Shown here piece by piece: positions 1 to 64,000 of a stretch of 64,000 nt of DNA. Under the pieces are notes generated by a model that made no database searches, was not told the DNA's origin, and saw nothing but the letters and a program-made list of their open reading frames with translations. Location of the stretch: positions 42,665,965 to 42,729,964 of the forward strand of contig CM026557.1 of assembly GCA_015143295.1 (NCBI GenBank). The letters run 5' to 3'. Origin of the DNA: Tetracentron sinense (taxonomy: Eukaryota > Streptophyta > Magnoliopsida > Trochodendrales > Trochodendraceae). Made by a program: the position numbers and the translations under genes. How positions within the stretch are numbered: the first letter of the stretch is position 1; the number at the start of each line of letters is the position of its first letter.

Positions 1-600
1 CGAGACAAATATATATATATATATATTTGAGTAATTTGATACATGTCTGTGTAGGGAATTTTCTTCTGGTGGAGATTGGGAGTGTATGGGTGTGATCATT
101 TTTTGAATCCAGCAAAATTGAGTTCACATGGAGTTGCCTTAAAGGAGTTGAGAGGATTTTACCTGACCATGTTTAACACCCTTTAGATTTTTTAACATCA
201 TGTGATGCATATTGAAGTGCTACCTCAATTAGATTTAAGGGGTAGTGTTTGGAAAGTATTTAGAAGGTTTTTCTTTTAGTTGTTGAACTTGTAGGGCTGT
301 TGGTCCTTTCCATGTTAGGCGGGAGTTATACTTCAAATTCTTGTGCCCCACCCCAATAGTGTTCAGGTTGCAGATCATTATTGTAAAGTTGAATCGGACT
401 AAATATTTAGAGTGGTCTCAATCTACCCGGATGTTTATTGGTAGTAGAGGCAAGTTGAGATATATATAAATAAAAAGTGAATGAACTAGCCCCTGATGGG
501 AGGCAAAAGATTTAACTATGTCTTGGCTTCTGCCCTCTATGCAATCTCAAATCAATGGACGGTTCTCAATTCTCAAAACACGAGATATTTGGGATTCTGC
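1..600. other. left edge, TERT intron 8, no gene seen
   Basis: No coding region is recognised before the copia fragment. A short (AT)n run sits at the extreme left. If the TERT model is right, this is intronic, because exon 8 ends at 12915 and transcription runs leftward. Confidence 0.5.
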
Positions 601-639
601 AGCCTAGACATATTCCCAAGTGGAGAATATTGTGTGTGT

Positions 640-1624
640 ACCAATTGCAACAGAAAATTTTCCATCAATGTTAGGGAGAGATGACTCTTGCCAGATATAT
701 TTTCCCAACAAATTTTGTGGGAGGAACTTGATCATTATCAGGAATACAAACCTATTTGCCCTACCGATGCTACTCAATTTAAGATGTTTGTGGAAAGAAC
801 CAGAACATTTAAGTTTTTGGCTGGATTGAACATAGACTATGAGCAAGCTTGTATTCAGATTCTTGAACAAGTCACTGTCTTCCTTGAATCAAGTCTATGC
901 TATGTCAAAAGTGAAGAGGGTTGTTATGCTTTAAATGCATGTGGAGGAAAGAGTTGGCCTTGCCTCCATGTCACAGAGGGGAGATAAAGGGAGTGAAAAG
1001 AAATTTGGTAAGACTTTTACTGGGACTAATGAGAAAAATAAGTTGATGTGTGATCACTGTGATCGTCTACGTCACACCAGGGAAACAGGTTAGGATTTGC
1101 ATGGTGGCCCAACCCAGTTTACTCATCCTGATTCTACTGCTGCTCATATACCTTCATCTTCAGGTCCTTCTACAGATCCTGCCATGCCATAGTCTATTTC
1201 TCAGAATATATCTCATCAGGGTCCCTCTAAAGAAGTGGTTATTATTTCCACGAAAGAATTGGAGAACCTACGACAAACAATGGCTCAACTTGAAGGCCCT
1301 TCTACCATTTCCACCTCCACATTTGCTACTTCCGACTTTGCTTATATCGCTTCAGTCAATTCTTTTGACCTATCCTGGATCATAGATTCAGGAGCCTCAT
1401 ATCATATGACAGATATGTCATCCTTTTTTCTTAACATAATATCAGTTTGGGTAGAGACAAAGTTTGTATTGCTGATGGGTCATTTTCTTCAGTATCAGAA
1501 AATAGAATGTCAATGTTTCTCCATGTTTCTCTATCTTCAGTACTCCAAGTTCCTAATTTTGCCACTATTCTTTTGTTTGTCAATAGCATTACCAACCCTT
1601 AAACTGCAGTTTTCACTTTTTTGA
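640..1624 (+). pseudogene. Ty1/copia gag-protease fragment, degenerate
   Basis: Several short open frames on the plus strand resemble a copia Gag followed by protease. A Gag-like stretch near 800-870 reads FLAGLNIDYEQ, a typical motif of plant copia Gag, and resembles the equivalent part of the copia element near 45000. Farther on, near 1375-1425, the frame reads WIIDSGASYHMT, with the aspartic protease DSGA signature just after a zinc-knuckle-type region. The reading frame is broken by stops and shifts, and integrase, reverse transcriptase and LTRs are not present. It is a dead fragment, cut on the right by a GC-rich-ended repeat starting near 1625. Copia origin is confident; family identity is not. 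Confidence 0.75.
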
Positions 1625-1985
1625 CGACTAAGTTTGTGAGTCATTTCGTCCATACATTTCATATGTATCCTACGGGATATTGTTTCTCCTCATTTACAGG
1701 GGCATCTGTCCCCTTGCCCCATGCCTATGCCCTATTAAAAAATATGTAGTATAAAAAATACATATCATTTTCAAAAGTTCAGAGGCAACTGCCCCTTTGT
1801 TTAGTGACTCCTCCTTTTGGATGGGGTGCCATATGGCACTCTTTTATTGGAAAAGAAGAGGAGATCTCAAAAGTTCAAGGGGACAGCTGCCCCCATACCC
1901 CATGGCTACACCCTATTAAACTATATTTTTTTCTAAAAGTTTAGGGGGGGAAGCTACCACCCATGCCCTATGGCTTTATTTTTGG
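1622..1985. mobile_element. fragment related to the 51124-51759 GC-rich-ended element
   Basis: This stretch repeats units built on 'aagttca-gggg-cagctgcccc-ttgcccc-atggctatgccc-tgttaaa', the same internal units as the complete element at 51124-51759. Both also share the phrase 'catttcgtccata'. The terminal GGAGCC-type ends are not visible here, so it is a truncated copy that interrupts or borders the copia fragment. Confidence 0.6.
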
Positions 1986-2576
1986 CCAATATATTAATAG
2001 GAAGGAAAAATGCAATTTTTCTAGAAAACCAAATTTCTTAATTATTTTTAATACAAATCTTTTCATAATTTTAGAAATTACATGTTTAATTTCTTAGGCC
2101 TATTACTAGGCCAATGTGGTTCAAAATTTAGTATGTTAGTATGGATATGCTTTTGCATGAAACCCATATGGATAAAGTTATGGAGATGTACAAACTCATG
2201 TAACGGTAGCGGTGACTATGACGACGACTCAATATTCACAAGGGGAGAGTTAGTGCAACTTGGAAAGACAAGTGCCACCAATTTTTTTTATAAATATACA
2301 CCGAGGTATCATCATCATCGCACCTTCCAAAAAAAAAAGTATCACCATCTTGTCATGAGGTGGATAGTATTATAATAGTCATGTAGATTGTAGAGAACCA
2401 GTATTATCACCATCTTAGTCAGCACAGAGACAATGGCTTCAAGCCTTCAAAACACTATAGAAAATTAATTGTAGCCCCAGGTGTAATGGAATCCGTGTGG
2501 TTTTATACTAACAATGCATGGATGCTACATTAGTATCATACTTATACATAAACGATTGCTATGTAACAGTTGCAAA
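1986..2576. other. intronic sequence, no gene seen
   Basis: AT-rich sequence with a few short open frames that match nothing I know. It lies in TERT intron 8 between two repeat fragments. Confidence 0.4.
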
Positions 2577-3235
2577 TAGGGGTGGACACAAGACGAGCTA
2601 GGTTGATGGCTCAACTCGGATTGGCTCGATCAAAACAAGCTCAAGCTCGAAAATATCACTTGATTGGGCCGGGCTGAGCCGAGCTGAGTTTTCAAGCTTG
2701 AAATGTATTCCGAGCTCGAGCCAAGGAATGTTTGCTTCAACTAGGCTTGATTCGGCCCGGCTTGAATATTATATAAAAAAAATAAAAAATATTATTTATA
2801 TATATCATTATTATATATATAAATAATATAAAAAAAAAAAGGGTGGTGATTAGTACACCACTCATTAGACTATGTAGTCTAATGCCATGGCCACATGTCC
2901 CTTTTAACACTCCTTTAACTATGGTTAAGCTTAAGAAAATTAAATATAATATTTTTGCTTTTTAAAAATCAAGGTTAGATTGCTTAACCCTAGGAGTGAG
3001 TGAATCTTAAGTCTTAACTACAATTGATGTGTGGTAAAAAGGGGGCATTGACTAATGAGGACTGCACATTAGACTAAATACTCTAATGCGGCAGTAAGTT
3101 AAGTATTCCTATAAAAAATTATTATTTTTATTTAAAATTATTTTTTAAAATAAATCAAGCCGAGCTCAAGCCAAGCTGTATTTGATTTCGAGCCGATTTT
3201 TCGAGCATCATTTCAAGCCAAGACATAAATAGCAT
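2577..3235. mobile_element. GCTCG-rich hAT-like element, right end lost
   Basis: It begins TAGGGGTGGACACA, matching the left terminus of the complete element at 24125-25136, and carries the same subterminal repeats (gagctcgagcc, ggctcgatcaa). A second block of GAGCTCAAG-type repeats lies at 3155-3225, as expected near the other end, but no CACCCCTA terminus or target duplication is found. A foldback repeat sits inside it at about 2850-3105. Confidence 0.6.
2850..3105. repeat. foldback MITE-like repeat, copy A
   Basis: The core has inverted arms: 'tttaactatggttaagctt' on the left and 'gaatcttaagtcttaact' on the right. It is flanked by short palindromes such as TTAGACTATGTAGTCTAATG. The same core occurs at 14545-14700 and 14710-14935, so this is a dispersed family nested in the GCTCG-rich element. 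Confidence 0.65.
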
Positions 3236-3254
3236 TACGGGAAAAAATGGATCG

Positions 3255-3520
3255 TTTTAAATCAAAATGGTTGTCGTTTATACTAAAAATGAGTTTCAGC
3301 ACTACAAGTCCTTTTTTCAAAAAAAATCCATTTCTAGTATAAACAATTCGTTTATAGTAAAAACAACTTAGAATCATTTTTAGTATTAAAAAATCTTTTA
3401 TAATAAAAATAACCTAGAAATGGTCGTTTTTTACTAAAAATGACCTGGAATAGGAACTTTTTTATATAAAAAAGGAGGCATTTTTACAACCAACCATAAG
3501 TGGCGTCATTTATAGTAAAA
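3255..3520. repeat. short interspersed motif array, possible CACTA subterminal region
   Basis: Motifs like 'tttatactaaaaatga' and 'atttatagtaaaaacaac' recur roughly every 30-40 bp in both orientations, and 'cactacaag' occurs at 3299. Closely spaced subterminal repeats next to a CACTA end are typical of CACTA transposons, but no opposite end or 3-bp duplication was found, so the class is tentative. Confidence 0.35.
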
Positions 3521-3536
3521 ACAACACCAAAAAAAC

Positions 3537-3572
3537 AACGTTACATAATGGTAACGATGTTATGTAACGGTT
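3537..3572. repeat. palindrome (GTTACATAA...TTATGTAAC)
   Basis: GTTACATAA is followed after a short loop by TTATGTAAC, forming a strong hairpin. A related 'atgtaacagtt' occurs near 2561. It could be a transposon end; no function is assigned. Confidence 0.5.
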
Positions 3573-4138
3573 TCAGTAGGGTTCGTTACGAAGGATAAAC
3601 CTTGCCCTTTCCAATTGCATCTCTAATGTACATTGTTGCTTTTTGCATTTTTTTTAATCCTAAGTATGTAGTAATGTGTATATTAACATTTCCTGAAATT
3701 TTATTGACATATTCCATTTTTGTTCTAATTTTTCCATCGAATTATGAACAATCCGTCATTTGGATAATATTTTGCGATATTTCCCATGATGCTGATATCA
3801 ACATTTAAAACCTTTCTTATCAAAAACCAAATAAAGTTAGCCAAATAGGACCAAATCTCAGATATTGTTCGATTTTATATTATGCTGAAAGGGAACTGAA
3901 GAAAATTAATGTGTTCAAAATATAGAAAGACATTTTGAGAATGCCCAACTGGAGGGTGCAAATATTATTGTTAGTTGGTTAAACCATAATATCCTCCTAA
4001 TAAAAAACTCAATAGGCCCAACAATGCTATTTAACTCGCCAATACAATGAACATGCACAATATATAGTTCTATGCTCTATATATCAAAGCAAAAGGACAA
4101 CTAATCTTTCCTAAGATTCCCCCAAGTCTAGAATGTTA
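3573..4138. other. intronic sequence, no gene seen
   Basis: AT-rich sequence with one short open frame (3602-3808) lacking any recognisable domain. It is the left flank of the composite hAT-like element that starts at 4147. Confidence 0.4.
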
Positions 4139-4248
4139 ATGTCATGCATGGTTGTTAAGGCGACTTGAGATGAAAAACCCCATGGACGCTTGAGGCGCCC
4201 GAGGCGTCACCCGATGATCTTTTTTGCTGTAGAAATCCCCTCGATATG

Positions 4249-4594
4249 TGTAGAGACCCGGATTTCTTTCTATGTAATTACCCCACTCTTCAAGGGCATT
4301 CTAGTCATTTGGACTTATTAATGTGTATGTTCGTGTGTTAATAAATGTTATAGTTTTTTTTAAGAGTTTAAAACAATTAAACCAAGGTAAGAATGGAAGA
4401 AAAGAAAAGAAAAAGAATAAAAATTAAGAAAATAGAACAGTCGGTTGGCCGCCCCTCATGCCCAGTCGACTGACTATATAAAAAGGGGAGAGCAGTAGCT
4501 CCCTAAGCAAGCCGATCGACCGCTCCATCAACCCGGTCGACCGACTGTATGGAAAAATGAGAAATCAGGGGAACAATAGCTCCCCTTAGTATGT
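4249..4594 (+). repeat. truncated 5' LTR of the Tekay-like element
   Basis: It aligns by eye with the first ~345 bp of the 3' LTR at 6634, including 'tcttcaagggcatt' and 'gtctattaataaatg'-type blocks and the repeated 'ggtcgaccgactgtat' motif. Homology stops near 4594, where pol sequence begins, so a single deletion removed the rest of the LTR plus gag, protease and most of reverse transcriptase. Confidence 0.75.
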
Positions 4595-4609
4595 CAGGTT
4601 CGAGTAGAA

Positions 4610-6587
4610 TGAGAAATCTGAAAAGAGTTTTCTTGAGTTATAGAAGCGTCTCACCACCGCTCTGATCTTGACGAAACCATCCGGTAGCGGAGGTTTTATG
4701 GTGTACAGTGATGTCTCACTCATTGGGTTAGGATGTGTCCTTATACAACACGAAAAGGTCATTGCCTAGGCCTCCTGGCAATTGAAGGATCACGAGAAGA
4801 ACTACCCTACCCATGACTTGGAGTTGGCAACAGTTGTCTTTACTCTGAAAATCTTGCGACATTACTTGTACGGTGAGCAGTTTGAGGTATTCACCGACCA
4901 TAAGAGTTTAAAGTATTTGTTCTCGCAGAAAGAGCTGAACTTGACGCAACATCGTTGGGTGGAATTCCTTAAGGACTATGATTGCTCTATCCAATATCAC
5001 CCGGGGAAAGCAAATGCAGTGGCAGATGCGCTAAGTCGAAGACCTACGGGATTCTTGGCACACTTGATGGTCCAAGAATGGAAGTTACTCGAAGATATGA
5101 CTAACCTTGACTTGGGTTTTGGTGTTGAAGCATCTGGAGCCTTGGTGGCTAACATCGTGGCTAGGCCAACAAGATTAAAGACCTGCAGTGGGACGATAAA
5201 GAACTGCACGCTGCAATTAGCAAGTCGATTAGCAACGGGTGTGTGGACTTCTCTTGGAGAAATGGTGGGATCTCCTTTAACGATAGACTTTATGTTCCGG
5301 CTAATGAGGAATTGAAAAGAGAGATTCTAAACGAAGCACACAAGTCTAAGTACACTGTCCATCCGAGAGGTACCAAGATGTATCAGAGCCTCAAGAAGTA
5401 CTTCTGGTGGAGGAATATGAAAAGCGATATGGCTACCTACATGGTCAAAGTATTTGGTTTGCCAGCAGGTCAAAGCCGAGCACCGAAGACCAGCCGGGCT
5501 TCTCCAGACACTTCCTATTCCCGAGTGGAAGTGGGAAAATATCTCTATGGATTTCATTGTTGGTCTGCCAAGGACAGCTAAGAATTTTGATGCTATTTGG
5601 TTGTGGTTGACCGATTGACTAAATCGGCTCATTTTCTTCCGTATCGAACCACGTTCAATTCCAACCAGTTAACCAACTTTTACATCAAGGAAGTAGTCCG
5701 TTTGCACGGAGTGTCAGTTAGTATTGTATCTGATCGAGACCCGAGAATTACTTCCAGGTTCTAGAAGAGTTTTCAGCAAGCTATGGGTTCTCGTCTGGAT
5801 TTCAGTACGGCGTTTCATCCACAAATGGATAGGCAAACCAAGAGGTGAATCAGATAATAGAAGAATGCTACGAGCGTGCATGTTAGATCTCTAGGGCAGC
5901 TGGGATGACCACTTGCCGTTGGTTGAAATTGCCTACAACAATAGCTATCAAGCGAGCATTCAAATGGCACCGTTTGAGGCACTCTATGGGAGGAGTTGTC
6001 GTTCACCACTGTGTTGGGATGATGTCGGTGAGAGGAAACTTCTGGGCCCTGAACTCATTGGTCAGACTATGGGCCGAGTTCAGTTGATCAGGAAGATGTT
6101 GAAAACGGCTCAGAGTAGGCAGAAGAGCTATGCTGATACTTGTAGGAGAGACCTTGAATTCCAAGTTGGGGATTTCGTGTTTGTCAAGATCTCGTTTACG
6201 AAGTGCGTAATGAGGTTCGGCAAGCGAGGCAAGCTCAGCCCGAGATATGTGATTCCTTTTGAGATCGCCACCCAAGTCGAAGAAGTAGCTTACCGGGTTA
6301 CCTTGCCTAACCATACGGTGAGTGTGCATAATGTTTTCCACATTTCCATGTTGAGGATACACATCTTCGACCCGTCGCATGTTATTAATAGACTTCGAAC
6401 CGTTGCAAATTCGAGAGGACTTGTCTATAGTGGAGAAGCCGGCTCAAATTCTTGACCGGAAAGAGCAAGTTTTACGCACAAAGATCGTTCCCTTAGTGTT
6501 ATTACAATGGGAGCATCATTCTAGGGAAGAAGCCATGTGGGAGCGTGAGGATGAAGTCCGAGCCAAGTACCCGTACTTGTTCACCTA
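4610..6587 (+). pseudogene. gypsy pol remnant: RNase H, integrase, chromodomain-like tail
   Basis: Reading frames on the plus strand give RNase H (PSGSGGFMVYSD near 4670-4705, [10 protein letters not shown] near 4900, [16 protein letters not shown] near 5000), then integrase. The H2C2 zinc-binding region is at 5330-5470, and the catalytic core has MDFIVGLP near 5550 and SDRDPR near 5730. The C-terminal part at 5913-6455 keeps YNNSYQ and FEALYGR. A tail near 6440-6585 (ILDRKEQVLRTK, then WEREDEVRAKYPYLF) matches the chromodomain-like end of Tekay/Del polyproteins. Stops and frameshifts occur near 4768, 5450, 5765 and 5850, so no functional protein is made. Confidence 0.85.
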
Positions 6588-7479
6588 AGGTACGTAAATT
6601 TCGAGGACGAAATTCTCATAAGGGGGAGGAGGATGTAGAGACCCGAATTTCTTTCCGTATAATTACCCCGCTCTTCAAGGGCATTTTAGTCAATTTGACT
6701 TGTTAATGTGTATGTTCGTGTGTTAATAAATGTTATAGTTTGTTTAAGAGTTTAAAACAATTAAACCAAGGTAAGAATGGAAGAAAATAAAACAAAAATA
6801 AGAAAAAAATAATAATAATAGAACAGTTGGTCGACCGCCCCTCATGGCTGGTCGACCGACTGTATAAAAAGGGGAGAGTTGTAGCTTCCTAAGCAAGCTG
6901 GTCGATCACCCCATCACTCTGGTCGACCGACTGTATCGAAAAATGAGAAATCGAACAGTAGCTCTCCTAAGCCATCCGGTCAACCGCTCATCGCAAAATT
7001 TGGGTTTTAAACCCATTTTGCAAGATTTTTAAGGGTAAATTAGGGTTTTCATAACCCTAAGTCTATAAATAGCCTTCAATTTCGGGGGTTTGAGATCCCT
7101 AAGTCTCGCAAACCCTAATTTGACAAAGTAGAGGAGAAACTTAGGGTTTCTAAGTGTTGGCTTGCTTGTGAATGAAGAAATTGCTCAAGAGAAAAGAATA
7201 AAGCTTGGAAATCATCATCAAGCCTTCTTGGGAGCGATTTGGATCGAATGGAACGATCCCAAAGGTCGATATACTATCCAACACAACTCTATTATGAATA
7301 TATGCATGTTTAAGATTTAATAAGTTAGAAATGTTAGATTATTGGAATGATTATGGTGATATTGTAGGAAATGGAGTATGGGTTATGTGTATCATGGATG
7401 TATATGGTTTTGTGAGTATGAATTGGGGAAAATGCGAAGTGTTATGTGATGTTCAAGCTATGGAAGGGTGAAATGAAGG

Positions 7480-7667
7480 ATGGGAATGTACGTGGATGGA
7501 TTTCATGGATTTGAATGGTCTTCGATTGATGAGAAATGGAGGATGGGAATGTATGTGGATGGATTTCATAGATTTGTATGGTCGTGGATTGATGAGAAAT
7601 GGAGGATAGGAATGTATGTGGATGGATTTCATGCATTTGTATGATCGTGGATTGATGAGAAATGGAG
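7480..7667. repeat. 63-bp tandem repeat inside the gypsy LTR
   Basis: Units built on 'tggatggatttcat...gattgatgagaaatggagg' restart near 7495, 7558 and 7621. A diverged fourth unit continues at about 8390 beyond the hAT insertion. Because 63 is a multiple of three, the array produces a spurious minus-strand open frame at 7442-7720. Confidence 0.8.
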
Positions 7668-7675
7668 GATGGGAA

Positions 7676-8378
7676 CATAGTCACAAAGTCAGGATTCGGG
7701 AATAATTTGGCAAGGGTCAAATACGGAAAAATTTGAAAATTTCAAGAAAATACGGGAAACTTCGGGAATAAAACGGAAAAAAATTTAATAATTATAAAAA
7801 TTAGAAAGGATGCTAATTAATGTATCTAACAATTTGATGAGATAATATACAAAAGGAGTAACTATAATCAACAACAATAAGTTCAAAACATCATTTTAAC
7901 ATCGAATTCATTTCATCAAAGGCATCAAAATTCATTAAAACATCAACAATCGAGATTAAAAAGACTATAATATGCATATTAATAAAGTCACTAATTCATA
8001 TTCATCAATCGCTCAAAAGCGTCATCAAAGTCATCAATATCTACATAATCTTAATTTCCAAAAAAATTCCAAGATTATCTATTTTTTTTTGTATTATTAG
8101 TTTTAAACGGGTTTTTTTTCTTATTATTCGTTTTAAACGTGTTTTAAATGATAATACGCGTTTTTTTTTTCAAAAAACGGGTTTTAAACGCAGTTTTCTA
8201 CGGTAGGGTATTAATGCGCTTTTTAAACGGGTTTTTTTGTATTATTCGTTTTAAAAGTGTTGTAAATGAAAATACGAGTTTTTTTTCAAAAAAACGGGGT
8301 TTTAAACGTCATTTTATACGGTATGGTATTAATGCGCGTCTTAAACAGGGCAAAAAAATGTAGTTTTTTGTGAACATA
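7676..8378. mobile_element. 703-bp hAT-like MITE inside the LTR tandem array
   Basis: Flanked by exact 8-bp direct repeats GATGGGAA (7668-7675 and 8379-8386). Ends are CATAGTCACAAA and, inverted, TATGTTCACAAA. The left end (TCACAAAGTCAGGATTCGGG, then aataatttgg) closely resembles the right end of the large hAT element at 29064 read on the minus strand, so this is likely a deletion derivative of that family. A two-copy tandem repeat of about 119 bp ('gtattaatgcgc' at about 8209 and 8328) fills its right third. Confidence 0.8.
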
Positions 8379-8989
8379 GATGGGAATATATGTGGATGGA
8401 TTTTATGGGTTGTATGACTTGTAGATTGTTGAGAAATAGAGGTTGGGCCAATGTGATGGAGGATGAATAATTTAGAAATTGATATTTGCGAATTTGACTA
8501 TGAAATATGCTAAAAATTATGATAAGGTTATATATGTGATTGTTTTTTAAATTATGCCCTAATTATGTTGTATGATAATCGATATTCAAAAATGCCAAAG
8601 TTCAGAGGCAAGACTTTCATGTTGAGAATCCTCTAACCAGGGAGATGTAACCTAGTGGAATTTATTGGCGCAAGATTAAAATCTAAGGGATGACCGATTT
8701 GAATGTTAATTACAACACCATTGCACAAGTTCGCATGTGTGGTAAGTAAGGAGTCTCACAAGGACATCCACTGATAAAGATATGAATTAAGGTTGCATGC
8801 ATTGTTAAGCTAGGAAATCATTGTTAAGTTGGGAAAGCATTGCTACACTGGGAAAGTATTGTTATGCTGGTAAAGACTGTTACACTAGTAAAGATTATTA
8901 TGCTTTCTAGGACTGCATATATTGTTAAGCTGCTCAAAATCATGTGTGCTCATATATGTATAATCTAATGATTCCAATTGCATATCTGG

Positions 8990-9205
8990 TAAAGCTGCTC
9001 TCATGATTCTAATTGCATATCTAGTAAAGCTACTCAAAGAGCATATGTATGTTCACATGTGTATGACCTCATGATCTCAATTGCATAAACTGGTAAAGCT
9101 GATTCTAATTGCATATCTGTAAAGCTGCTCAAAGAGCATATGTATGTTCACATGTGTATGACCTCATGATCTCAATTGCATAAACTGGTAAAGCTGCTCA
9201 AAAAG
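8990..9205. repeat. ~95-bp tandem repeat inside the gypsy LTR
   Basis: 'gagcatatgtatgttcacat' begins near 9039 and again near 9134, followed by the same 'gacctcatgatctcaattgc' and 'aaactggtaaagctg'. Shorter, more diverged versions of 'ggtaaagctgctc' extend left to about 8860. Confidence 0.7.
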
Positions 9206-10866
9206 TATATGTATGCTCGTATATGAACAATCTCATAAGCATTGGCATCTCATAAGTCTAAGAATCTCACACGTACACGAGTCAAGATGATGATATGATG
9301 TATTGTGCTCACATGTTTGCTACGCGCTCTGATTATGTAATTATGAGATTATGTTATTGAATATGGTATTAACTAAGTGCAGGGATACTATGATGTTAGT
9401 TAGATTTTATATACACCGAGTGTTTTTGTACTTAGCCAAACTGTTGTCTTGGCATGTGTAGAGAGATAATTTATAGTTGAGCCTTGGGTGGAGGTTTACA
9501 GAGTTGAGGAAGAAGGTGATCTTTTTCTAAGGAGGCGAGAGATTTGGATCGCTTCCCATATTACTAGATAGTTGTTTTGGTTTGGAAAAGTTGTAATAGA
9601 CCTTATGACATTTTATTTCTATTGGTTTTTGATGTTGCTTAGAGTTATATAGATTGTCAGATTTTAGCCATATGGTGGGTGATGTTCAGGATTGGTCAGA
9701 CTTGTACAGGTTGGTTTGGTTATACAAGGAAATTTTATTATTCTCACTTTTGGAAACTCGTGTTTAGCATGCCTTGTATGTTATGAGACTTAAGCAGGTT
9801 TAAGAAAGGTGGCGACCCAATGTCTCATTTTGGTCAAGGTGGGATTTGGGGTCATTACAATATGAGATCATGTATAATGTGTTTCCTTAAATAAGTAGCC
9901 CAGCAATTCATATAAATTGCAAAATCTTTATTGTTAAGATACACTTTGATAGAACCATCTTTGGAGACAGTTCTAAGAACAATAAAGGGAGATTTCAAGT
10001 GTTGGGATAAAAAAAGGGAATAAAAAAAAAATAGTCCACAATGATTGTCATGAAAGGGAGGAGAAAGAGAGATTATGAAGGATAAAAAATAGAAAGAAAC
10101 AATAGTCTACAATGACAGCCGAACATGAGAGAGAGAGAGAAGAAGGAGAGGGGAGAGGACAGTCAATGTGACATCAAACAGGAGAGCGAGAAAAGGGGGG
10201 ACAGGGAAAGGTATCTCTTACTCTCATTTGTTCTTTCTTCATTTTTCTCGATTATACTCAAGAATGTAATAAAAAATATATAATTGGTAAAATTTATAAT
10301 TATGGGGTATGCACTTATTTAAATTATAAAAGACCTCTTTAAATATGAGCTTATGAGAGTTTTGGAGGTCCGAGAAAGAATTTGGGGTATTTAAAGGTCT
10401 TTTTTTGTTATTGGACCGCTTGAGCACACCTCTATGCCTGATCACCTAGGCGATGCGTGTAACAACCATACAAAAAGCATATGGGGGCCATATGGTCCAC
10501 CCACAAACAGAGGAAGAGAGAGAGACCAATTGGTCTACCCATTGAGCGAGAGAGAGGACAGGTTAACATGAGGGAAACATACTTGGCATCGTTCCTCTCT
10601 TCTTTCTTCTTCTATTTGCAAACCTTTTTTTATGGATATACAAACCCTAACATATTATATGGTAAAAGACTTTAAAAATATATAAAACAACATATTTTTT
10701 TGTTTACTAAACCACTATATTCAAAAAAATAAACTTTTATATCCTTAATCAATAATAATATTACATATATCAAAGTTATAATAATGATTATCTAGGCGGC
10801 TAGTCTCCTGAGCCCAATAGAACACCCGGTCACCTAGGCAACGCCTTTAACAACTATGATGTCGTG

Positions 10867-11372
10867 ATAGAATCTTTTGACGTTAATTACGAAAACGAGG
10901 AATAAGCTAGTAAGTACACAAAACACACGGAATAAGTCTTTTAATTTAAGTTGAAAGATTCACCAAAGCTCTTTCGAGTTGCCGCTCATCTGAGAAGGAT
11001 AAGTTATGGGAAGCTCTCCGCAACAAAACAACATAAATGGTAGATTTAATGACAATCCTATAGCTAATATTACCTTATCCTTCATGTGATAGTGTTCGCC
11101 ATGACAACCGATGGCAAAGCACTTTCGAGTTGCCACTCATCTGAGAAGCATAAGTGAGGGGAAGCTCTCCTCAACAAAACAACATAAATGGTAGAATTGA
11201 TGACAACCCTATGGTTAATATTACCTTATCCTTCGTGTGATAGTATTTGGCATGCCAATGGGTCCTCTACACCCATCAAAGTGTTGGCAACATTACCTTA
11301 TCCTTATCTATTAGTCTTTATAATGTTCTTCATGTCCCTCGTTTGGCTTGAGCTACTTCTACACGAGGGTTT
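10867..11372. repeat. 151-bp tandem duplication in intron 8
   Basis: 'tttcgagttgccgctcatct' at about 10972 recurs at about 11123 as 'tttcgagttgccactcatct'. The copies share the following 'aagctctccncaacaaaaca' and 'tattaccttatccttc' blocks. No gene is seen. Confidence 0.7.
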
Positions 11373-11380
11373 GATTCGCT

Positions 11381-12498
11381 CAATGTTCTAAAAATCGCCA
11401 AGTTGACTCTAAACTCGACCAAGTCAACTCGGATCAATTGGATTTCTAGCCAACTCGGCTAGAAATTCGACTGTATAACTAATCGCTCGAAAACTCGCCT
11501 GATTCGGTTGAGTTGACTCGACTCGACCAAGTCAAGTGGATCAAACCGATACTTGAAATGGGCTTAATGGAAAAAGTTTATAAAAAAAAAAAATTAGCCC
11601 TAAAAAATTTAGAAAGAATGAAAGGGTTTATTATTTATTTCTTTGGATTCACTATTTAGTTTGAAGAAGAGGAAGAAGCCACGAGATTAAGTTCTTACTG
11701 GTGAGATTAGGGGACGAGGAAAAAGAAGATAGAAAAGAAGCCGGCAATACTAGGTGTTTGCCGGCGAGATTAGGTGATAGTGATACCGGTGAGAATATGT
11801 GCGGTGTTGTTGAAGTTTGGCAAGATTGGATGCTTAAACACCAAAATTTCAGTAGATTTGATTGAAATCGGACAAGAATAGATGAGAACACAGCTTCTCT
11901 ACTCGAACTTCCTTGTTGATTACGAGCTTTTTTGTTCTCTGTATAAAACCTGTGCAATGAAAGATGTCTGTACCAGGCTTCATCTTTATGTAAAAGTAAA
12001 GGTAAAGTAAAAAGTAAGTATGGTACTATGACAGACCTAAGAAATAAATATAATAATATAATATTTTCATGTTACTGTCTACTAAAAGTAGACTTAACTC
12101 AATTTATCCTGTTTCTTGAAATTTTGAATTTAATTATATTTAGCTTTTGTAATACATTATACTTTTAAAAAAAATTGTCTAATTAAGAAAATAAACTATT
12201 CTCCTCTTCCTCAAATCAATCTGATGTCAATTTTTTTTATATTCATTAAAAAACTCATATTCTAACATTAAAAAAACTCATATTCTGTCATTTATTATTC
12301 ATATATATAATATTATATTAGGTGTAGTTTTATTATTAATTTTAAATTCATACTATTACTATATATAATAAATATTAATAATATATTATATTTTTGAGTT
12401 ATTGATTTCAAGTTTTGTAGAGTTCTAGCCGAGTTATCGAGTTGACTCGACTCAACAAGGTCTCGAGTCGATCCGAGTTTTCGTGTTTTAAAACACTG
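11381..12498. mobile_element. hAT-like non-autonomous element, 1118 bp
   Basis: Exact 8-bp duplications GATTCGCT flank it (11373-11380, 12499-12506). Ends are CAATGTTCTAAAAATCGCC and, inverted, CAGTGTTTTAAAACACG. Subterminal regions are rich in 'gttgactcgactcgac' motifs. The terminus matches the element at 53725-54597 (CAGTGTTTTAAAA), suggesting one family with different subterminal motifs. It has no transposase. Confidence 0.85.
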
Positions 12499-12601
12499 GA
12501 TTCGCTTCTTAAACTTCTTCTGCTTTATGTTTCGGTTTAGGCATGTTCACTGGATTCATTTCTTAAACTTCTTCTGCTTTATGTTTCGGTTTAGTCATGT
12601 C
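12494..12601. repeat. 54-bp direct duplication across the hAT end
   Basis: 'cactggattcgcttcttaaa' and 54 bp later 'cactggattcatttcttaaa' each precede 'cttcttctgctttatgtttc'. The duplicated unit includes the last five bases of the hAT-like element and its target duplication, so it arose after that insertion. Confidence 0.75.
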
Positions 12602-12914
12602 CCATAATGTACTTCAGGTCATATTCTTCCTTCTTTGAGTTCCTCCTCAATTATGAATTGTCTAGTATTAATAACATGGGAAACAAAGTACAATCATGCA
12701 CTCTATCCTACAACTGTAGGCTATAACCTTGTCATGATTTCAACATCAGTGTATTCTTAATAAGGAATTAAGGAGTATCTAATGTTAAGAACATGGGAAG
12801 TGTAAAACTAACATTCCTAAAAACATACGTTAATAGGTTTTTAACATAGAACATAATAGCATCATATATATCAGTGAATTTTATTGTGCAAGCTTTTCCA
12901 TAAAGATGGCTAAC
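12602..12914 (-). other. start of TERT intron 8, no further feature
   Basis: This lies immediately downstream of the exon 8 donor (GAG|GTTAGC). No next exon could be recognised in this stretch or farther left. Confidence 0.5.
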
Positions 12915-13053
12915 CTCAAACATGAAACCAACATTTCCATCTGCACTTCTATCCAAGGATGGAACAGCACAGTGCTTATCCAACAACTTCAAATGCTGGC
13001 AACCATGAGCTTTGCGTATGAGATTCTTAAGCAATTTAACAAGTGAGTGATAT
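12915..13053 (-). CDS. TERT: TERT exon 8 (RNA-binding domain)
   Basis: The acceptor ccccag precedes 13053 and the donor GAG|GTTAGC follows 12915. Its first base completes a leucine codon split after exon 7. It encodes 46 residues running from [14 protein letters not shown] through [15 protein letters not shown] to GFMFE. The LVKxLKxLI and LDKHCxVPxLD strings are hallmarks of the plant TERT RNA-binding domain. The exon ends in phase 0. The next expected segment (a VxFxWAVCRxxxP-type motif) was searched for leftward and not found. Confidence 0.93.
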
Positions 13054-16000
13054 CTGGGGACCCAAAAGCAAAGAATTAATAATAATAATAATAAAAGCAA
13101 ACAAAATAACACGGAAAATAATAACACTTAGACTTGAATCAAGGAATGGAATATCTGGTGAATGTATCCCTGAGGTAAATAGGCTACCTTTCCGGGTGCG
13201 AAACAAAATGCATGGACAAGAGTAACCAAGGTGGAAAAGCCAGTGGTTGTCCTATAATGTGTACAAAAGACCCGTACTAAACAATATGGAATTATTTTTA
13301 TAAGAAGCACCACATTCTTTTATAAGAAATAATAAACAGGGATCTAGAATGTATTAATAAGATTTGTGTGGGGTTAATGATAGAATTCTATTAGAGCAAA
13401 GGAAAGTAATTTTTATTTGTGGGCATATTTTATTAAGACGTGGTGCTGTCATCGTGGAAAGCAACACATGAACCAGACATATTAATCACAACAAAAAAGA
13501 CTTCCCTAGATTTGACCCAACACTGAGGAGTATAACCATCAGCTTCCATATAGTGGATATAGATCAAACAGTCTTGAACCATGCATCCAGATATTACCTG
13601 TGCCCAAGTATGCCCAACTCGCTCACAGAAGTAAAAAACAGTCACAAGTGAACCACAACAACAACTCAATTCTAGTACCCCATTAGAGTATAATCTCATA
13701 TTCATCCATCCAGTTTCTCTGTTTCTCATCGTATCTTTTCACCCACGTATCATGTCTTTCTCTCATCACTATCCTCGTTCAAGGAGCTCATGACTTGCAA
13801 GTTTAAACGCTGCCAGCTTTCTAGAGAAGAACGAATAGAATTCTCTACATGAAGAAGAAAATAAAGGTTAAAAGATAGAAAGTTGCCTGATGTATAGTTT
13901 AAATTTCCTAGATAGACATATAATGGGTGAATGTACACTTTTAAGGCTAAGATATGCATAGAGGGTTCTGTTAGTGTTTGCCGTGGGAGAATCTCAGCAA
14001 CGGAGCAGAGGAGATTGGAGTGTTGTGTCAACTACAATAGAACGAATTCTAGAGGTGTCTCGTGTAGCCCGAGGTCTGTTATGGATCACAAAGTTCTTAA
14101 ATGATGGGTCTTTCCATCATATCATGCAATATTAGAGGGTTTAGAGCGGGAAGTGAAAAGGATAGCCCTAAAGTAACCCATCGTGGCTTTCTTATCCCTG
14201 TCAATCATCTTTAGGTCCTTTATAACGGGCTTGAGTATCTACACTACCTTACGCTCCTGGTTCCATAATTGGTTATTGCAAATAATGTCCTACACCCTCT
14301 TCGCCTCACTGGCGCCGCTAATGCCACCTATCATTTGTAAATATCTTCTTCGGTCTTGTCTTCTATCCAACAACACTTTCAATGGCTATGAAGTTGGTGG
14401 AAAATCGAGTGATCCTTGGTGCCAAGGGGCGAGGGGGGGCCAAAGTATTATTCTGTATGTATAACTTTAAAATATATATATATATATCTAAATTTTCTAT
14501 ATAGTGCCCCCCCCCAAAAAAAAAAATTGTAAATATTTCTATATGTATAATATAAAGGGATTGATTCTTTATGTGTCACTTTAACCATAGTTAAGGAGTT
14601 AATTTTTTTAAATAAAAACCAAGTTAGATGTATAAATTCTAGGGGGTGAGTCTTAACCACTAGTTAATGGGTGTTAAAAGGGACATGTGTCAAGCAGGGG
14701 AGGCGCCTGCATTCCACTAATTAGCTCACCCTGCATTTGACTACTTCACATTTCATCTCCTTTAACTGTGGTTAGGCTTAACCAACTTAAAGTTATTATT
14801 TTTTTTCTAACAACAAAGATTAAATGGATGAACCCTAAAGGTGAGTGAATCTTAACCACAGTTAATGGGTATTCAAAAGGTGGGTAGGAACCAATGAAGG
14901 TCAGCATTTCATTACATAGTAGAAATGCGCGGTAAGTAAAGCATTTTGTTTATATAATGACTATCAAAAGGGTGGGCCCATGTTTTTCTTGTTACTGTGG
15001 ACCCCTTTTTGGAATGCAACATTAATTAATTTTATCACCACGATGGACCCACTACTCTAAATCCAATTAATTTTCTTGATATATGTACTTCGGCCCCCCC
15101 AAGGAAAAATTCATGGCTCCGCCCCTACTTAGCGCATAGTAGCTCCCCATTAGTGTGCTCTCTCATAAGACTCAAACCCCAATTGTGGTTGTATATATAA
15201 TTCATTACTTTTCGGGCTTGCTCAATCACGCTCTTCACCATCTGTGTCTCTCCAAAAATTTTCAACATCAGATCAATGATGTGAGACTCACACAGTGTCT
15301 AATACAGGTGCTCCCTCATCATCATTAACTATGAGACTCACACGGTGTCTAATACAGGTTCTCCCTCATCATCATTAAAAGCTCCTCAATTTTTTTAAAT
15401 TACGACTGGTTCTCTGTGACAACCTGCACCATGTACTCTCTAATCGCCTCTATCACATCATCAATTAACTGATGAAGGTATACATTATATTTAATAAAAT
15501 TGGAGGCATCGAAAATATTTGTGAGAAATTGTTTTCCATCACACTATACGAGAAAGTTAATCAGTTATAACCTCGTCGGCCGGGTCCAACCATCACACAT
15601 AATAGTCATCTTGTATGTATCCAAATTCTTAAAAGAATCGATGAAAGTGCAGATTTCAGCAATCTCCTCATCAAGCAATGAACATGTGATCTCGTAGCGA
15701 GTACATTCCTTTATGCCTGGCTCTGTTCTCTAAATCTCATCAATCAAGGTCTAATAGTGTGGAGACGTCGCGGTATGAGCTGGAATATGATTAAATATAA
15801 AAAAACTTCTCAATCATTCTCCTTAATTTCTTTGCTACATTCCCTCCAAACCACATATCCTTCAACTTCTTCTGAGATGCGTCATTCGCCCTCTACATAT
15901 AAGGGTCTATCTCCTCAATATACTCGAACATTTAACCTTATTCAATTTCAACTTTATCACATCTAAAACATACCGATCTAATACTCCGTATGTTATGTGT

Positions 16001-19000
16001 CCTCTGTAACCCACATTTCCTCCACCCTACTCGAACCCCTACCTCACGTTGTGAACCACCAAACCCATGCTTGGAAGCCTAAAATCACTGGATGCCCTCC
16101 CTCTCCCGTGCATCCTGCCTAGAACACCTCATGGCTGCATGTCCACCAACTCCATGCCTCTCGTAGGTGGGGGTCGTAGGTGGGGGGATTCGAGCAGGAG
16201 GGGAAGGTGGGTTACAATGGTCACAAATCATATGCTAGGCATTTGATAAGTATGTTCCAAAGGTGTTAAAGTCGAAGTCAAAGAAGGGTAAAGGCAAGCA
16301 TTGAGGAGATAGACCCTTACATGTACAGGGCGAATGGGGCATCGCTAAACAAGTTGAAGGATATATGGTCTGGAGGAAATGTAACAAAGAAATTGAAAAT
16401 AATGATTAGAAAGGTTTTTATATTTAATCATATCCCAGCTCATACCGCAACATCTCCAACTATTAGATCATCATATCACTATACTGTGAATATTAATTCA
16501 TCTTAATAATGTACCTATTTCTCATCATCAAAGCTTAGCCATACACAACATGGACGTGTAAGAAGGAAGTTCTCATCTATTTTTTTGGTGTAGTTTTTTT
16601 ATTAAAAAAAAAAAAAAATTTGGTGTAGAAGTTCTCATCTATAAGTTGTTGAAGTTATTTTTTCTCTTCATTAGGGTTGTCATTTAATTCAACAATTATT
16701 CATTATCTTCAGCTTTAATTGATGTTTCTCTCTATATAAAAATCTAGAAATTTATTTTAAATTATCTAAGATACTAAAAGTTAAAACTTTTTATTAAGCT
16801 TGCATTTTAAATTAATCATATTACTTTTTTAATAAGAACTATATAAAATATCAATTTTGAATTTCTTGTATCTCTATCTCAAGCAATTTAATGTTTTATC
16901 ACCTTCTGATCCCGTGCACCACACGGGGTCTCGGCTAGTGAATTTTCTAAACAAGATTGTCATCTTATTGCATACCCAATTTAATCTTTTGCTACTTGCC
17001 GTAGCAATAATATTTTTGGTAGACATTTATTCATGCAATTGGTTGAATCATTTTATAACTGATTTTTATCAACAGCAAATCATTGTTTCAACTTTCAAGA
17101 ACTTGGTAAAAGTTCTACCCTTGAAAAAAGTTCCATAGAAATTTTGTATATTCTTCTTCTATCTATTACATTATTTTTTACCCTCCCCTAAAATAAAATT
17201 TTAAATATATAAAAAATTGTAGATTGATGCTAACCAGCACAGAAAAACTTCCATTCATAAAAACCTCATCGCCATAGTCATGCAAAACCTTGTCTTAACT
17301 ATCTATGGTCAGGTGTGTGAACACTGGTTTCCAATGGCTTTTGAATCCTTTATTTCTACCTTGGTTCATGTGTTTTCTGGCCTTTCCCTTCTTTAAAGCC
17401 TTTGACCTGCCTCAGTGTGAACACTGGTTTCCAACGGCCTTTGAATCCTTTATTTCTACCTTGGTTCATGTGTTTTCTGGCCTTTCCCTTCTTTAAAGCC
17501 TTTGACCTGCCTCAGTGTGAACACTGGTTTACAACGGCCTTTGAATCCTTTATTTCTACCTCGGTTCATGTGCTTTCTGGCCTTTCCCTTCTTTAAAGCC
17601 TTTGACCTGCCTCAGTGAGCTCCTTCTTAAGGTCAATGACCTTATTTGCACATGACTGGAACCATCTCAAGTGACTCCTCCCTTTTGTTCACCTGCTGAA
17701 GCTATTCCTTTCTATATATAAAGCCTAGGACACTTAAATACTCTACAGTGATTAAAAAAACAAATAATTACAATAATAATAATAATGAAAATGACAAAGA
17801 CCAAACTATCGTCATCCTGTATTCTAGCCAAATGCTGACACGCAGTATGCAACTCCACAAAAGGCAGAATATATTACTTTTGCACCATCCAAAATGGTAG
17901 TATAGAGTTTGAGAGTGTACTTAAGCAAAATACTCAATATATATTGTTTTACTTACAGGCATGCAGATCCAATGAGACAAGAACCTCTTCTGTGGAAGCA
18001 TGGTATTGATTGAGCACTTAGACTTACATCAGGAAAACCAAAGATTTCCCTCATAAGAAGATTTGCACCAGCAAGATTGGGCTTTAAAGTGTTTAGTATG
18101 TCTGGTGATTATTAAGGTTGTGGCAAAAGAGATACAGCCCAATAGGACTCTTTCATAAATATAAAGCTCAAACTAGATATCATCAGGGAACAAAACTCCA
18201 ATCACTTTCTCACAAAGATGTATAACACAGAAATTTCCAGTCTGCAGAAAGCTTCAAAAAAGTTATAGAGAATGTGAAAGCACGTGTTGCTTTTTAATGA
18301 TTCTATGAAGTAGGATGATAGCATTGGTATAAATAATGGTATGCGGTAGAATGAACAAAGAGTGCATCAGCTAGATACGTATGCACTAAAATCTATAGAA
18401 ATAAGGGGACAAGGATACGATTTCTGGGAAAAACGGAGGAACAGCCAGACTTATAGAACATGAATTGTCTGTTAATCAGCGCCCCTTTGGCAACTTTTTG
18501 TGGTGCTTGGAATATCAAACAACAAAAGCACTGTGGTGCCATCTGCAGATAGGCCAAATATTCAAAATCATTAACAGGAAAATATAACAAAGAAACTGTC
18601 GATGTGATATTTGCAATATCTCATACATAGAATTAACTAGGCAATCCACATCATAAGCAATAATCACAAAAAATCAATTGGAAAGACGTTGTTTCACAAG
18701 TCCCGTCAAGAATAATATATTTTTAAGAATGCAATGACAAAATTCAAACTCACCATGCATTGACTAAAGGAAATGAAGCTCAACAAAACTGTAGATGAAC
18801 ACAGAAACCCGTGATCAAAAAGAGAATTTCACAAGGGAGGCAATTATTCGTGGATTTATAGGAATCTATGTGACTTGAACATGAACATGTATGCCTGTGT
18901 GAGACACGGATAGAAAGTGTCACGGAGACGCACCAAAATAAATCCAAAATGCCAACACTTGGTATTCCAGGTTTCTCCATAAATTATGAAATGTGTTTTA

Positions 19001-22000
19001 AATTGGTCTAGACATCTAATTCATGGAATTGTGCAACATAGGCAAAGTTCTTTTGCTAAGCTGATGTTGCGTGGAAACTACATAAATGCGGTATATAATA
19101 GTTAAAGACGTTAGATACATGAGGAATTTAGATTTATTTGAATAAAAGTATCAGTGTGTGTCTAACATGAGAGTACAACATGATGACTACGACACTGCCA
19201 ACTTCGTAAAATGGAATGTCCTTTTTACATATCTAGGAATGAATCAAAGCACTCATGTTTATGAAAATTCCCAAGTTTAGTTTAGGGGAAAATACAGAAC
19301 TAAACCATAAAGAGAAATAAACCAGGAGGCCTCCGACATGAATATCATTCTTCCATGTCCCAAGGTCTGTGGCGACTCTCTTGCAGAATGGGATTTTTTT
19401 TTTTATTTTGGTCGGTAAAGTATAATTGTATTCATACTGAAAGATAAATACAAAAGCATGTTCACAAAGTACTGAACATCTGAACCAACCACAAGAATAT
19501 GACTTCCTCCCTCCCACATAGTATCCACCCCGCATGATACAATAGGCATCAGGTTCTTTGATAATACGTCTGAGGATGACCCTAAGGGGTAGAAAGATTA
19601 CCCCGCATGATACAATAGACATCAGGCTATTTGATAATACGTCTGAGGATGACCCCCACCCTAAGGGATAGAAAGATGTATATCCCAGATTGAAAAGAAG
19701 AAGAAAAAAAAGTAAGAGTTTGATGAGGGTGCACTAAGGGTAGAAAGATGTATATCCTATTCAACAGAATATCACTTTGTGGAAATTTTGCCATGTCAGA
19801 CACCCTGTCGTTCTCACATATCAGACACTTGTTGGCACTTGTATTTAACAAATCTTCATTTATGATATGTAATTTTGTTTCCAGTTATTATTCGTATACC
19901 ACTTATATTATTTTCATTTATATCAGCTTATCTACATATCCTGTTAAATTGTACACACAAATGAACTAAGTTTCTTAAAAATAACTCAGGATACTTTGTT
20001 TATATGCATACACATATACTTTTCATACATCATGTCCAGTAAAAAAATAACAAAAATCTCATACACAGTACCCACCCAACTTCATCATTCAACATTCGGA
20101 TAAAAAAGTCATCCTCCTCATACCCACCTACTCAACTTCATCATGCATATGAATATTTGTATGTGTATACTTGTTTATATGCATAAACATATACTTTGCA
20201 TAAATGAAATCTTAAGAAAATATTAAAAATCCCATCAAAGTTCAAATACATCAAATACAGCTTATCTAAATCTATCCTGTCTATATTGTACACTTACATG
20301 AACTAAGTTAAAAATAAATCTCACAATATATGTATATATATGTGTGTGTGTGTGTGTGTGTGAGGATGTGTCAGCATATAAGGATTTTTCAGGTCTGTGA
20401 ATCTGGCACTTTCAATCCATGTCCAACACTGACACACTTCTCCATGTCTACAATGCAAATCTCACATCTGATGGCAACACTGTCGGGAAGGTAGCGGGTA
20501 AAAACAATGATTCGCGTTCTAAATCATAACTAGTGGTTACAAGCTTACCAGTTCAGACTCAACCTGAAGCGTATGTCGTTTCTCGGGTTCTTGAGAAGGA
20601 AGCACCTTTTCAGGGTGATGACTGAAGCTGGTGTTAGAACTCTGTTGAAGCTTCCCAGATAAGTTTTCTTTATCATTGTGCATGGTTGTGCAACAGTTCA
20701 GCAAATTGTCTTCTTGAAGATTCAGTTTCCTGCGGTTTCTACGACGTTGCCAACTAAATGGTCTTAAATGCTTCCTAGGTATTGTTGTAGCCCCATTTGG
20801 GTCCTCTTTATCATGAACAATACCAGTGCAAACATTTAGCATTTCTGCTTCGGAGAAACTTATCTGTCTGTGCTTTCCCCGGCATTCTCTGATAAATGGT
20901 CTTAAACAACTCTTGCAATTACAACCAACACAATGGCTAACAGACCCAAAGGGACTATCAACACCCAAAGAGCTATTAAGTTGTTGTGAAGAACTTATGT
21001 TGTCTGATGCAGATTTATCTTCGTTATCAACCCGCTTCCTCTTTTCTGAGGATCCTGACAAAGAGTACCAATCAATCACCACTTCATCAAGTTATAGGTC
21101 AAACTTTATGAAGTACAATGTTCTAATCAATGCCCTAAAAGTATCACACCCACAAGGAAAGCAAAATAATGTAAACAAAACTGAATGCCAGACGACACAT
21201 AAATATTTCATTAACAGGATGTCATTGATACAATAGTAACAAATCAGATAAAGGTATCAACAATGAATCATGTGGAACAGATCAAAAGGCCCAAGAATGA
21301 TGTGCCACAATCTTGCCTGTCCGCAGTTTATACTTTATACCATAGTTATCAAGTCGTGAAGCGAAAACGAGAAGCAAAAAGAAAAAGCGAGAAGCGGGAA
21401 GCAAAGCTCAAAAAATCCTTAGGAAACGGGAAGCGAGAAATAGATATAGGTACATCATTCTCATTATATTAGGATGACCAATCATACCTTAAATTTTATT
21501 TTATATGAGACATTTATGGAGAAGTAGGTGCCTTAGAGTCTTAGGTTTCAATTCAATGATACTTGCCTGGGATATATGTCATAGGCTTTAGACTCAGGTC
21601 TATCCCATTACTTCCTAAATAGAAAATTCATAGCCCCCTTGACCACTAAATGAGAAGCGAGTGGAAGCGAGTCTGGGAAAAGAGCTTCCTGGGAAGCGAG
21701 CTTCCCACCTTGTACATAGTTTCCCAACAACTATGGTTTATACACTAACAAGAGTGGAAGGTACCATATGAGATCCTAACAAAGCGCTGTCAAGTTGCAA
21801 CAAGCTTGAGCCCAAATGAGGCTGCTTCCAATTGGAGATGTGGTTTGAACGAAGTCTAATATGGCAATGAATAACAAGGAAAGTAAGAGAAGAGCATAGT
21901 ACGTGGTATAGATTTTAGGATACAATCAAAGCACAAGTTGTCACGAGTCAGCACCTTGCTCGAGAATTCCCACTTGAAAGTTCATTTTTTTTCCTTCAAA

Positions 22001-25000
22001 AGTTAAGTTGGGATCCTGCAAACAAATGGTTTGTGGTATAGAATTTCAACCAATTCAGCTACAAGCTTGTATACATTTTGTATCAAGAAAAAAAAAATTA
22101 AATGAACCCACTCCAAGCCGATAAATAATCCCACTTCCCGCACTTTTCTTTTATAGGCAAGAATGAGAGATATATATTAAATGAAAAGTGAAACTGTAGA
22201 AAAGAAGACAATGGGGTCACAAGGGGATGAGCCCAGGGCCTTATAACACCAAAAATACCAAATAACAACAACACGGTATATAGAAAATTACAGCAAGAAG
22301 TATAAGCTCGCTACATCAAACCACTCTTGGATAAAACACCATTGTAACAGAAGTTGCCCCACCCTAAACAATGTAGCAAAAATCGCTGCATTATTGAAAA
22401 ATTCGAGAATTTTAGGTCAGCCGAAGTATTCAGCGAATTAATCGCGACTTTTTCAAAAATTCGTGAATTTTGCATTTTATTCATAAATTAGATGAATAAT
22501 TCGCAAATTTAACCGTGAGACAAGGGAGAGCTCTTTTGTAATTTTTAAAATCTAAGGGCAATAGTGTAATTTGCACGAGATTTAAATAAAGAGAGAGAAG
22601 AGAGGAACGACAGTCTCTTGTTCCCCTCTCTCGTTTAAAGAAGTGCCAAGTGAAGAAGCAGGGGCGGAACCACATGGAGCCCAGGGGGGGCTGAAATTTT
22701 GGAAAACAAATATTCCCTGTAGTGTTCATGGGGGTGTAGCCTAGCCTAGGAGAGGGGCAGAGCCGGGGAGGAGGGGGGATCTAGCCCCCCTCCCCCCCTT
22801 AAACTCTTGAAATAAAAAAATTTCTTTATAAACGGATACAAACAAAGGTGATGACCCATGAACTTGGCAGTCAAATTTTTTTCCCGGGGGCTACGCCCCC
22901 GAACCCCCATTGTTAGCCCCCCCCCCCTGCAAAGAATCCTGGCTCCGCCCCTTTTTGCAATTGTCCAAACTGAAGGAGGAGGAGCCCGCTTTGCAAGTGC
23001 AGTCTGCCCTACTTCCAAGTTCCAAACCTAAAACAGTAAGTGCCCTCTCTGCCTGTAATTTTTTAGGGTTTATTCTGAATGATGTTTTGTGCGGTATTTT
23101 TAAAACCAGTCCAGTAATTTTAAGTTTTTTACAAATTAGGGTCTGATTAGAGTCTCTTTTCCATTTCTAGGGTTTGTCAATTTTTTATTGATAATCAAGC
23201 ATCTTGTATATGTAGAAAGGAAATTACAGCAATATACAAACTGAGGAGTTTACTGAGCAGTAAACTATAGCATAAGAAAAAAGGAAGTGAGGACTAATTC
23301 TAAAAGTACAATTTTCTCCCAACAAAAGCAAGACAAAAAAGGGAAACCAAAGCACTAATCTCACTCAAGTTACTCTCCCATGTTAGTGTCCCCTTGACGG
23401 ATCAAGCACCAAAGTAAGATTTTGTCTGATAATTAGAGCATATACGAAGAAAGGGGGATTGTGAGTCCTCAAAAGACAAATTCCTCTTTTTTCAAATCAT
23501 CCAAAAGATGCCCCCTGGAAGAACCAGGGGTGAATGGGCCGGGCTGGCCCATCGGGCCAGGCCCAGCCCAAAAATGGCCCGATTTCAGCCTGTTATTAAG
23601 TCCCATAGGACTAGGGATGGGCTTAAAAACATAGGCCCATGTTTATTTGGGTCAGGCCTGGGCTTGGCTTCCTAAAGCCCGAGCCTAGCCCGGCCCTAAG
23701 CTATAATATATATATATATATATATCATCTCACTTGTTTGCTCGGACTATCCACATATACTATTGAAGATGTAGGAGATGAGTGGAGATGTTGCTACATG
23801 AAAGGTGTAGATGAAGCTGGGTGTGAGATCGGAAAGCATGCGGTGACTATAATGTAAGGTGACAAAAGCTCATAACCAGATGACATGTGCATGTGTATCT
23901 ATCCCAAATTCTCAACATCATGTGTATATATGCATGCGAAGTAAAGAGCTGGCCAACTCTGCATGGGTCATATGACTCATAAGTCATATCACACCCACTA
24001 GATTTTGAAACATGCATTTCTACTCCCAAAGATTTTGATGTCGTTGATGAATATTCAGGTCGGTAAGTTGCCAGGAACTAAATGATGAGCATGGGGCATA
24101 AAATGGGTGTGGGAGGGAGGAATCTAGGGGTGGTTATTCAACAAAATGTTCGTGAACTACTCGGGCTCGGCTCGTTAAAAGCTCAAGTGTCATTCGTTTT
24201 TGTTCATGAACTACTCGGGCTGGGCTCGTTAAAAGCTCGAGTGTCGTTCGTTTATTTAGTAAACAAGCCGAGCTTGAACACCATTTTTGAGCTCGATTAG
24301 TAAACGAGCTGAGCTTGAACACACCCCTACTCGGCTCGATTAAAACTCGGTTCGATTATATATTTAAATATATATTTTTATATATTTAAAACATACATAA
24401 TTTATTTATTTAAATACTAAAAATAAATATATTTATATATTTATTTTATTATATTGGTTAAGCATATAGAAATATGGTAGGGGTGTGGGTGTGTTGTGTG
24501 TTGGTGTGGCCACAAGTCCACACCCTTATTCGGCTCGTGAGAAACTCAGATCGTTAAGGTTAAGGGGGATGAGAAAGTGGTTGCTTTTATAAAGGCTCAT
24601 TCCCTCTACTCTTTGTGCGTAAGTGATGTGGGACTAAGTCTGTTGTGTGTTTTTTTTTTCCTTTGGTGAAGTACTGAAGTGAAGTGTTCCCACTTATGAC
24701 TTATGGGTGTTCCCACCTTTACCAGTTACCACCGTATGAGTGTTCCCACTTCCCACTATTGGTTTTTAGTCCCACATTGGTAAGAAAACTCAAATGCTTG
24801 GGAGAGTTTGACTATAAAAGTAATGGGCCAAAGACCATTGGGCCATCATTGCAAGCCAATCCAAAGAGGTTGGCATTGTTCTAAGCCTTGAGCCAACGAG
24901 CCGAGCGCAAGCTCACTAAGCTTTTCTCAGTGGCTTTTGATTTCCTTTTCTTTAACTTGGGTTGTTAAACGAGTCAAGCTAAGCTCGAGCTCGTTTATTT

Positions 25001-28000
25001 TTTCATGAGAGCACGAGCCGAGCTTGAACAGGTATGTTGAGTTTGAGTCGAGCTCGAGCCGAGCTTGAACAATGGTATAATTTAACGAGTCGAGCCTGAA
25101 CACCTCACTACTCGGCCCATCTCGATATCACCCCTAGAGGAATCTGACAGAAGGAAACACTATAACACCACACAAAATTATAATAAAGTGTATTTTATGA
25201 GGCCCGAATTTGGAGGGCTTGAGCTTGGGATTGACTTGTCTAGGCCCAGTTGGGCATGGGCTTAGTATTTCCTTGGCCGGCTATACCTAAACCCTAAATA
25301 GTAAAACCCCAATTCCTAACCATAATTTTCATCACCATTTATTGTTATTGATGCTACTTGTTATGTTCTACAATTCGATAAAAGTTTAAAACCCTAATTT
25401 GCATGCATGTTACCATCTCCAATAATTATTGAGCCTAAACTTGTTCTTGAAATCCTCAATTGAGTAAGAAAACTACACTAGCTATTGACCGAAATCCCTA
25501 AACTGGTGGAAGTTCTCACTTCCATTTTGATCACCCAATTCAGTTTGGGAAATCTATTACTACGGGATTTTGATTTGACCTAGGACATTAGTAGTTCTTC
25601 CCTTTGAATTTCTCATTATAATTGTGGAATCTAGATAGTTTATGATTTCTATTATTATTGCAATTAATTTGCTGATCTCAAAATCATGTCATCCTAGATT
25701 AGTTGCATGGTCCTACATCAATAGAAATCCAAAACATTTCAAAACGTCATGTGCGGCACATTGGTTAGATTTGATTCTAGGAAATATTGATGAGCTTCCT
25801 CAAGTGAAGCCCATTTTGGAGAATGCAAGACTTTTGTTGAAGTTTTCGTACAAATTCCAACATGTGTTGGATTTGATGAGATTGCACGCGCTGGAAAACT
25901 AAAAAGAATTAAAAAGACTAAGTGAACTAGATTTGCAACACAATTGTAGTCTATTCTTAAAGAAAAACGAACTTTGTTATTTATGATTGCTTCAACTGAA
26001 TGGAGAGCTCTCCCTCAATCTTAGGCAGAAGGAACAAAGTGATAAATATAATCCAGGTGAATATTGATGCAGACATCGGACCGTTGGATTTTGTTTATGA
26101 TGGAGATCCACTGTTGGATCACGACATGGAGAACGATCGACCGTCGGATCGAGAGATGGCAATCGGAGGGCTGAGAATCCGAGATCAGACCATAGATGGG
26201 CATGAGCAGCCATAGTGGCCTGCCCACCCCTTCAGTTATTTAGTTGTTCATTTTATCAGTTTGTTTTTATACTTTATTTTTTCTTTATAGTTAGTTTATT
26301 ATGAAAGAACATAATAAGGGTAGTTTGGTATTTTTCTTTTGAGTAAAGTTTTATTCTTTTGTTTATAAATACTTTCTTTGGAGATTAGAAATTGACAGAA
26401 TTTTATGAATGAAATATGAGAGATTTTTGGCTTTTAGAATCTCCTGTGATGGGAATGGTGTGATGCCAATCTTGGAATGATTCCAAGATCATCCTTCTAT
26501 TTTCTTGTTCTCTATCTCTCTCAAATCACTATTCACAAGTACTGTTCACAGCATATTCCCCCTAGTGTTGTTCCAGTAGATCTAGACCATCCTGTTATTG
26601 TTCCAACAAATCTGAAAACATCGTATTGCTGTTCCAGCAGATCTGGACAAGCCCTAGCCCTATTCCAGCCCTGCTGCAAGCCTTTCCCTTGTTCCCCTAG
26701 CTGCCCCATCATCCCAGCCACCTGTCCTTTCTGCCACATCATCCCAGCCACCAATACCAGCCTTCCCCAACCCTATCATGCCTGTCCCAAACCTGTCCCA
26801 ACAATTTTAAGTTGTCCATAACCTGTTCCAAACCTGTCCCAGGCTCCCAGCATAACTCCATCACTGTTGCACCAATCCCAGCCTAATTCCACACTGTTCC
26901 AGCCCTATTCCCCTTCCTAAACCTATCCCAACCCTATTCCTAAGCCCTTACTATTGTTCCAGTAAATCTGGAATTGCATTCTTGTTGCTACATCCATCCA
27001 CATTACACTCACATCTCATTACCATTACCCTAAAACAGCCCTATTCCCTTCCCCAACCCTAACTTTTATAATCCCTATTAGTTTTTGTTCTTGCTGTTGA
27101 GTCTTGTTATTCAATTTAACATTGCTTGAAACCCTACTTTACTTGCACATTAAAATTTATAACCATTGTCGAGCCTAGATTTATTCTTTTGAAATCCTCA
27201 AATTGAATAAGGGAATTACATTGATTATTGAACTAAAATCCCTAAGCTAGTGGAAGTTCCTGCTTCCATTACAATCATCCTAATCAAATTGAACGGTTCT
27301 TCGGGACGCAGTGGAAGAAGGGAGGAGACTCTCGAATGAGGAAAAAGATCCAATGACTTCGAAAGAATTGAACGAGCCGTATGAGGTGAAAATCTCATGT
27401 ACGGTTCTGTAGAGTGACAGTAAGGGTGACTTATCTGTCAACTTTTCTACTATCACCCCCAAAAAACCAAACTCTGCCTTACGTAAAGTTGCCAGAGTAC
27501 GATGAACCTCTGGATTTGAAATCACTGCTTATATACTTGGTATTGGCCATAATTCACAAGAACATTTTGTAGTCTTAGTAAGAGGAAGGGTTAAGGATTT
27601 ACCCGGTGTGAGATCACATTGTTCAAGGAAACCCTAGATGTTGTCGGAGTAAAGGATCGTCAACAAGGGCGTTCTAGTGTGTTGTATATCCTTATTGAAG
27701 ACTTGTATCATTTGATGAAATCGTTAGAAACATATGAACTGTATGGCTAACCCTCCTTTTGACTTTATTTATTGTAATTGTGGAATCTAGATGGTTTATG
27801 AATTTTATAATTGCTACAATTAAGAAATTTGATCTCACAAACACATCATTTAGGTTAGTTTGCATTGTCCTGCATCAAATATAAATATATTCTGGGAGAG
27901 GGACCGAGAGATAATTCAGACAATTGAGCCAAATAGCAATCAAAGGAGTGTATAAAGGCAATGCTAAGTATATGCCTTTTTGGAAGATTATAGATGAAAG

Positions 28001-31000
28001 ATGAAACAAGACATTGCATAGTCCTATGAATGTAGTTACAGCTTATCTTAATCCTTGGTTGTTTTATAATAAACAACTGAGGATGTATAGGGAAGTAAGA
28101 ATGGGTATTAAGAAGGTAATTGATAAAGCAATCACATGGTAAGAAGAAGGAAAAAAGTTTAACATGGAGCTGAAAATTTACCACCAGCAGGATAGTTCCA
28201 TCTTTAGCAATGGGCAATTGAATCCCTTCTAGAAGCATATCCAAGTAAGTTCATTATATTTATTTACTTTTTAAATTTTTGATTATATTTTAAAACTTAT
28301 AGTCAATAATTTGTAATTAAGAATTTGGTAGGACATGCAGGGGAAGCAAGGTTCCAATCCTTCAGAAGTTGGCAATCAAATTGCATAGCCAACCTTCCAG
28401 TGCCTCAGCTTGTGAACAAAATTGGAGTGCTTTTGAGGAACAAATTAGAGCCCAATAAACTATGTTTCGTGTAAACTGTGAATTTGCATTTGATGAAGAC
28501 AAGTCCAATTAAACAAAAGAACAATTCAAAGCTAGTTAACATAGAGAATGTTTTTGCATTCCCGGATGTACTCGAAGGGGACCATGACCCTGAAGATGAT
28601 GCTTCCTCTTCAAATGAATCTTCAAAAAATGCAGAAGATGTCAATATTGATGAGCTTGATGATGACGTTGCTTTTGAGAGGTTAATGAATCATCATGAGT
28701 GATTTTGTGCTGTAATTTGTACATTATAATACTTTTGTTAGTAAAATTGGAGAGTATGATCAATGTCACTTTTTTTTTTTTTTTGAGAATTGATATTTTA
28801 ATGAATGTTGGTTGATGCTTTGATGGAATTGGATCTTGAAATCATGGCCTGAATTTATTATTGCTAATGAAGTGATGAACAACTACTTATTTTGAATATT
28901 ATCTAATTAAATTGGTAGATGTATTACTTAATATCATGTTTCCAATGTAATATAATTATTTCTTTATTTTCATTAATTTTTTCCTCAAGTTTTCCGAACT
29001 TTACCGAATTTTTCAGAACCTAACCCCGACGAATTATTCTCGAACCCCAACTTCGTTACTATTGCCCTAAAGCAAACACAAGCAGGAGACGAAGAGATTC
29101 ATTCAAACACCCTGGAGTTGCTTTCCTTCCATATTGACAACACTTCATCCTCAAGCCCCTCACCCCAGCTTCATAGAGAATCAAGAAGTTAAGAAGTCCC
29201 GAAAGGAGCAGGAAAAGACCTAGTTGATCTCCAGATGGGATAAAAAATAGCTCTAAATCTTAGAAGCAAAAAGACATTCTAGCATAAAATGATAAACCGA
29301 CTCCTCCAACTTCAACCACATGAAAGAGTCGTTGGCCATCCTCCACCCTCTACTCAATAGAGGATTATATGTAAGAATCTTGTCTAGAGATGTCGTCCAA
29401 TGAAAGAATGATAACTTAGAGGGCAAACCCGCCTCCAACCGATCTGTAAGGGAAACGGAGGCCTAGGTAGCAGAGTATGGTAAAGGGTTCTCACTGAGAA
29501 CTAGTCCATGTTGTCACAAGACCATAAATGAACATCCCTAAGAGTGGTAAAGGTGGAGACTGAACAGATTCTATCCAAAAGGTTGAGGAAACTCAATTTC
29601 CCAATCATTGAGGCCCCACCTCAATCTAGGACTCCAAACCCTAGAGTTTGTTATATATTCGACACACAACTCCACGGAAACACTTCCATCCACAGTTAAT
29701 AACCAAAGGCAACCTAAAGTCATCACGAAGATAGTGTGTTGTGTGGACCCACACTATTTATCCAACCAAAATCTCACGTAATTCCTCTACTCACTTGGAA
29801 ATTGAAATGTTTAGAGAAAACCTCCCACCCTTCCACAACGCAAGTCCATGGGGGCCTTTGACTCCCTTAGATTCCCTACCTAAAACCTCCCCATATTTTA
29901 GTGAAATCACTCTTCGCCACGAGCTTTCTCTTTTGATTACAAACCTCCATTACCACTTACCTAATAGGGCCGTATTACCCAGGGACAGAGGGTGGATATT
30001 CAGTCTGCCTACCTCTAAAGGGAGACAAATTGTGCTCCAAAGAACAAGGTTATATTTACAATTGTCCAATCTCTCATTACAAAAAAAAATCCTCTGTATT
30101 CTCTCAAGTCTTTTAGCCACCAAAGCCGGGATGGTCAAAAGGGATAGGAAGTACGTTGAGAAGTTACATAGCACACTTCTGAGGAGAGTTAACATGACCC
30201 CTTTGGATAGGTACACAGATTTCAAGCCCTCTAATCTTTTGAAAACTCTATCAACAACCGAGTCTCAAACCAATTTAGCTTTTAAACCAGTCTTTAACGG
30301 TAAACCCAGGTATTTAGCTGGTAGGAATCCAGTCCTGCACCCTAACATGGATGTCAACTACAGAAGAACTGAAGGTAGGGTACTCTGCCAACTCCAAAGA
30401 TTTCAATCTTTGATCTTTAAGCCCGACACCAACTTAAAGCATTTAAACAAACATCTCAAGTGAAGAAGCTAACTACAAGAGGCCTCACACAAGATCAATG
30501 TGTCATCAGCAAATTATAAATAGAGTATAAATAACCCTCCCCTCCCTACAAGAAAACCCATGATGACCGACTCCGCAGCCCTACAGATCAATCTGCTAAG
30601 AGCCTCAGTGACCATGATGAAAAGGAATGGCGAGGTGGGTCACCCTGTCTTAGCTCTCTAGTGCTCCTGAAATAGCCTCAGGAGACTCGTTGATGAGGAC
30701 AGAGAATGAGACAGTGAAATAGCAAGCTTTAATCCACTTCCATCAACGAATACCAAAATACATATTGCCCATTATATATTTTAGGAACTCCCAATTTATA
30801 TGGTCAAAGGCTTTCTCCAAATCAACTTTACATAACACAACTAACACAACTGGAATCCGCGATCGAATCCTCTCATCCACACATTGATTTGCTATTAGAT
30901 TACTGTCTAGGAATTGTCGTCCACCTACTAAAGCCCCTTCTGATTAGCTATCATTACGCAAGGGATTAGCTATGAGTCCAATATTTTTACATTGGCTATC

Positions 31001-33327
31001 AATAATTGACGGCTCATATTCAAGAGGTCCCTTGGTGTACGTTATTTTCAAATAGTAGGGTATTAATGGATGAAACTAAAGAGGGGTAAATGCAAAACTA
31101 GAATTGTGGAGGGATAAGGATTTCAGTATAAGTCGAACCAAGACAGAATATTATGGAATACAACTTTAGTACAAACACAAATAGAATGGAGACGTTGTCA
31201 AAATAGAAAAGCCAAAAGATACCTAAAGCGACAAGCTCTGGTATCTTGGGTCAATTATTCATAACGGTTGAGAGATTGATGAGGATGTTACTCATAAAAT
31301 TAGAGCTAGATCACTGAAGTTAAGAAGTGCTTTCGGCTATGTGACTGATGCATCCAAATCAAACTAAAGAAAATTTTATATGGTAACGATAAGACCATCA
31401 ATGCTTTATGGAGTAGAATATTGGGCTACTAACAGCGATAGGACTAGATATGCTTTATGGAGCAGAATATTGTAATACTAAGAAGCAAAATATTAATAAA
31501 AATAGTGTACCCAAAATAAAGATACTAAGATTGATGAGTGGAAAAACAATGAACGACAGTATCAAAAATAAGCCCATTCGAGAGAACATGAGAGTAGCTC
31601 CAATAGGTGATAAAGTAAGTGAGTCGATTTAGATGGTTGGACACGATCGGCGAAGTTCACTCCAGTTAAAAAAATGTGAATTGGAGTAAGTTGAAGACTC
31701 TAAAAGGAGGGAAAGACCAAAAATGATGTTGCTAGAGTTAGTGAGAAAATAATTGATAACACACGACTTAACTAAATTAATGACTTTTAATTAAATAGAA
31801 TGAAAGAACAGGATTCATATTGCTGACCACACAAATTGGGATAAGGCATTGATGATGATGATGAAATATATTAATCATATTAGTGTTTTAAATGGTGAAA
31901 GCGTGGGGTAAGGCGTTAGGACCTCCAGATAGGGTTGCACCCAAGCCGAGCTAGCTCAGCTCGGTTAAGTTGAGCAGCTTAGATTTCAGGCCCTGATCGA
32001 GCCGAGCTTGGAATTGACCTTGAAATATGAAATGAGCTCAAGCTACAGCTAAACAACCTTGAAATATGAAACCACTTGTTTGATTCAGCTCGGATAAAAG
32101 CTCGGTTTGGCTCGAAGCTCAACTTGGCTCGACTTAATATATAATATATTTAATATAAATATATTCGTACGAAGTAGCCCAACAAACCCTAAAAGTACAA
32201 ACAAAGAAAGAAAGATGCAGGAAGAGATGGGGGTTGAATTTTGATGAGGTATGTTGTTCGAGGTGCTGAAGCAAGCTGATGCATGGTTTGCTAGCCACCG
32301 CGGCATAGGAGATTATCCACACTCCACACGCGATCAATATCGACTACAAAACCAAGCAGCTCCGGTAAGTCATTCTTCCTCTCAGAGGGTTTCGCGACCT
32401 CCACTCGCAATGCCTTTGGCCCCTCTTGAAACCTCCTTCATCAGCTTTGTTGTTGTCACCGTCCTCTTCTCTCCCCGTTTCCGCCTCCTATGATTCCTTC
32501 GAAGGCACCCACTCGTTGGGGGAAAGACGAGGTTCGTCCATCACTGTCTCTCCTCTCTATTTGCCATTACGAGAAGATGAATCTCAACAACAAAGGCATA
32601 TGAATTAATCTTCAAAATTTTCCCTTTTTTCTCTTTATTTGGCTTCGGGAGCATTCGAAGTGTAGCTTATCTAACTCAAGTAAGAAAAGCTACTCATAAA
32701 TATTATTAGTTAGATTCACTTAGAATTTGTAGACAAGCTGCCCGAACAAAGAACCATCTCTCTGTTATGGTTTTGGGCATTACGAACAACAAAATCAACT
32801 TCATTGGCTTGTTGTACTCCACTAATTTGAAAAAGAGAATAATTTATTTCCCTATTTTTAAAGATTTTGGAAGTTTCTCACCCAACATTTCAACACTATC
32901 CCATCTGCTTCTCGTGGCATCTCTCCAAGTTTTCATTCCTTCTTTTTAGTTCCTACTTTCTCATGGCAAGTTGTAGAATCAAGAATGTGTCGAGCTTGAG
33001 CCAAGCCGAACTTGGCTTGAACTTGAATCAATTCGAGCTCAAGCTGAATAAAACATGTTCGAGCTTGAGCCTTGCCTAAACATCTTCAAGTTGAGCTCGA
33101 GTTGGGTTGGGCTCAGCTCGAATACAGCCCCACCTCCAAAGGCATAACGCTTAATCAGAGATGAGAACATTTTCAAAAAGAATTCAAAAAAAGTAATGAA
33201 GTATGTGTAATATTATCAATGTCTTATCTTAAATACTTGGGATCAGCAAACACGAATTTTGTTCCGACATTCTATTCTATTAAAAGCTTTAACTTCAGTT
33301 AAATCATGTGTTATCAAAACTTCTCAT

Positions 33328-33372
<45 letters not shown>

Positions 33373-36300
33373 CGCATTATATAAATAATCCAACCCTTAT
33401 AGAGAAGAAAAATAAATTTAACAAAGGCAAACAAAAGCTACAATTTATAATTACTTTTTGTTCATAATTTCATATACATATTGCGAGGTAGATGGTGTTT
33501 AGTTACAATTTATGTAGAGAAGTTTGAATACCAACAAACAGTTGCAAAGAAATAATGAAAAAATAGATAAATTATTTCCAAGTTATGTGGCTAAAACCAT
33601 ATTGTTGATAGCACGCCTCAAGTATAAAGCGAGCCTCCAAGCTTTGCAACTCATCATTCATGTCCGCCTCACACTTTAAGGCGGAAGCCTCATGGAATTC
33701 AAGCCTCAAGATTGAGCCTCATGGCATTTTCCTTGAGCCTAGCCTCACACTCCTTTTAAATCACTGCATCATATACATATAATTTCGGTTAAGGTAGAGC
33801 TGAGTTCAAGCATGTCAAGTTTGGGCTATTCGAGTGTAGACTGTGTAAGCACCCCACTTTTGCAACCCCTATCCTTCCTTTTCTGTTTCAAATTTCAAGG
33901 ATCAACCAAAGCCCAACACTTGGCCAACCCAAGAGCCCAATCCTGGCATCTCGCTCGAGCTAGTCAGCCTTTGCTTGAGGATGGTTCAAAATATCGGTAT
34001 CGGGTGCCGTATCGGTAAGTCTAAAATAAGATACGTATCAACGTATTAGATCGTATCGAATAGATACGGCAGAAAAAATCAGGATACCCTAAGAAATGCT
34101 TGGATACGCAAGGAAAAACTAAGATATCTTGCATAAAACTTCTTTTAATGCAAATATAAGCTTAAAAAAACTAAATAAAGGCCTTCAACTATATTTATAA
34201 CCATGCATATGAGAATAACAATTTTATATGTTAAAAAAGGTGTGTGTGCTGATAAAATGTATGAAAATACAAACCATAGTCACTTAGCTAGGTATAAGAA
34301 AAACAATCTAGATTTTAAAACGCTAAAATAAGAATGTATTGAATTAAAACTATAAATTTTAAGCTTAATGTAAGTCTTTTTATGCTGAACTATTACATTG
34401 TTAATTGACTTTTTGACCCTATAGATGAAAATATTTTTTTAAGAAAAAAATATTAGACTTTTTTTGCCAACCTTTTGGTATTTGGTAATTTTTGATATAA
34501 TAGAATTTATGAAATTTTAATATTTGACAAATACCTTATTATTTGAAACTTGAAATTCTGACCAAATCCCTAAAAGGTGCTAAAAAGAGGGTTTTGTTCT
34601 TGAATCAGAAAGTTGACTTTTTATTATTTAAGAATTTAGATTCAAGATAATTTTATTAAATTAAAATGGGGGGGTAAACTTATCTGCATATTAATATCTT
34701 AAGTTTACAAGTAAATAAAAGTAAAATTAATTTAAAACCATTTACTTAAATAATATTTTATGTAAATAAGTTATGTGTATCAGGTTATCTTAGTATAAAT
34801 GGAAGGAGAAAAAAAATAGTTGAAAAATCTATGTATCAAGCCCGTATCGAGCATATTGGGCTTCTATCGACCCAATACAGAAGAATTTTTTTACCAACGT
34901 ATTAGTGTATCAGGTAGCTCCAAATAGGATACGTATCGGCTCATATCAGTCGATACGTCTCGAAATTTTAAACCATGCGCTCGAGCGAGATTACCTAACC
35001 TTCCGCTCGAGCACCATTACCTAACTTTTCCCTCAAGCAAGATCATCCTCGCTCCAGAGACTGTGCTCTTTTCCTCAATCATGTTTGAGTTTAGAGAGGT
35101 CAATTTATCCTCAGACAAACTAGGACCCATTTCGAGAAATTTGACATCTCGCTCTAGCGAACTCATCTTGGCTCGAGCGAGTATCAAGCCTGTAACCAAA
35201 ATTCATACCTGGGCCACCCATTTTACACTTCCAGTAAGGCACTAACTCAAGCAAACCTAGTTTGGCTCGAAAGAGTTCCGAAACTCTATTTTTCTGAGGT
35301 TGCAAACCAGTTGTTCTCCCCCCATGGTTGACCTTCCAATAACCTCTCTTCCTCTCACCAACCCTTCAAACTCTATAAATATCAACCCCCTCCCACAAGC
35401 CTTGAGAAGAATTCCAAAATCCTGAGAGCCAAACCTTAGGAAAATTCTTGTTTAATCCAAACCCTGGCATAACCCCAAATCCTTTGAATCCCAGAGGCAG
35501 TGTTAGGCCAATAGAAGGAGGAAGCTTCAAGCTAAACCCCCCTCTAGGACAACCCCCACTTGGGAACACACCCTCACCCCTTGGAGTTTTTGAAGAGCAA
35601 AGGAGAAGAGTATGACTCTTCTCAGTTATACTTTCCACCTTCTGTTTCACATTTTCCTTGTGGTTTCTATTTCCTTTCTAGTAACCCCGAGAGTGCCCTC
35701 CCCCCAGTCAAGACCCATCGGGCCCTTCCATGTTGCAACTTGCAACATAGGGGTCCCCATGTGAAGAAAGAGGGAAGGTACTCTCTCTTTTTCTTATGCA
35801 TTCATTTTTGATCTCCCACGTTTGTGGATATGGGTAGGCCCATGGTGAGGCAAGGTCCCCCGAATATGGCCCCTGATCAAATTTCCAGTAGCCTGGTTCC
35901 AGCTTTTGCAGCTTCACTCAAGCGAGCACCAGTTGGCTCGAGCGACTGCAAAAACCATTGGCCCTGTCCTCAACCAGATTAATCACAGAACCATTATCAC
36001 TAGAGCCAGATCAGGCTCACTTGAGCGAGAATAATTCTGCAAATGATCTAGTATCTCACGCCTCACTAAACCCTTAACCCGATCGGGGTAAACTTTTCAC
36101 CCTGTTTTGATGTAGGACGAAGGAAGAATGATGCTAGATTATAATAAAGGGAATACGAAGTTTAAAGAGAAATGAAATAAGAAGAAAGAAAGAAGAGAAG
36201 TAGAGTCTCACTACTTCTATGGAATACCTAGGATTGGAGTCTCACCAATTTAGGCGTCCGAAGATGGAGTCACACCACCAATGCAAGGAGTCACACCTTA

Positions 36301-39300
36301 CTTAAAGAACTTTCATTCACTTCAATTCTATCATGCTTACATTGTCATAGGGTCTTCTATTTATAGGCATTAATAGAACATTCTACATAAAAGCTAAGAC
36401 ATTAAGATTCTAGAACCAACTAAGAACTCTTGGACTTTCTAGACCCTTAGGTTTTCTAGAATATTCTAAATGACTCTTGACTATCTAGAGAATATTAAAG
36501 ACTCTTAACTTTCTAGAAAACTCTTTAGACTTGACTTTCTAGAAAGTTCTTGACATTCTAGAAATTCTTTAATAACTTTTTTGGCTTTCTAGAGTATTCT
36601 ATCAACTTCCAAAAAGAGTCCTGGTCTTTCTAAAAGACCCCATTAATGCATGGCTGGATTTTCAGATTTGTGGGCCCATTTTATGGGCTTTATGGATTGT
36701 CATGAGTTTTCTTGGGCCTGCGGTTGTACACTTTGGGGTCCACGGGCCTGTCTTCATCAATTCCCCCCGTCTTGAAAAAACTCGGCTCCGACGAGTGAAT
36801 GGTCTGGTAATACTCATACAAATCAGGATTGATTCGCTGAAAATCCTCCGCAGTGATCCATGTGCAATCTGATAGAGGGCGATTCTTCCACTTAACTAAA
36901 AACCTTTGATATCCACCGCGCCTTGTAGACATAATTTGATCATCAAGCACATCTTCAATGTCCTCTACCTTTTGCTTGGGTGCTGGAGGGAGGTGGATAG
37001 TACACTCTTCAGTCTCTTCATGGTGCCCAAAATATGTTGTTAAGTCTTCAATATTGAAGATAGGGCTAAATCGAACATCTGGTGGAAGCTCAAGTAAGTA
37101 AGCATTTTCCCCGAGTCGCTTCAAAACACGATAAGGTCCAACATTCTTTGAATGAACCTTGTGATACGTACCAGCTGAGAACCTTTCAGGCCTTAAACGG
37201 GCCATCACCATATCACCCTCTTTGAATTGGGCAAACCGTCGATGGAGATCAGCTTTTTCTTTGTAACTCTCAGTACTAATTGCAATCTTTCTACGGACCT
37301 CATCATGGATTTCCTTGATATGTTGGGAGAATGCTTCGGCATCTTCACTAGTGCGAGCAGGTACTGGTAAAGGAATCAAGTCAATAGGCTGCCTAGGATT
37401 AATACCATTAGCAATCTCAAAAGGAGATCGTCCTGTCGTTCGATTAATAGAGCTATTATAAGCAAACTCCGCCTGAGGAAGAATAAGATCCCATGTTGTA
37501 ATTTTGTCACCAACCAAGCATCGTAACAAATTACCCAAGCTTCGATTCACAACCTCTGTCTGGCCGTCTGTCTGTGGATGGTAAGCACTAAAGTACTTAA
37601 GCTTTGTACCCAATTTTGCCCACAATGTTTTCCAGAAGTAACTTACGAACTTGACATCTCGATCAGAAACAATGGTTTTTGGCACCCCATGCAATCGAAC
37701 AACATCCTGAAAGAATAATGTGGCTATATAAGAAGCATCTGAAGCCTTCTTGCATGGAATAAAATGTGTCATTTTTGAGATTCGGTCCACAACGACGAAA
37801 ATAGAATCGAATCCTCTTTGAGTTTTTGGCAAGCCCAACACGAAATCCATGCTTAAATCTTCCCATGGTGCTTCCGGAATAGGCAGTGGAGTGTACAACC
37901 CGGTGTTTTTCTTTTGCCCTTTTCCCAACTGACAAGCTCGACATTGCTTCAAAGTCTTTCCCACATCACGTTTCAAGCTTGGCCAATAAAAACGATCTTC
38001 CACAAGTGCAATTGTTTTGTCACGTCTGAAATGTCCCCCTATACCTCCGGAATGTAGCTCCCATACAACACGATCTCGAAGAGAAGTTCTTGGAAGGCAC
38101 AACCGGTTCCCAAAAAATAGGTACCCGTCAAGTAACTGATACCTCAAGTACTCTGAATTAGGACCTACTAGTAAAGGCCTATATATCTTACCAAAATCCT
38201 CATCAGATGTGTAATCACGTTTAATCTCCTCAAATCCAACAACTGTTACTGTAATGGTTGATAGAATATAAGACTTACGGCTTAACGCGTCTGCAACCTT
38301 ATTTTCGATCCCTGCCTTGTGTTTCAAAAGGAAAGTGAACTCCTGTAGATATGCGCTCCACTTAGCATGTCGAGCACTAAGCTTCTTTTGAGAATTAAGA
38401 TATCGCAAGGCTTCATGATCTGAGAACAAAATGAACTCCCGATGGATAAGATAATGCCTTCAATGCTTCAGGGCTTGGACCATGGCGTAGATTTCAACAT
38501 CGTAGGTAGAGTACCTTTTTCGGGCATCGTTGAGCTTCTCGCTAAGATAAGCTACTAGATGTCCTTCTTGACTTAAGACGGCGCCAATTCCCACATGTGA
38601 AGCATCACAAGCAACTTCGAACACCTTATCAAAGTCTGGGAGTCGTAGGACTGGGGCCTCAGTCATCTTCACTTTAATCTCCTCAAAAGCTCGGGTGGCG
38701 GCCTTCGACCATTCAAACTGTCCACCCTTCATGCATTCAGTAATAGGGGCCATGATGGTACTGAAATTTTTAATAAATCGTCGATAGAAGGTAGCTAGCC
38801 CATGGAAGCTCCATACTTCATGAATGTTAGAAGGAAGCTGCCACTCAATGATTGCTCTAACCTTCTCAGGATCCGCCTCAACTCCCCTTGATGATACAAC
38901 AAAGCCTAAGAAAACAACGCTTTGACTCATAAAAGAACACTTTTTCAAGTTAATGTAGAGTTTCTCAGATCTTAAAACTCTCATTACTTGACGCAGATGC
39001 TCCTCATGGTCCTTATTAGATCGGCTATAGATAAGAATATCATCAAAGTAGACTACGACAAATCTTCCAATAAAAGGTCGAAGTACCTGTGTCATAATGC
39101 GCATGAATGTGCTTGAGGCATTGGTTAGTCCAAATGGCATGACTAACCACTCATACAAACCATCTTTAGTTTTGAAGGCTGTTTTCCATTCATCTCCTGA
39201 ACGAATGCGAATTTGGTGGTATCCGCTACGAAGGTCTATCTTAGAGAAGATCGTTGCACCCGCCATCATATCTAGCATGTCGTCAAGCCTTGGAATTGGA

Positions 39301-42300
39301 AATCTGTATTTAATCGTGATCTTGTTGATGGCTCGACTATCAACACACATCCTCCAAGTTCCATCGCGCTTAGGAGTGAGGAGAGCAGGTACTGCACAGG
39401 GACTCATACTTTCTCTTATAAATCCCTTATCAAGGAGATCGTCCACTTGCCTTTTAAGTTTGGCATACTCTGTTGGGTTCATGCGATAGGCTGGCAAGTT
39501 TGGTAAAACAGCTCCAGGTACCAAATCGATTGCGTGTTGGATATCCCTAATTGGTGGTAATTCTTTTGGTAGTTCTTCCGGAATGAGATCTGAAAAATCC
39601 GATAAAAGCTTTTGAATTTCAGGTGGCTGCTCCTTCGGCATTTCCTTGGGTTCTTCAACTTCACGACCCACTAATGCATAAATTAGCCCTTGATTTCGGC
39701 TATCCTCTATTAATTCTCGCATGGTAAGCACATTAGAGGAGGTCTTCTTTTCCACCTTCACGGGTAAGGTATCCTTCATGGGCTTAAGAATAGTCCGACG
39801 ACCATTGTGTAAAAATGTATAGGTATTGGCAAACCCATCATGTTGAACCTTGCGGTCATATAGCCAAGGTCGTCCCAACAAGATGTGGCTAACTTTCATT
39901 GGGATAACATCACACCAAACTGAATCAGAATAATTTTGACCCAAAGAAAAATTAACTAAGCATCGAGTACTTACCGGTATTGATGTGTCATTTACCCAAG
40001 CAACTCGATAAGGTCGTGGGTGTTTTTCCACCTTTAGATTTAACTTATCAACCAACTCCTGGGAAGCCACGTTCATGCTACTTCCTCCATCGATGATGAC
40101 CTTGCAAACTTTTCCTTCACATGCTACATGAGTATGAAAAATATTGGTGCGACGCCAATCTTTTTTCTCCTCTTCCTTAGGGATGGTCAAGATTCTTCGA
40201 ACTATAAGAGTAGTCTCAGTGAGTCCTTCTAATTCTTCAATATCAGACTCTTTTAATGGTTCAACACCTTGATCATTAGCTAATTGATCTTCTTCGATTT
40301 CTTCTTCACAATAGTGAATGTTCTTTGTAGGGCACACAACTACATAATGCCCTGCTCCACCACACTTGTAGCATTTTGCTTCACTATCACGACGTGATGT
40401 ACTATTCACAGGAGCCTTGCCCTTGTTACCATCTCCACCAAATAGCTTGGAGTTGCTAAATTTGTTGATTAAAGGAGAGTTTGAAGTACTCACATTGCTA
40501 CAGGGAACACTGGAAGTATTTTGAGAGGTAGAGAATCCTCCAACTACGACTCCAGTACGCTTTAGCGTTGAGTGCCTTAATTGAGCTTCAATCTTTAAGG
40601 CCAACTGGTAAGCTTCTTCAAGGCTTGTCAAGCGTATAGTCGTGAGTTCCTTCTTAATTTTCATCTTCAAACCCATCCGATACCGCGATATAGCTTGTCG
40701 CTCATCTTCTGTTATCCGGCTACGAATAGTCAATTCATTCAATTTCTCCGTGTATTCTTCTATACTAGAAGCTCCGTGTCGAAGTTGAAATAAATCCTCA
40801 AAGATGGTTTCTTCATAATCAAGAGGAAGATACTTCTCTTTCAACTTCAATTTCATCTCCTCCCAATCACTGATAGGAGGTTGACCGAGTCTATAGAGTC
40901 GATCCTCTATACTATGCCACCATATACGAGCTTATCCCTTGAGTTTCATTTTCACAAAACGGACCCGTCGTTCTTCGGACATTTCGAACCAATCAAAATA
41001 ATCTTCCAAAGACATTAACCAGTCTTGGAAGGCATGCGGATCTAGCTTTCCAAATAAATCAGCAACTTCAACTTTAACTCCCCTCGATCCATCATCAAAT
41101 CGATCTCTATAATTATCACGACGCTCGAAGATTTGACGGAAATTGCCTTGTGGAATTCTAGCTTCAACACGATGTGGAGGTGGTCTATGCAAAGTAGAGT
41201 CATCGCGAATTGGAGTATGAGTTACTGATGCTTTGGGCTGATTGTTCCTCGTGCCCTCACCAATGCCACCTATGTCTTCATGCTCTTGAAAAACTTCATC
41301 AAAATTTGTGTCACCATTGTTGGGTTCTTGTTGAACTTCTTCCGGCTGCTCCGGGAATATACGAGACCATAGGATGTCTGTACGTTGGGAGAGTTGTTGC
41401 ACTTGTTGAACTAACTCCAAAAGAAGTTCATCTCGTTGAGATTGCGTAAGTTTAGGAGCATATGGTTGTCCACTTCGAGTAGACATTCTTTCACAAAATT
41501 GCCAAGAAGTCGGAACTTGCTCTAATACCAAAAATTGATGTAGGACGAAGGAAGAATGATGCTAGATTATAATAAAGGGAATACAAAGTTTAAAGAGAAA
41601 TGAAATAAGAAGAAAGAAAGAAGAGAAGTAGAGTCTCACTACTTCTATGGAATACCTAGGATTGGAGTCTCACCAATTTAGGCGTCCGAAGATGGAGTCA
41701 CACCTTACTTAAAGAAGAACTTTCATTCACTTCAATTCTATCATGCTTACATTTCCATAGGGTCTTCTATTTATAGGCATTAATAGAACATTCTACATAA
41801 AAGCTAAGACATTAAGATTCTAGAACCAACTAAGAACTCTTGGACTTTCTAGACCCTTAGGTTTTCTAGAATATTCTAAATGACTCTTGACTATCTAGAG
41901 AATATTAAAGACTTTTAACTTTCTAGAAAACTCTTTAGACTTAACTTTTTAGAAAGTTCTTGACATTCTAGAAATTCTTTAATAACTTTTTTGGCTTTCT
42001 AGAGTATTCTATCAACTTCCAAAAAGAGTCATGGTCTTTCTAAAAGACCCCATTAATGCATGGTTGGATTTTCAGATTTGTGGGCCCATTTTATGGGCTT
42101 TATGGATTGTCATGAGTTTTCTTGGGCCTACGGCTGTACACTTTGAGGTCCACGAGTCTGTCTTCATCATGTTTATTTACCTTTTGTCTTACATCCCAGC
42201 CAACACTTTGAGCTTATGTTCAGAGCCATTACAAAACACGCCTCGCTTGAGCTAGGTCATCCTCGCTCGAGCGACAATGTTTCTGTAATCGTCTTGAACC

Positions 42301-45300
42301 TCCTAGACCAACCCAGACTTCCTTAAACCCCTCAACCAAACTAGGGTTAGCTCTAATCCCGGTTAATTTTACATACCCATTCTTAAACAATGCTGAAAAC
42401 AGTGTTGTTCCTTGGCTGTTGGGATATTCCCCAGCCAACCCTCAAACTGGACCACCTCAGAGGCTCAGACCCATTATAGAGCAATCGCAAAAGACTATTT
42501 GCTCAAGCCAGGATCACCTCGCTCGAGCGAGTAGGATTTTGTTATCGTTCTGATTTCCTCAAACCCCTTGACCTTGCCATGGATTAATTTTTAACCCTCG
42601 TTAATCTACCTTGCCATATGCAATCCCCCATTAGGAAATAGTGCTAGAACCAGCATTGCTTCATAATAATCCAGGTTTAGACCTCAGTCTTCTCCCAGAC
42701 TCCTAGTTAGGTTGATCACAGAACCATATTCGCTCGAGCCAGATCATATTCACTTGAGCGAGTATGATTCGGTAATCAATCCTGAAATCCCAGTTTACTC
42801 ACACCTTCTTAACCCAACTCGAGTTATTTCTAACCCTAGTTAGCTTGCCAACTCACCATTGCTCCTAGGCAGGCATGAGCTTAAACTGTCCTTTTGTTCC
42901 GGAATGAGCCTAAACTACCCAATAATAAACCAAAATACAAAAACATTCAAAAACCAAACAAAAATCCAAAAATATTCAATCAACCCTCAAATCACCTTAG
43001 CACCCGCGCTTAATCGAATTACAATAGTTTGATCCCGCCAAATCGGGTATGTAGACAACCCCAAATGGGTCCAACCTCCCCCTAAGTTAGATTCCCGTTT
43101 CTATTCAGTTATCATAATTAAATAGAATTCATATTTCCTTTGATAATTTCATCTTAATTGGCTTAGACTTAAGGAGTAGGTTACCTTCTTCGGATGGGGG
43201 TCCCGGGGTGCCTAACACTTTCCTCGAAAGTTAATCGAATCGCTTACCTAGAATTTCTAAGTAGACCATGGGCCATATCCATTTCTACATTGGGTTCCTA
43301 TTTGCCCCATAAAATAAATAGGTGGCGACTCCAATAGGAATTTAGTGTCGTTCCTCCACAAGGCTCGGCCTGGAAGGAAAGGTGGTAAATTCCAGCGCTC
43401 ACAGATTAAACTAGCAAAAAAATGATTGGGCTGCTCAAACTCTAGGCATAAACATATAATTATGCCTTAGGTAAAGCTCATTTCAAGCATGTCAAGTTCG
43501 GGTTATTCAAGTGCAGACTAAACTAGCCAAAAAAATGATTGGGATGCTCGGGCCCCAATTGTTGAATACGGCTTTAGCTTTATTCCTATGGGTCTTGTCT
43601 TTATGTTATCTCTTATATATTGTATTGTGAGTCTACTATTAGTAGCTCTTATATACTAATAGTAGACCATTAGTGAAATATAAATAATAAAGTGTGTGTG
43701 AGAAAGATAATTAATCTCTCAATAATTTTCTCTAAACCTAATATCTTTCTCCTTCTTCTTCCTCTCTCTCTCAAACTCTAAACTCTCAAACCTTAACTTC
43801 CAACCCTAATAATCTCACAAACTAAACTAGCCTGGTATCAGAGCCAAAGGGAAGACCCAAGGAACGAACTCAGAGGAGTGCTGACGTCAACCATACGGTA
43901 CGGACTGTCAGAATTGCGTCACAATTCTGAGAATTGTAATTATTTTTTTAGAATTTTCTAAGATCTAGATATGTATTTTTCCGATTTTTCATCAAAAATT
44001 AGAAAAAAAATTCAGATATGTTTTTTGGATTATGCGATTGATTTAGAAGTTTTTTGGGGACTCAAAACTATTGTATTTGATCTATATGATAAATATTGAC
44101 GGATTGAAACAAGTTTCATGAAGATCAGAGAAGTATTGAATACCCAGTGAAGGTTTTTCACCCCCATAATTGTCGTTTTTTACTGTTATGACCATTTTTT
44201 TGTTACTTGAAAATTGGTATATGACTGGTGGGGGCTATTCCATGGATTTCTATTATCCCAAACACTATTAGGTTGTTGTCGAGTCGATTTTTTGGTTTTT
44301 TGACTATTCTACCTATTGTAGAGGTACTTTTGGGTGTTTTTTGGGTTGTGGAACCCTAGCTTGTTGTTTTTTGAAGATCAGTACTCTCTTAGAGTTGATT
44401 TGTGTAAAACAGTCTTGTGACATTCATTATGGATGAATTTGAGGTAAGTCACTCCTCTAGTGTCCTTGTACAGGATGGAGGGAGTATTAGGGTTAGTGTT
44501 AGTGATTCAACAAACCTCCAGATTACTACAGTGAAATTAGATGAGACAAATTTTCTTGTTTGGTGTCAATCTGCAATGTTGTTTATTAAAGGCAAGGGGA
44601 AGATGGGATACTTGAAAGGTACTATCTCCAATCCCAAATCTACAGATCCAGCCTATGCTAAGTGGGAGGCTGAGAATGCAGTTGTAATGTCATGGCTCCT
44701 CCACTCTATGCAGCCAGACATCAGTAGTGCATACCTGTTTCTTCCTTCTGAAAAGCTATATGGGATATCATGACACAGACCTATTCTAAGATTGGAGGGT
44801 ACAGTCCGTGTTTATGAGTCGCATTAGAGTATCTCACAACTCAAGCAAAGGGATATGTTTATTCTCACCTACTACTCTACTCTTCGCCGTCTCTAGGAAG
44901 AGCTAAATCACTATTAGACCTTCTAGGCTAAGTGCCCTAAGGATGCAGCTGCTTATACAAAACTGGTTGAACAAAATCAGGTGTTTGAGCTACTTGCAGG
45001 GTTGAATATGGATTATGAACAAGTCATTGTTCAAATACTTGGCAAAGACCCGATCACATCCCCTTAATGAGGTTTATGCATACTTACATAATGAGGAGCG
45101 TCGTCAGAGTGCTATGCTCCCTCCACCCATTATTGATAGATTTGCACTAGCCTCCTCATTCCAACAGGGAGGCAAGAGTGGCGGTCATGGCAAAGGTGGT
45201 CGTTTTGGATCTTCTGGACCGTCTACTGATGATCGGGACAAACTTAAATATGACCACAGTGAGTGCACACATCATACAAAAGACACTTGTTGAGATCTAC

Positions 45301-48300
45301 ATTGTTGTCCACCCCCACGGAGTCTTGGTAGTGGACGAGGAGACAGGGACAGAAGACCAGGAGGGTCTTACATCCACAACATCAGTATCTACTATTGTAC
45401 CTCTATCTAATAACTCTCACCTGTCTCGAGATGAGATCGATCTCTTCCGCCGTTTTATGTCCCAGTTGGAGACACCGAGTATCGCCAGTGCCGCCTCAGT
45501 CCCTTACTCAGGTACCTCAGCCTTGGCTGTCAGTGCATCTGTTTTTGATCATAATCACTCCTAAATCATTAATTCAAGAGCATTTAATCATATGACTGGT
45601 ATGTCTTCTTTTTTTTATCTTACATCATTGATTCTTATAGACACGAAGTTAAAGCTGCGGATGGTACTCATCATCCATTGTGGGTAAGGGGAGTGTTGAT
45701 GTTACACCCTCTATGTCCCTTTTCTTTGTTCTTCATGTTCCTAAGTTCACCTTGAATTTTTTATCTGTTAGCAATATTACCAAATCATTGAACTGTAGCG
45801 TCATTTTCTTTCATTCTCATAGTGTGTTTCAGGACTTGAAAATGAAGAGGACGATTGGTACGGGCCATTAGGAGCGAGGACAGTATCTGTTCGATTCTTT
45901 GCCTCGTATTGCTTCATCAGTCCAGCAGATACCACATGGTGTTCGGAGTATTTGTAATATGGATGAGTTATACCGGTGGCACATACATCTCAATCACTCC
46001 TCTATTTCCCTTCATAGGCATTTGTTTCCGCATTTATCTGTTTCTAGTGTGTTTTCTTCTTTTCAATGTGAAACTTACGAGTTTGCAAAACATTGTCAAA
46101 CTTTATATCCATATAGTGGTAATAAATGCAATTCACCATTTTCTATCTTGTTTTCTAATGTGTGGGGACCATCCCTTATAAGTGGTTTTAAGTATTTTGT
46201 TACTTTTGTAGATGATTTTTCTCGTACTACATGGTTGTATATGTTGAAATCTAAGAGTGAAGTGGCACTGTTTTTCCTTCTTTTCCTACAATGATTGTCA
46301 CTCATATTAACGCCTCAATTAAAGTCCTTCGTTCAGATAATGGAAATATATGTATACTAGTTTGGCAACATTTTTTTATTCTCATGGTATCATTCATCAG
46401 ATTTCTTGTGTTGGCACACCTCAACAAAATGGTGTACCTGAGCGAAAAAACAAACATTTATTGGAAGTCACTCGCTCGCTTATGCTTGCTATAAATGACC
46501 CTAAACTTTTTTGGAACGACATCGTTTTGACTACTACTTTCTTAATCAATCGGATGCATTCCCGGATTTTGGAGTTTCAATCTCCTGTTTCCTTGTAATC
46601 CCCTTCCACTTCTTTGTTTCCAGTGGCCCCACGGTTTTTTGGATGTATTTGCTTTGTGCATATTACTTGTTCTGCTCGCACAAGGTTTTATCCTAAGGCT
46701 CTTCGATGTATCTTTCTTGGGTATGTTCATCATCATAAGGGTTCTAAATGTTATCATCCTCCTTCTCGCCGGTCATTCATATCTATGGATGTCACCTTTT
46801 TTGAGTTTACTCCATATTTTTCTATCAATGAGACATCTCTTCAGGGGGAGAGCATCAGGGAAGAGATATCTTCTTCTCTTCTCATTCCTATTTTCTCTTC
46901 TGAGAGCGATTCTAGACAAGGGGAGTGTGAACTTGTGATCAAAGAATTGCAAGTATACAAGAGAAGGCAGAAAGAACCTCATGAGCCCCACCAAGAGACC
47001 TGTTCTGATCCATGTAACATTATTGTTCATTCTAATCCTGATATTGTTGAGTCTAAAATTCCTATTACCTTTAAAAAAGGCACTAGAACATGTACTCAAC
47101 ATCCTATCTCTAATGTTTTATCTTACCATGTCTTGTCTTCTGTGTCTGTCTCTCACAGTTTAGCAGATGCACTATCTCAACCAAAATGAAAACAGGCTAT
47201 AGAAGAAGAGATGTGTGCACTTGAAAAAAATAGTACCTGGGATATGGTCAATCTATCAAGCCGGAAGAGGTCGGTTGGATGTAGGTGGGTGTTTACAGTA
47301 AAACACCGCTCGGATGGCTCAGTTGAGAGATACAAAGCTCGCTTGGTCGCAAAGGGGTATAATCAGACGTACGGCATAAACTATCATGAGACATTTGCTC
47401 CACTTGCAAAAATGAACTCAGTGAGAGTCCTCCTTTCTCTATCAGTCAATCAGAATTGGTCATTGTCTCAGCTTGATGTGAAGAATGCATTTTTTCAAGG
47501 TGATTTAGAGGAAGAGGTGTATATGATACCTCCTCCTAGGTTCAAATGCCCCTCAAATGAAGGAAAGGTGTGTAAGCTAAAAAAGGCTTTGTATGGACTG
47601 AATCAGCCTCCCAGAGCATGGTTTGAGCGTTTTTGTAATGCTATGGTAAAGAATGGTTGTTTCTCAAGCCGCCATGCCAGAAAGTGACTGTCTTGATTGT
47701 TTATGTAGATGACATTGTTGTAACAGGTGATGATTTGGATGAGATAGAATCTCTGAAGGGTAAGTTAGCAAAGGAATTTGAGATCAAAGATATGAATCTT
47801 CTAAAGTAGTTCCTTGGAATTCAAGTTGTCAGATCTAAACATGGCATATTTGTCTCACATCGCAAGTATATACCTGACCTACTGGAGGAGACAGGCATGA
47901 TGGGTTGTAAGCCATGTGATACACTTATAGAATCTAATCATAAACTAAGTGAAGCTAGTTGGGAACATCTGCCAGATGTTAGAAGGTACCAACTACAAAA
48001 GACTTGTTGGCAGACTTATTTATCTATCATTTACCAGGCCAGACATTACTTATGTTGTTAGTATAGTCAATCAATTCATGCATTCACCAATTACTTGCCA
48101 CTTGGAGGCAGTGAATCGGATCCTCCACTACTTAAAGTCATCTCCTAAGAAGGGTTATACCTGTAATGGGAACTTAGAGGTTGAAGCCTACACTAACGTA
48201 GATTTGGGCTGGCTCGATTTTTGATAGACGCTCTACTTCCAGGTATTGCACCATGGTTGGAGGTAACCTTGTCACATGGAAAAGTAAAAAGCATAATGTA

Positions 48301-51300
48301 GTTACTAGATCCAATGCAGAGGCAGAATTTAGAGCCATGGCACACGGTGTATATGAAATTCTTTGGCTCCAATTACTCCTGAGTGAGATTGGGCTTCCTA
48401 CTGAAAGCCCCATGAGCTTATATTGTGATAATAAAGTTGCTATTAGTATTGTTCATAATCCGGTGCAGCATGACAGAACAAAGCATATTGAGGTAGATCG
48501 TCATTTCATCAAGGAGAAGTTGAAGGCGGGATATATTTTGCACCCCGTTTGTGAAGTCAGAAGATCAACTAGCTGATGTGTTGACTAAAGGTCTTGGTGG
48601 TACTCAGTTTTGAAATATTATTGGCAAATTGGGCATGAGTGATATCTCTACACCAACTTGAAGGGGAGTGCTGAATAAGGCTTTATGGGCTTTATTCCTA
48701 TGGGCCTTGTCTTTATGTTATCTCTTATATACCGTATTATAGGTCTACTATTAGTAGCTCTTATATACTAATAGTAGACCATTAGTGGAATAGAAATAAT
48801 GAAGTGTATGAGAGAAATCATTAATTTCTCACTAATTTTCCCTAAACCTAATCTCCTATATACTGTATTGTAGCCCTACTATTAGTAGCTCTTATATACT
48901 AATAGTAGACCATTAGTGGAATATAAATAATGAAGTGTGTGAGAGAGATCATCAATCTCACTTACTAATTTCCCTAAACCTAATCTCCTTCTCCTTCTTC
49001 TTCTTCCTCTCTCTCTCAAACCCTAAACTCTCAAACTCTAACTTCTAACCCTAATAAACTCATAAACTAAACAACTCCAATAACTTGCCATGAGATTGTG
49101 CCAAATGTGGATAGACCAGACTCAACCTGAACTGGCGTCAGCACAGCCCAATGTGCAAGCCTTAATCACTAGGCAACTGCTTTAGCAGGTGAGCAAACCC
49201 CGCACCTGAATCTGGCTCAAGTGGGAGTTAGCTCAGCTTTAGACTTATAATCCATATATTAGCTCAGTGGCTCTCTTAACAACTAAGAATCACAATAACA
49301 TAAGGATAGGGATCCTCTTTCCCACTAAGGAGAAGCCCCTGACCTCTTTGATGTATCATCATCTACTCTTCACTGCTCTTCATAAGGCAAAAGCATGGCA
49401 GAACTGGGAGCTCTATATTTGGTGGGAGCGGCAGGTTACTATCACCACCATTTTCTTATGTGTGTGAACAAGTGTGGCATCGGCTGCAGCTGTGTACAGC
49501 CATTCAACTTCTTTTTTTTGTTTTCTTTCTTATGTTATTTGAACAGAAGTTATGTTTGCTATTTTAATATACTTTCAGTGTGGAATATTAGTATATTTCT
49601 TATAATTCTAGTAAAAAAATTAAGTAGCCTAGGGCTGAAAATCATGAAGAAATTCTTTGTAGTCCTATCAGTCAACGGGATGGACTGCGTCACCATGTCG
49701 ACATAAATGGGATACAGAAGCAAGACATTTCATCGAAGGAATAATCACACATGGCAATTTTGTCGCACCTTTGATTTTAATTTTATATTATATATGCACA
49801 GTTACACAAAAACACATGGACATAATCTAATCCATTTTTGGTGTTTATGCAATTAATTTTGTGTCCTATTGTCTAGCAATTAAAGAAAGAAATTCACCTT
49901 ACAATGCCCATGCAAAATAAAAATTATACCATATATGAAATCAAGAATCTTACTTAGTATTTTTATGATTTCCCATGTCCATTAAACCATGATAACAGGA
50001 ACATGAGTATGCAGTCAAAGAAATGCCAAGGACGAATGACTCATAAGACTCAACATACAAGCCAACAACCTACATAGTTGTATACCATTTTCTGAGGAAA
50101 AAAAGGAAAAAGAAAATATAAATACCAAGCCATCGGTACATGATTAAAAAACTTCTCTTGATTACCAAACTGGACAGCTGAAGGCTGCTGATATTCAGAC
50201 CCTGATATGTGCTTTGAGAAAAGGCATAAACCGCTGATGGGAGGACCTACCACCTGATAGTGCTTCCCGCGAGGAAGGGGCAAAAATATAGAAGTAAATT
50301 TTAAAAGATAAACCATGGCATTATCCCCAACCTGCACATTTTACAATTTTGACCCCATTAAATAGAAAAAGTAGAACAAATAATGCTTCACGCTAATATC
50401 TTGAAGAAAACCATAGATATGGAAGTATCAAGCACTTACCCTCTTTAATAGTAGACCCCATGCTGAAGAAGTAAGAAGATCTACAATGGGGCTTGAACGA
50501 TTGCACTGTTAGATACAGATGAACATCTCCAGAGTGTCAGGACTCAGGAGACTTTAATGTGGTCACGTACTGAAGTAATTAAAATCGACAAACAAGGCCC
50601 ACTGAAATTTACATATCATGTCTCTTCAGAAAAATAATGAATGTTAATATTAACGTCTTCATGTGCATATCTGACTCTCTGTCATGGTAGTATAGTATTG
50701 CTACTTTTATTTCATGCAATGGTAGAGATGCAAAATCTTTAAGTTTATATCTTTGTAAGTTGGTAGAGTCGTTGGGTGTTGAAACCACAACATTGGCTCA
50801 AAACCCATCCTTACCTTCTATAACACTAATCATTATGGCTAGAGATGCAATATTTTTGCCTTCTATATTTCTAGGCTTCTAGCCAAGATTATCAGTTCCC
50901 AAGGAGAGTTGTGATCTCTCATTTGACTATTTTCTGAAATTGCACCTTTTATATATTTCTAGCCAAAATTATCAGTTCCCAAGGAGAGCTGTGATCTCTC
51001 ATTTGACTATTTTCTGAAATTGCACCTTTTATATATTTCTAGCCAAAATTATCAGTTCCCAAGGAGAGCTGTGATCTCTCATTTGACTATTTTCTGAAAT
51101 TGCACATGTTACCTGAGCAGGAGCAAGAGTGGAGCCAAGATTTTATTGTAGGGGGAGGCACACAATGGTTGATTGAAAATATTAGTAATTGTTGATGAAT
51201 TTGTGGAGAATAATTAGACGGGTACGAAATATTTTGGGTCTAGGGGGATGGGGGTTAAGGGGCCATACCCCCAAAAAAAAAAATTAGCGACTAAGTCAGT

Positions 51301-54300
51301 GGACCATTTCGTCCATACTACCTATCATACTGGTATTGTTTCTCCTTGTTTATGGGAGCAGCTATCTCCTTGCCCTATGGCTATGCCTTGTTAAATAATT
51401 AAATAACATAATGTAAAAAAAAAAAAATTGTTTTCAAAAGTTCAAGGCCCCTTGCCCAATGGCTATGCCCTGTTAATTAATGAAATAATAGAGTATAAAG
51501 TTTTTTTTTAAGTTCAGTGGAACAGCTGCCCCTTGTCCCAAAACTATGCCATGTTAAATAATTATAAAATATAGTATAAAAGATTTTTTTTTAAGTTCAA
51601 TGGGGCAGCTACCCCATGCCCAAGGGTATGCCTTGTTTTTCAAAGTCCAAGGGGGCACTGCCCCATGCCTATGCTATTCCTAATAAATAAACAATATGTA
51701 TTTTTTTTAAGTTCGGGGGAGGGAGAGCACGTGCCCCCAGGCCCCCTGGCTCCGCCCCTGAGCAGGAGTATTTCTCCATTCTTTAACAGTCATTGAACTG
51801 TTACTTAGAGATAGAGAGTTCTAACAACAAAGGTTTTAGTACTAGAAACATCACCATAGGGTGAATTATGTACCAGTGTGCTTTCTACAAAGTCTGTCAC
51901 CCACTTATATCCTAATCACCTTTTCAGTTATCGAATTCTGGGAATGGTGTCCCAAGGGTTCCCTTCTCCTGATTGAAAACAAGAATGATATCATTAATAG
52001 GTAAAAAGGAGTAAAATAAAATTTAACAATGCACGCGTTCTTCTAGAAATGAATCAGCCATACTACTTTCCAATCTTGGCAAGCAAGAGAAGGAGATGTT
52101 GAACATCCGCAACCAAATCATAAATCTCCTTAAAAACATGAAACAATCCTCATGTCCCCTTTCTCTGAATGGATGCCCAACTAATCACGTTGCTAATATC
52201 CCCTCCACCATAACTTCGTTTAGAAATAGTATTTAGTGACTCTTAAACCCTGGAGGAGCAAAAGTCGGGTTTCGGCTTTGTATGAACTTTGAACAACCTA
52301 CACCAATCAGACCTGGGAAAACATAGATAAACCTACCCCTCATTGTTTGTGAAGAATGAAGATAACTCCAACCTCAAGGGCACCATTATTGCACCCTAGT
52401 TTTCCTGTTAATCAGTAATGTCAAAGGCAAACCAACAAGTTTTTCTATACATATTCTAAGATTTCTGTCTCCAGATGCGTTAATATCCAAGTATTTATGC
52501 TTGCTTGTAACATCACTGTTTGCACTTTGGATCGAATGTATAACAAAGAGAAATCTCATTTTCAGTTTTCCAGTAATTCAGCATCATTTGGACAAGTTTT
52601 CTATGGCACCTCTCTCCCTTGCATAGCCCGTTGGAGAAGGATTATCTCAGATTGGAACTCATCAGCGTTTCTCAGCATATAAGAGCTAAAATTCCACCCT
52701 CTAGCAAGCTCAATCATAAGACGGTGGTACGAATCCAAATCTCCAAAAGGCAGGCGTTTTCGGAACCGCTTATGTGTAATAATGGTGGAGGTGCAATGTG
52801 TAGTGATAAAGGCATGCACCCAGCTGTATGCACCGACAACTTTGAGTAGGGTTGTCTGTATGTGAACAGTTCGGCTTCTTATATAGCTTTTTCTGGTGGA
52901 GATGCTACGTGCCGAAGTTCTTTTCCAGCAACATCAATATATTTATATATCAGAGTGGTGATCATCCCTGTTTGATTGGTTGTGTCAATCCATCAGGGGC
53001 TATTTGGTTGGTTGTGTCAATTGAATGCTGATTTCCATGGTGAGGAACCTCCTGTCAGCTCTAATCGATACATCCAGGCAAACCTTATTGTATTTGGTAA
53101 TAACCGTATGCAGCTGGGGCAAGCCATCGTATGATCAGTAATGGGCCTAATGGCCAATCGGACGATCCTCCTTCTAAGGATCTGTTGGACCTTAATGTCC
53201 CGTCAGTTCAGGCAAAGCATCCTTGCCTTTCCCAATTCTGTCTGAGAGGTTAAAGAGGTGATGCCTGAAGATGATCCATATTCATTTTACCTATTCTCAA
53301 TAAGGAATCCAAGAGACTGGTAGGTGATCCTCCTGGTGTGGTATTGTGCTCTAGCATCGGAATTATTAATAGCGAAGCAGTGTCCCCCTGATCCAGATTT
53401 GGAGCTCCCTCGTCATCACGGAAAGAGTGTGAACAAGTTGATCAGCACATCTTCCGATCTCAATCATTCGTCTCAGCAGTCCAATAAATCCAGGATGCCA
53501 TTGACACTCATAATGATCTTGCCCTTCCGGCACCGGAGAAATCTTGATGGTTCGGAGAAATTTATTGTCAGACAGGTAACTCGTTGGAGTTATCTCCTCT
53601 TTCTCGAGGCGCATTTTCTCCTCTTTCTCAAGGTATGTCTAGCAGCCCTTCTTCTAGTTTTGGTTTTTCATTTCCTCCTGATTTTTTTCTATCAATAAAG
53701 CATGATTATAGAATATATTAAGAGCAGTGTTTTAAAAAGCGTGTGAGGCTTACCCCTCGAGGCTCGCCTCAGGGCGAGGCTTAAGGAAAATGCCTTGAGG
53801 CTCAACCATGAGGCTTAAACAATTAAACCCCATGAGGCTCACATAAGGCATATGCCTCAGGCCTTGAAACTCGCTTTATGTTCATGGCGTACGTCTCATA
53901 CATTAACTAAAATTAGGTTTATAGTCACAACTGAGACTTAAATGTTTTTTTTTCAATGTTATTTGTTTCAACTAATAACAAATAACACTATTTATTTCAT
54001 ATAATACATTGAAAATGATGATGGTGATATTGGTTTCAATTAACACTTAATTAATTATTTTTAACGTATTTAGGATTTTAAAACCCTTTGAGTATAACTC
54101 ACACTATTTCCCTAGTAGACATTGCCAAATTTGGAGTCACTGGCCTATAATGTAGTTCATGACTTTCTTGCAATCTTTTACTAAAATTTTAAATCCACCA
54201 TACGAATGATGAATTGATGATTGAAAGTCATCTTCAATATGTATATGAACAAAAAAAAAACTACATTTCAGCATTTTTTGGCATTTCTTATCTTTATTTT

Positions 54301-54372
54301 TTGTAGTTAAATAGTTTATATAGTATATCTTATGTGCACGCGAGCGTGGACACGAACACACAATGTACACGA

Positions 54373-54415
<43 letters not shown>

Positions 54416-57400
54416 AACTATAATCTTCCATCAACTTTTTGAATCTTTTTGCAAATTTTCTTATATTGTATTTATTTGTTAAAATGAGAGAGCATGAAGC
54501 TTTCTTGCAAGGCTTAAGCCTCACGCCTCAAGGTTTACGCCTCACGCATCTTGAGGTCCTAACGTCTCATTTCACGCCTTCACGTTTTAAGACATTGATT
54601 AAGAGGGAAAAGAAAGTACAACGCAAAGCCATGTGCTATGGGGCTCATAAGCAGATGAACCCAATAACTCCACCAAAGAATAAAATAAACAAGACAAGAT
54701 AGGATAAGGCACCGTTATCTTGCTGGTTGTCATCTTATAGCATCTCCTTGTGTTGCATTGTTTACCGAAATCCATGTGCTGGAAGTTCATTCTTCTCTAT
54801 TCACACATCTGGAGTTGAGAGGGACATTAGGGAGTTGGATAGACTAACTTTGAGCAGCAGGGTAGGGAAGTCAAATTATCAGCTGCCAGATCATTGCCAA
54901 ATTGTCCATAACCTTGCGGATAGCATGGGTGATTCCAGTAAGTTAGGGCATTTCCAGATTGTCCATAACCTTAAGGATAGTATGGGTAATTCCACGCCAC
55001 CATAAGTCTTCCTAAAATTTAACCCAATTACCCATCCCAATTCCCGACACTAAATCTGATAAACTAGGTGACCAACGAAATAATGTTAGATATGAATTTC
55101 CAAGGAGATTGGAGGTTGACTCAATCAGCCGTCCTAGAATTCCACCCATCAAGATCCATCCTATATTGTTTTTTATGACCAAGATTGCTCAAGAGGGAAC
55201 CTTCAAAGCCACTTACACATCAACACAATATTCCTTACTTTTTCTTTTTTTAATTGGTAAATCATAGTATAAATCACTATTTTCTTTACTTTGATCCTGC
55301 CAATGTTCACTCCACCCTTTGGATATAGAAACCATCTCCCAACTAACCAAGTGGTCTATCTTGACCCCTCGATTATCCCAAAGGACGTTCCTCTGAACCT
55401 GCTAGTTTTTAATAAATTTATACGGAGCTTTAAAGAGGGACCAAAAGTAATTTAGCAAATTAAACAAAGTAGAATTGATCAGAGTAATTCTGTCCCCCAG
55501 CCAAACATAATTCATGTTCCAAATAAAGAGACATTTAGTAGTCTTTTCCATAATCGGGCCCCAATGTTCAAGAGATTTAGGATTTGCACCAATGGAAAAA
55601 CAAGGCACCTCAACAGTCACAGTGAAATTCTACAACCCAAAATGTTATTGAAATCCGAGATCTCGTCAAACCTAAGGTTAATACCAACTAAACAGCTTTC
55701 ATCCATGTTAATCTTGAGCCCTGGAATAATCTCAAAGCATTTTAAGCCATATTTCAACTTTCAAGTTACATATCAGACCAACATCAGCCTCACAATATAG
55801 AAGGTTGGCATAGTCAAATTGAAGATGGCATATATTCACCTTACCCTTTATAAGATGCCGAGATTCAGCTAATTCTGCTCAAATGTCACCCACAATCGTG
55901 CAGATAAAAAGAGGAGGGGGGGGGGGGAGGGGGGCTGCCGCCTTAAAGTGTACCTCTGTATTAAAGGGAAAAACTGAATCCACTAATCATTATAAAATTA
56001 TTGCACCAAGGACACATTCCTCCTCTTGGATCCAAGCCTCTTTGATCAAGGAAATAATCTACATAAAATCTCAATCCAACCTATCATAGGCTTTTTTCTA
56101 GTTCCAACTTTACCTCCATTCCTTTTCACTCGTCCTTGAATCTCTCTTTAATGCACTCAAAGGTGATAAGAATTTCATCCAATATTTTCCTTTCTTTAAT
56201 GAAAGCTCCCTGAGATGAGGAAATCATCAAATCCAAGACATCTCCAAACCTCTTAGCCAGATTTTGAAAAGGTTCTTATTCATCCCAAAAACCAAACTTA
56301 TGGGGCCTGAACACGATATGCACAATACTGTTAGGATACAAAAAAACATATATGGATACGTTGCAGGGTATCTTTATAACACTCAAACTGAGCGTATGAA
56401 CTTCACAATAAAACTCATTTTTTCATTTTGTCCCTCAAAATCTTTTTTTTTTTTTTTTAAATCAAATTGAGACTATGAACAGAACAAAAAATTAAAAAAA
56501 CACTCATTTCGACATTTTGCTATTCAAAAACCTTTATGAACATCTTTTATAAAAATAAAAACTCTATGGTTTGCCGCATCCGATTCATACCTATTCATTG
56601 TCATTGCTGTAAGGTATGTCTTTTTCAATTTGTTTATTTGTGTGATTATCTATTTTAATTTTTAATAAAATGTTGATATATGTAATATCGGGGGTATACT
56701 TGTAAAAGGGCATATATGTAATGTTCTCTCTTTATATAATATGCTAGTAGGGTTCTCTAATCCCTAACTAAGCAATTTATCCTAACCTCTCTTTCTCCTC
56801 TCTTCTCTCTTTTCTCTTCTCTAAACCCTAAATCCTCCAAACCCTTTCTCCAACTTGGTATCAGAGCTACATTAAAAGAAGAAGATCGTCATTTAAAGCC
56901 GTAACAACAACAAAAGGAAGAAAGAGCTAGCTGCCACGTTTTTAGTCATACGGTTGTCTCAATCCGTATGGCCTAGGTCTTATATTTTTGGGTTTTGGGT
57001 TCTTTAAAGATATATTTTTCAAAGATCTTTATTTTAGAGGATTTTTGAATCATATTTCATGAGATTTAGTTACATATTGATGAGTTATGATGATTTGAAG
57101 AAAAAATACAAAAAAATTTTTTAAAAAAAATATTGTTTTGGTTCAGATTTTTTACCGCTTGAATAAGTTGTTGCTTCCACTATTTATTGGTCGTGGTTAG
57201 ACCCTTTTTTTTAGAGGAATATCTTGAACCTTTTTTTTTTTTTTTGGATGAGATTTGAAAAAGTTTTGGATGAGATTTGAAAAAGTTGTGATGATTTTAC
57301 AGCCCAACTTCACAACCGTTTTTTTGCTAAAAAATGGTTTTTATACCCTATTTGCTTATAACAACAACTTAAGTCATCTCTTTGGTAATCTTAATACCAT

Positions 57401-60400
57401 TAGATCTTTTGTTGTTGATATTTTTGATCGATTGATTGTTTGTTCCTTGAGTTTCTACTATGGCGGCTAAAGTTCTTGCTCCTTGAGTTTCATCTTAATG
57501 TTTATATTGGGGGTCGCTCTAAGATACGGTATCTTGATGGTAAGACCCCACAGCCGAAGACGGGTATTCCCAAAATTGCTAAGTGAAAGGCAAAGAATTG
57601 CAGTATTTTGGGTTGGTTGTTCAATTCCATGGAGTCTCAGATTGCAGGAGATTGTCATGAACTTTGCGAGGCTCTTATTCAGACTTATGCCCTAGTAGAG
57701 AATGATGCTCGGATTTATCAACTTCCTCGTGAGATCTCACTTTCAGCAATGAGATATGTCTATTTCAGATTATTTTGGGGCTCTTCAGCGTCGTTGGGAA
57801 GAATTGAATCATTATGAGCCTCTTTCTAAATTATCTGCTATTTCCGCCAAGATTATAACGATGTGAATTGAGCGTCACCGCATTTATGATTTCTTAGGAG
57901 GTTTTCAGGCCGAATTCAAGCTGTTGCATACTCAGATTCATGTCACATCTCCTTTGTCATCTCTTCGATCTGTGTACTCCACTGTATTTGGTGAGGAACA
58001 CCACCGGGCTATTATATCTTTGAGCACCACTCCTATGCCCCTTCCAGGTCATACCGCCTTTGCTACTAATTTTTGTCCTGCTGCTGGACGTGGTAGGGGG
58101 GTTGTTGTGAGAGGGGTTGTCGTGGTCGTGGCAGACCTACTACTCCTTATAGTCATTGTGGTATAGTGGAACACGATCGTGATCATTGTTACAGTTTGTA
58201 TGGCGATCCTGAGGGTTACCAGCCTCGTCCTTTTGCTCACTTTACTAAGACTCCTGTTGTTGATCCTCAGTCCTCAGTTGTTACCAGTGATCCTCTAGAG
58301 TCCATAAGAGCCCAGGTTGCTGAAATGATCTGAGCTGAGTTCCGTCTGCAGAGTGATTCTCCTTATACTGCTACTTCATCTACCACATGTATCCATGCTC
58401 CCTCGGCCTATGCCGCTATTACATCGTATTCTTCCCCTAGCTGGATTATTGATATCGGAGCTACTGGTTATATGACAGGTGACTGGTGAGTCACAGGGTT
58501 ATTCCATTTATTCACCTTCATTGCCTACTGTCAAGATTCGCTTGCCTGATGGTTCTTTTACTCCGGTCTCAGGAGTAGGACACATTCCTATGTCTCCATC
58601 TCTCTCTTTATCTCATATGTTACATGTTCCTCATCTATCTTCTAACCTTCTTTCAGTGAGTAGTCTTACTACCAAACTTAACCGTTGTGCTATGTTTTAT
58701 CTTTCTCATAGTCTCTTTTAGGACCTGACTACGAGGAAGATTGTTGGTAGAGGAGTGGAAAGAAGTGGACTTTACTACCTGTGGATGCTATTGATAATAC
58801 TTATCGTTTATGACATACCAAGCTTGGACATATTGGATCTAAGACTTCATATTCTTTGATTCTTACTTTTAGTAAACTTTGTTTTTCATCTACTTTTCAA
58901 TGTGATACTTGTGAGTTTACTAAATATGTTCGTACTGTTTATCCTTCTCGGATGCATAGATTTCGTTCTATTTTTCAGTTAGTTCACTCGGATGTTTGGA
59001 GACCATCTCCTATTCCCTCAAGTGATGGCTTTTGTTATTATGTTACATTTATTGATGATTGGATCTAAGACTTCATATTCTTTGATTCTTACTTTTAGTA
59101 AACTTTGTTTTTCATCTACTTTTTAATGTGATACTTGTGAATTTACTAAATATGTTCGTACTGTTTATCCTTCTCGGATGCATAGATTTCGTTCTATTTT
59201 TCAGTTAGTTCACTCGGATGTTTGGAGACCATCTCCTATTCCCTCAAGTGATGGCTTTTGTTATTATGTTCCTTTTATTGATAATTACACTCAAGTTACT
59301 TGGGTGTGCCTTTTTAAGTCTACGGATGAGGTGTTCTCTAAATTTCAGGAATTTCATGCTATGATTGTTACCCAGTTTGGTAGTCTTATTAAGGCTCTTC
59401 GTTCTGAATCTTCTGATAATGGCGGTGAGTATCTCTCTGCACCTTTTGTCTAGTTTCTTCAAACTCATGAGATTGCACATGAGCTTACATGTCCTTATAC
59501 GCCTCGACAAAATGGTGTTATTGGGCGCAAGAATTGTCATTTAGTTGGTGTCACTCATTCTTTGTTGCGAGGCATACAGGTGTCTAAGTCTTATTGGTCC
59601 GTGGCTCTTCTCACTGCATGTTTTCTCATCAATCGAACTCCTTCTTACATTCTTGATAGCCTCTCACTATATTTGCTTATTTGCCCTCAGGTTCCTATTT
59701 TTCTCATTGAGCCACGAGTGTTTGGTTGTACTTGCTTTGTCCAGAATCTTCGCCCCAGTCGTCAGAAATTGGATGATAAGGTCATTCCTCATTCAATGAG
59801 TCTTTGTTGGCTATCAGTGTTACGGCCCTCAATCTCGTCATTTCTTTGTCTCTCTGGATGTTACTTTTTTCGAGACAGTCTCTTATTTCTCTCCTGCTCC
59901 TAAGGCGTCACCTGTCTCTGTGCCTTCACCTACTGTTTCTCCTGTCTCTATGTCTTTACTTTTTGCAGGGGATCTCCCACAGCAGAAGGAGTTTCTCACA
60001 TACTTTCGCCGCCAACCACCAGGTTCCTCCTCCGATGTGCCTCTACCACTGTCTTCTCCGCAGGCCACTACTCGAGGTACTTCGTTACCCTCTGTTACTC
60101 TTGTTCATTCTCTTGCTATTGTCTTAGATTCTGTGATTCATGAGCGGACAAAGCACATTGAGGTTGATATTCACTTTCTTCATGAGAAAGTCCAGGATTG
60201 TTCTTTATCTCTTCAATTGTTTCGTCTTCTCAACAACTTGCTGATATCTTCACCAAGCCGGTTGGCCCTGCTATTCTTCAGGATATTACTGTCAAACTGG
60301 GCATTCTTAATGTTATGCTCCACCTTGAGGGGGAGTGTTATTGGGGGTATACTTGTAAAATGGCATATATGTAAAGTTCTCTCTTTATATAATATGCTAG

Positions 60401-60819
60401 TAGGGTTCTCTAATTCCTAACTAAGCAATTTACCCTAACCTCTCTTTTTCCTCTCTTCTCTCTTTTCTCTTCTCTAAACCCTAAATCCTCAAAACCCTTT
60501 CTCCAACTTAAAGAATATAACATGTATTATAAATTATAGATTTACAGAATATCATGTTTGATCCATGGATCTAAAACTCCTTTTTGCAAGCTTTTGAGCA
60601 ATTTTTATGTAAGTTAAAAAAAATCAATCTTTTGTGATTATTTCTTAAAATGAAGCATATAATATGCATAATAGATAATGAATCAATGGATTTTATTAGA
60701 TTTTTGAGTAATTGTTCTGGTATTTTTTGGGAACAATAAAAAAAAACAAATTTTTTCAAACAAAATATGGAGAATCTATGCATTATCTGCATCATCCGTA
60801 GATTAATCTCAATTCTGAA

Positions 60820-60871
<52 letters not shown>

Positions 60872-62837
60872 CTAATAGATCTCATAAAATATAATTTATT
60901 TTAATCAGAACTATTTATCTGAAAATTATTTTATTTTATTTTTTCACTAATAATAATCATATAAGATCAAATAAAATATGAGTGATTAGTTTATAGATGA
61001 TTTACCATATCCATCTACTAATCTTAGTTTTTGGAGAAAATCAGAAAATATATTTTAGTTTTTTGTAAGTTCAACGTTTTGACATATTTATCAAGAAACA
61101 AACTTTAGCTTATTTTACCTTTAAGCTAATCATATAAGATCCAATGAAACATATGTCATTAGTCTATTGAAGATCTTCATCTCTCTCTCTCTCGTAAGAA
61201 GGTGGAACTGGGTGCTACTCAAATGAGGCAGCGTGCCTCAATTTAGTGGGATCATGTCCAATCCATACGATAGAGAACTTTTTCAAGCGGGGTGAAAACT
61301 TCAATTTGAGGGGGAGAAATAACATAATGTTCATTCAAAAAATAAATTCTATTGTGGGTGATGGAAATGTGGAACGATATCAACGACTTCTATAAGGTCT
61401 CCAGCCACAACAATAAATAATAGGTGTCAAAATAATAAGAGGAATATACCAATCAAAAAAATTGTAGAATACAACACTGCTGGAGCAGATTTGAATAAGA
61501 GATCGATACCAGAATAAATACATATGAATAAAGGGAATTTTATAAGCTCAATATCCGTGACAAAAAAAAAATGGTAAAATAGTAAGCACTTCGTAACATT
61601 GCTAGAATTAGTGTAAATTTAAAGCTCCTTCCCAATCCTTATATGTACGTGATATAAAGAAGCGTATTGCATAGACATGCATGAAGAGTAAGAGGACAGG
61701 CAAACTAAATTCATAGTCAAAGTATAACAATGTATGTAGTGGAAACCTTCCAAAAAATGTATGTAGTGGAAAATCCACATCTGTGTGCACATGAGATAAA
61801 TGCATTAAGTAAAGCTTCATTTTGATGACAATAGCAATAGAATGCCATGACAATGAAGTGCATACTTGCCTTGTTATAACCATTGCATATTACATTAGAA
61901 GACATGGGTTGCTCACATATAATCATTTCTATAATCCTTCTGACGATCTGAAAACATAATTAGAAAAATAGAGGTAAGATGTAAGAAATCACTTCACCTA
62001 TTGATATTCTCTTTAAATCTGTCTTTCTCCAGATAGCAAGTACGAGGCAGCATCCCATCATGGGTGATGGTGATTTGCCCCCTTGTGCATTATCAATCCG
62101 GACCATCCAATCGATACAGAACCTTTTATGCATCATAATCCCAATAAAGCCATTTATCAATCGATCCAAACCATCCAATCCACAAACTTCTATCATAAAC
62201 TCTCACATGGTTTTGCTGATCAATGAATCCAATTACTCGGATGGTTTAGAATTACGAATTTGGGATATGATTCATCAAAGATCAGCTCCATCAATTGAAC
62301 AGATATGGAGCATTAGAATTTAGATACATCCACCGAAACAAGGCCATCCATGATCTATACATCAATCAAGAAATTCATGACTAGGCAGTCCCTTTTGGTT
62401 GGAAAGCATCCTAAACTTGTTCATGATTGATGGCATTGTGGTGATTCGGCTACAAAGTGCAATAATTTCTATACTTTGCCCTAGAAAATGGAAACGATGA
62501 CAAAAAAAACAGGATTGAGAAATCTGACCTGTTGCTGTGACCATCGACGATCGGGGTAGAATTCCAAGAGCTCCGGTGCATTATCGGACACAACGACGAA
62601 GCATCGAATGAGGAGCTTGCGATAATCGGGAGGATCGTCTGGCCTGAGAAGAAAGGCCATGGCATCGGCGCCGCTGCAACCAATACAGCGCCGGCCCTTG
62701 CACCGGCATTCCGGCGCTGAAGACGGTGGCGGAGGCAGCAATGATACGATTGTGTCCGCTAATGTGCGCGTGCGGTTGCGGTACAACCTCCATAGAACCT
62801 CGGGGACTCTTTGTCTCTGTTTCTTCCTCATAGTCAT
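12915..62837 (-). CDS. TERT: telomerase reverse transcriptase, N-terminal half (eight exons)
   Basis: TERT is the catalytic protein of telomerase; it copies the telomerase RNA template onto chromosome ends in the nucleus. The spliced coding sequence is 62837-62529, 61947-61870, 50505-50440, 50331-50166, 21054-20549, 18542-18419, 18101-17957 and 13053-12915. These total 1533 nt, 511 codons, and every junction keeps frame. Residues 1 to about 200 are the TEN domain with plant-TERT landmarks [11 protein letters not shown] and [15 protein letters not shown], then [13 protein letters not shown] and FTSIFLP. Exon 5 is a basic linker ([15 protein letters not shown]). Exons 6-8 enter the RNA-binding domain ([19 protein letters not shown]). 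Plant TERT is usually over 1100 residues, so the T motif, reverse-transcriptase motifs and C-terminal extension lie off the left edge if the gene is complete. No stop or frameshift is seen in the exons. Introns are enlarged by transposons. Confidence 0.93.
13054..14050. other. TERT intron 7, left part, no gene seen
   Basis: Several minus-strand open frames (13128-13313, 13433-13729, 13750-14031) show no recognisable TERT or transposon sequence and lack consistent splice phases. I treat the stretch as intronic. Confidence 0.5.
14423..15126. mobile_element. GC-rich-ended element interrupting the hAT transposase
   Basis: Left end is AGGGGCGAGGGGGGGCC and right end, inverted, is AGGGGCGGAGCCATG. 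These resemble the ends of 51124-51759 and 22754-22951. Transposase-like sequence lies on both sides, which supports an insertion. No target duplication was found. Two foldback repeats lie inside. Confidence 0.6.
14545..14935. repeat. foldback MITE-like repeats, copies C and B
   Basis: Two adjacent copies of the family seen at 2850-3105. The first spans about 14545-14700 and the second about 14710-14935. The second has arms 'tttaactgtggttaggctta' and 'gaatcttaaccacagttaat', nearly perfect inverted repeats. Both are nested in the GC-rich-ended element. Confidence 0.7.
15745..16480. repeat. inverted duplication of hAT transposase segment
   Basis: The plus-strand stretch at about 16295-16480 (gaggagatagacccttacat, then aagttgaaggatatatgg and cagctcataccgc) is the reverse complement, with substitutions, of 15757-15930. 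The arms are about 180 bp and are separated by roughly 365 bp. Confidence 0.8.
16490..17315. other. TERT intron 7, AT-rich, no gene seen
   Basis: Contains a poly-A run near 16604 flanked by duplicated 'tttggtgtag' words. Otherwise there is nothing recognisable. Confidence 0.4.
17316..17615. repeat. 100-bp tandem repeat, three copies
   Basis: Units starting 'tgtgaacactggtttccaa' begin at 17316, 17416 and 17516 and end with 'tttgacctgcctcag'. They are about 97% alike by eye. The repeat creates overlapping open frames at 17305-17496 and 17402-17596 that are artefacts. It lies 340 bp downstream of the TERT exon 7 donor. Confidence 0.9.
17957..18101 (-). CDS. TERT: TERT exon 7 (RNA-binding domain)
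   Basis: The acceptor tcaccag ends at 18102 and the donor CCT|GTAAGT follows 17957. The first two bases complete a histidine codon begun in exon 6. It encodes [11 protein letters not shown], then [10 protein letters not shown], then [18 protein letters not shown]. The IFGxxxV and PCxHxxGSCLxGSxCL strings are characteristic of plant TERT. The exon ends two bases into the leucine codon completed by exon 8. Confidence 0.93.
18419..18542 (-). CDS. TERT: TERT exon 6 (linker to RNA-binding domain)
   Basis: The acceptor atctgcag precedes 18542 and the donor AAATC|GTATCC follows 18419. It starts in phase 0 after exon 5 and encodes 41 codons plus one base. The sequence runs [14 protein letters not shown], then [13 protein letters not shown], then SVFPRN. 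The CxCCLxxQ and INRxxMFY strings match plant TERT. Joining to exon 7 gives FPRNHILNTLKP without a break. Intron 6 is only 317 bp. Confidence 0.92.
18555..20548. other. TERT intron 5 with a 73-bp duplication
   Basis: The stretch contains a 73-bp direct duplication: 'cgcatgatacaatag' at 19531 and 19604, each followed by 'gataatacgtctgaggatga'. A partial third unit ends near 19757. A poly-T tract with 'attttggtcggtaaag' near 19391-19430 resembles the 3' tail of a plant LINE on the minus strand. A (TG)n tract lies at 20341-20362. No exon is seen. Confidence 0.55.
20549..21054 (-). CDS. TERT: TERT exon 5 (basic linker)
   Basis: The acceptor tttgtcag precedes 21054; two bases complete a glycine codon begun in exon 4. 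The donor CTG|GTAAGC follows 20549. It encodes 168 further codons in phase 0. The sequence opens with [12 protein letters not shown] and later has [28 protein letters not shown] and [14 protein letters not shown]. This is the poorly conserved linker between the TEN and RNA-binding domains, here with two basic clusters that could act as nuclear localisation signals. The open frame extends upstream into the intron (to about 21082), but the splice phase fixes the start at 21054. Confidence 0.9.
21341..21735. mobile_element. hAT-like MITE, 395 bp, near TERT exon 5
   Basis: Ends are CATAGTTATCAAG and, inverted, CATAGTTGTTGGG. Flanking repeats are CTTTATAC (21333-21340) and GTTTATAC (21736-21743), one mismatch. 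The interior is rich in 'gaagcgag' words. The ends resemble those of the element at 4147-10858. It lies about 290 bp before the exon 5 acceptor. Confidence 0.7.
21744..22138. other. TERT intron 4, no gene seen
   Basis: Unremarkable AT-rich sequence between the MITE and the LINE tail. Confidence 0.4.
22139..22368 (-). mobile_element. 3' tail of an L1-like LINE (separated by hAT insertion)
   Basis: Read on the minus strand this is LINE-like 3' untranslated sequence ending near an A-rich tract (cctataaaagaaaag). It is continuous with the LINE reverse-transcriptase remnant at 29065-31035 once the hAT element and one CCCTAAA copy are removed. Confidence 0.6.
22754..22951. mobile_element. small GC-rich-ended element
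   Basis: Ends are AGGGGCAGAGCCGGGG and, inverted, AGGGGCGGAGCCAGGATT, a terminal inverted repeat of about 15 bp. A further similar end (AGGGGCGGAACCACATGG) lies at 22662, so two copies may be nested. No target duplication was found. The C/G runs create a spurious open frame. Confidence 0.6.
23155..23525 (-). mobile_element. possible LINE 3' tail fragment
   Basis: The stretch begins 'ttttttattgataatcaag' and contains 'gaaattacagcaatatac', similar to the LINE tail near 22280 (gaaaattacagcaagaag). There is no coding sequence. The assignment is weak. Confidence 0.35.
23527..23705. repeat. GGGCC-rich hAT-like left end
   Basis: It starts with AGGGGTGAATGGGCCGGGC and has many 'gggcc' and 'ggccc' words (cggcccta, aagcccgagcc). 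The AGGGGTG start resembles the GCTCG-rich family terminus. The opposite end is not found. Confidence 0.45.
24125..25136. mobile_element. GCTCG-rich hAT-like element, complete, 1012 bp
   Basis: Ends are TAGGGGTG and CACCCCTA, a perfect inverted repeat of 8 bp. Exact 8-bp target duplications GAGGAATC lie at 24117-24124 and 25137-25144. Both subterminal regions carry many GAGCTCG, GGCTCGTTAAA and GAGCTTGAACA motifs in opposite orientations. The interior has no transposase. This copy defines the family also seen at 2577, 31930 and 63801. Confidence 0.9.
25300..25720. repeat. partial LTR related to the solo LTR at 26065-27877
   Basis: It shares ordered blocks with the last third of the solo LTR: 'gaaatcctcaattgagtaag', then 'aaatccctaaactggtggaa', then 'attgtggaatctagatagtt', ending CTACATCA where the other ends CTGCATCA. 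hAT transposase sequence resumes right after it. The 5' part of the LTR is not seen. Confidence 0.65.
25721..26059 (+). pseudogene. hAT transposase fragment (central)
   Basis: The frame reads [19 protein letters not shown], the C-x2-H (CAAH) motif region of DUF659-type plant hAT transposases, followed by [14 protein letters not shown] and LMRLHALEN. It continues with decayed sequence ending near a TEWRA-like string at about 25995. Stops are present, including one shortly after 25900. Upstream N-terminal BED sequence is not recognised. It continues at 27883 after the solo LTR. Confidence 0.8.
26065..27877 (+). mobile_element. solo LTR with plastid DNA insertion
   Basis: It starts TGATGCAG and ends CTGCATCA, an 8-bp terminal inverted repeat. 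Exact 5-bp duplications AATAT lie at 26060-26064 and 27878-27882. hAT transposase sequence flanks both sides. It has no internal coding region, so it is a solo LTR of about 1.35 kb plus about 460 bp of plastid rps12. It includes a promoter-like TTTATAAATA at about 26361. The family is unknown. Confidence 0.8.
27290..27752 (+). pseudogene. rps12: plastid rps12 fragment transferred to the nucleus (NUPT)
   Basis: Chloroplast rps12 encodes ribosomal protein S12 and is trans-spliced. This insert holds the 3' half of the trans-spliced group II intron, including a domain V hairpin at 27374-27408 (GAGCCGT...ACGGTTCT). Exon 2 follows at about 27447-27676, reading [19 protein letters not shown], then GFEITAY, then VVLVRG. 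The start of intron 2 (ttgtatcatttgatga, then gtatggctaacc) completes it. Base deletions after VRGR shift the frame, and substitutions occur, so it is a decayed nuclear copy. The two edges match the boundary of homology between the two LTR copies. Confidence 0.92.
27883..28702 (+). pseudogene. hAT transposase C-terminal part
   Basis: It resumes with [14 protein letters not shown] near 27892, then [26 protein letters not shown] (about 28015) and [13 protein letters not shown]. After an intron-like gap it gives [20 protein letters not shown] and NWSAFEEQI (28357-28455), the hATC dimerisation region. The end is acidic ([15 protein letters not shown] at about 28557). In-frame stops at 28048, 28455 and 28510, plus shifts, make it non-functional. 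The domain order and the 8-bp-type flanks support a hAT element. Confidence 0.85.
28703..29064 (+). other. 3' untranslated part and right end of the hAT element
   Basis: AT-rich sequence with a poly-T tract near 28768. The last 90 bp (gaatttttcagaacctaac, then ctcgaaccccaacttcg) match the termini of this family on the opposite strand. Confidence 0.6.
29072..31035 (-). pseudogene. L1-like LINE reverse transcriptase remnant
   Basis: Minus-strand frames read, from right to left, a reverse transcriptase of the plant L1 type. Near 30830-30780 it gives [17 protein letters not shown], near 30710 [11 protein letters not shown], and near 30500 a decayed ADDTL box. At 30225-29950 it gives [24 protein letters not shown] and [10 protein letters not shown], ending in [10 protein letters not shown]. 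These are classic L1 ORF2 motifs. Stops and shifts are frequent. The 3' end is displaced to 22139-22368 by the hAT element. Confidence 0.82.
31072..31866 (+). pseudogene. RTE-like LINE 3' fragment
   Basis: The plus strand gives [42 protein letters not shown] and [13 protein letters not shown], the reverse-transcriptase end typical of RTE-clade plant LINEs. It continues with [10 protein letters not shown] and a conserved DLTKLMTFN region, then DHTNWDKAL and a (GAT)n tail. RTE elements commonly end in simple repeats. An internal repeat ('atgctttatggag', at 31399 and 31449) and several stops are visible. Confidence 0.8.
31930..33132. mobile_element. GCTCG-rich hAT-like element, 1203 bp
   Basis: Starts TAGGGTTGCA and ends GCCCCA, with CCTCCAGA (31922-31929) and CCTCCAAA (33133-33140) as flanking repeats, one mismatch. 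Subterminal GAGCTCG and GAGCTTG motifs are in opposite orientation at the two ends. The middle (32170-32950) is GC-richer, with open frames at 32251-32493 and 32426-32608 of unknown origin. They could be captured host sequence. Confidence 0.7.
33205..33312 (-). pseudogene. short RTE-like LINE tail
   Basis: Read on the minus strand it gives [15 protein letters not shown], matching the end of the RTE fragment at 31751-31830 on the plus strand. Confidence 0.6.
33328..33371. repeat. (AT)n microsatellite
   Basis: About 20 uninterrupted AT units. Confidence 0.95.
33981..34976. mobile_element. GATACG-rich inverted-repeat element, 996 bp
   Basis: Ends are ATGGTTCAAAATATCGG and, inverted, ATGGTTTAAAATTTCGAG. 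Both subterminal regions carry 'cgtatcg' and 'gatacg' words. Flanks 'ttgcttgag' and 'gcgctcgag' match at six of nine positions, compatible with a decayed 9-bp duplication. It has no coding region. Confidence 0.7.
36108..36759 (-). repeat. 3' LTR of the chromodomain element
   Basis: 652 bp, terminal TGATG...CATCA. It has an extra 21-bp duplication (ggagtcacacc-type) compared with the other LTR, and is rich in 'tttctagaa' motifs. Confidence 0.9.
36690..41486 (-). pseudogene. chromodomain gypsy gag-pol, two nonsense codons
   Basis: One continuous reading frame runs from a start at 41486 (MSTRSGQPY) to a stop at 36690, broken only by TAA at 40934-40932 and TGA at 38462-38460, with no frameshift. 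Domains in order are Gag with a CCHC zinc knuckle ([14 protein letters not shown], about 40376) and protease ([12 protein letters not shown], about 40100). Reverse transcriptase follows with YFDDILIYS (about 39050), then RNase H ([16 protein letters not shown], about 38600). Integrase has an H2C2 zinc site near 38040-37930 and catalytic-core strings MDFVLGLP and [12 protein letters not shown]-terminal chromodomain ([18 protein letters not shown], about 36900) ends the protein. The chromodomain can direct insertion to heterochromatin. The last 70 bases overlap the 3' LTR. Only two point nonsense changes separate it from an open frame. Confidence 0.93.
41536..42169 (-). repeat. 5' LTR of the chromodomain element
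   Basis: 634 bp, TGATG...CATCA, nearly identical to 36108-36759. The primer-binding site lies just inside it at the left. Confidence 0.92.
42175..43403. other. right part of the large solo LTR
   Basis: It carries four 'ctcgctcgagcga'-type motifs and ends in 'ggtggcgactcc' then AGCGCTCACA. No coding region is recognised. Confidence 0.6.
44429..48640 (+). pseudogene. copia gag-pol, frameshifted
   Basis: Gag starts near 44429 ([11 protein letters not shown]) and contains [13 protein letters not shown] and the UBN2-type [13 protein letters not shown]. It shifts frame near 44770, then continues to a decayed zinc knuckle near 45260. Protease is poorly preserved. GAG-pre-integrase and integrase are at 45900-46600 ([33 protein letters not shown]). 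Reverse transcriptase is at 47211-47880 ([20 protein letters not shown], then [14 protein letters not shown] and [12 protein letters not shown]). RNase H is at 48253-48600 ([32 protein letters not shown]). Shifts near 47680, 47980 and 48225 and stops such as 47806 make it non-functional. Confidence 0.88.
48669..49076 (+). repeat. 3' LTR of the copia element with internal duplication
   Basis: It starts TGCTGAATAAGG. The block 'cttatatactaatagtagac' occurs twice, about 133 bp apart. The 5' LTR has it once. Each block sits in a hairpin: 'tctactattagta' followed by 'tactaatagtaga'. Confidence 0.85.
49082..50165. other. TERT intron 4, right part, no gene seen
   Basis: AT-rich sequence between the copia element and TERT exon 4. 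An open frame at 49395-49706 has no recognisable domain. Confidence 0.45.
50166..50331 (-). CDS. TERT: TERT exon 4 (TEN domain)
   Basis: The acceptor atgtgcag precedes 50331 and the donor TTTG|GTAATC follows 50166. It encodes 55 codons plus one base: [20 protein letters not shown], then [12 protein letters not shown], ending SAVQF. The VMVYLL, TSIFLPL and GxxHxQVxGPP strings are conserved in plant TERT. The open frame continues into the intron, but only this donor gives the phase required by exon 5. Confidence 0.93.
50440..50505 (-). CDS. TERT: TERT exon 3 (TEN domain, 66 bp)
   Basis: The acceptor ctaacag precedes 50505 and the donor AGAGG|GTAAGT follows 50440. It encodes 22 codons in phase 0: [10 protein letters not shown], then [12 protein letters not shown]. 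The SSPxxxLLTSSxWxxLLxR string is diagnostic for plant TERT. It is too short to stand out as an open frame. The intron to exon 4 is only 108 bp. Confidence 0.93.
50506..50876. other. TERT intron 2, left end, no feature seen
   Basis: Intronic sequence directly upstream of exon 3. Nothing beyond the acceptor site is recognised. Confidence 0.5.
50877..51105. repeat. 80-bp tandem repeat, three copies
   Basis: Units begin 'ttctagccaaaattatcag' at 50877, 50957 and 51037 and include 'gtgatctctcatttgactat'. The copies differ at only a few positions, and the third is cut at about 70 bp. The array lies about 370 bp upstream of the exon 3 acceptor. Confidence 0.92.
51124..51759. mobile_element. GC-rich-ended element with 9-bp target duplication, 636 bp
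   Basis: Exact 9-bp repeats GAGCAGGAG flank it (51115-51123, 51760-51768). Ends are CAAGAGTGGAGCCAAG and, inverted, AGGGGCGGAGCCAGGG. The interior consists of four or five imperfect ~90-bp units with 'cagctgcccc' and 'ctatgcc-tgttaaat'. A 9-bp duplication is typical of Mutator-like elements, but the short terminal repeat makes the class uncertain. Confidence 0.85.
51769..53716. other. TERT intron 2, unassigned, several short open frames
   Basis: A plus-strand run of open sequence (52497-52849, then pieces to 53698) looks like decayed coding sequence and could be a LINE ORF1, but I recognise no domain. Around 51950-52110 the minus strand resembles a LINE 3' end. Both ideas are weak. Confidence 0.3.
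53725..54597. mobile_element. hAT-like non-autonomous element, 873 bp
   Basis: Exact 8-bp duplications ATTAAGAG flank it (53717-53724, 54598-54605). Ends are CAGTGTTTTAAAAAGCG and, inverted, CAATGTCTTAAAACGTG. Subterminal regions are rich in 'gaggctc' and 'gcctca' words. An (ATAC)n/(AT)n microsatellite sits at 54374-54414. Confidence 0.88.
54606..55240. other. TERT intron 2, no gene seen
   Basis: Contains a ~50-bp direct duplication: 'attgtccataaccttgcgga' at 54901 and 'attgtccataaccttaagga' at 54958, each followed by 'tagcatgggtgattcc'-like sequence. Confidence 0.5.
55245..56290 (-). pseudogene. L1-like LINE reverse transcriptase fragment
   Basis: Minus-strand frames read [13 protein letters not shown] near 56030, then ICTIVGDI and a decayed DDTL region ([14 protein letters not shown] near 55780). 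Farther on come [33 protein letters not shown] and [10 protein letters not shown] (55620-55402), followed by [11 protein letters not shown]. These fit the C-terminal half of plant L1 ORF2. A T-rich tract near 55245 could be the copied poly-A end. It is heavily shifted and 5' truncated. Confidence 0.75.
56291..56680. other. TERT intron 2, no gene seen
   Basis: AT-rich sequence with a poly-T run near 56443. Confidence 0.4.
57490..60330 (+). pseudogene. copia gag, protease, integrase and RNase H end; RT deleted
   Basis: Gag-like sequence spans 57497-58180 ([36 protein letters not shown], then [10 protein letters not shown]). Protease near 58440 reads [12 protein letters not shown], with the catalytic DSG changed to DIG. 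Pre-integrase and integrase follow at 58600-59790 ([25 protein letters not shown]). A 226-bp tandem duplication lies at 58835-59286. The frame then jumps from near 60000 to the very end of RNase H ([25 protein letters not shown]), so reverse transcriptase is deleted. Numerous stops are present. Confidence 0.85.
58835..59286 (+). repeat. 226-bp tandem duplication within copia integrase
   Basis: 'ggatctaagacttcatattc' occurs at 58835 and 59061. The two units are nearly identical through 'gttattatgttncntttatt'. The junction shares ATTGGATCT at both sides. Confidence 0.92.
60515..61869. other. TERT intron 2, right part, with (AT)n
   Basis: A long (AT)n tract lies at 60823-60868. The rest is AT-rich with no recognisable gene. 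The sequence next to 61869 holds the GC donor of intron 2. Confidence 0.5.
61870..61947 (-). CDS. TERT: TERT exon 2 (TEN domain)
   Basis: The acceptor gttttcag precedes 61947. It encodes 26 codons in phase 0: [13 protein letters not shown], then NVICNGYNK. The IVxRIIE and NVxCxGY strings are typical of plant TERT right after the exon 1 WSQ. The exon must end AACAAG at 61870 to join exon 3 in frame, and the intron then begins GCAAGT, a GC donor. The alternative GT four bases farther would shift the frame of exon 3. Confidence 0.9.
61948..62528. other. TERT intron 1 (581 bp)
   Basis: Bounded by CAG|GTCAGA and gttttcag|ATC. It contains repeated 'accatccaatc' words (62101, 62167) but no recognised element. 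Confidence 0.8.
62529..62837 (-). CDS. TERT: TERT exon 1 (start codon, TEN domain)
   Basis: The start at 62837 gives [19 protein letters not shown]; a second in-frame ATG at 62831 could also serve. The exon encodes 103 codons and includes a proline run, then [11 protein letters not shown] and [19 protein letters not shown]. It ends [10 protein letters not shown] at the donor CAACAG|GTCAGA. The [13 protein letters not shown] opening, the C-rich motif and the RxDDPxxYRKLL motif fit the start of plant TERT. Overlapping frames at 62581-62907 are shadows. Confidence 0.95.
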
Positions 62838-63800
62838 TGCCTGAGAGAAAGGAGAAGAGTGGGTTGCAGGATTCTTTTGCTGCTACGTCTTTCAACTGTC
62901 TAATCAAAACGCGATTCCTGAATTATGGATTTACTGAAATACCCCGAGCTTTTGTGTTGTGATCCAACTCGTGCCTTTCCATCCGTGACCTCGCTTTGTT
63001 GAAAACGCATATTCCGGATAGTGACACTGTGGTCAGTACACCAACTTTTCTTTGGGAAATTTATCTCCGCCTACTTTTCTTTCGAAACGTTTTCAAGGCG
63101 AGACGCTACCTATAACGGTCATAATTTGTTTTAGCAAATGGTCTGGGAAGACTCTGTACGGATATAAACACTTTTTCAAGAGATTTTGAACTTCAAAAAC
63201 TTTGGCCATTGGGAAGAACATGGACCATTTGGTTCCCAAAAAAGGATAAGTGATTTGTCGGCCCGCATTCGGCTACATAGTCGGAGAATAAATTACAGTC
63301 AATCGAACTCGGGTAGCGTTCAATCACACCCATAGGTCAATATGTGTCTATTTGAGATCAAAGATAATTGCGATCTAAGACAATTGGGAAGATAGAAAGA
63401 TGTTAATTCCACACATTTTCATACAATTGTCCTCGAACTTTCGTTTAGTAACAACGTGTGTTTTTTCCATTGAAACAGGTTGAAATCATAAAAGTAAAAC
63501 TTCATATTATTTTTTTATTTAATTTGTTAAAGGATATCAAAGGCATGTTCCACCCACATTGAGGGTTTGAAGGACACTTCTCTCAACTATCGTGGTATCT
63601 TTCAACATAGATGTGAGAAGTAGAGTGAAACTTGACGTTGGTTGCAGTCGACTGCAACCAATGGACGGCTACAGAAACATCATAAAAAGTCAGATTTGTA
63701 ACCTTTGTGAGCGTAGCGACTGTGCAGAGTATGATTGGCATTCTTCATTGTGTATAACAAAACCTTACAACTTTTCTGTGTCAGTTCCTCATTGGAAAGT
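62838..63800. promoter_or_regulatory. TERT upstream region
   Basis: This is sequence 5' of the TERT start codon (the gene runs leftward), so it should hold the promoter and 5' leader. I see no convincing TATA box, telo-box or other named element. No other gene is recognised; an open frame at 63592-63903 has no known domain and runs into a repeat. Confidence 0.45.
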
Positions 63801-64000
63801 TAGGGGTGTATTCGAGCCTGACTCTGACTCAGCCGGACTTGCCCCTAATCGGCTCGGTTTGAAATTTTTTCATTTATGCTCGGGCCCACTCGGCTTAGTT
63901 TGAATTTTTTTCATTTATGCTCGAGCTCGGCTCAGCTCGAATCTGCGCATTTAGGCTCAAGTTCAGCTTGAACTCATATTGATTCGAGCTGAGCTCAGCT
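63801..64000. mobile_element. GCTCG-rich hAT-like element, left end, cut by window
   Basis: It begins TAGGGGTGTATTCGAGCC and runs into GGCTCGG, GAGCTCGG and GAGCTGAG motifs, the same as the subterminal region of 24125-25136. The right end is outside the window. Confidence 0.65.

What the first reader, a model, noticed from the sequence alone, without database searches (positions are those of the whole stretch)
12915..62837. TERT gene stretched over more than 50 kb by transposon-filled introns
Eight small exons (1533 nt) join in frame across 50 kb, with introns of 11.4 kb, 29.1 kb and at least 12.9 kb made largely of nested transposons. In well-studied plants such as Arabidopsis this gene is compact. 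Long intronic transposon load on the telomerase gene raises questions about its splicing, heterochromatin marks and expression. The exon phases are fully consistent, so the gene looks selected for, at least in this half.
Basis: partly seen in the sequence, partly recalled or inferred. Interest (0 to 1): 0.75.

Follow-up and report, generated by a model that had tools for sequence, protein, structure and literature searches.

The report
Plant telomerase gene with huge introns
This is the complete, apparently intact telomerase gene of a plant (probably the tree Tetracentron sinense), stretched to 81 kb because mobile DNA piled up inside its introns; the gene and its 12-exon layout are ordinary, and only the length is unusual.

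Summary
Eight minus-strand exons totalling 1533 nt join in frame at the stated coordinates and encode the N-terminal part of a plant TERT. Using the window's own genome I followed the gene past the window edge: 12 exons, a 3918-nt CDS, 1305 codons with no internal stop, and a coding span of 81,221 bp (window 62837 down to -18383). Pfam and PDB searches point to telomerase; the three catalytic aspartates are present. Three probes of the 1.16-Gb genome hit only this locus. Twelve exons is the reported plant norm. Five introns hold 94% of the intron length. About 47% of intron sequence was assigned to repeats or transposons (Gypsy, Copia-like, hAT-like), an incomplete count; a nested insertion is shown in intron 8, and a decayed plastid rps12 fragment lies in intron 4. 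Ten introns are GT-AG; the 11.4-kb intron 2 is GC-AG. Assembly statistics match a published Tetracentron sinense assembly. Transposon-stretched introns are known in plants (MSH1 reaches 806 kb), so this is a new member of a known kind. Expression, splicing and chromatin were not testable.

The parts
62529..62837 (-). TERT exon 1 (ATG at 62837, second in-frame ATG at 62831)
   Evidence: 55 of 102 residues identical to a recalled Arabidopsis TERT N-terminus
61870..61947 (-). TERT exon 2
50506..61869 (-). intron 2, 11,364 bp, GC-AG (AACAAG|GCAAGT donor)
   Evidence: the GT 4 nt further in would break the frame
56686..60509 (+). retrotransposon remnant between 171-bp direct repeats (95.9%) in intron 2; only sub-cut-off matches to a retroviral-polymerase SH3 domain, called Copia-like by eye
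50440..50505 (-). TERT exon 3
50166..50331 (-). TERT exon 4
21055..50165 (-). intron 4, 29,111 bp
43560..49072 (+). decayed Copia element in intron 4, antisense to TERT (terminal repeat pieces 87-88% alike; gag, RVT_2)
36108..42169 (-). Gypsy-type LTR retrotransposon with chromodomain in intron 4, same sense as TERT; 5-bp target duplication TGTTT (36103-36107, 42170-42174); LTR K2P 0.034; gag, protease, RT, RNase H, integrase, chromodomain
33981..34977 (.). about 1-kb dispersed repeat with inverted ends, hAT-like, in intron 4
27300..27752 (+). decayed plastid-type DNA fragment (group II intron domain V plus rps12 exon) in intron 4, absent from two other genomic copies of the repeat around it
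24201..27299 (.). dispersed repeats 24201-25105 and 26064-27299 in intron 4
20549..21054 (-). TERT exon 5 (linker)
18419..18542 (-). TERT exon 6
17957..18101 (-). TERT exon 7
15131..15729 (-). weak DUF659 relic in intron 7, below the Pfam cut-off (link of DUF659 with hAT transposases recalled)
12915..13053 (-). TERT exon 8, last exon in the window
7000..10861 (.). repeat mosaic in intron 8: repeat A (7000-7615 and 8379-9859) split by an insert about 7673-8377; repeat B 9860-10861
4249..6971 (+). Gypsy-type remnant in intron 8 between direct repeats (86.6%), RNase H and integrase pieces over cut-off
1..12914 (-). window part of intron 8 (14,660 bp in all; exons 9-12 lie outside the window at -1746..-3011, -15622..-16193, -17544..-17816, -18110..-18383)

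Best explanation
This is the intact TERT gene of a seed plant, most likely Tetracentron sinense, and the only TERT locus found there. It encodes the catalytic subunit of telomerase in the usual plant 12-exon form. The introns were enlarged step by step by retrotransposons, DNA transposons and a scrap of plastid DNA inserting at different times, while coding exons and splice sites were kept. Shown: exons, frame, splice dinucleotides, domains, catalytic residues, one locus, repeat content. Inferred: that the 81-kb primary transcript is made and spliced into working telomerase mRNA, and that silenced intronic elements are read through as described for IBM2-type pathways in Arabidopsis and rice.
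For: Twelve exons give 1305 codons without an internal stop, with AG acceptors at 11 of 11 introns and donors GT at 10 and GC at 1 of 11 (edges chosen by eye). Domains: RBD, TERT_C and RVT_1 over their cut-offs. All 14 PDB sequences matched are TERT, best 4.3e-64 for 7qxa_A (human, as I recall). Catalytic Asp 856, 1042, 1043 and a GSSVF motif are present (GSSVF named as well conserved in plant TERTs, PMC7916837 passage). PF12009 and PF21399 each have 1 match in the genome and the N-terminal probe has 5, all exons of this gene. Repeats. No N in the 81,221 bp. Plants: 12 exons highly conserved (PMC7658794 passage).
Against: No transcript, methylation or activity data. TEN reaches only 18.2 bits against a cut-off of 25. 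No relative's genome was available, so purifying selection was not measured. Another published assembly of the species differs in size and chromosome number (PMC8810787 passages), so local assembly errors cannot be wholly excluded. Diverged TERT fragments below E 0.001 would not have been listed.
Confidence: 0.9

Rival explanations
1. The locus is a decaying or silenced TERT: transposon load has stopped production of full-length mRNA, and the open frame is a relic too young to have broken.
For: About 47% of the intron sequence is repeat or transposon, including a young Gypsy-type element of the same sense. Retrotransposon damage to a TERT copy is reported in Nicotiana sylvestris, where an Ogre element is linked with the split TERT_D (PMC7916837 passages).
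Against: No second locus was found to take over; 3918 nt with no stop or frameshift. Several insertions look older (LTR K2P 0.076-0.14), which leaves time for decay that is not seen.
Confidence: 0.05
2. The extreme intron lengths are partly an assembly artefact (repeat-mediated misjoin or false expansion).
For: Repeats with many copies lie in the introns; the chromosome count of the matching published assembly is disputed (PMC8810787 passages).
Against: All 12 exons are in order, on one strand, with no N in the span. The intron 4 Gypsy-type element has a 5-bp target duplication on both sides.
Confidence: 0.05
3. The long introns are functional regulators: intron 8 retention or early polyadenylation makes a short TERT like Arabidopsis TERT V(I8), and the size of intron 8 tunes how often.
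For: A. thaliana makes a variant in intron 8 that binds POT1a more efficiently than the full length (PMC7658794 passage). Here intron 8 is 14.7 kb, read-through adds 48 residues before a stop, and an AATAAA lies at 12885.
Against: Ten AATAAA/AATGAA/AATAAT words occur in the first 1.5 kb of intron 8, so one is no evidence; the nearest lies before the read-through stop; no RNA was examined. Introns 2, 4 and 9 are also swollen.
Confidence: 0.12

Closest known systems
Plant TERT genes (12 exons)
   Same: 12 exons, RBD, RT and C-terminal domains, one locus, GSSVF motif
   Different: coding span 81.2 kb; four introns over 10 kb
MSH1 of green plants (PMC10487979)
   Same: mostly single-copy conserved gene, CDS nearly constant, introns expanded by TEs; up to 805,861 bp, longest intron 101,025 bp; 73-74 kb in Nelumbo nucifera
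   Different: another gene; TERT is not mentioned in the parts I read (abstract, section 3.1)
Rice genes with intronic heterochromatin (PMC7145194)
   Same: TE-bearing long introns inside transcribed genes, regulated through OsIBM2
   Different: chromatin state here unknown
Nicotiana sylvestris TERT_D with Ogre element (PMC7916837)
   Same: Gypsy retrotransposon at a TERT locus
   Different: that copy is split from its last-exon part; this one is intact

Membership tests
Telomerase reverse transcriptase (TERT) | Telomerase RNA-binding domain with T motif | tested here: met
   PF12009, 125.6 bits against cut-off 25; FYVTETE at 685, aligned with FYVTET of 7qxa_A; motif name recalled
Telomerase reverse transcriptase (TERT) | RT domain with catalytic Asp triad | tested here: met
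   PF00078 35.9 bits against 29.6; D856, D1042, D1043, aligned with the same residues of 7qxa_A
Telomerase reverse transcriptase (TERT) | C-terminal extension | tested here: met
   PF21399 77.1 bits against 27
Telomerase reverse transcriptase (TERT) | TEN domain | tested here: inconclusive
   PF11474 18.2 bits, below cut-off 25; residues 136-186 align with 7qxa_A
Telomerase reverse transcriptase (TERT) | Telomerase activity with telomerase RNA | not testable with these tools
   needs a biochemical assay
Plant 12-exon TERT gene | 12 coding exons | tested here: met
   plant norm in PMC7658794 (passage)
Plant 12-exon TERT gene | usually a single copy | tested here: met
   one locus at E up to 0.001, every first-look candidate scored (4, 8 and 7)
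TE-expanded long plant gene | conserved CDS with introns above 10 kb rich in TEs | tested here: met
   4 of 11 introns above 10 kb; about 47% of intron sequence assigned to repeats or TEs
TE-expanded long plant gene | intronic heterochromatin, read through by IBM2-type factors | not testable with these tools
   no methylation or RNA data

The most novel reading that the evidence does not exclude
Telomerase dosage in this long-lived tree is set by intron load: silenced transposons in introns 2, 4, 8 and 9 make full-length TERT mRNA depend on an IBM2/EDM2-type read-through pathway, with early ends in intron 8 giving a V(I8)-like short TERT. That would link transposon silencing directly to telomere maintenance.
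Probability: 0.1. Interest if true: 0.65.

Novelty: new member of a known kind. Interest (0 to 1): 0.3.

Why it matters
It gives a clear case of a conserved gene, found at one locus only, that keeps its coding sequence while introns make up 95% of its length. It offers a natural test of whether transposon silencing inside introns limits telomerase expression. It also warns that gene predictors with intron-length limits may split or miss TERT in such genomes: the annotation of the matching published assembly reports a mean intron of 283 bp (PMC7709256 section). Whether TERT is missed there was not checked.

Tried and rejected
A scan of minus-strand frames with recalled TERT motifs gave only one telling hit, in exon 1, since most motif-rich exons lie outside the window. 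PDB search with exon 1 and a few bases of intron 1 gave 0 matches. A longer exon 4, ending before the GT at 50125, was first assumed (it went into the query) and dropped because its phase does not fit exon 5; the GT at 50165 does. A GT donor 4 nt inside intron 2 was rejected because it breaks the frame. The K2P of 0.36 computed for the intron 4 Copia ends was set aside because the ends hold a partial tandem repeat and the ranges did not match; the BLAST pieces are 87-88% alike. Six paper searches for a plant TERT with long introns listed none by title and start of abstract, but not every hit was listed (20 of 256, 20 of 76, 5 of 5, 5 of 2,882, 2 of 2, 9 of 9), and one search covered 2024 onwards only; subscription papers are mostly not held. 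Genome-wide copy number for intron 2, for the plastid fragment and for the joined flanks of the intron 4 Gypsy did not complete. Neighbouring genes were not worked out: open frames were listed for L006 and L004 only, and I recognised no host gene. The RNA-family scan of the window gave only the plastid-type group II intron pieces.

Full report
Observation. On the minus strand they run 62837-62529, 61947-61870, 50505-50440, 50331-50166, 21054-20549, 18542-18419, 18101-17957 and 13053-12915, and they sum to exactly 1533 nt with phases that fit. The first exon matches a recalled (not fetched) Arabidopsis TERT N-terminus with 55 of 102 residues identical, E 1e-29 in this 64-kb search.

The rest of the gene. 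The window lies in a held genome of 1,161,278,568 bases at C7:42665965-42729964. The RNA-binding domain of telomerase matches 1.9-2.4 kb past the window's low end. I fetched 50 kb on that side and 10 kb on the other and found exons 9-12 at window coordinates -1746..-3011, -15622..-16193, -17544..-17816 and -18110..-18383. The spliced CDS is 3918 nt: 1305 codons and one terminal stop. The coding span is 81,221 bp with no N.

Introns are 581, 11364, 108, 29111, 2006, 317, 4903, 14660, 12610, 1350 and 293 bp. Five of the 11 (introns 2, 4, 7, 8, 9) hold 94% of the intron length. All 11 acceptors are AG; 10 donors are GT and intron 2 is GC in a good consensus (AACAAG|GCAAGT). I chose the edges by eye for frame, homology and consensus, and none is backed by RNA; exon 10 could also begin 3 nt later. 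GC-AG is about 1.2% of plant introns, and non-canonical sites are reported as likelier in very long introns (PMC6310983 passages).

Identity. Pfam: Telomerase_RBD 1.9e-36, TERT_C 2e-21, RVT_1 8.3e-9, TEN below its cut-off. PDB: 14 distinct sequences matched at E up to 0.001, all named telomerase reverse transcriptase, best 7qxa_A at 4.3e-64 (human, as I recall). Asp 856, 1042 and 1043 stand in motifs A and C. The GSSVF motif said to be well conserved in plant TERTs (PMC7916837 passage) is at 820. Twelve exons is the reported plant norm (PMC7658794 passage), with 13 in Solanaceae and a predicted 10 in Populus (PMC7916837 passages).

Copy number. Three probes over the whole genome (PF12009, PF21399 and a 388-aa N-terminal query) hit only this locus: 1, 1 and 5 matches, the five being exons 1-5 of this gene. 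The 388-aa query carried a wrongly long exon 4 end. The first look found 4, 7 and 8 candidates and all were scored; weaker relics would not be listed.

Species. Contigs C1-C24 run from 64.56 down to 33.09 Mb, sum to 1,076,009,138 bases (92.66% of the total) and give an N50 of 45.45 Mb (C7). Of the other 1,455 contigs I saw the length of C25 and C26 only (22 and 42 kb). The published Tetracentron sinense assembly has 24 chromosomes of 33-65 Mb, 1.07 Gb, 92.24% of 1.17 Gb, N50 45 Mb (PMC7709256 passages). I take this as a strong but indirect identification. A second assembly of that species has 908 Mb and 19 chromosome-size scaffolds and disputes the count of 24 (PMC8810787 passages).

What fills the introns. 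Names such as Gypsy, Copia and hAT rest on Pfam domains and recalled hallmarks. In intron 4 there is a Gypsy-type element with chromodomain, 36108-42169, in the sense of TERT, with a 5-bp target duplication TGTTT on both sides and LTRs differing by K2P 0.034. That is about 1.3 My at 1.3e-8 or 2.4 My at 7e-9; both rates are recalled and uncertain for a tree. A 601-bp piece of it has 40 scored matches including itself, 93-100% alike, out of 159 candidates. Intron 4 also holds a decayed antisense Copia at 43560-49072 and a 1-kb repeat with inverted ends at 33981-34977. In intron 9 a pair of long direct repeats spans -15111..-4866 (K2P 0.076 and 0.10), with an integrase-like frame on the + strand named by eye and not searched. 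A Gypsy-type remnant lies in intron 8. A repeat-flanked remnant with sub-cut-off domain matches lies in intron 2. A DUF659 trace in intron 7 is below cut-off.

An insertion within a repeat is direct in intron 8: copies elsewhere, for example on C1:17227350-17228555, have 7000-7615 next to 8379 onwards, while about 7673-8377 occurs apart from repeat A on C10, C18 and C20. On C20 that piece lies next to a match to repeat B, so insert and B may be kin. A piece of plastid-type DNA sits at about 27300-27752: the domain V of a group II intron, and a broken rps12 frame whose best PDB match is chloroplast S12. Two genomic copies of the surrounding repeat, on C20 and C22, have only 43 and 41 bp there.

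Counting these stretches whole, 36,397 of 77,303 intron bases (47%) are assigned. Of these, 1,028 bases (introns 7 and 8) rest on sub-cut-off domain matches alone and 3,824 (intron 2) on a short repeat pair plus such matches. The count is incomplete, since intron 2 could not be searched against the genome and the genome searches scored 39 of 20,673 and 40 of 11,024 candidates; one search did not even list the query's own place.

Is it exceptional in its genome? As a small control I read the spacing of domain pieces in other replication genes. Three PF00136 (DNA polymerase B) genes and two PF00521 (topoisomerase) genes have matched spans of 1.9-3.5 kb with 16 gaps between neighbouring pieces, all of 79-2001 bp. 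A gap may hold unmatched exons, and the rest of each gene was not looked at. A further PF00521 gene on C7 has gaps of 620 and 6770 bp. One PF00136 match (C6) and all four PF05192 matches were single pieces and were left out. So TERT is well above these few genes, though a long gap occurs elsewhere too. The published mean intron is 283 bp (PMC7709256 section), which depends on the gene predictor.

Mechanism. Most likely insertions accumulated in the introns of a gene that selection keeps; the differing repeat divergences suggest several separate times. [quoted passage not shown] Whether that holds here is inference. A bolder reading, that intron 8 promotes a short isoform like Arabidopsis TERT V(I8) (PMC7658794 passage), is only compatible with the sequence: 48 read-through residues and an AATAAA at 12885, one of ten such words in the first 1.5 kb.

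Novelty. MSH1, another conserved and mostly single-copy plant gene, ranges from 3,234 to 805,861 bp with TE-filled introns, 73-74 kb in Nelumbo (PMC10487979 abstract and section 3.1). A TE-stretched TERT is thus a new member of a known kind. None of the papers listed in six searches (listings partly capped) describes, by title and start of abstract, a plant TERT of this length.

Noticed in passing
27300-27752: Decayed plastid-type rps12 fragment with group II intron domain V, inserted in a dispersed repeat inside TERT intron 4.
   Followed up: partly
61869-61861: GC-AG donor on the 11.4-kb intron 2, with a frame-breaking GT 4 nt inside; a possible alternative-splicing site.
   Followed up: partly
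L007/L005, window coordinates -48067..-36803: Young pair of direct repeats (K2P 0.023) enclosing about 11 kb in the 3' flank of TERT.
   Followed up: no
17315-17617; 50877-51105; 58832-59286: Tandem arrays of 100 bp x 3, 80 bp x 2.9 and 226 bp x 2 in introns 7 and 2.
   Followed up: no
L006:7992-8309 (-): LINE-like reverse transcriptase frame upstream of TERT; named by eye, not searched.
   Followed up: no
33981-34977 and -28319..-27312: About 1-kb repeat with inverted ends CATGGTT...AACCATG; the flank copy has an 8-bp target duplication TTTGCATT (read by eye), as recalled for hAT elements.
   Followed up: partly
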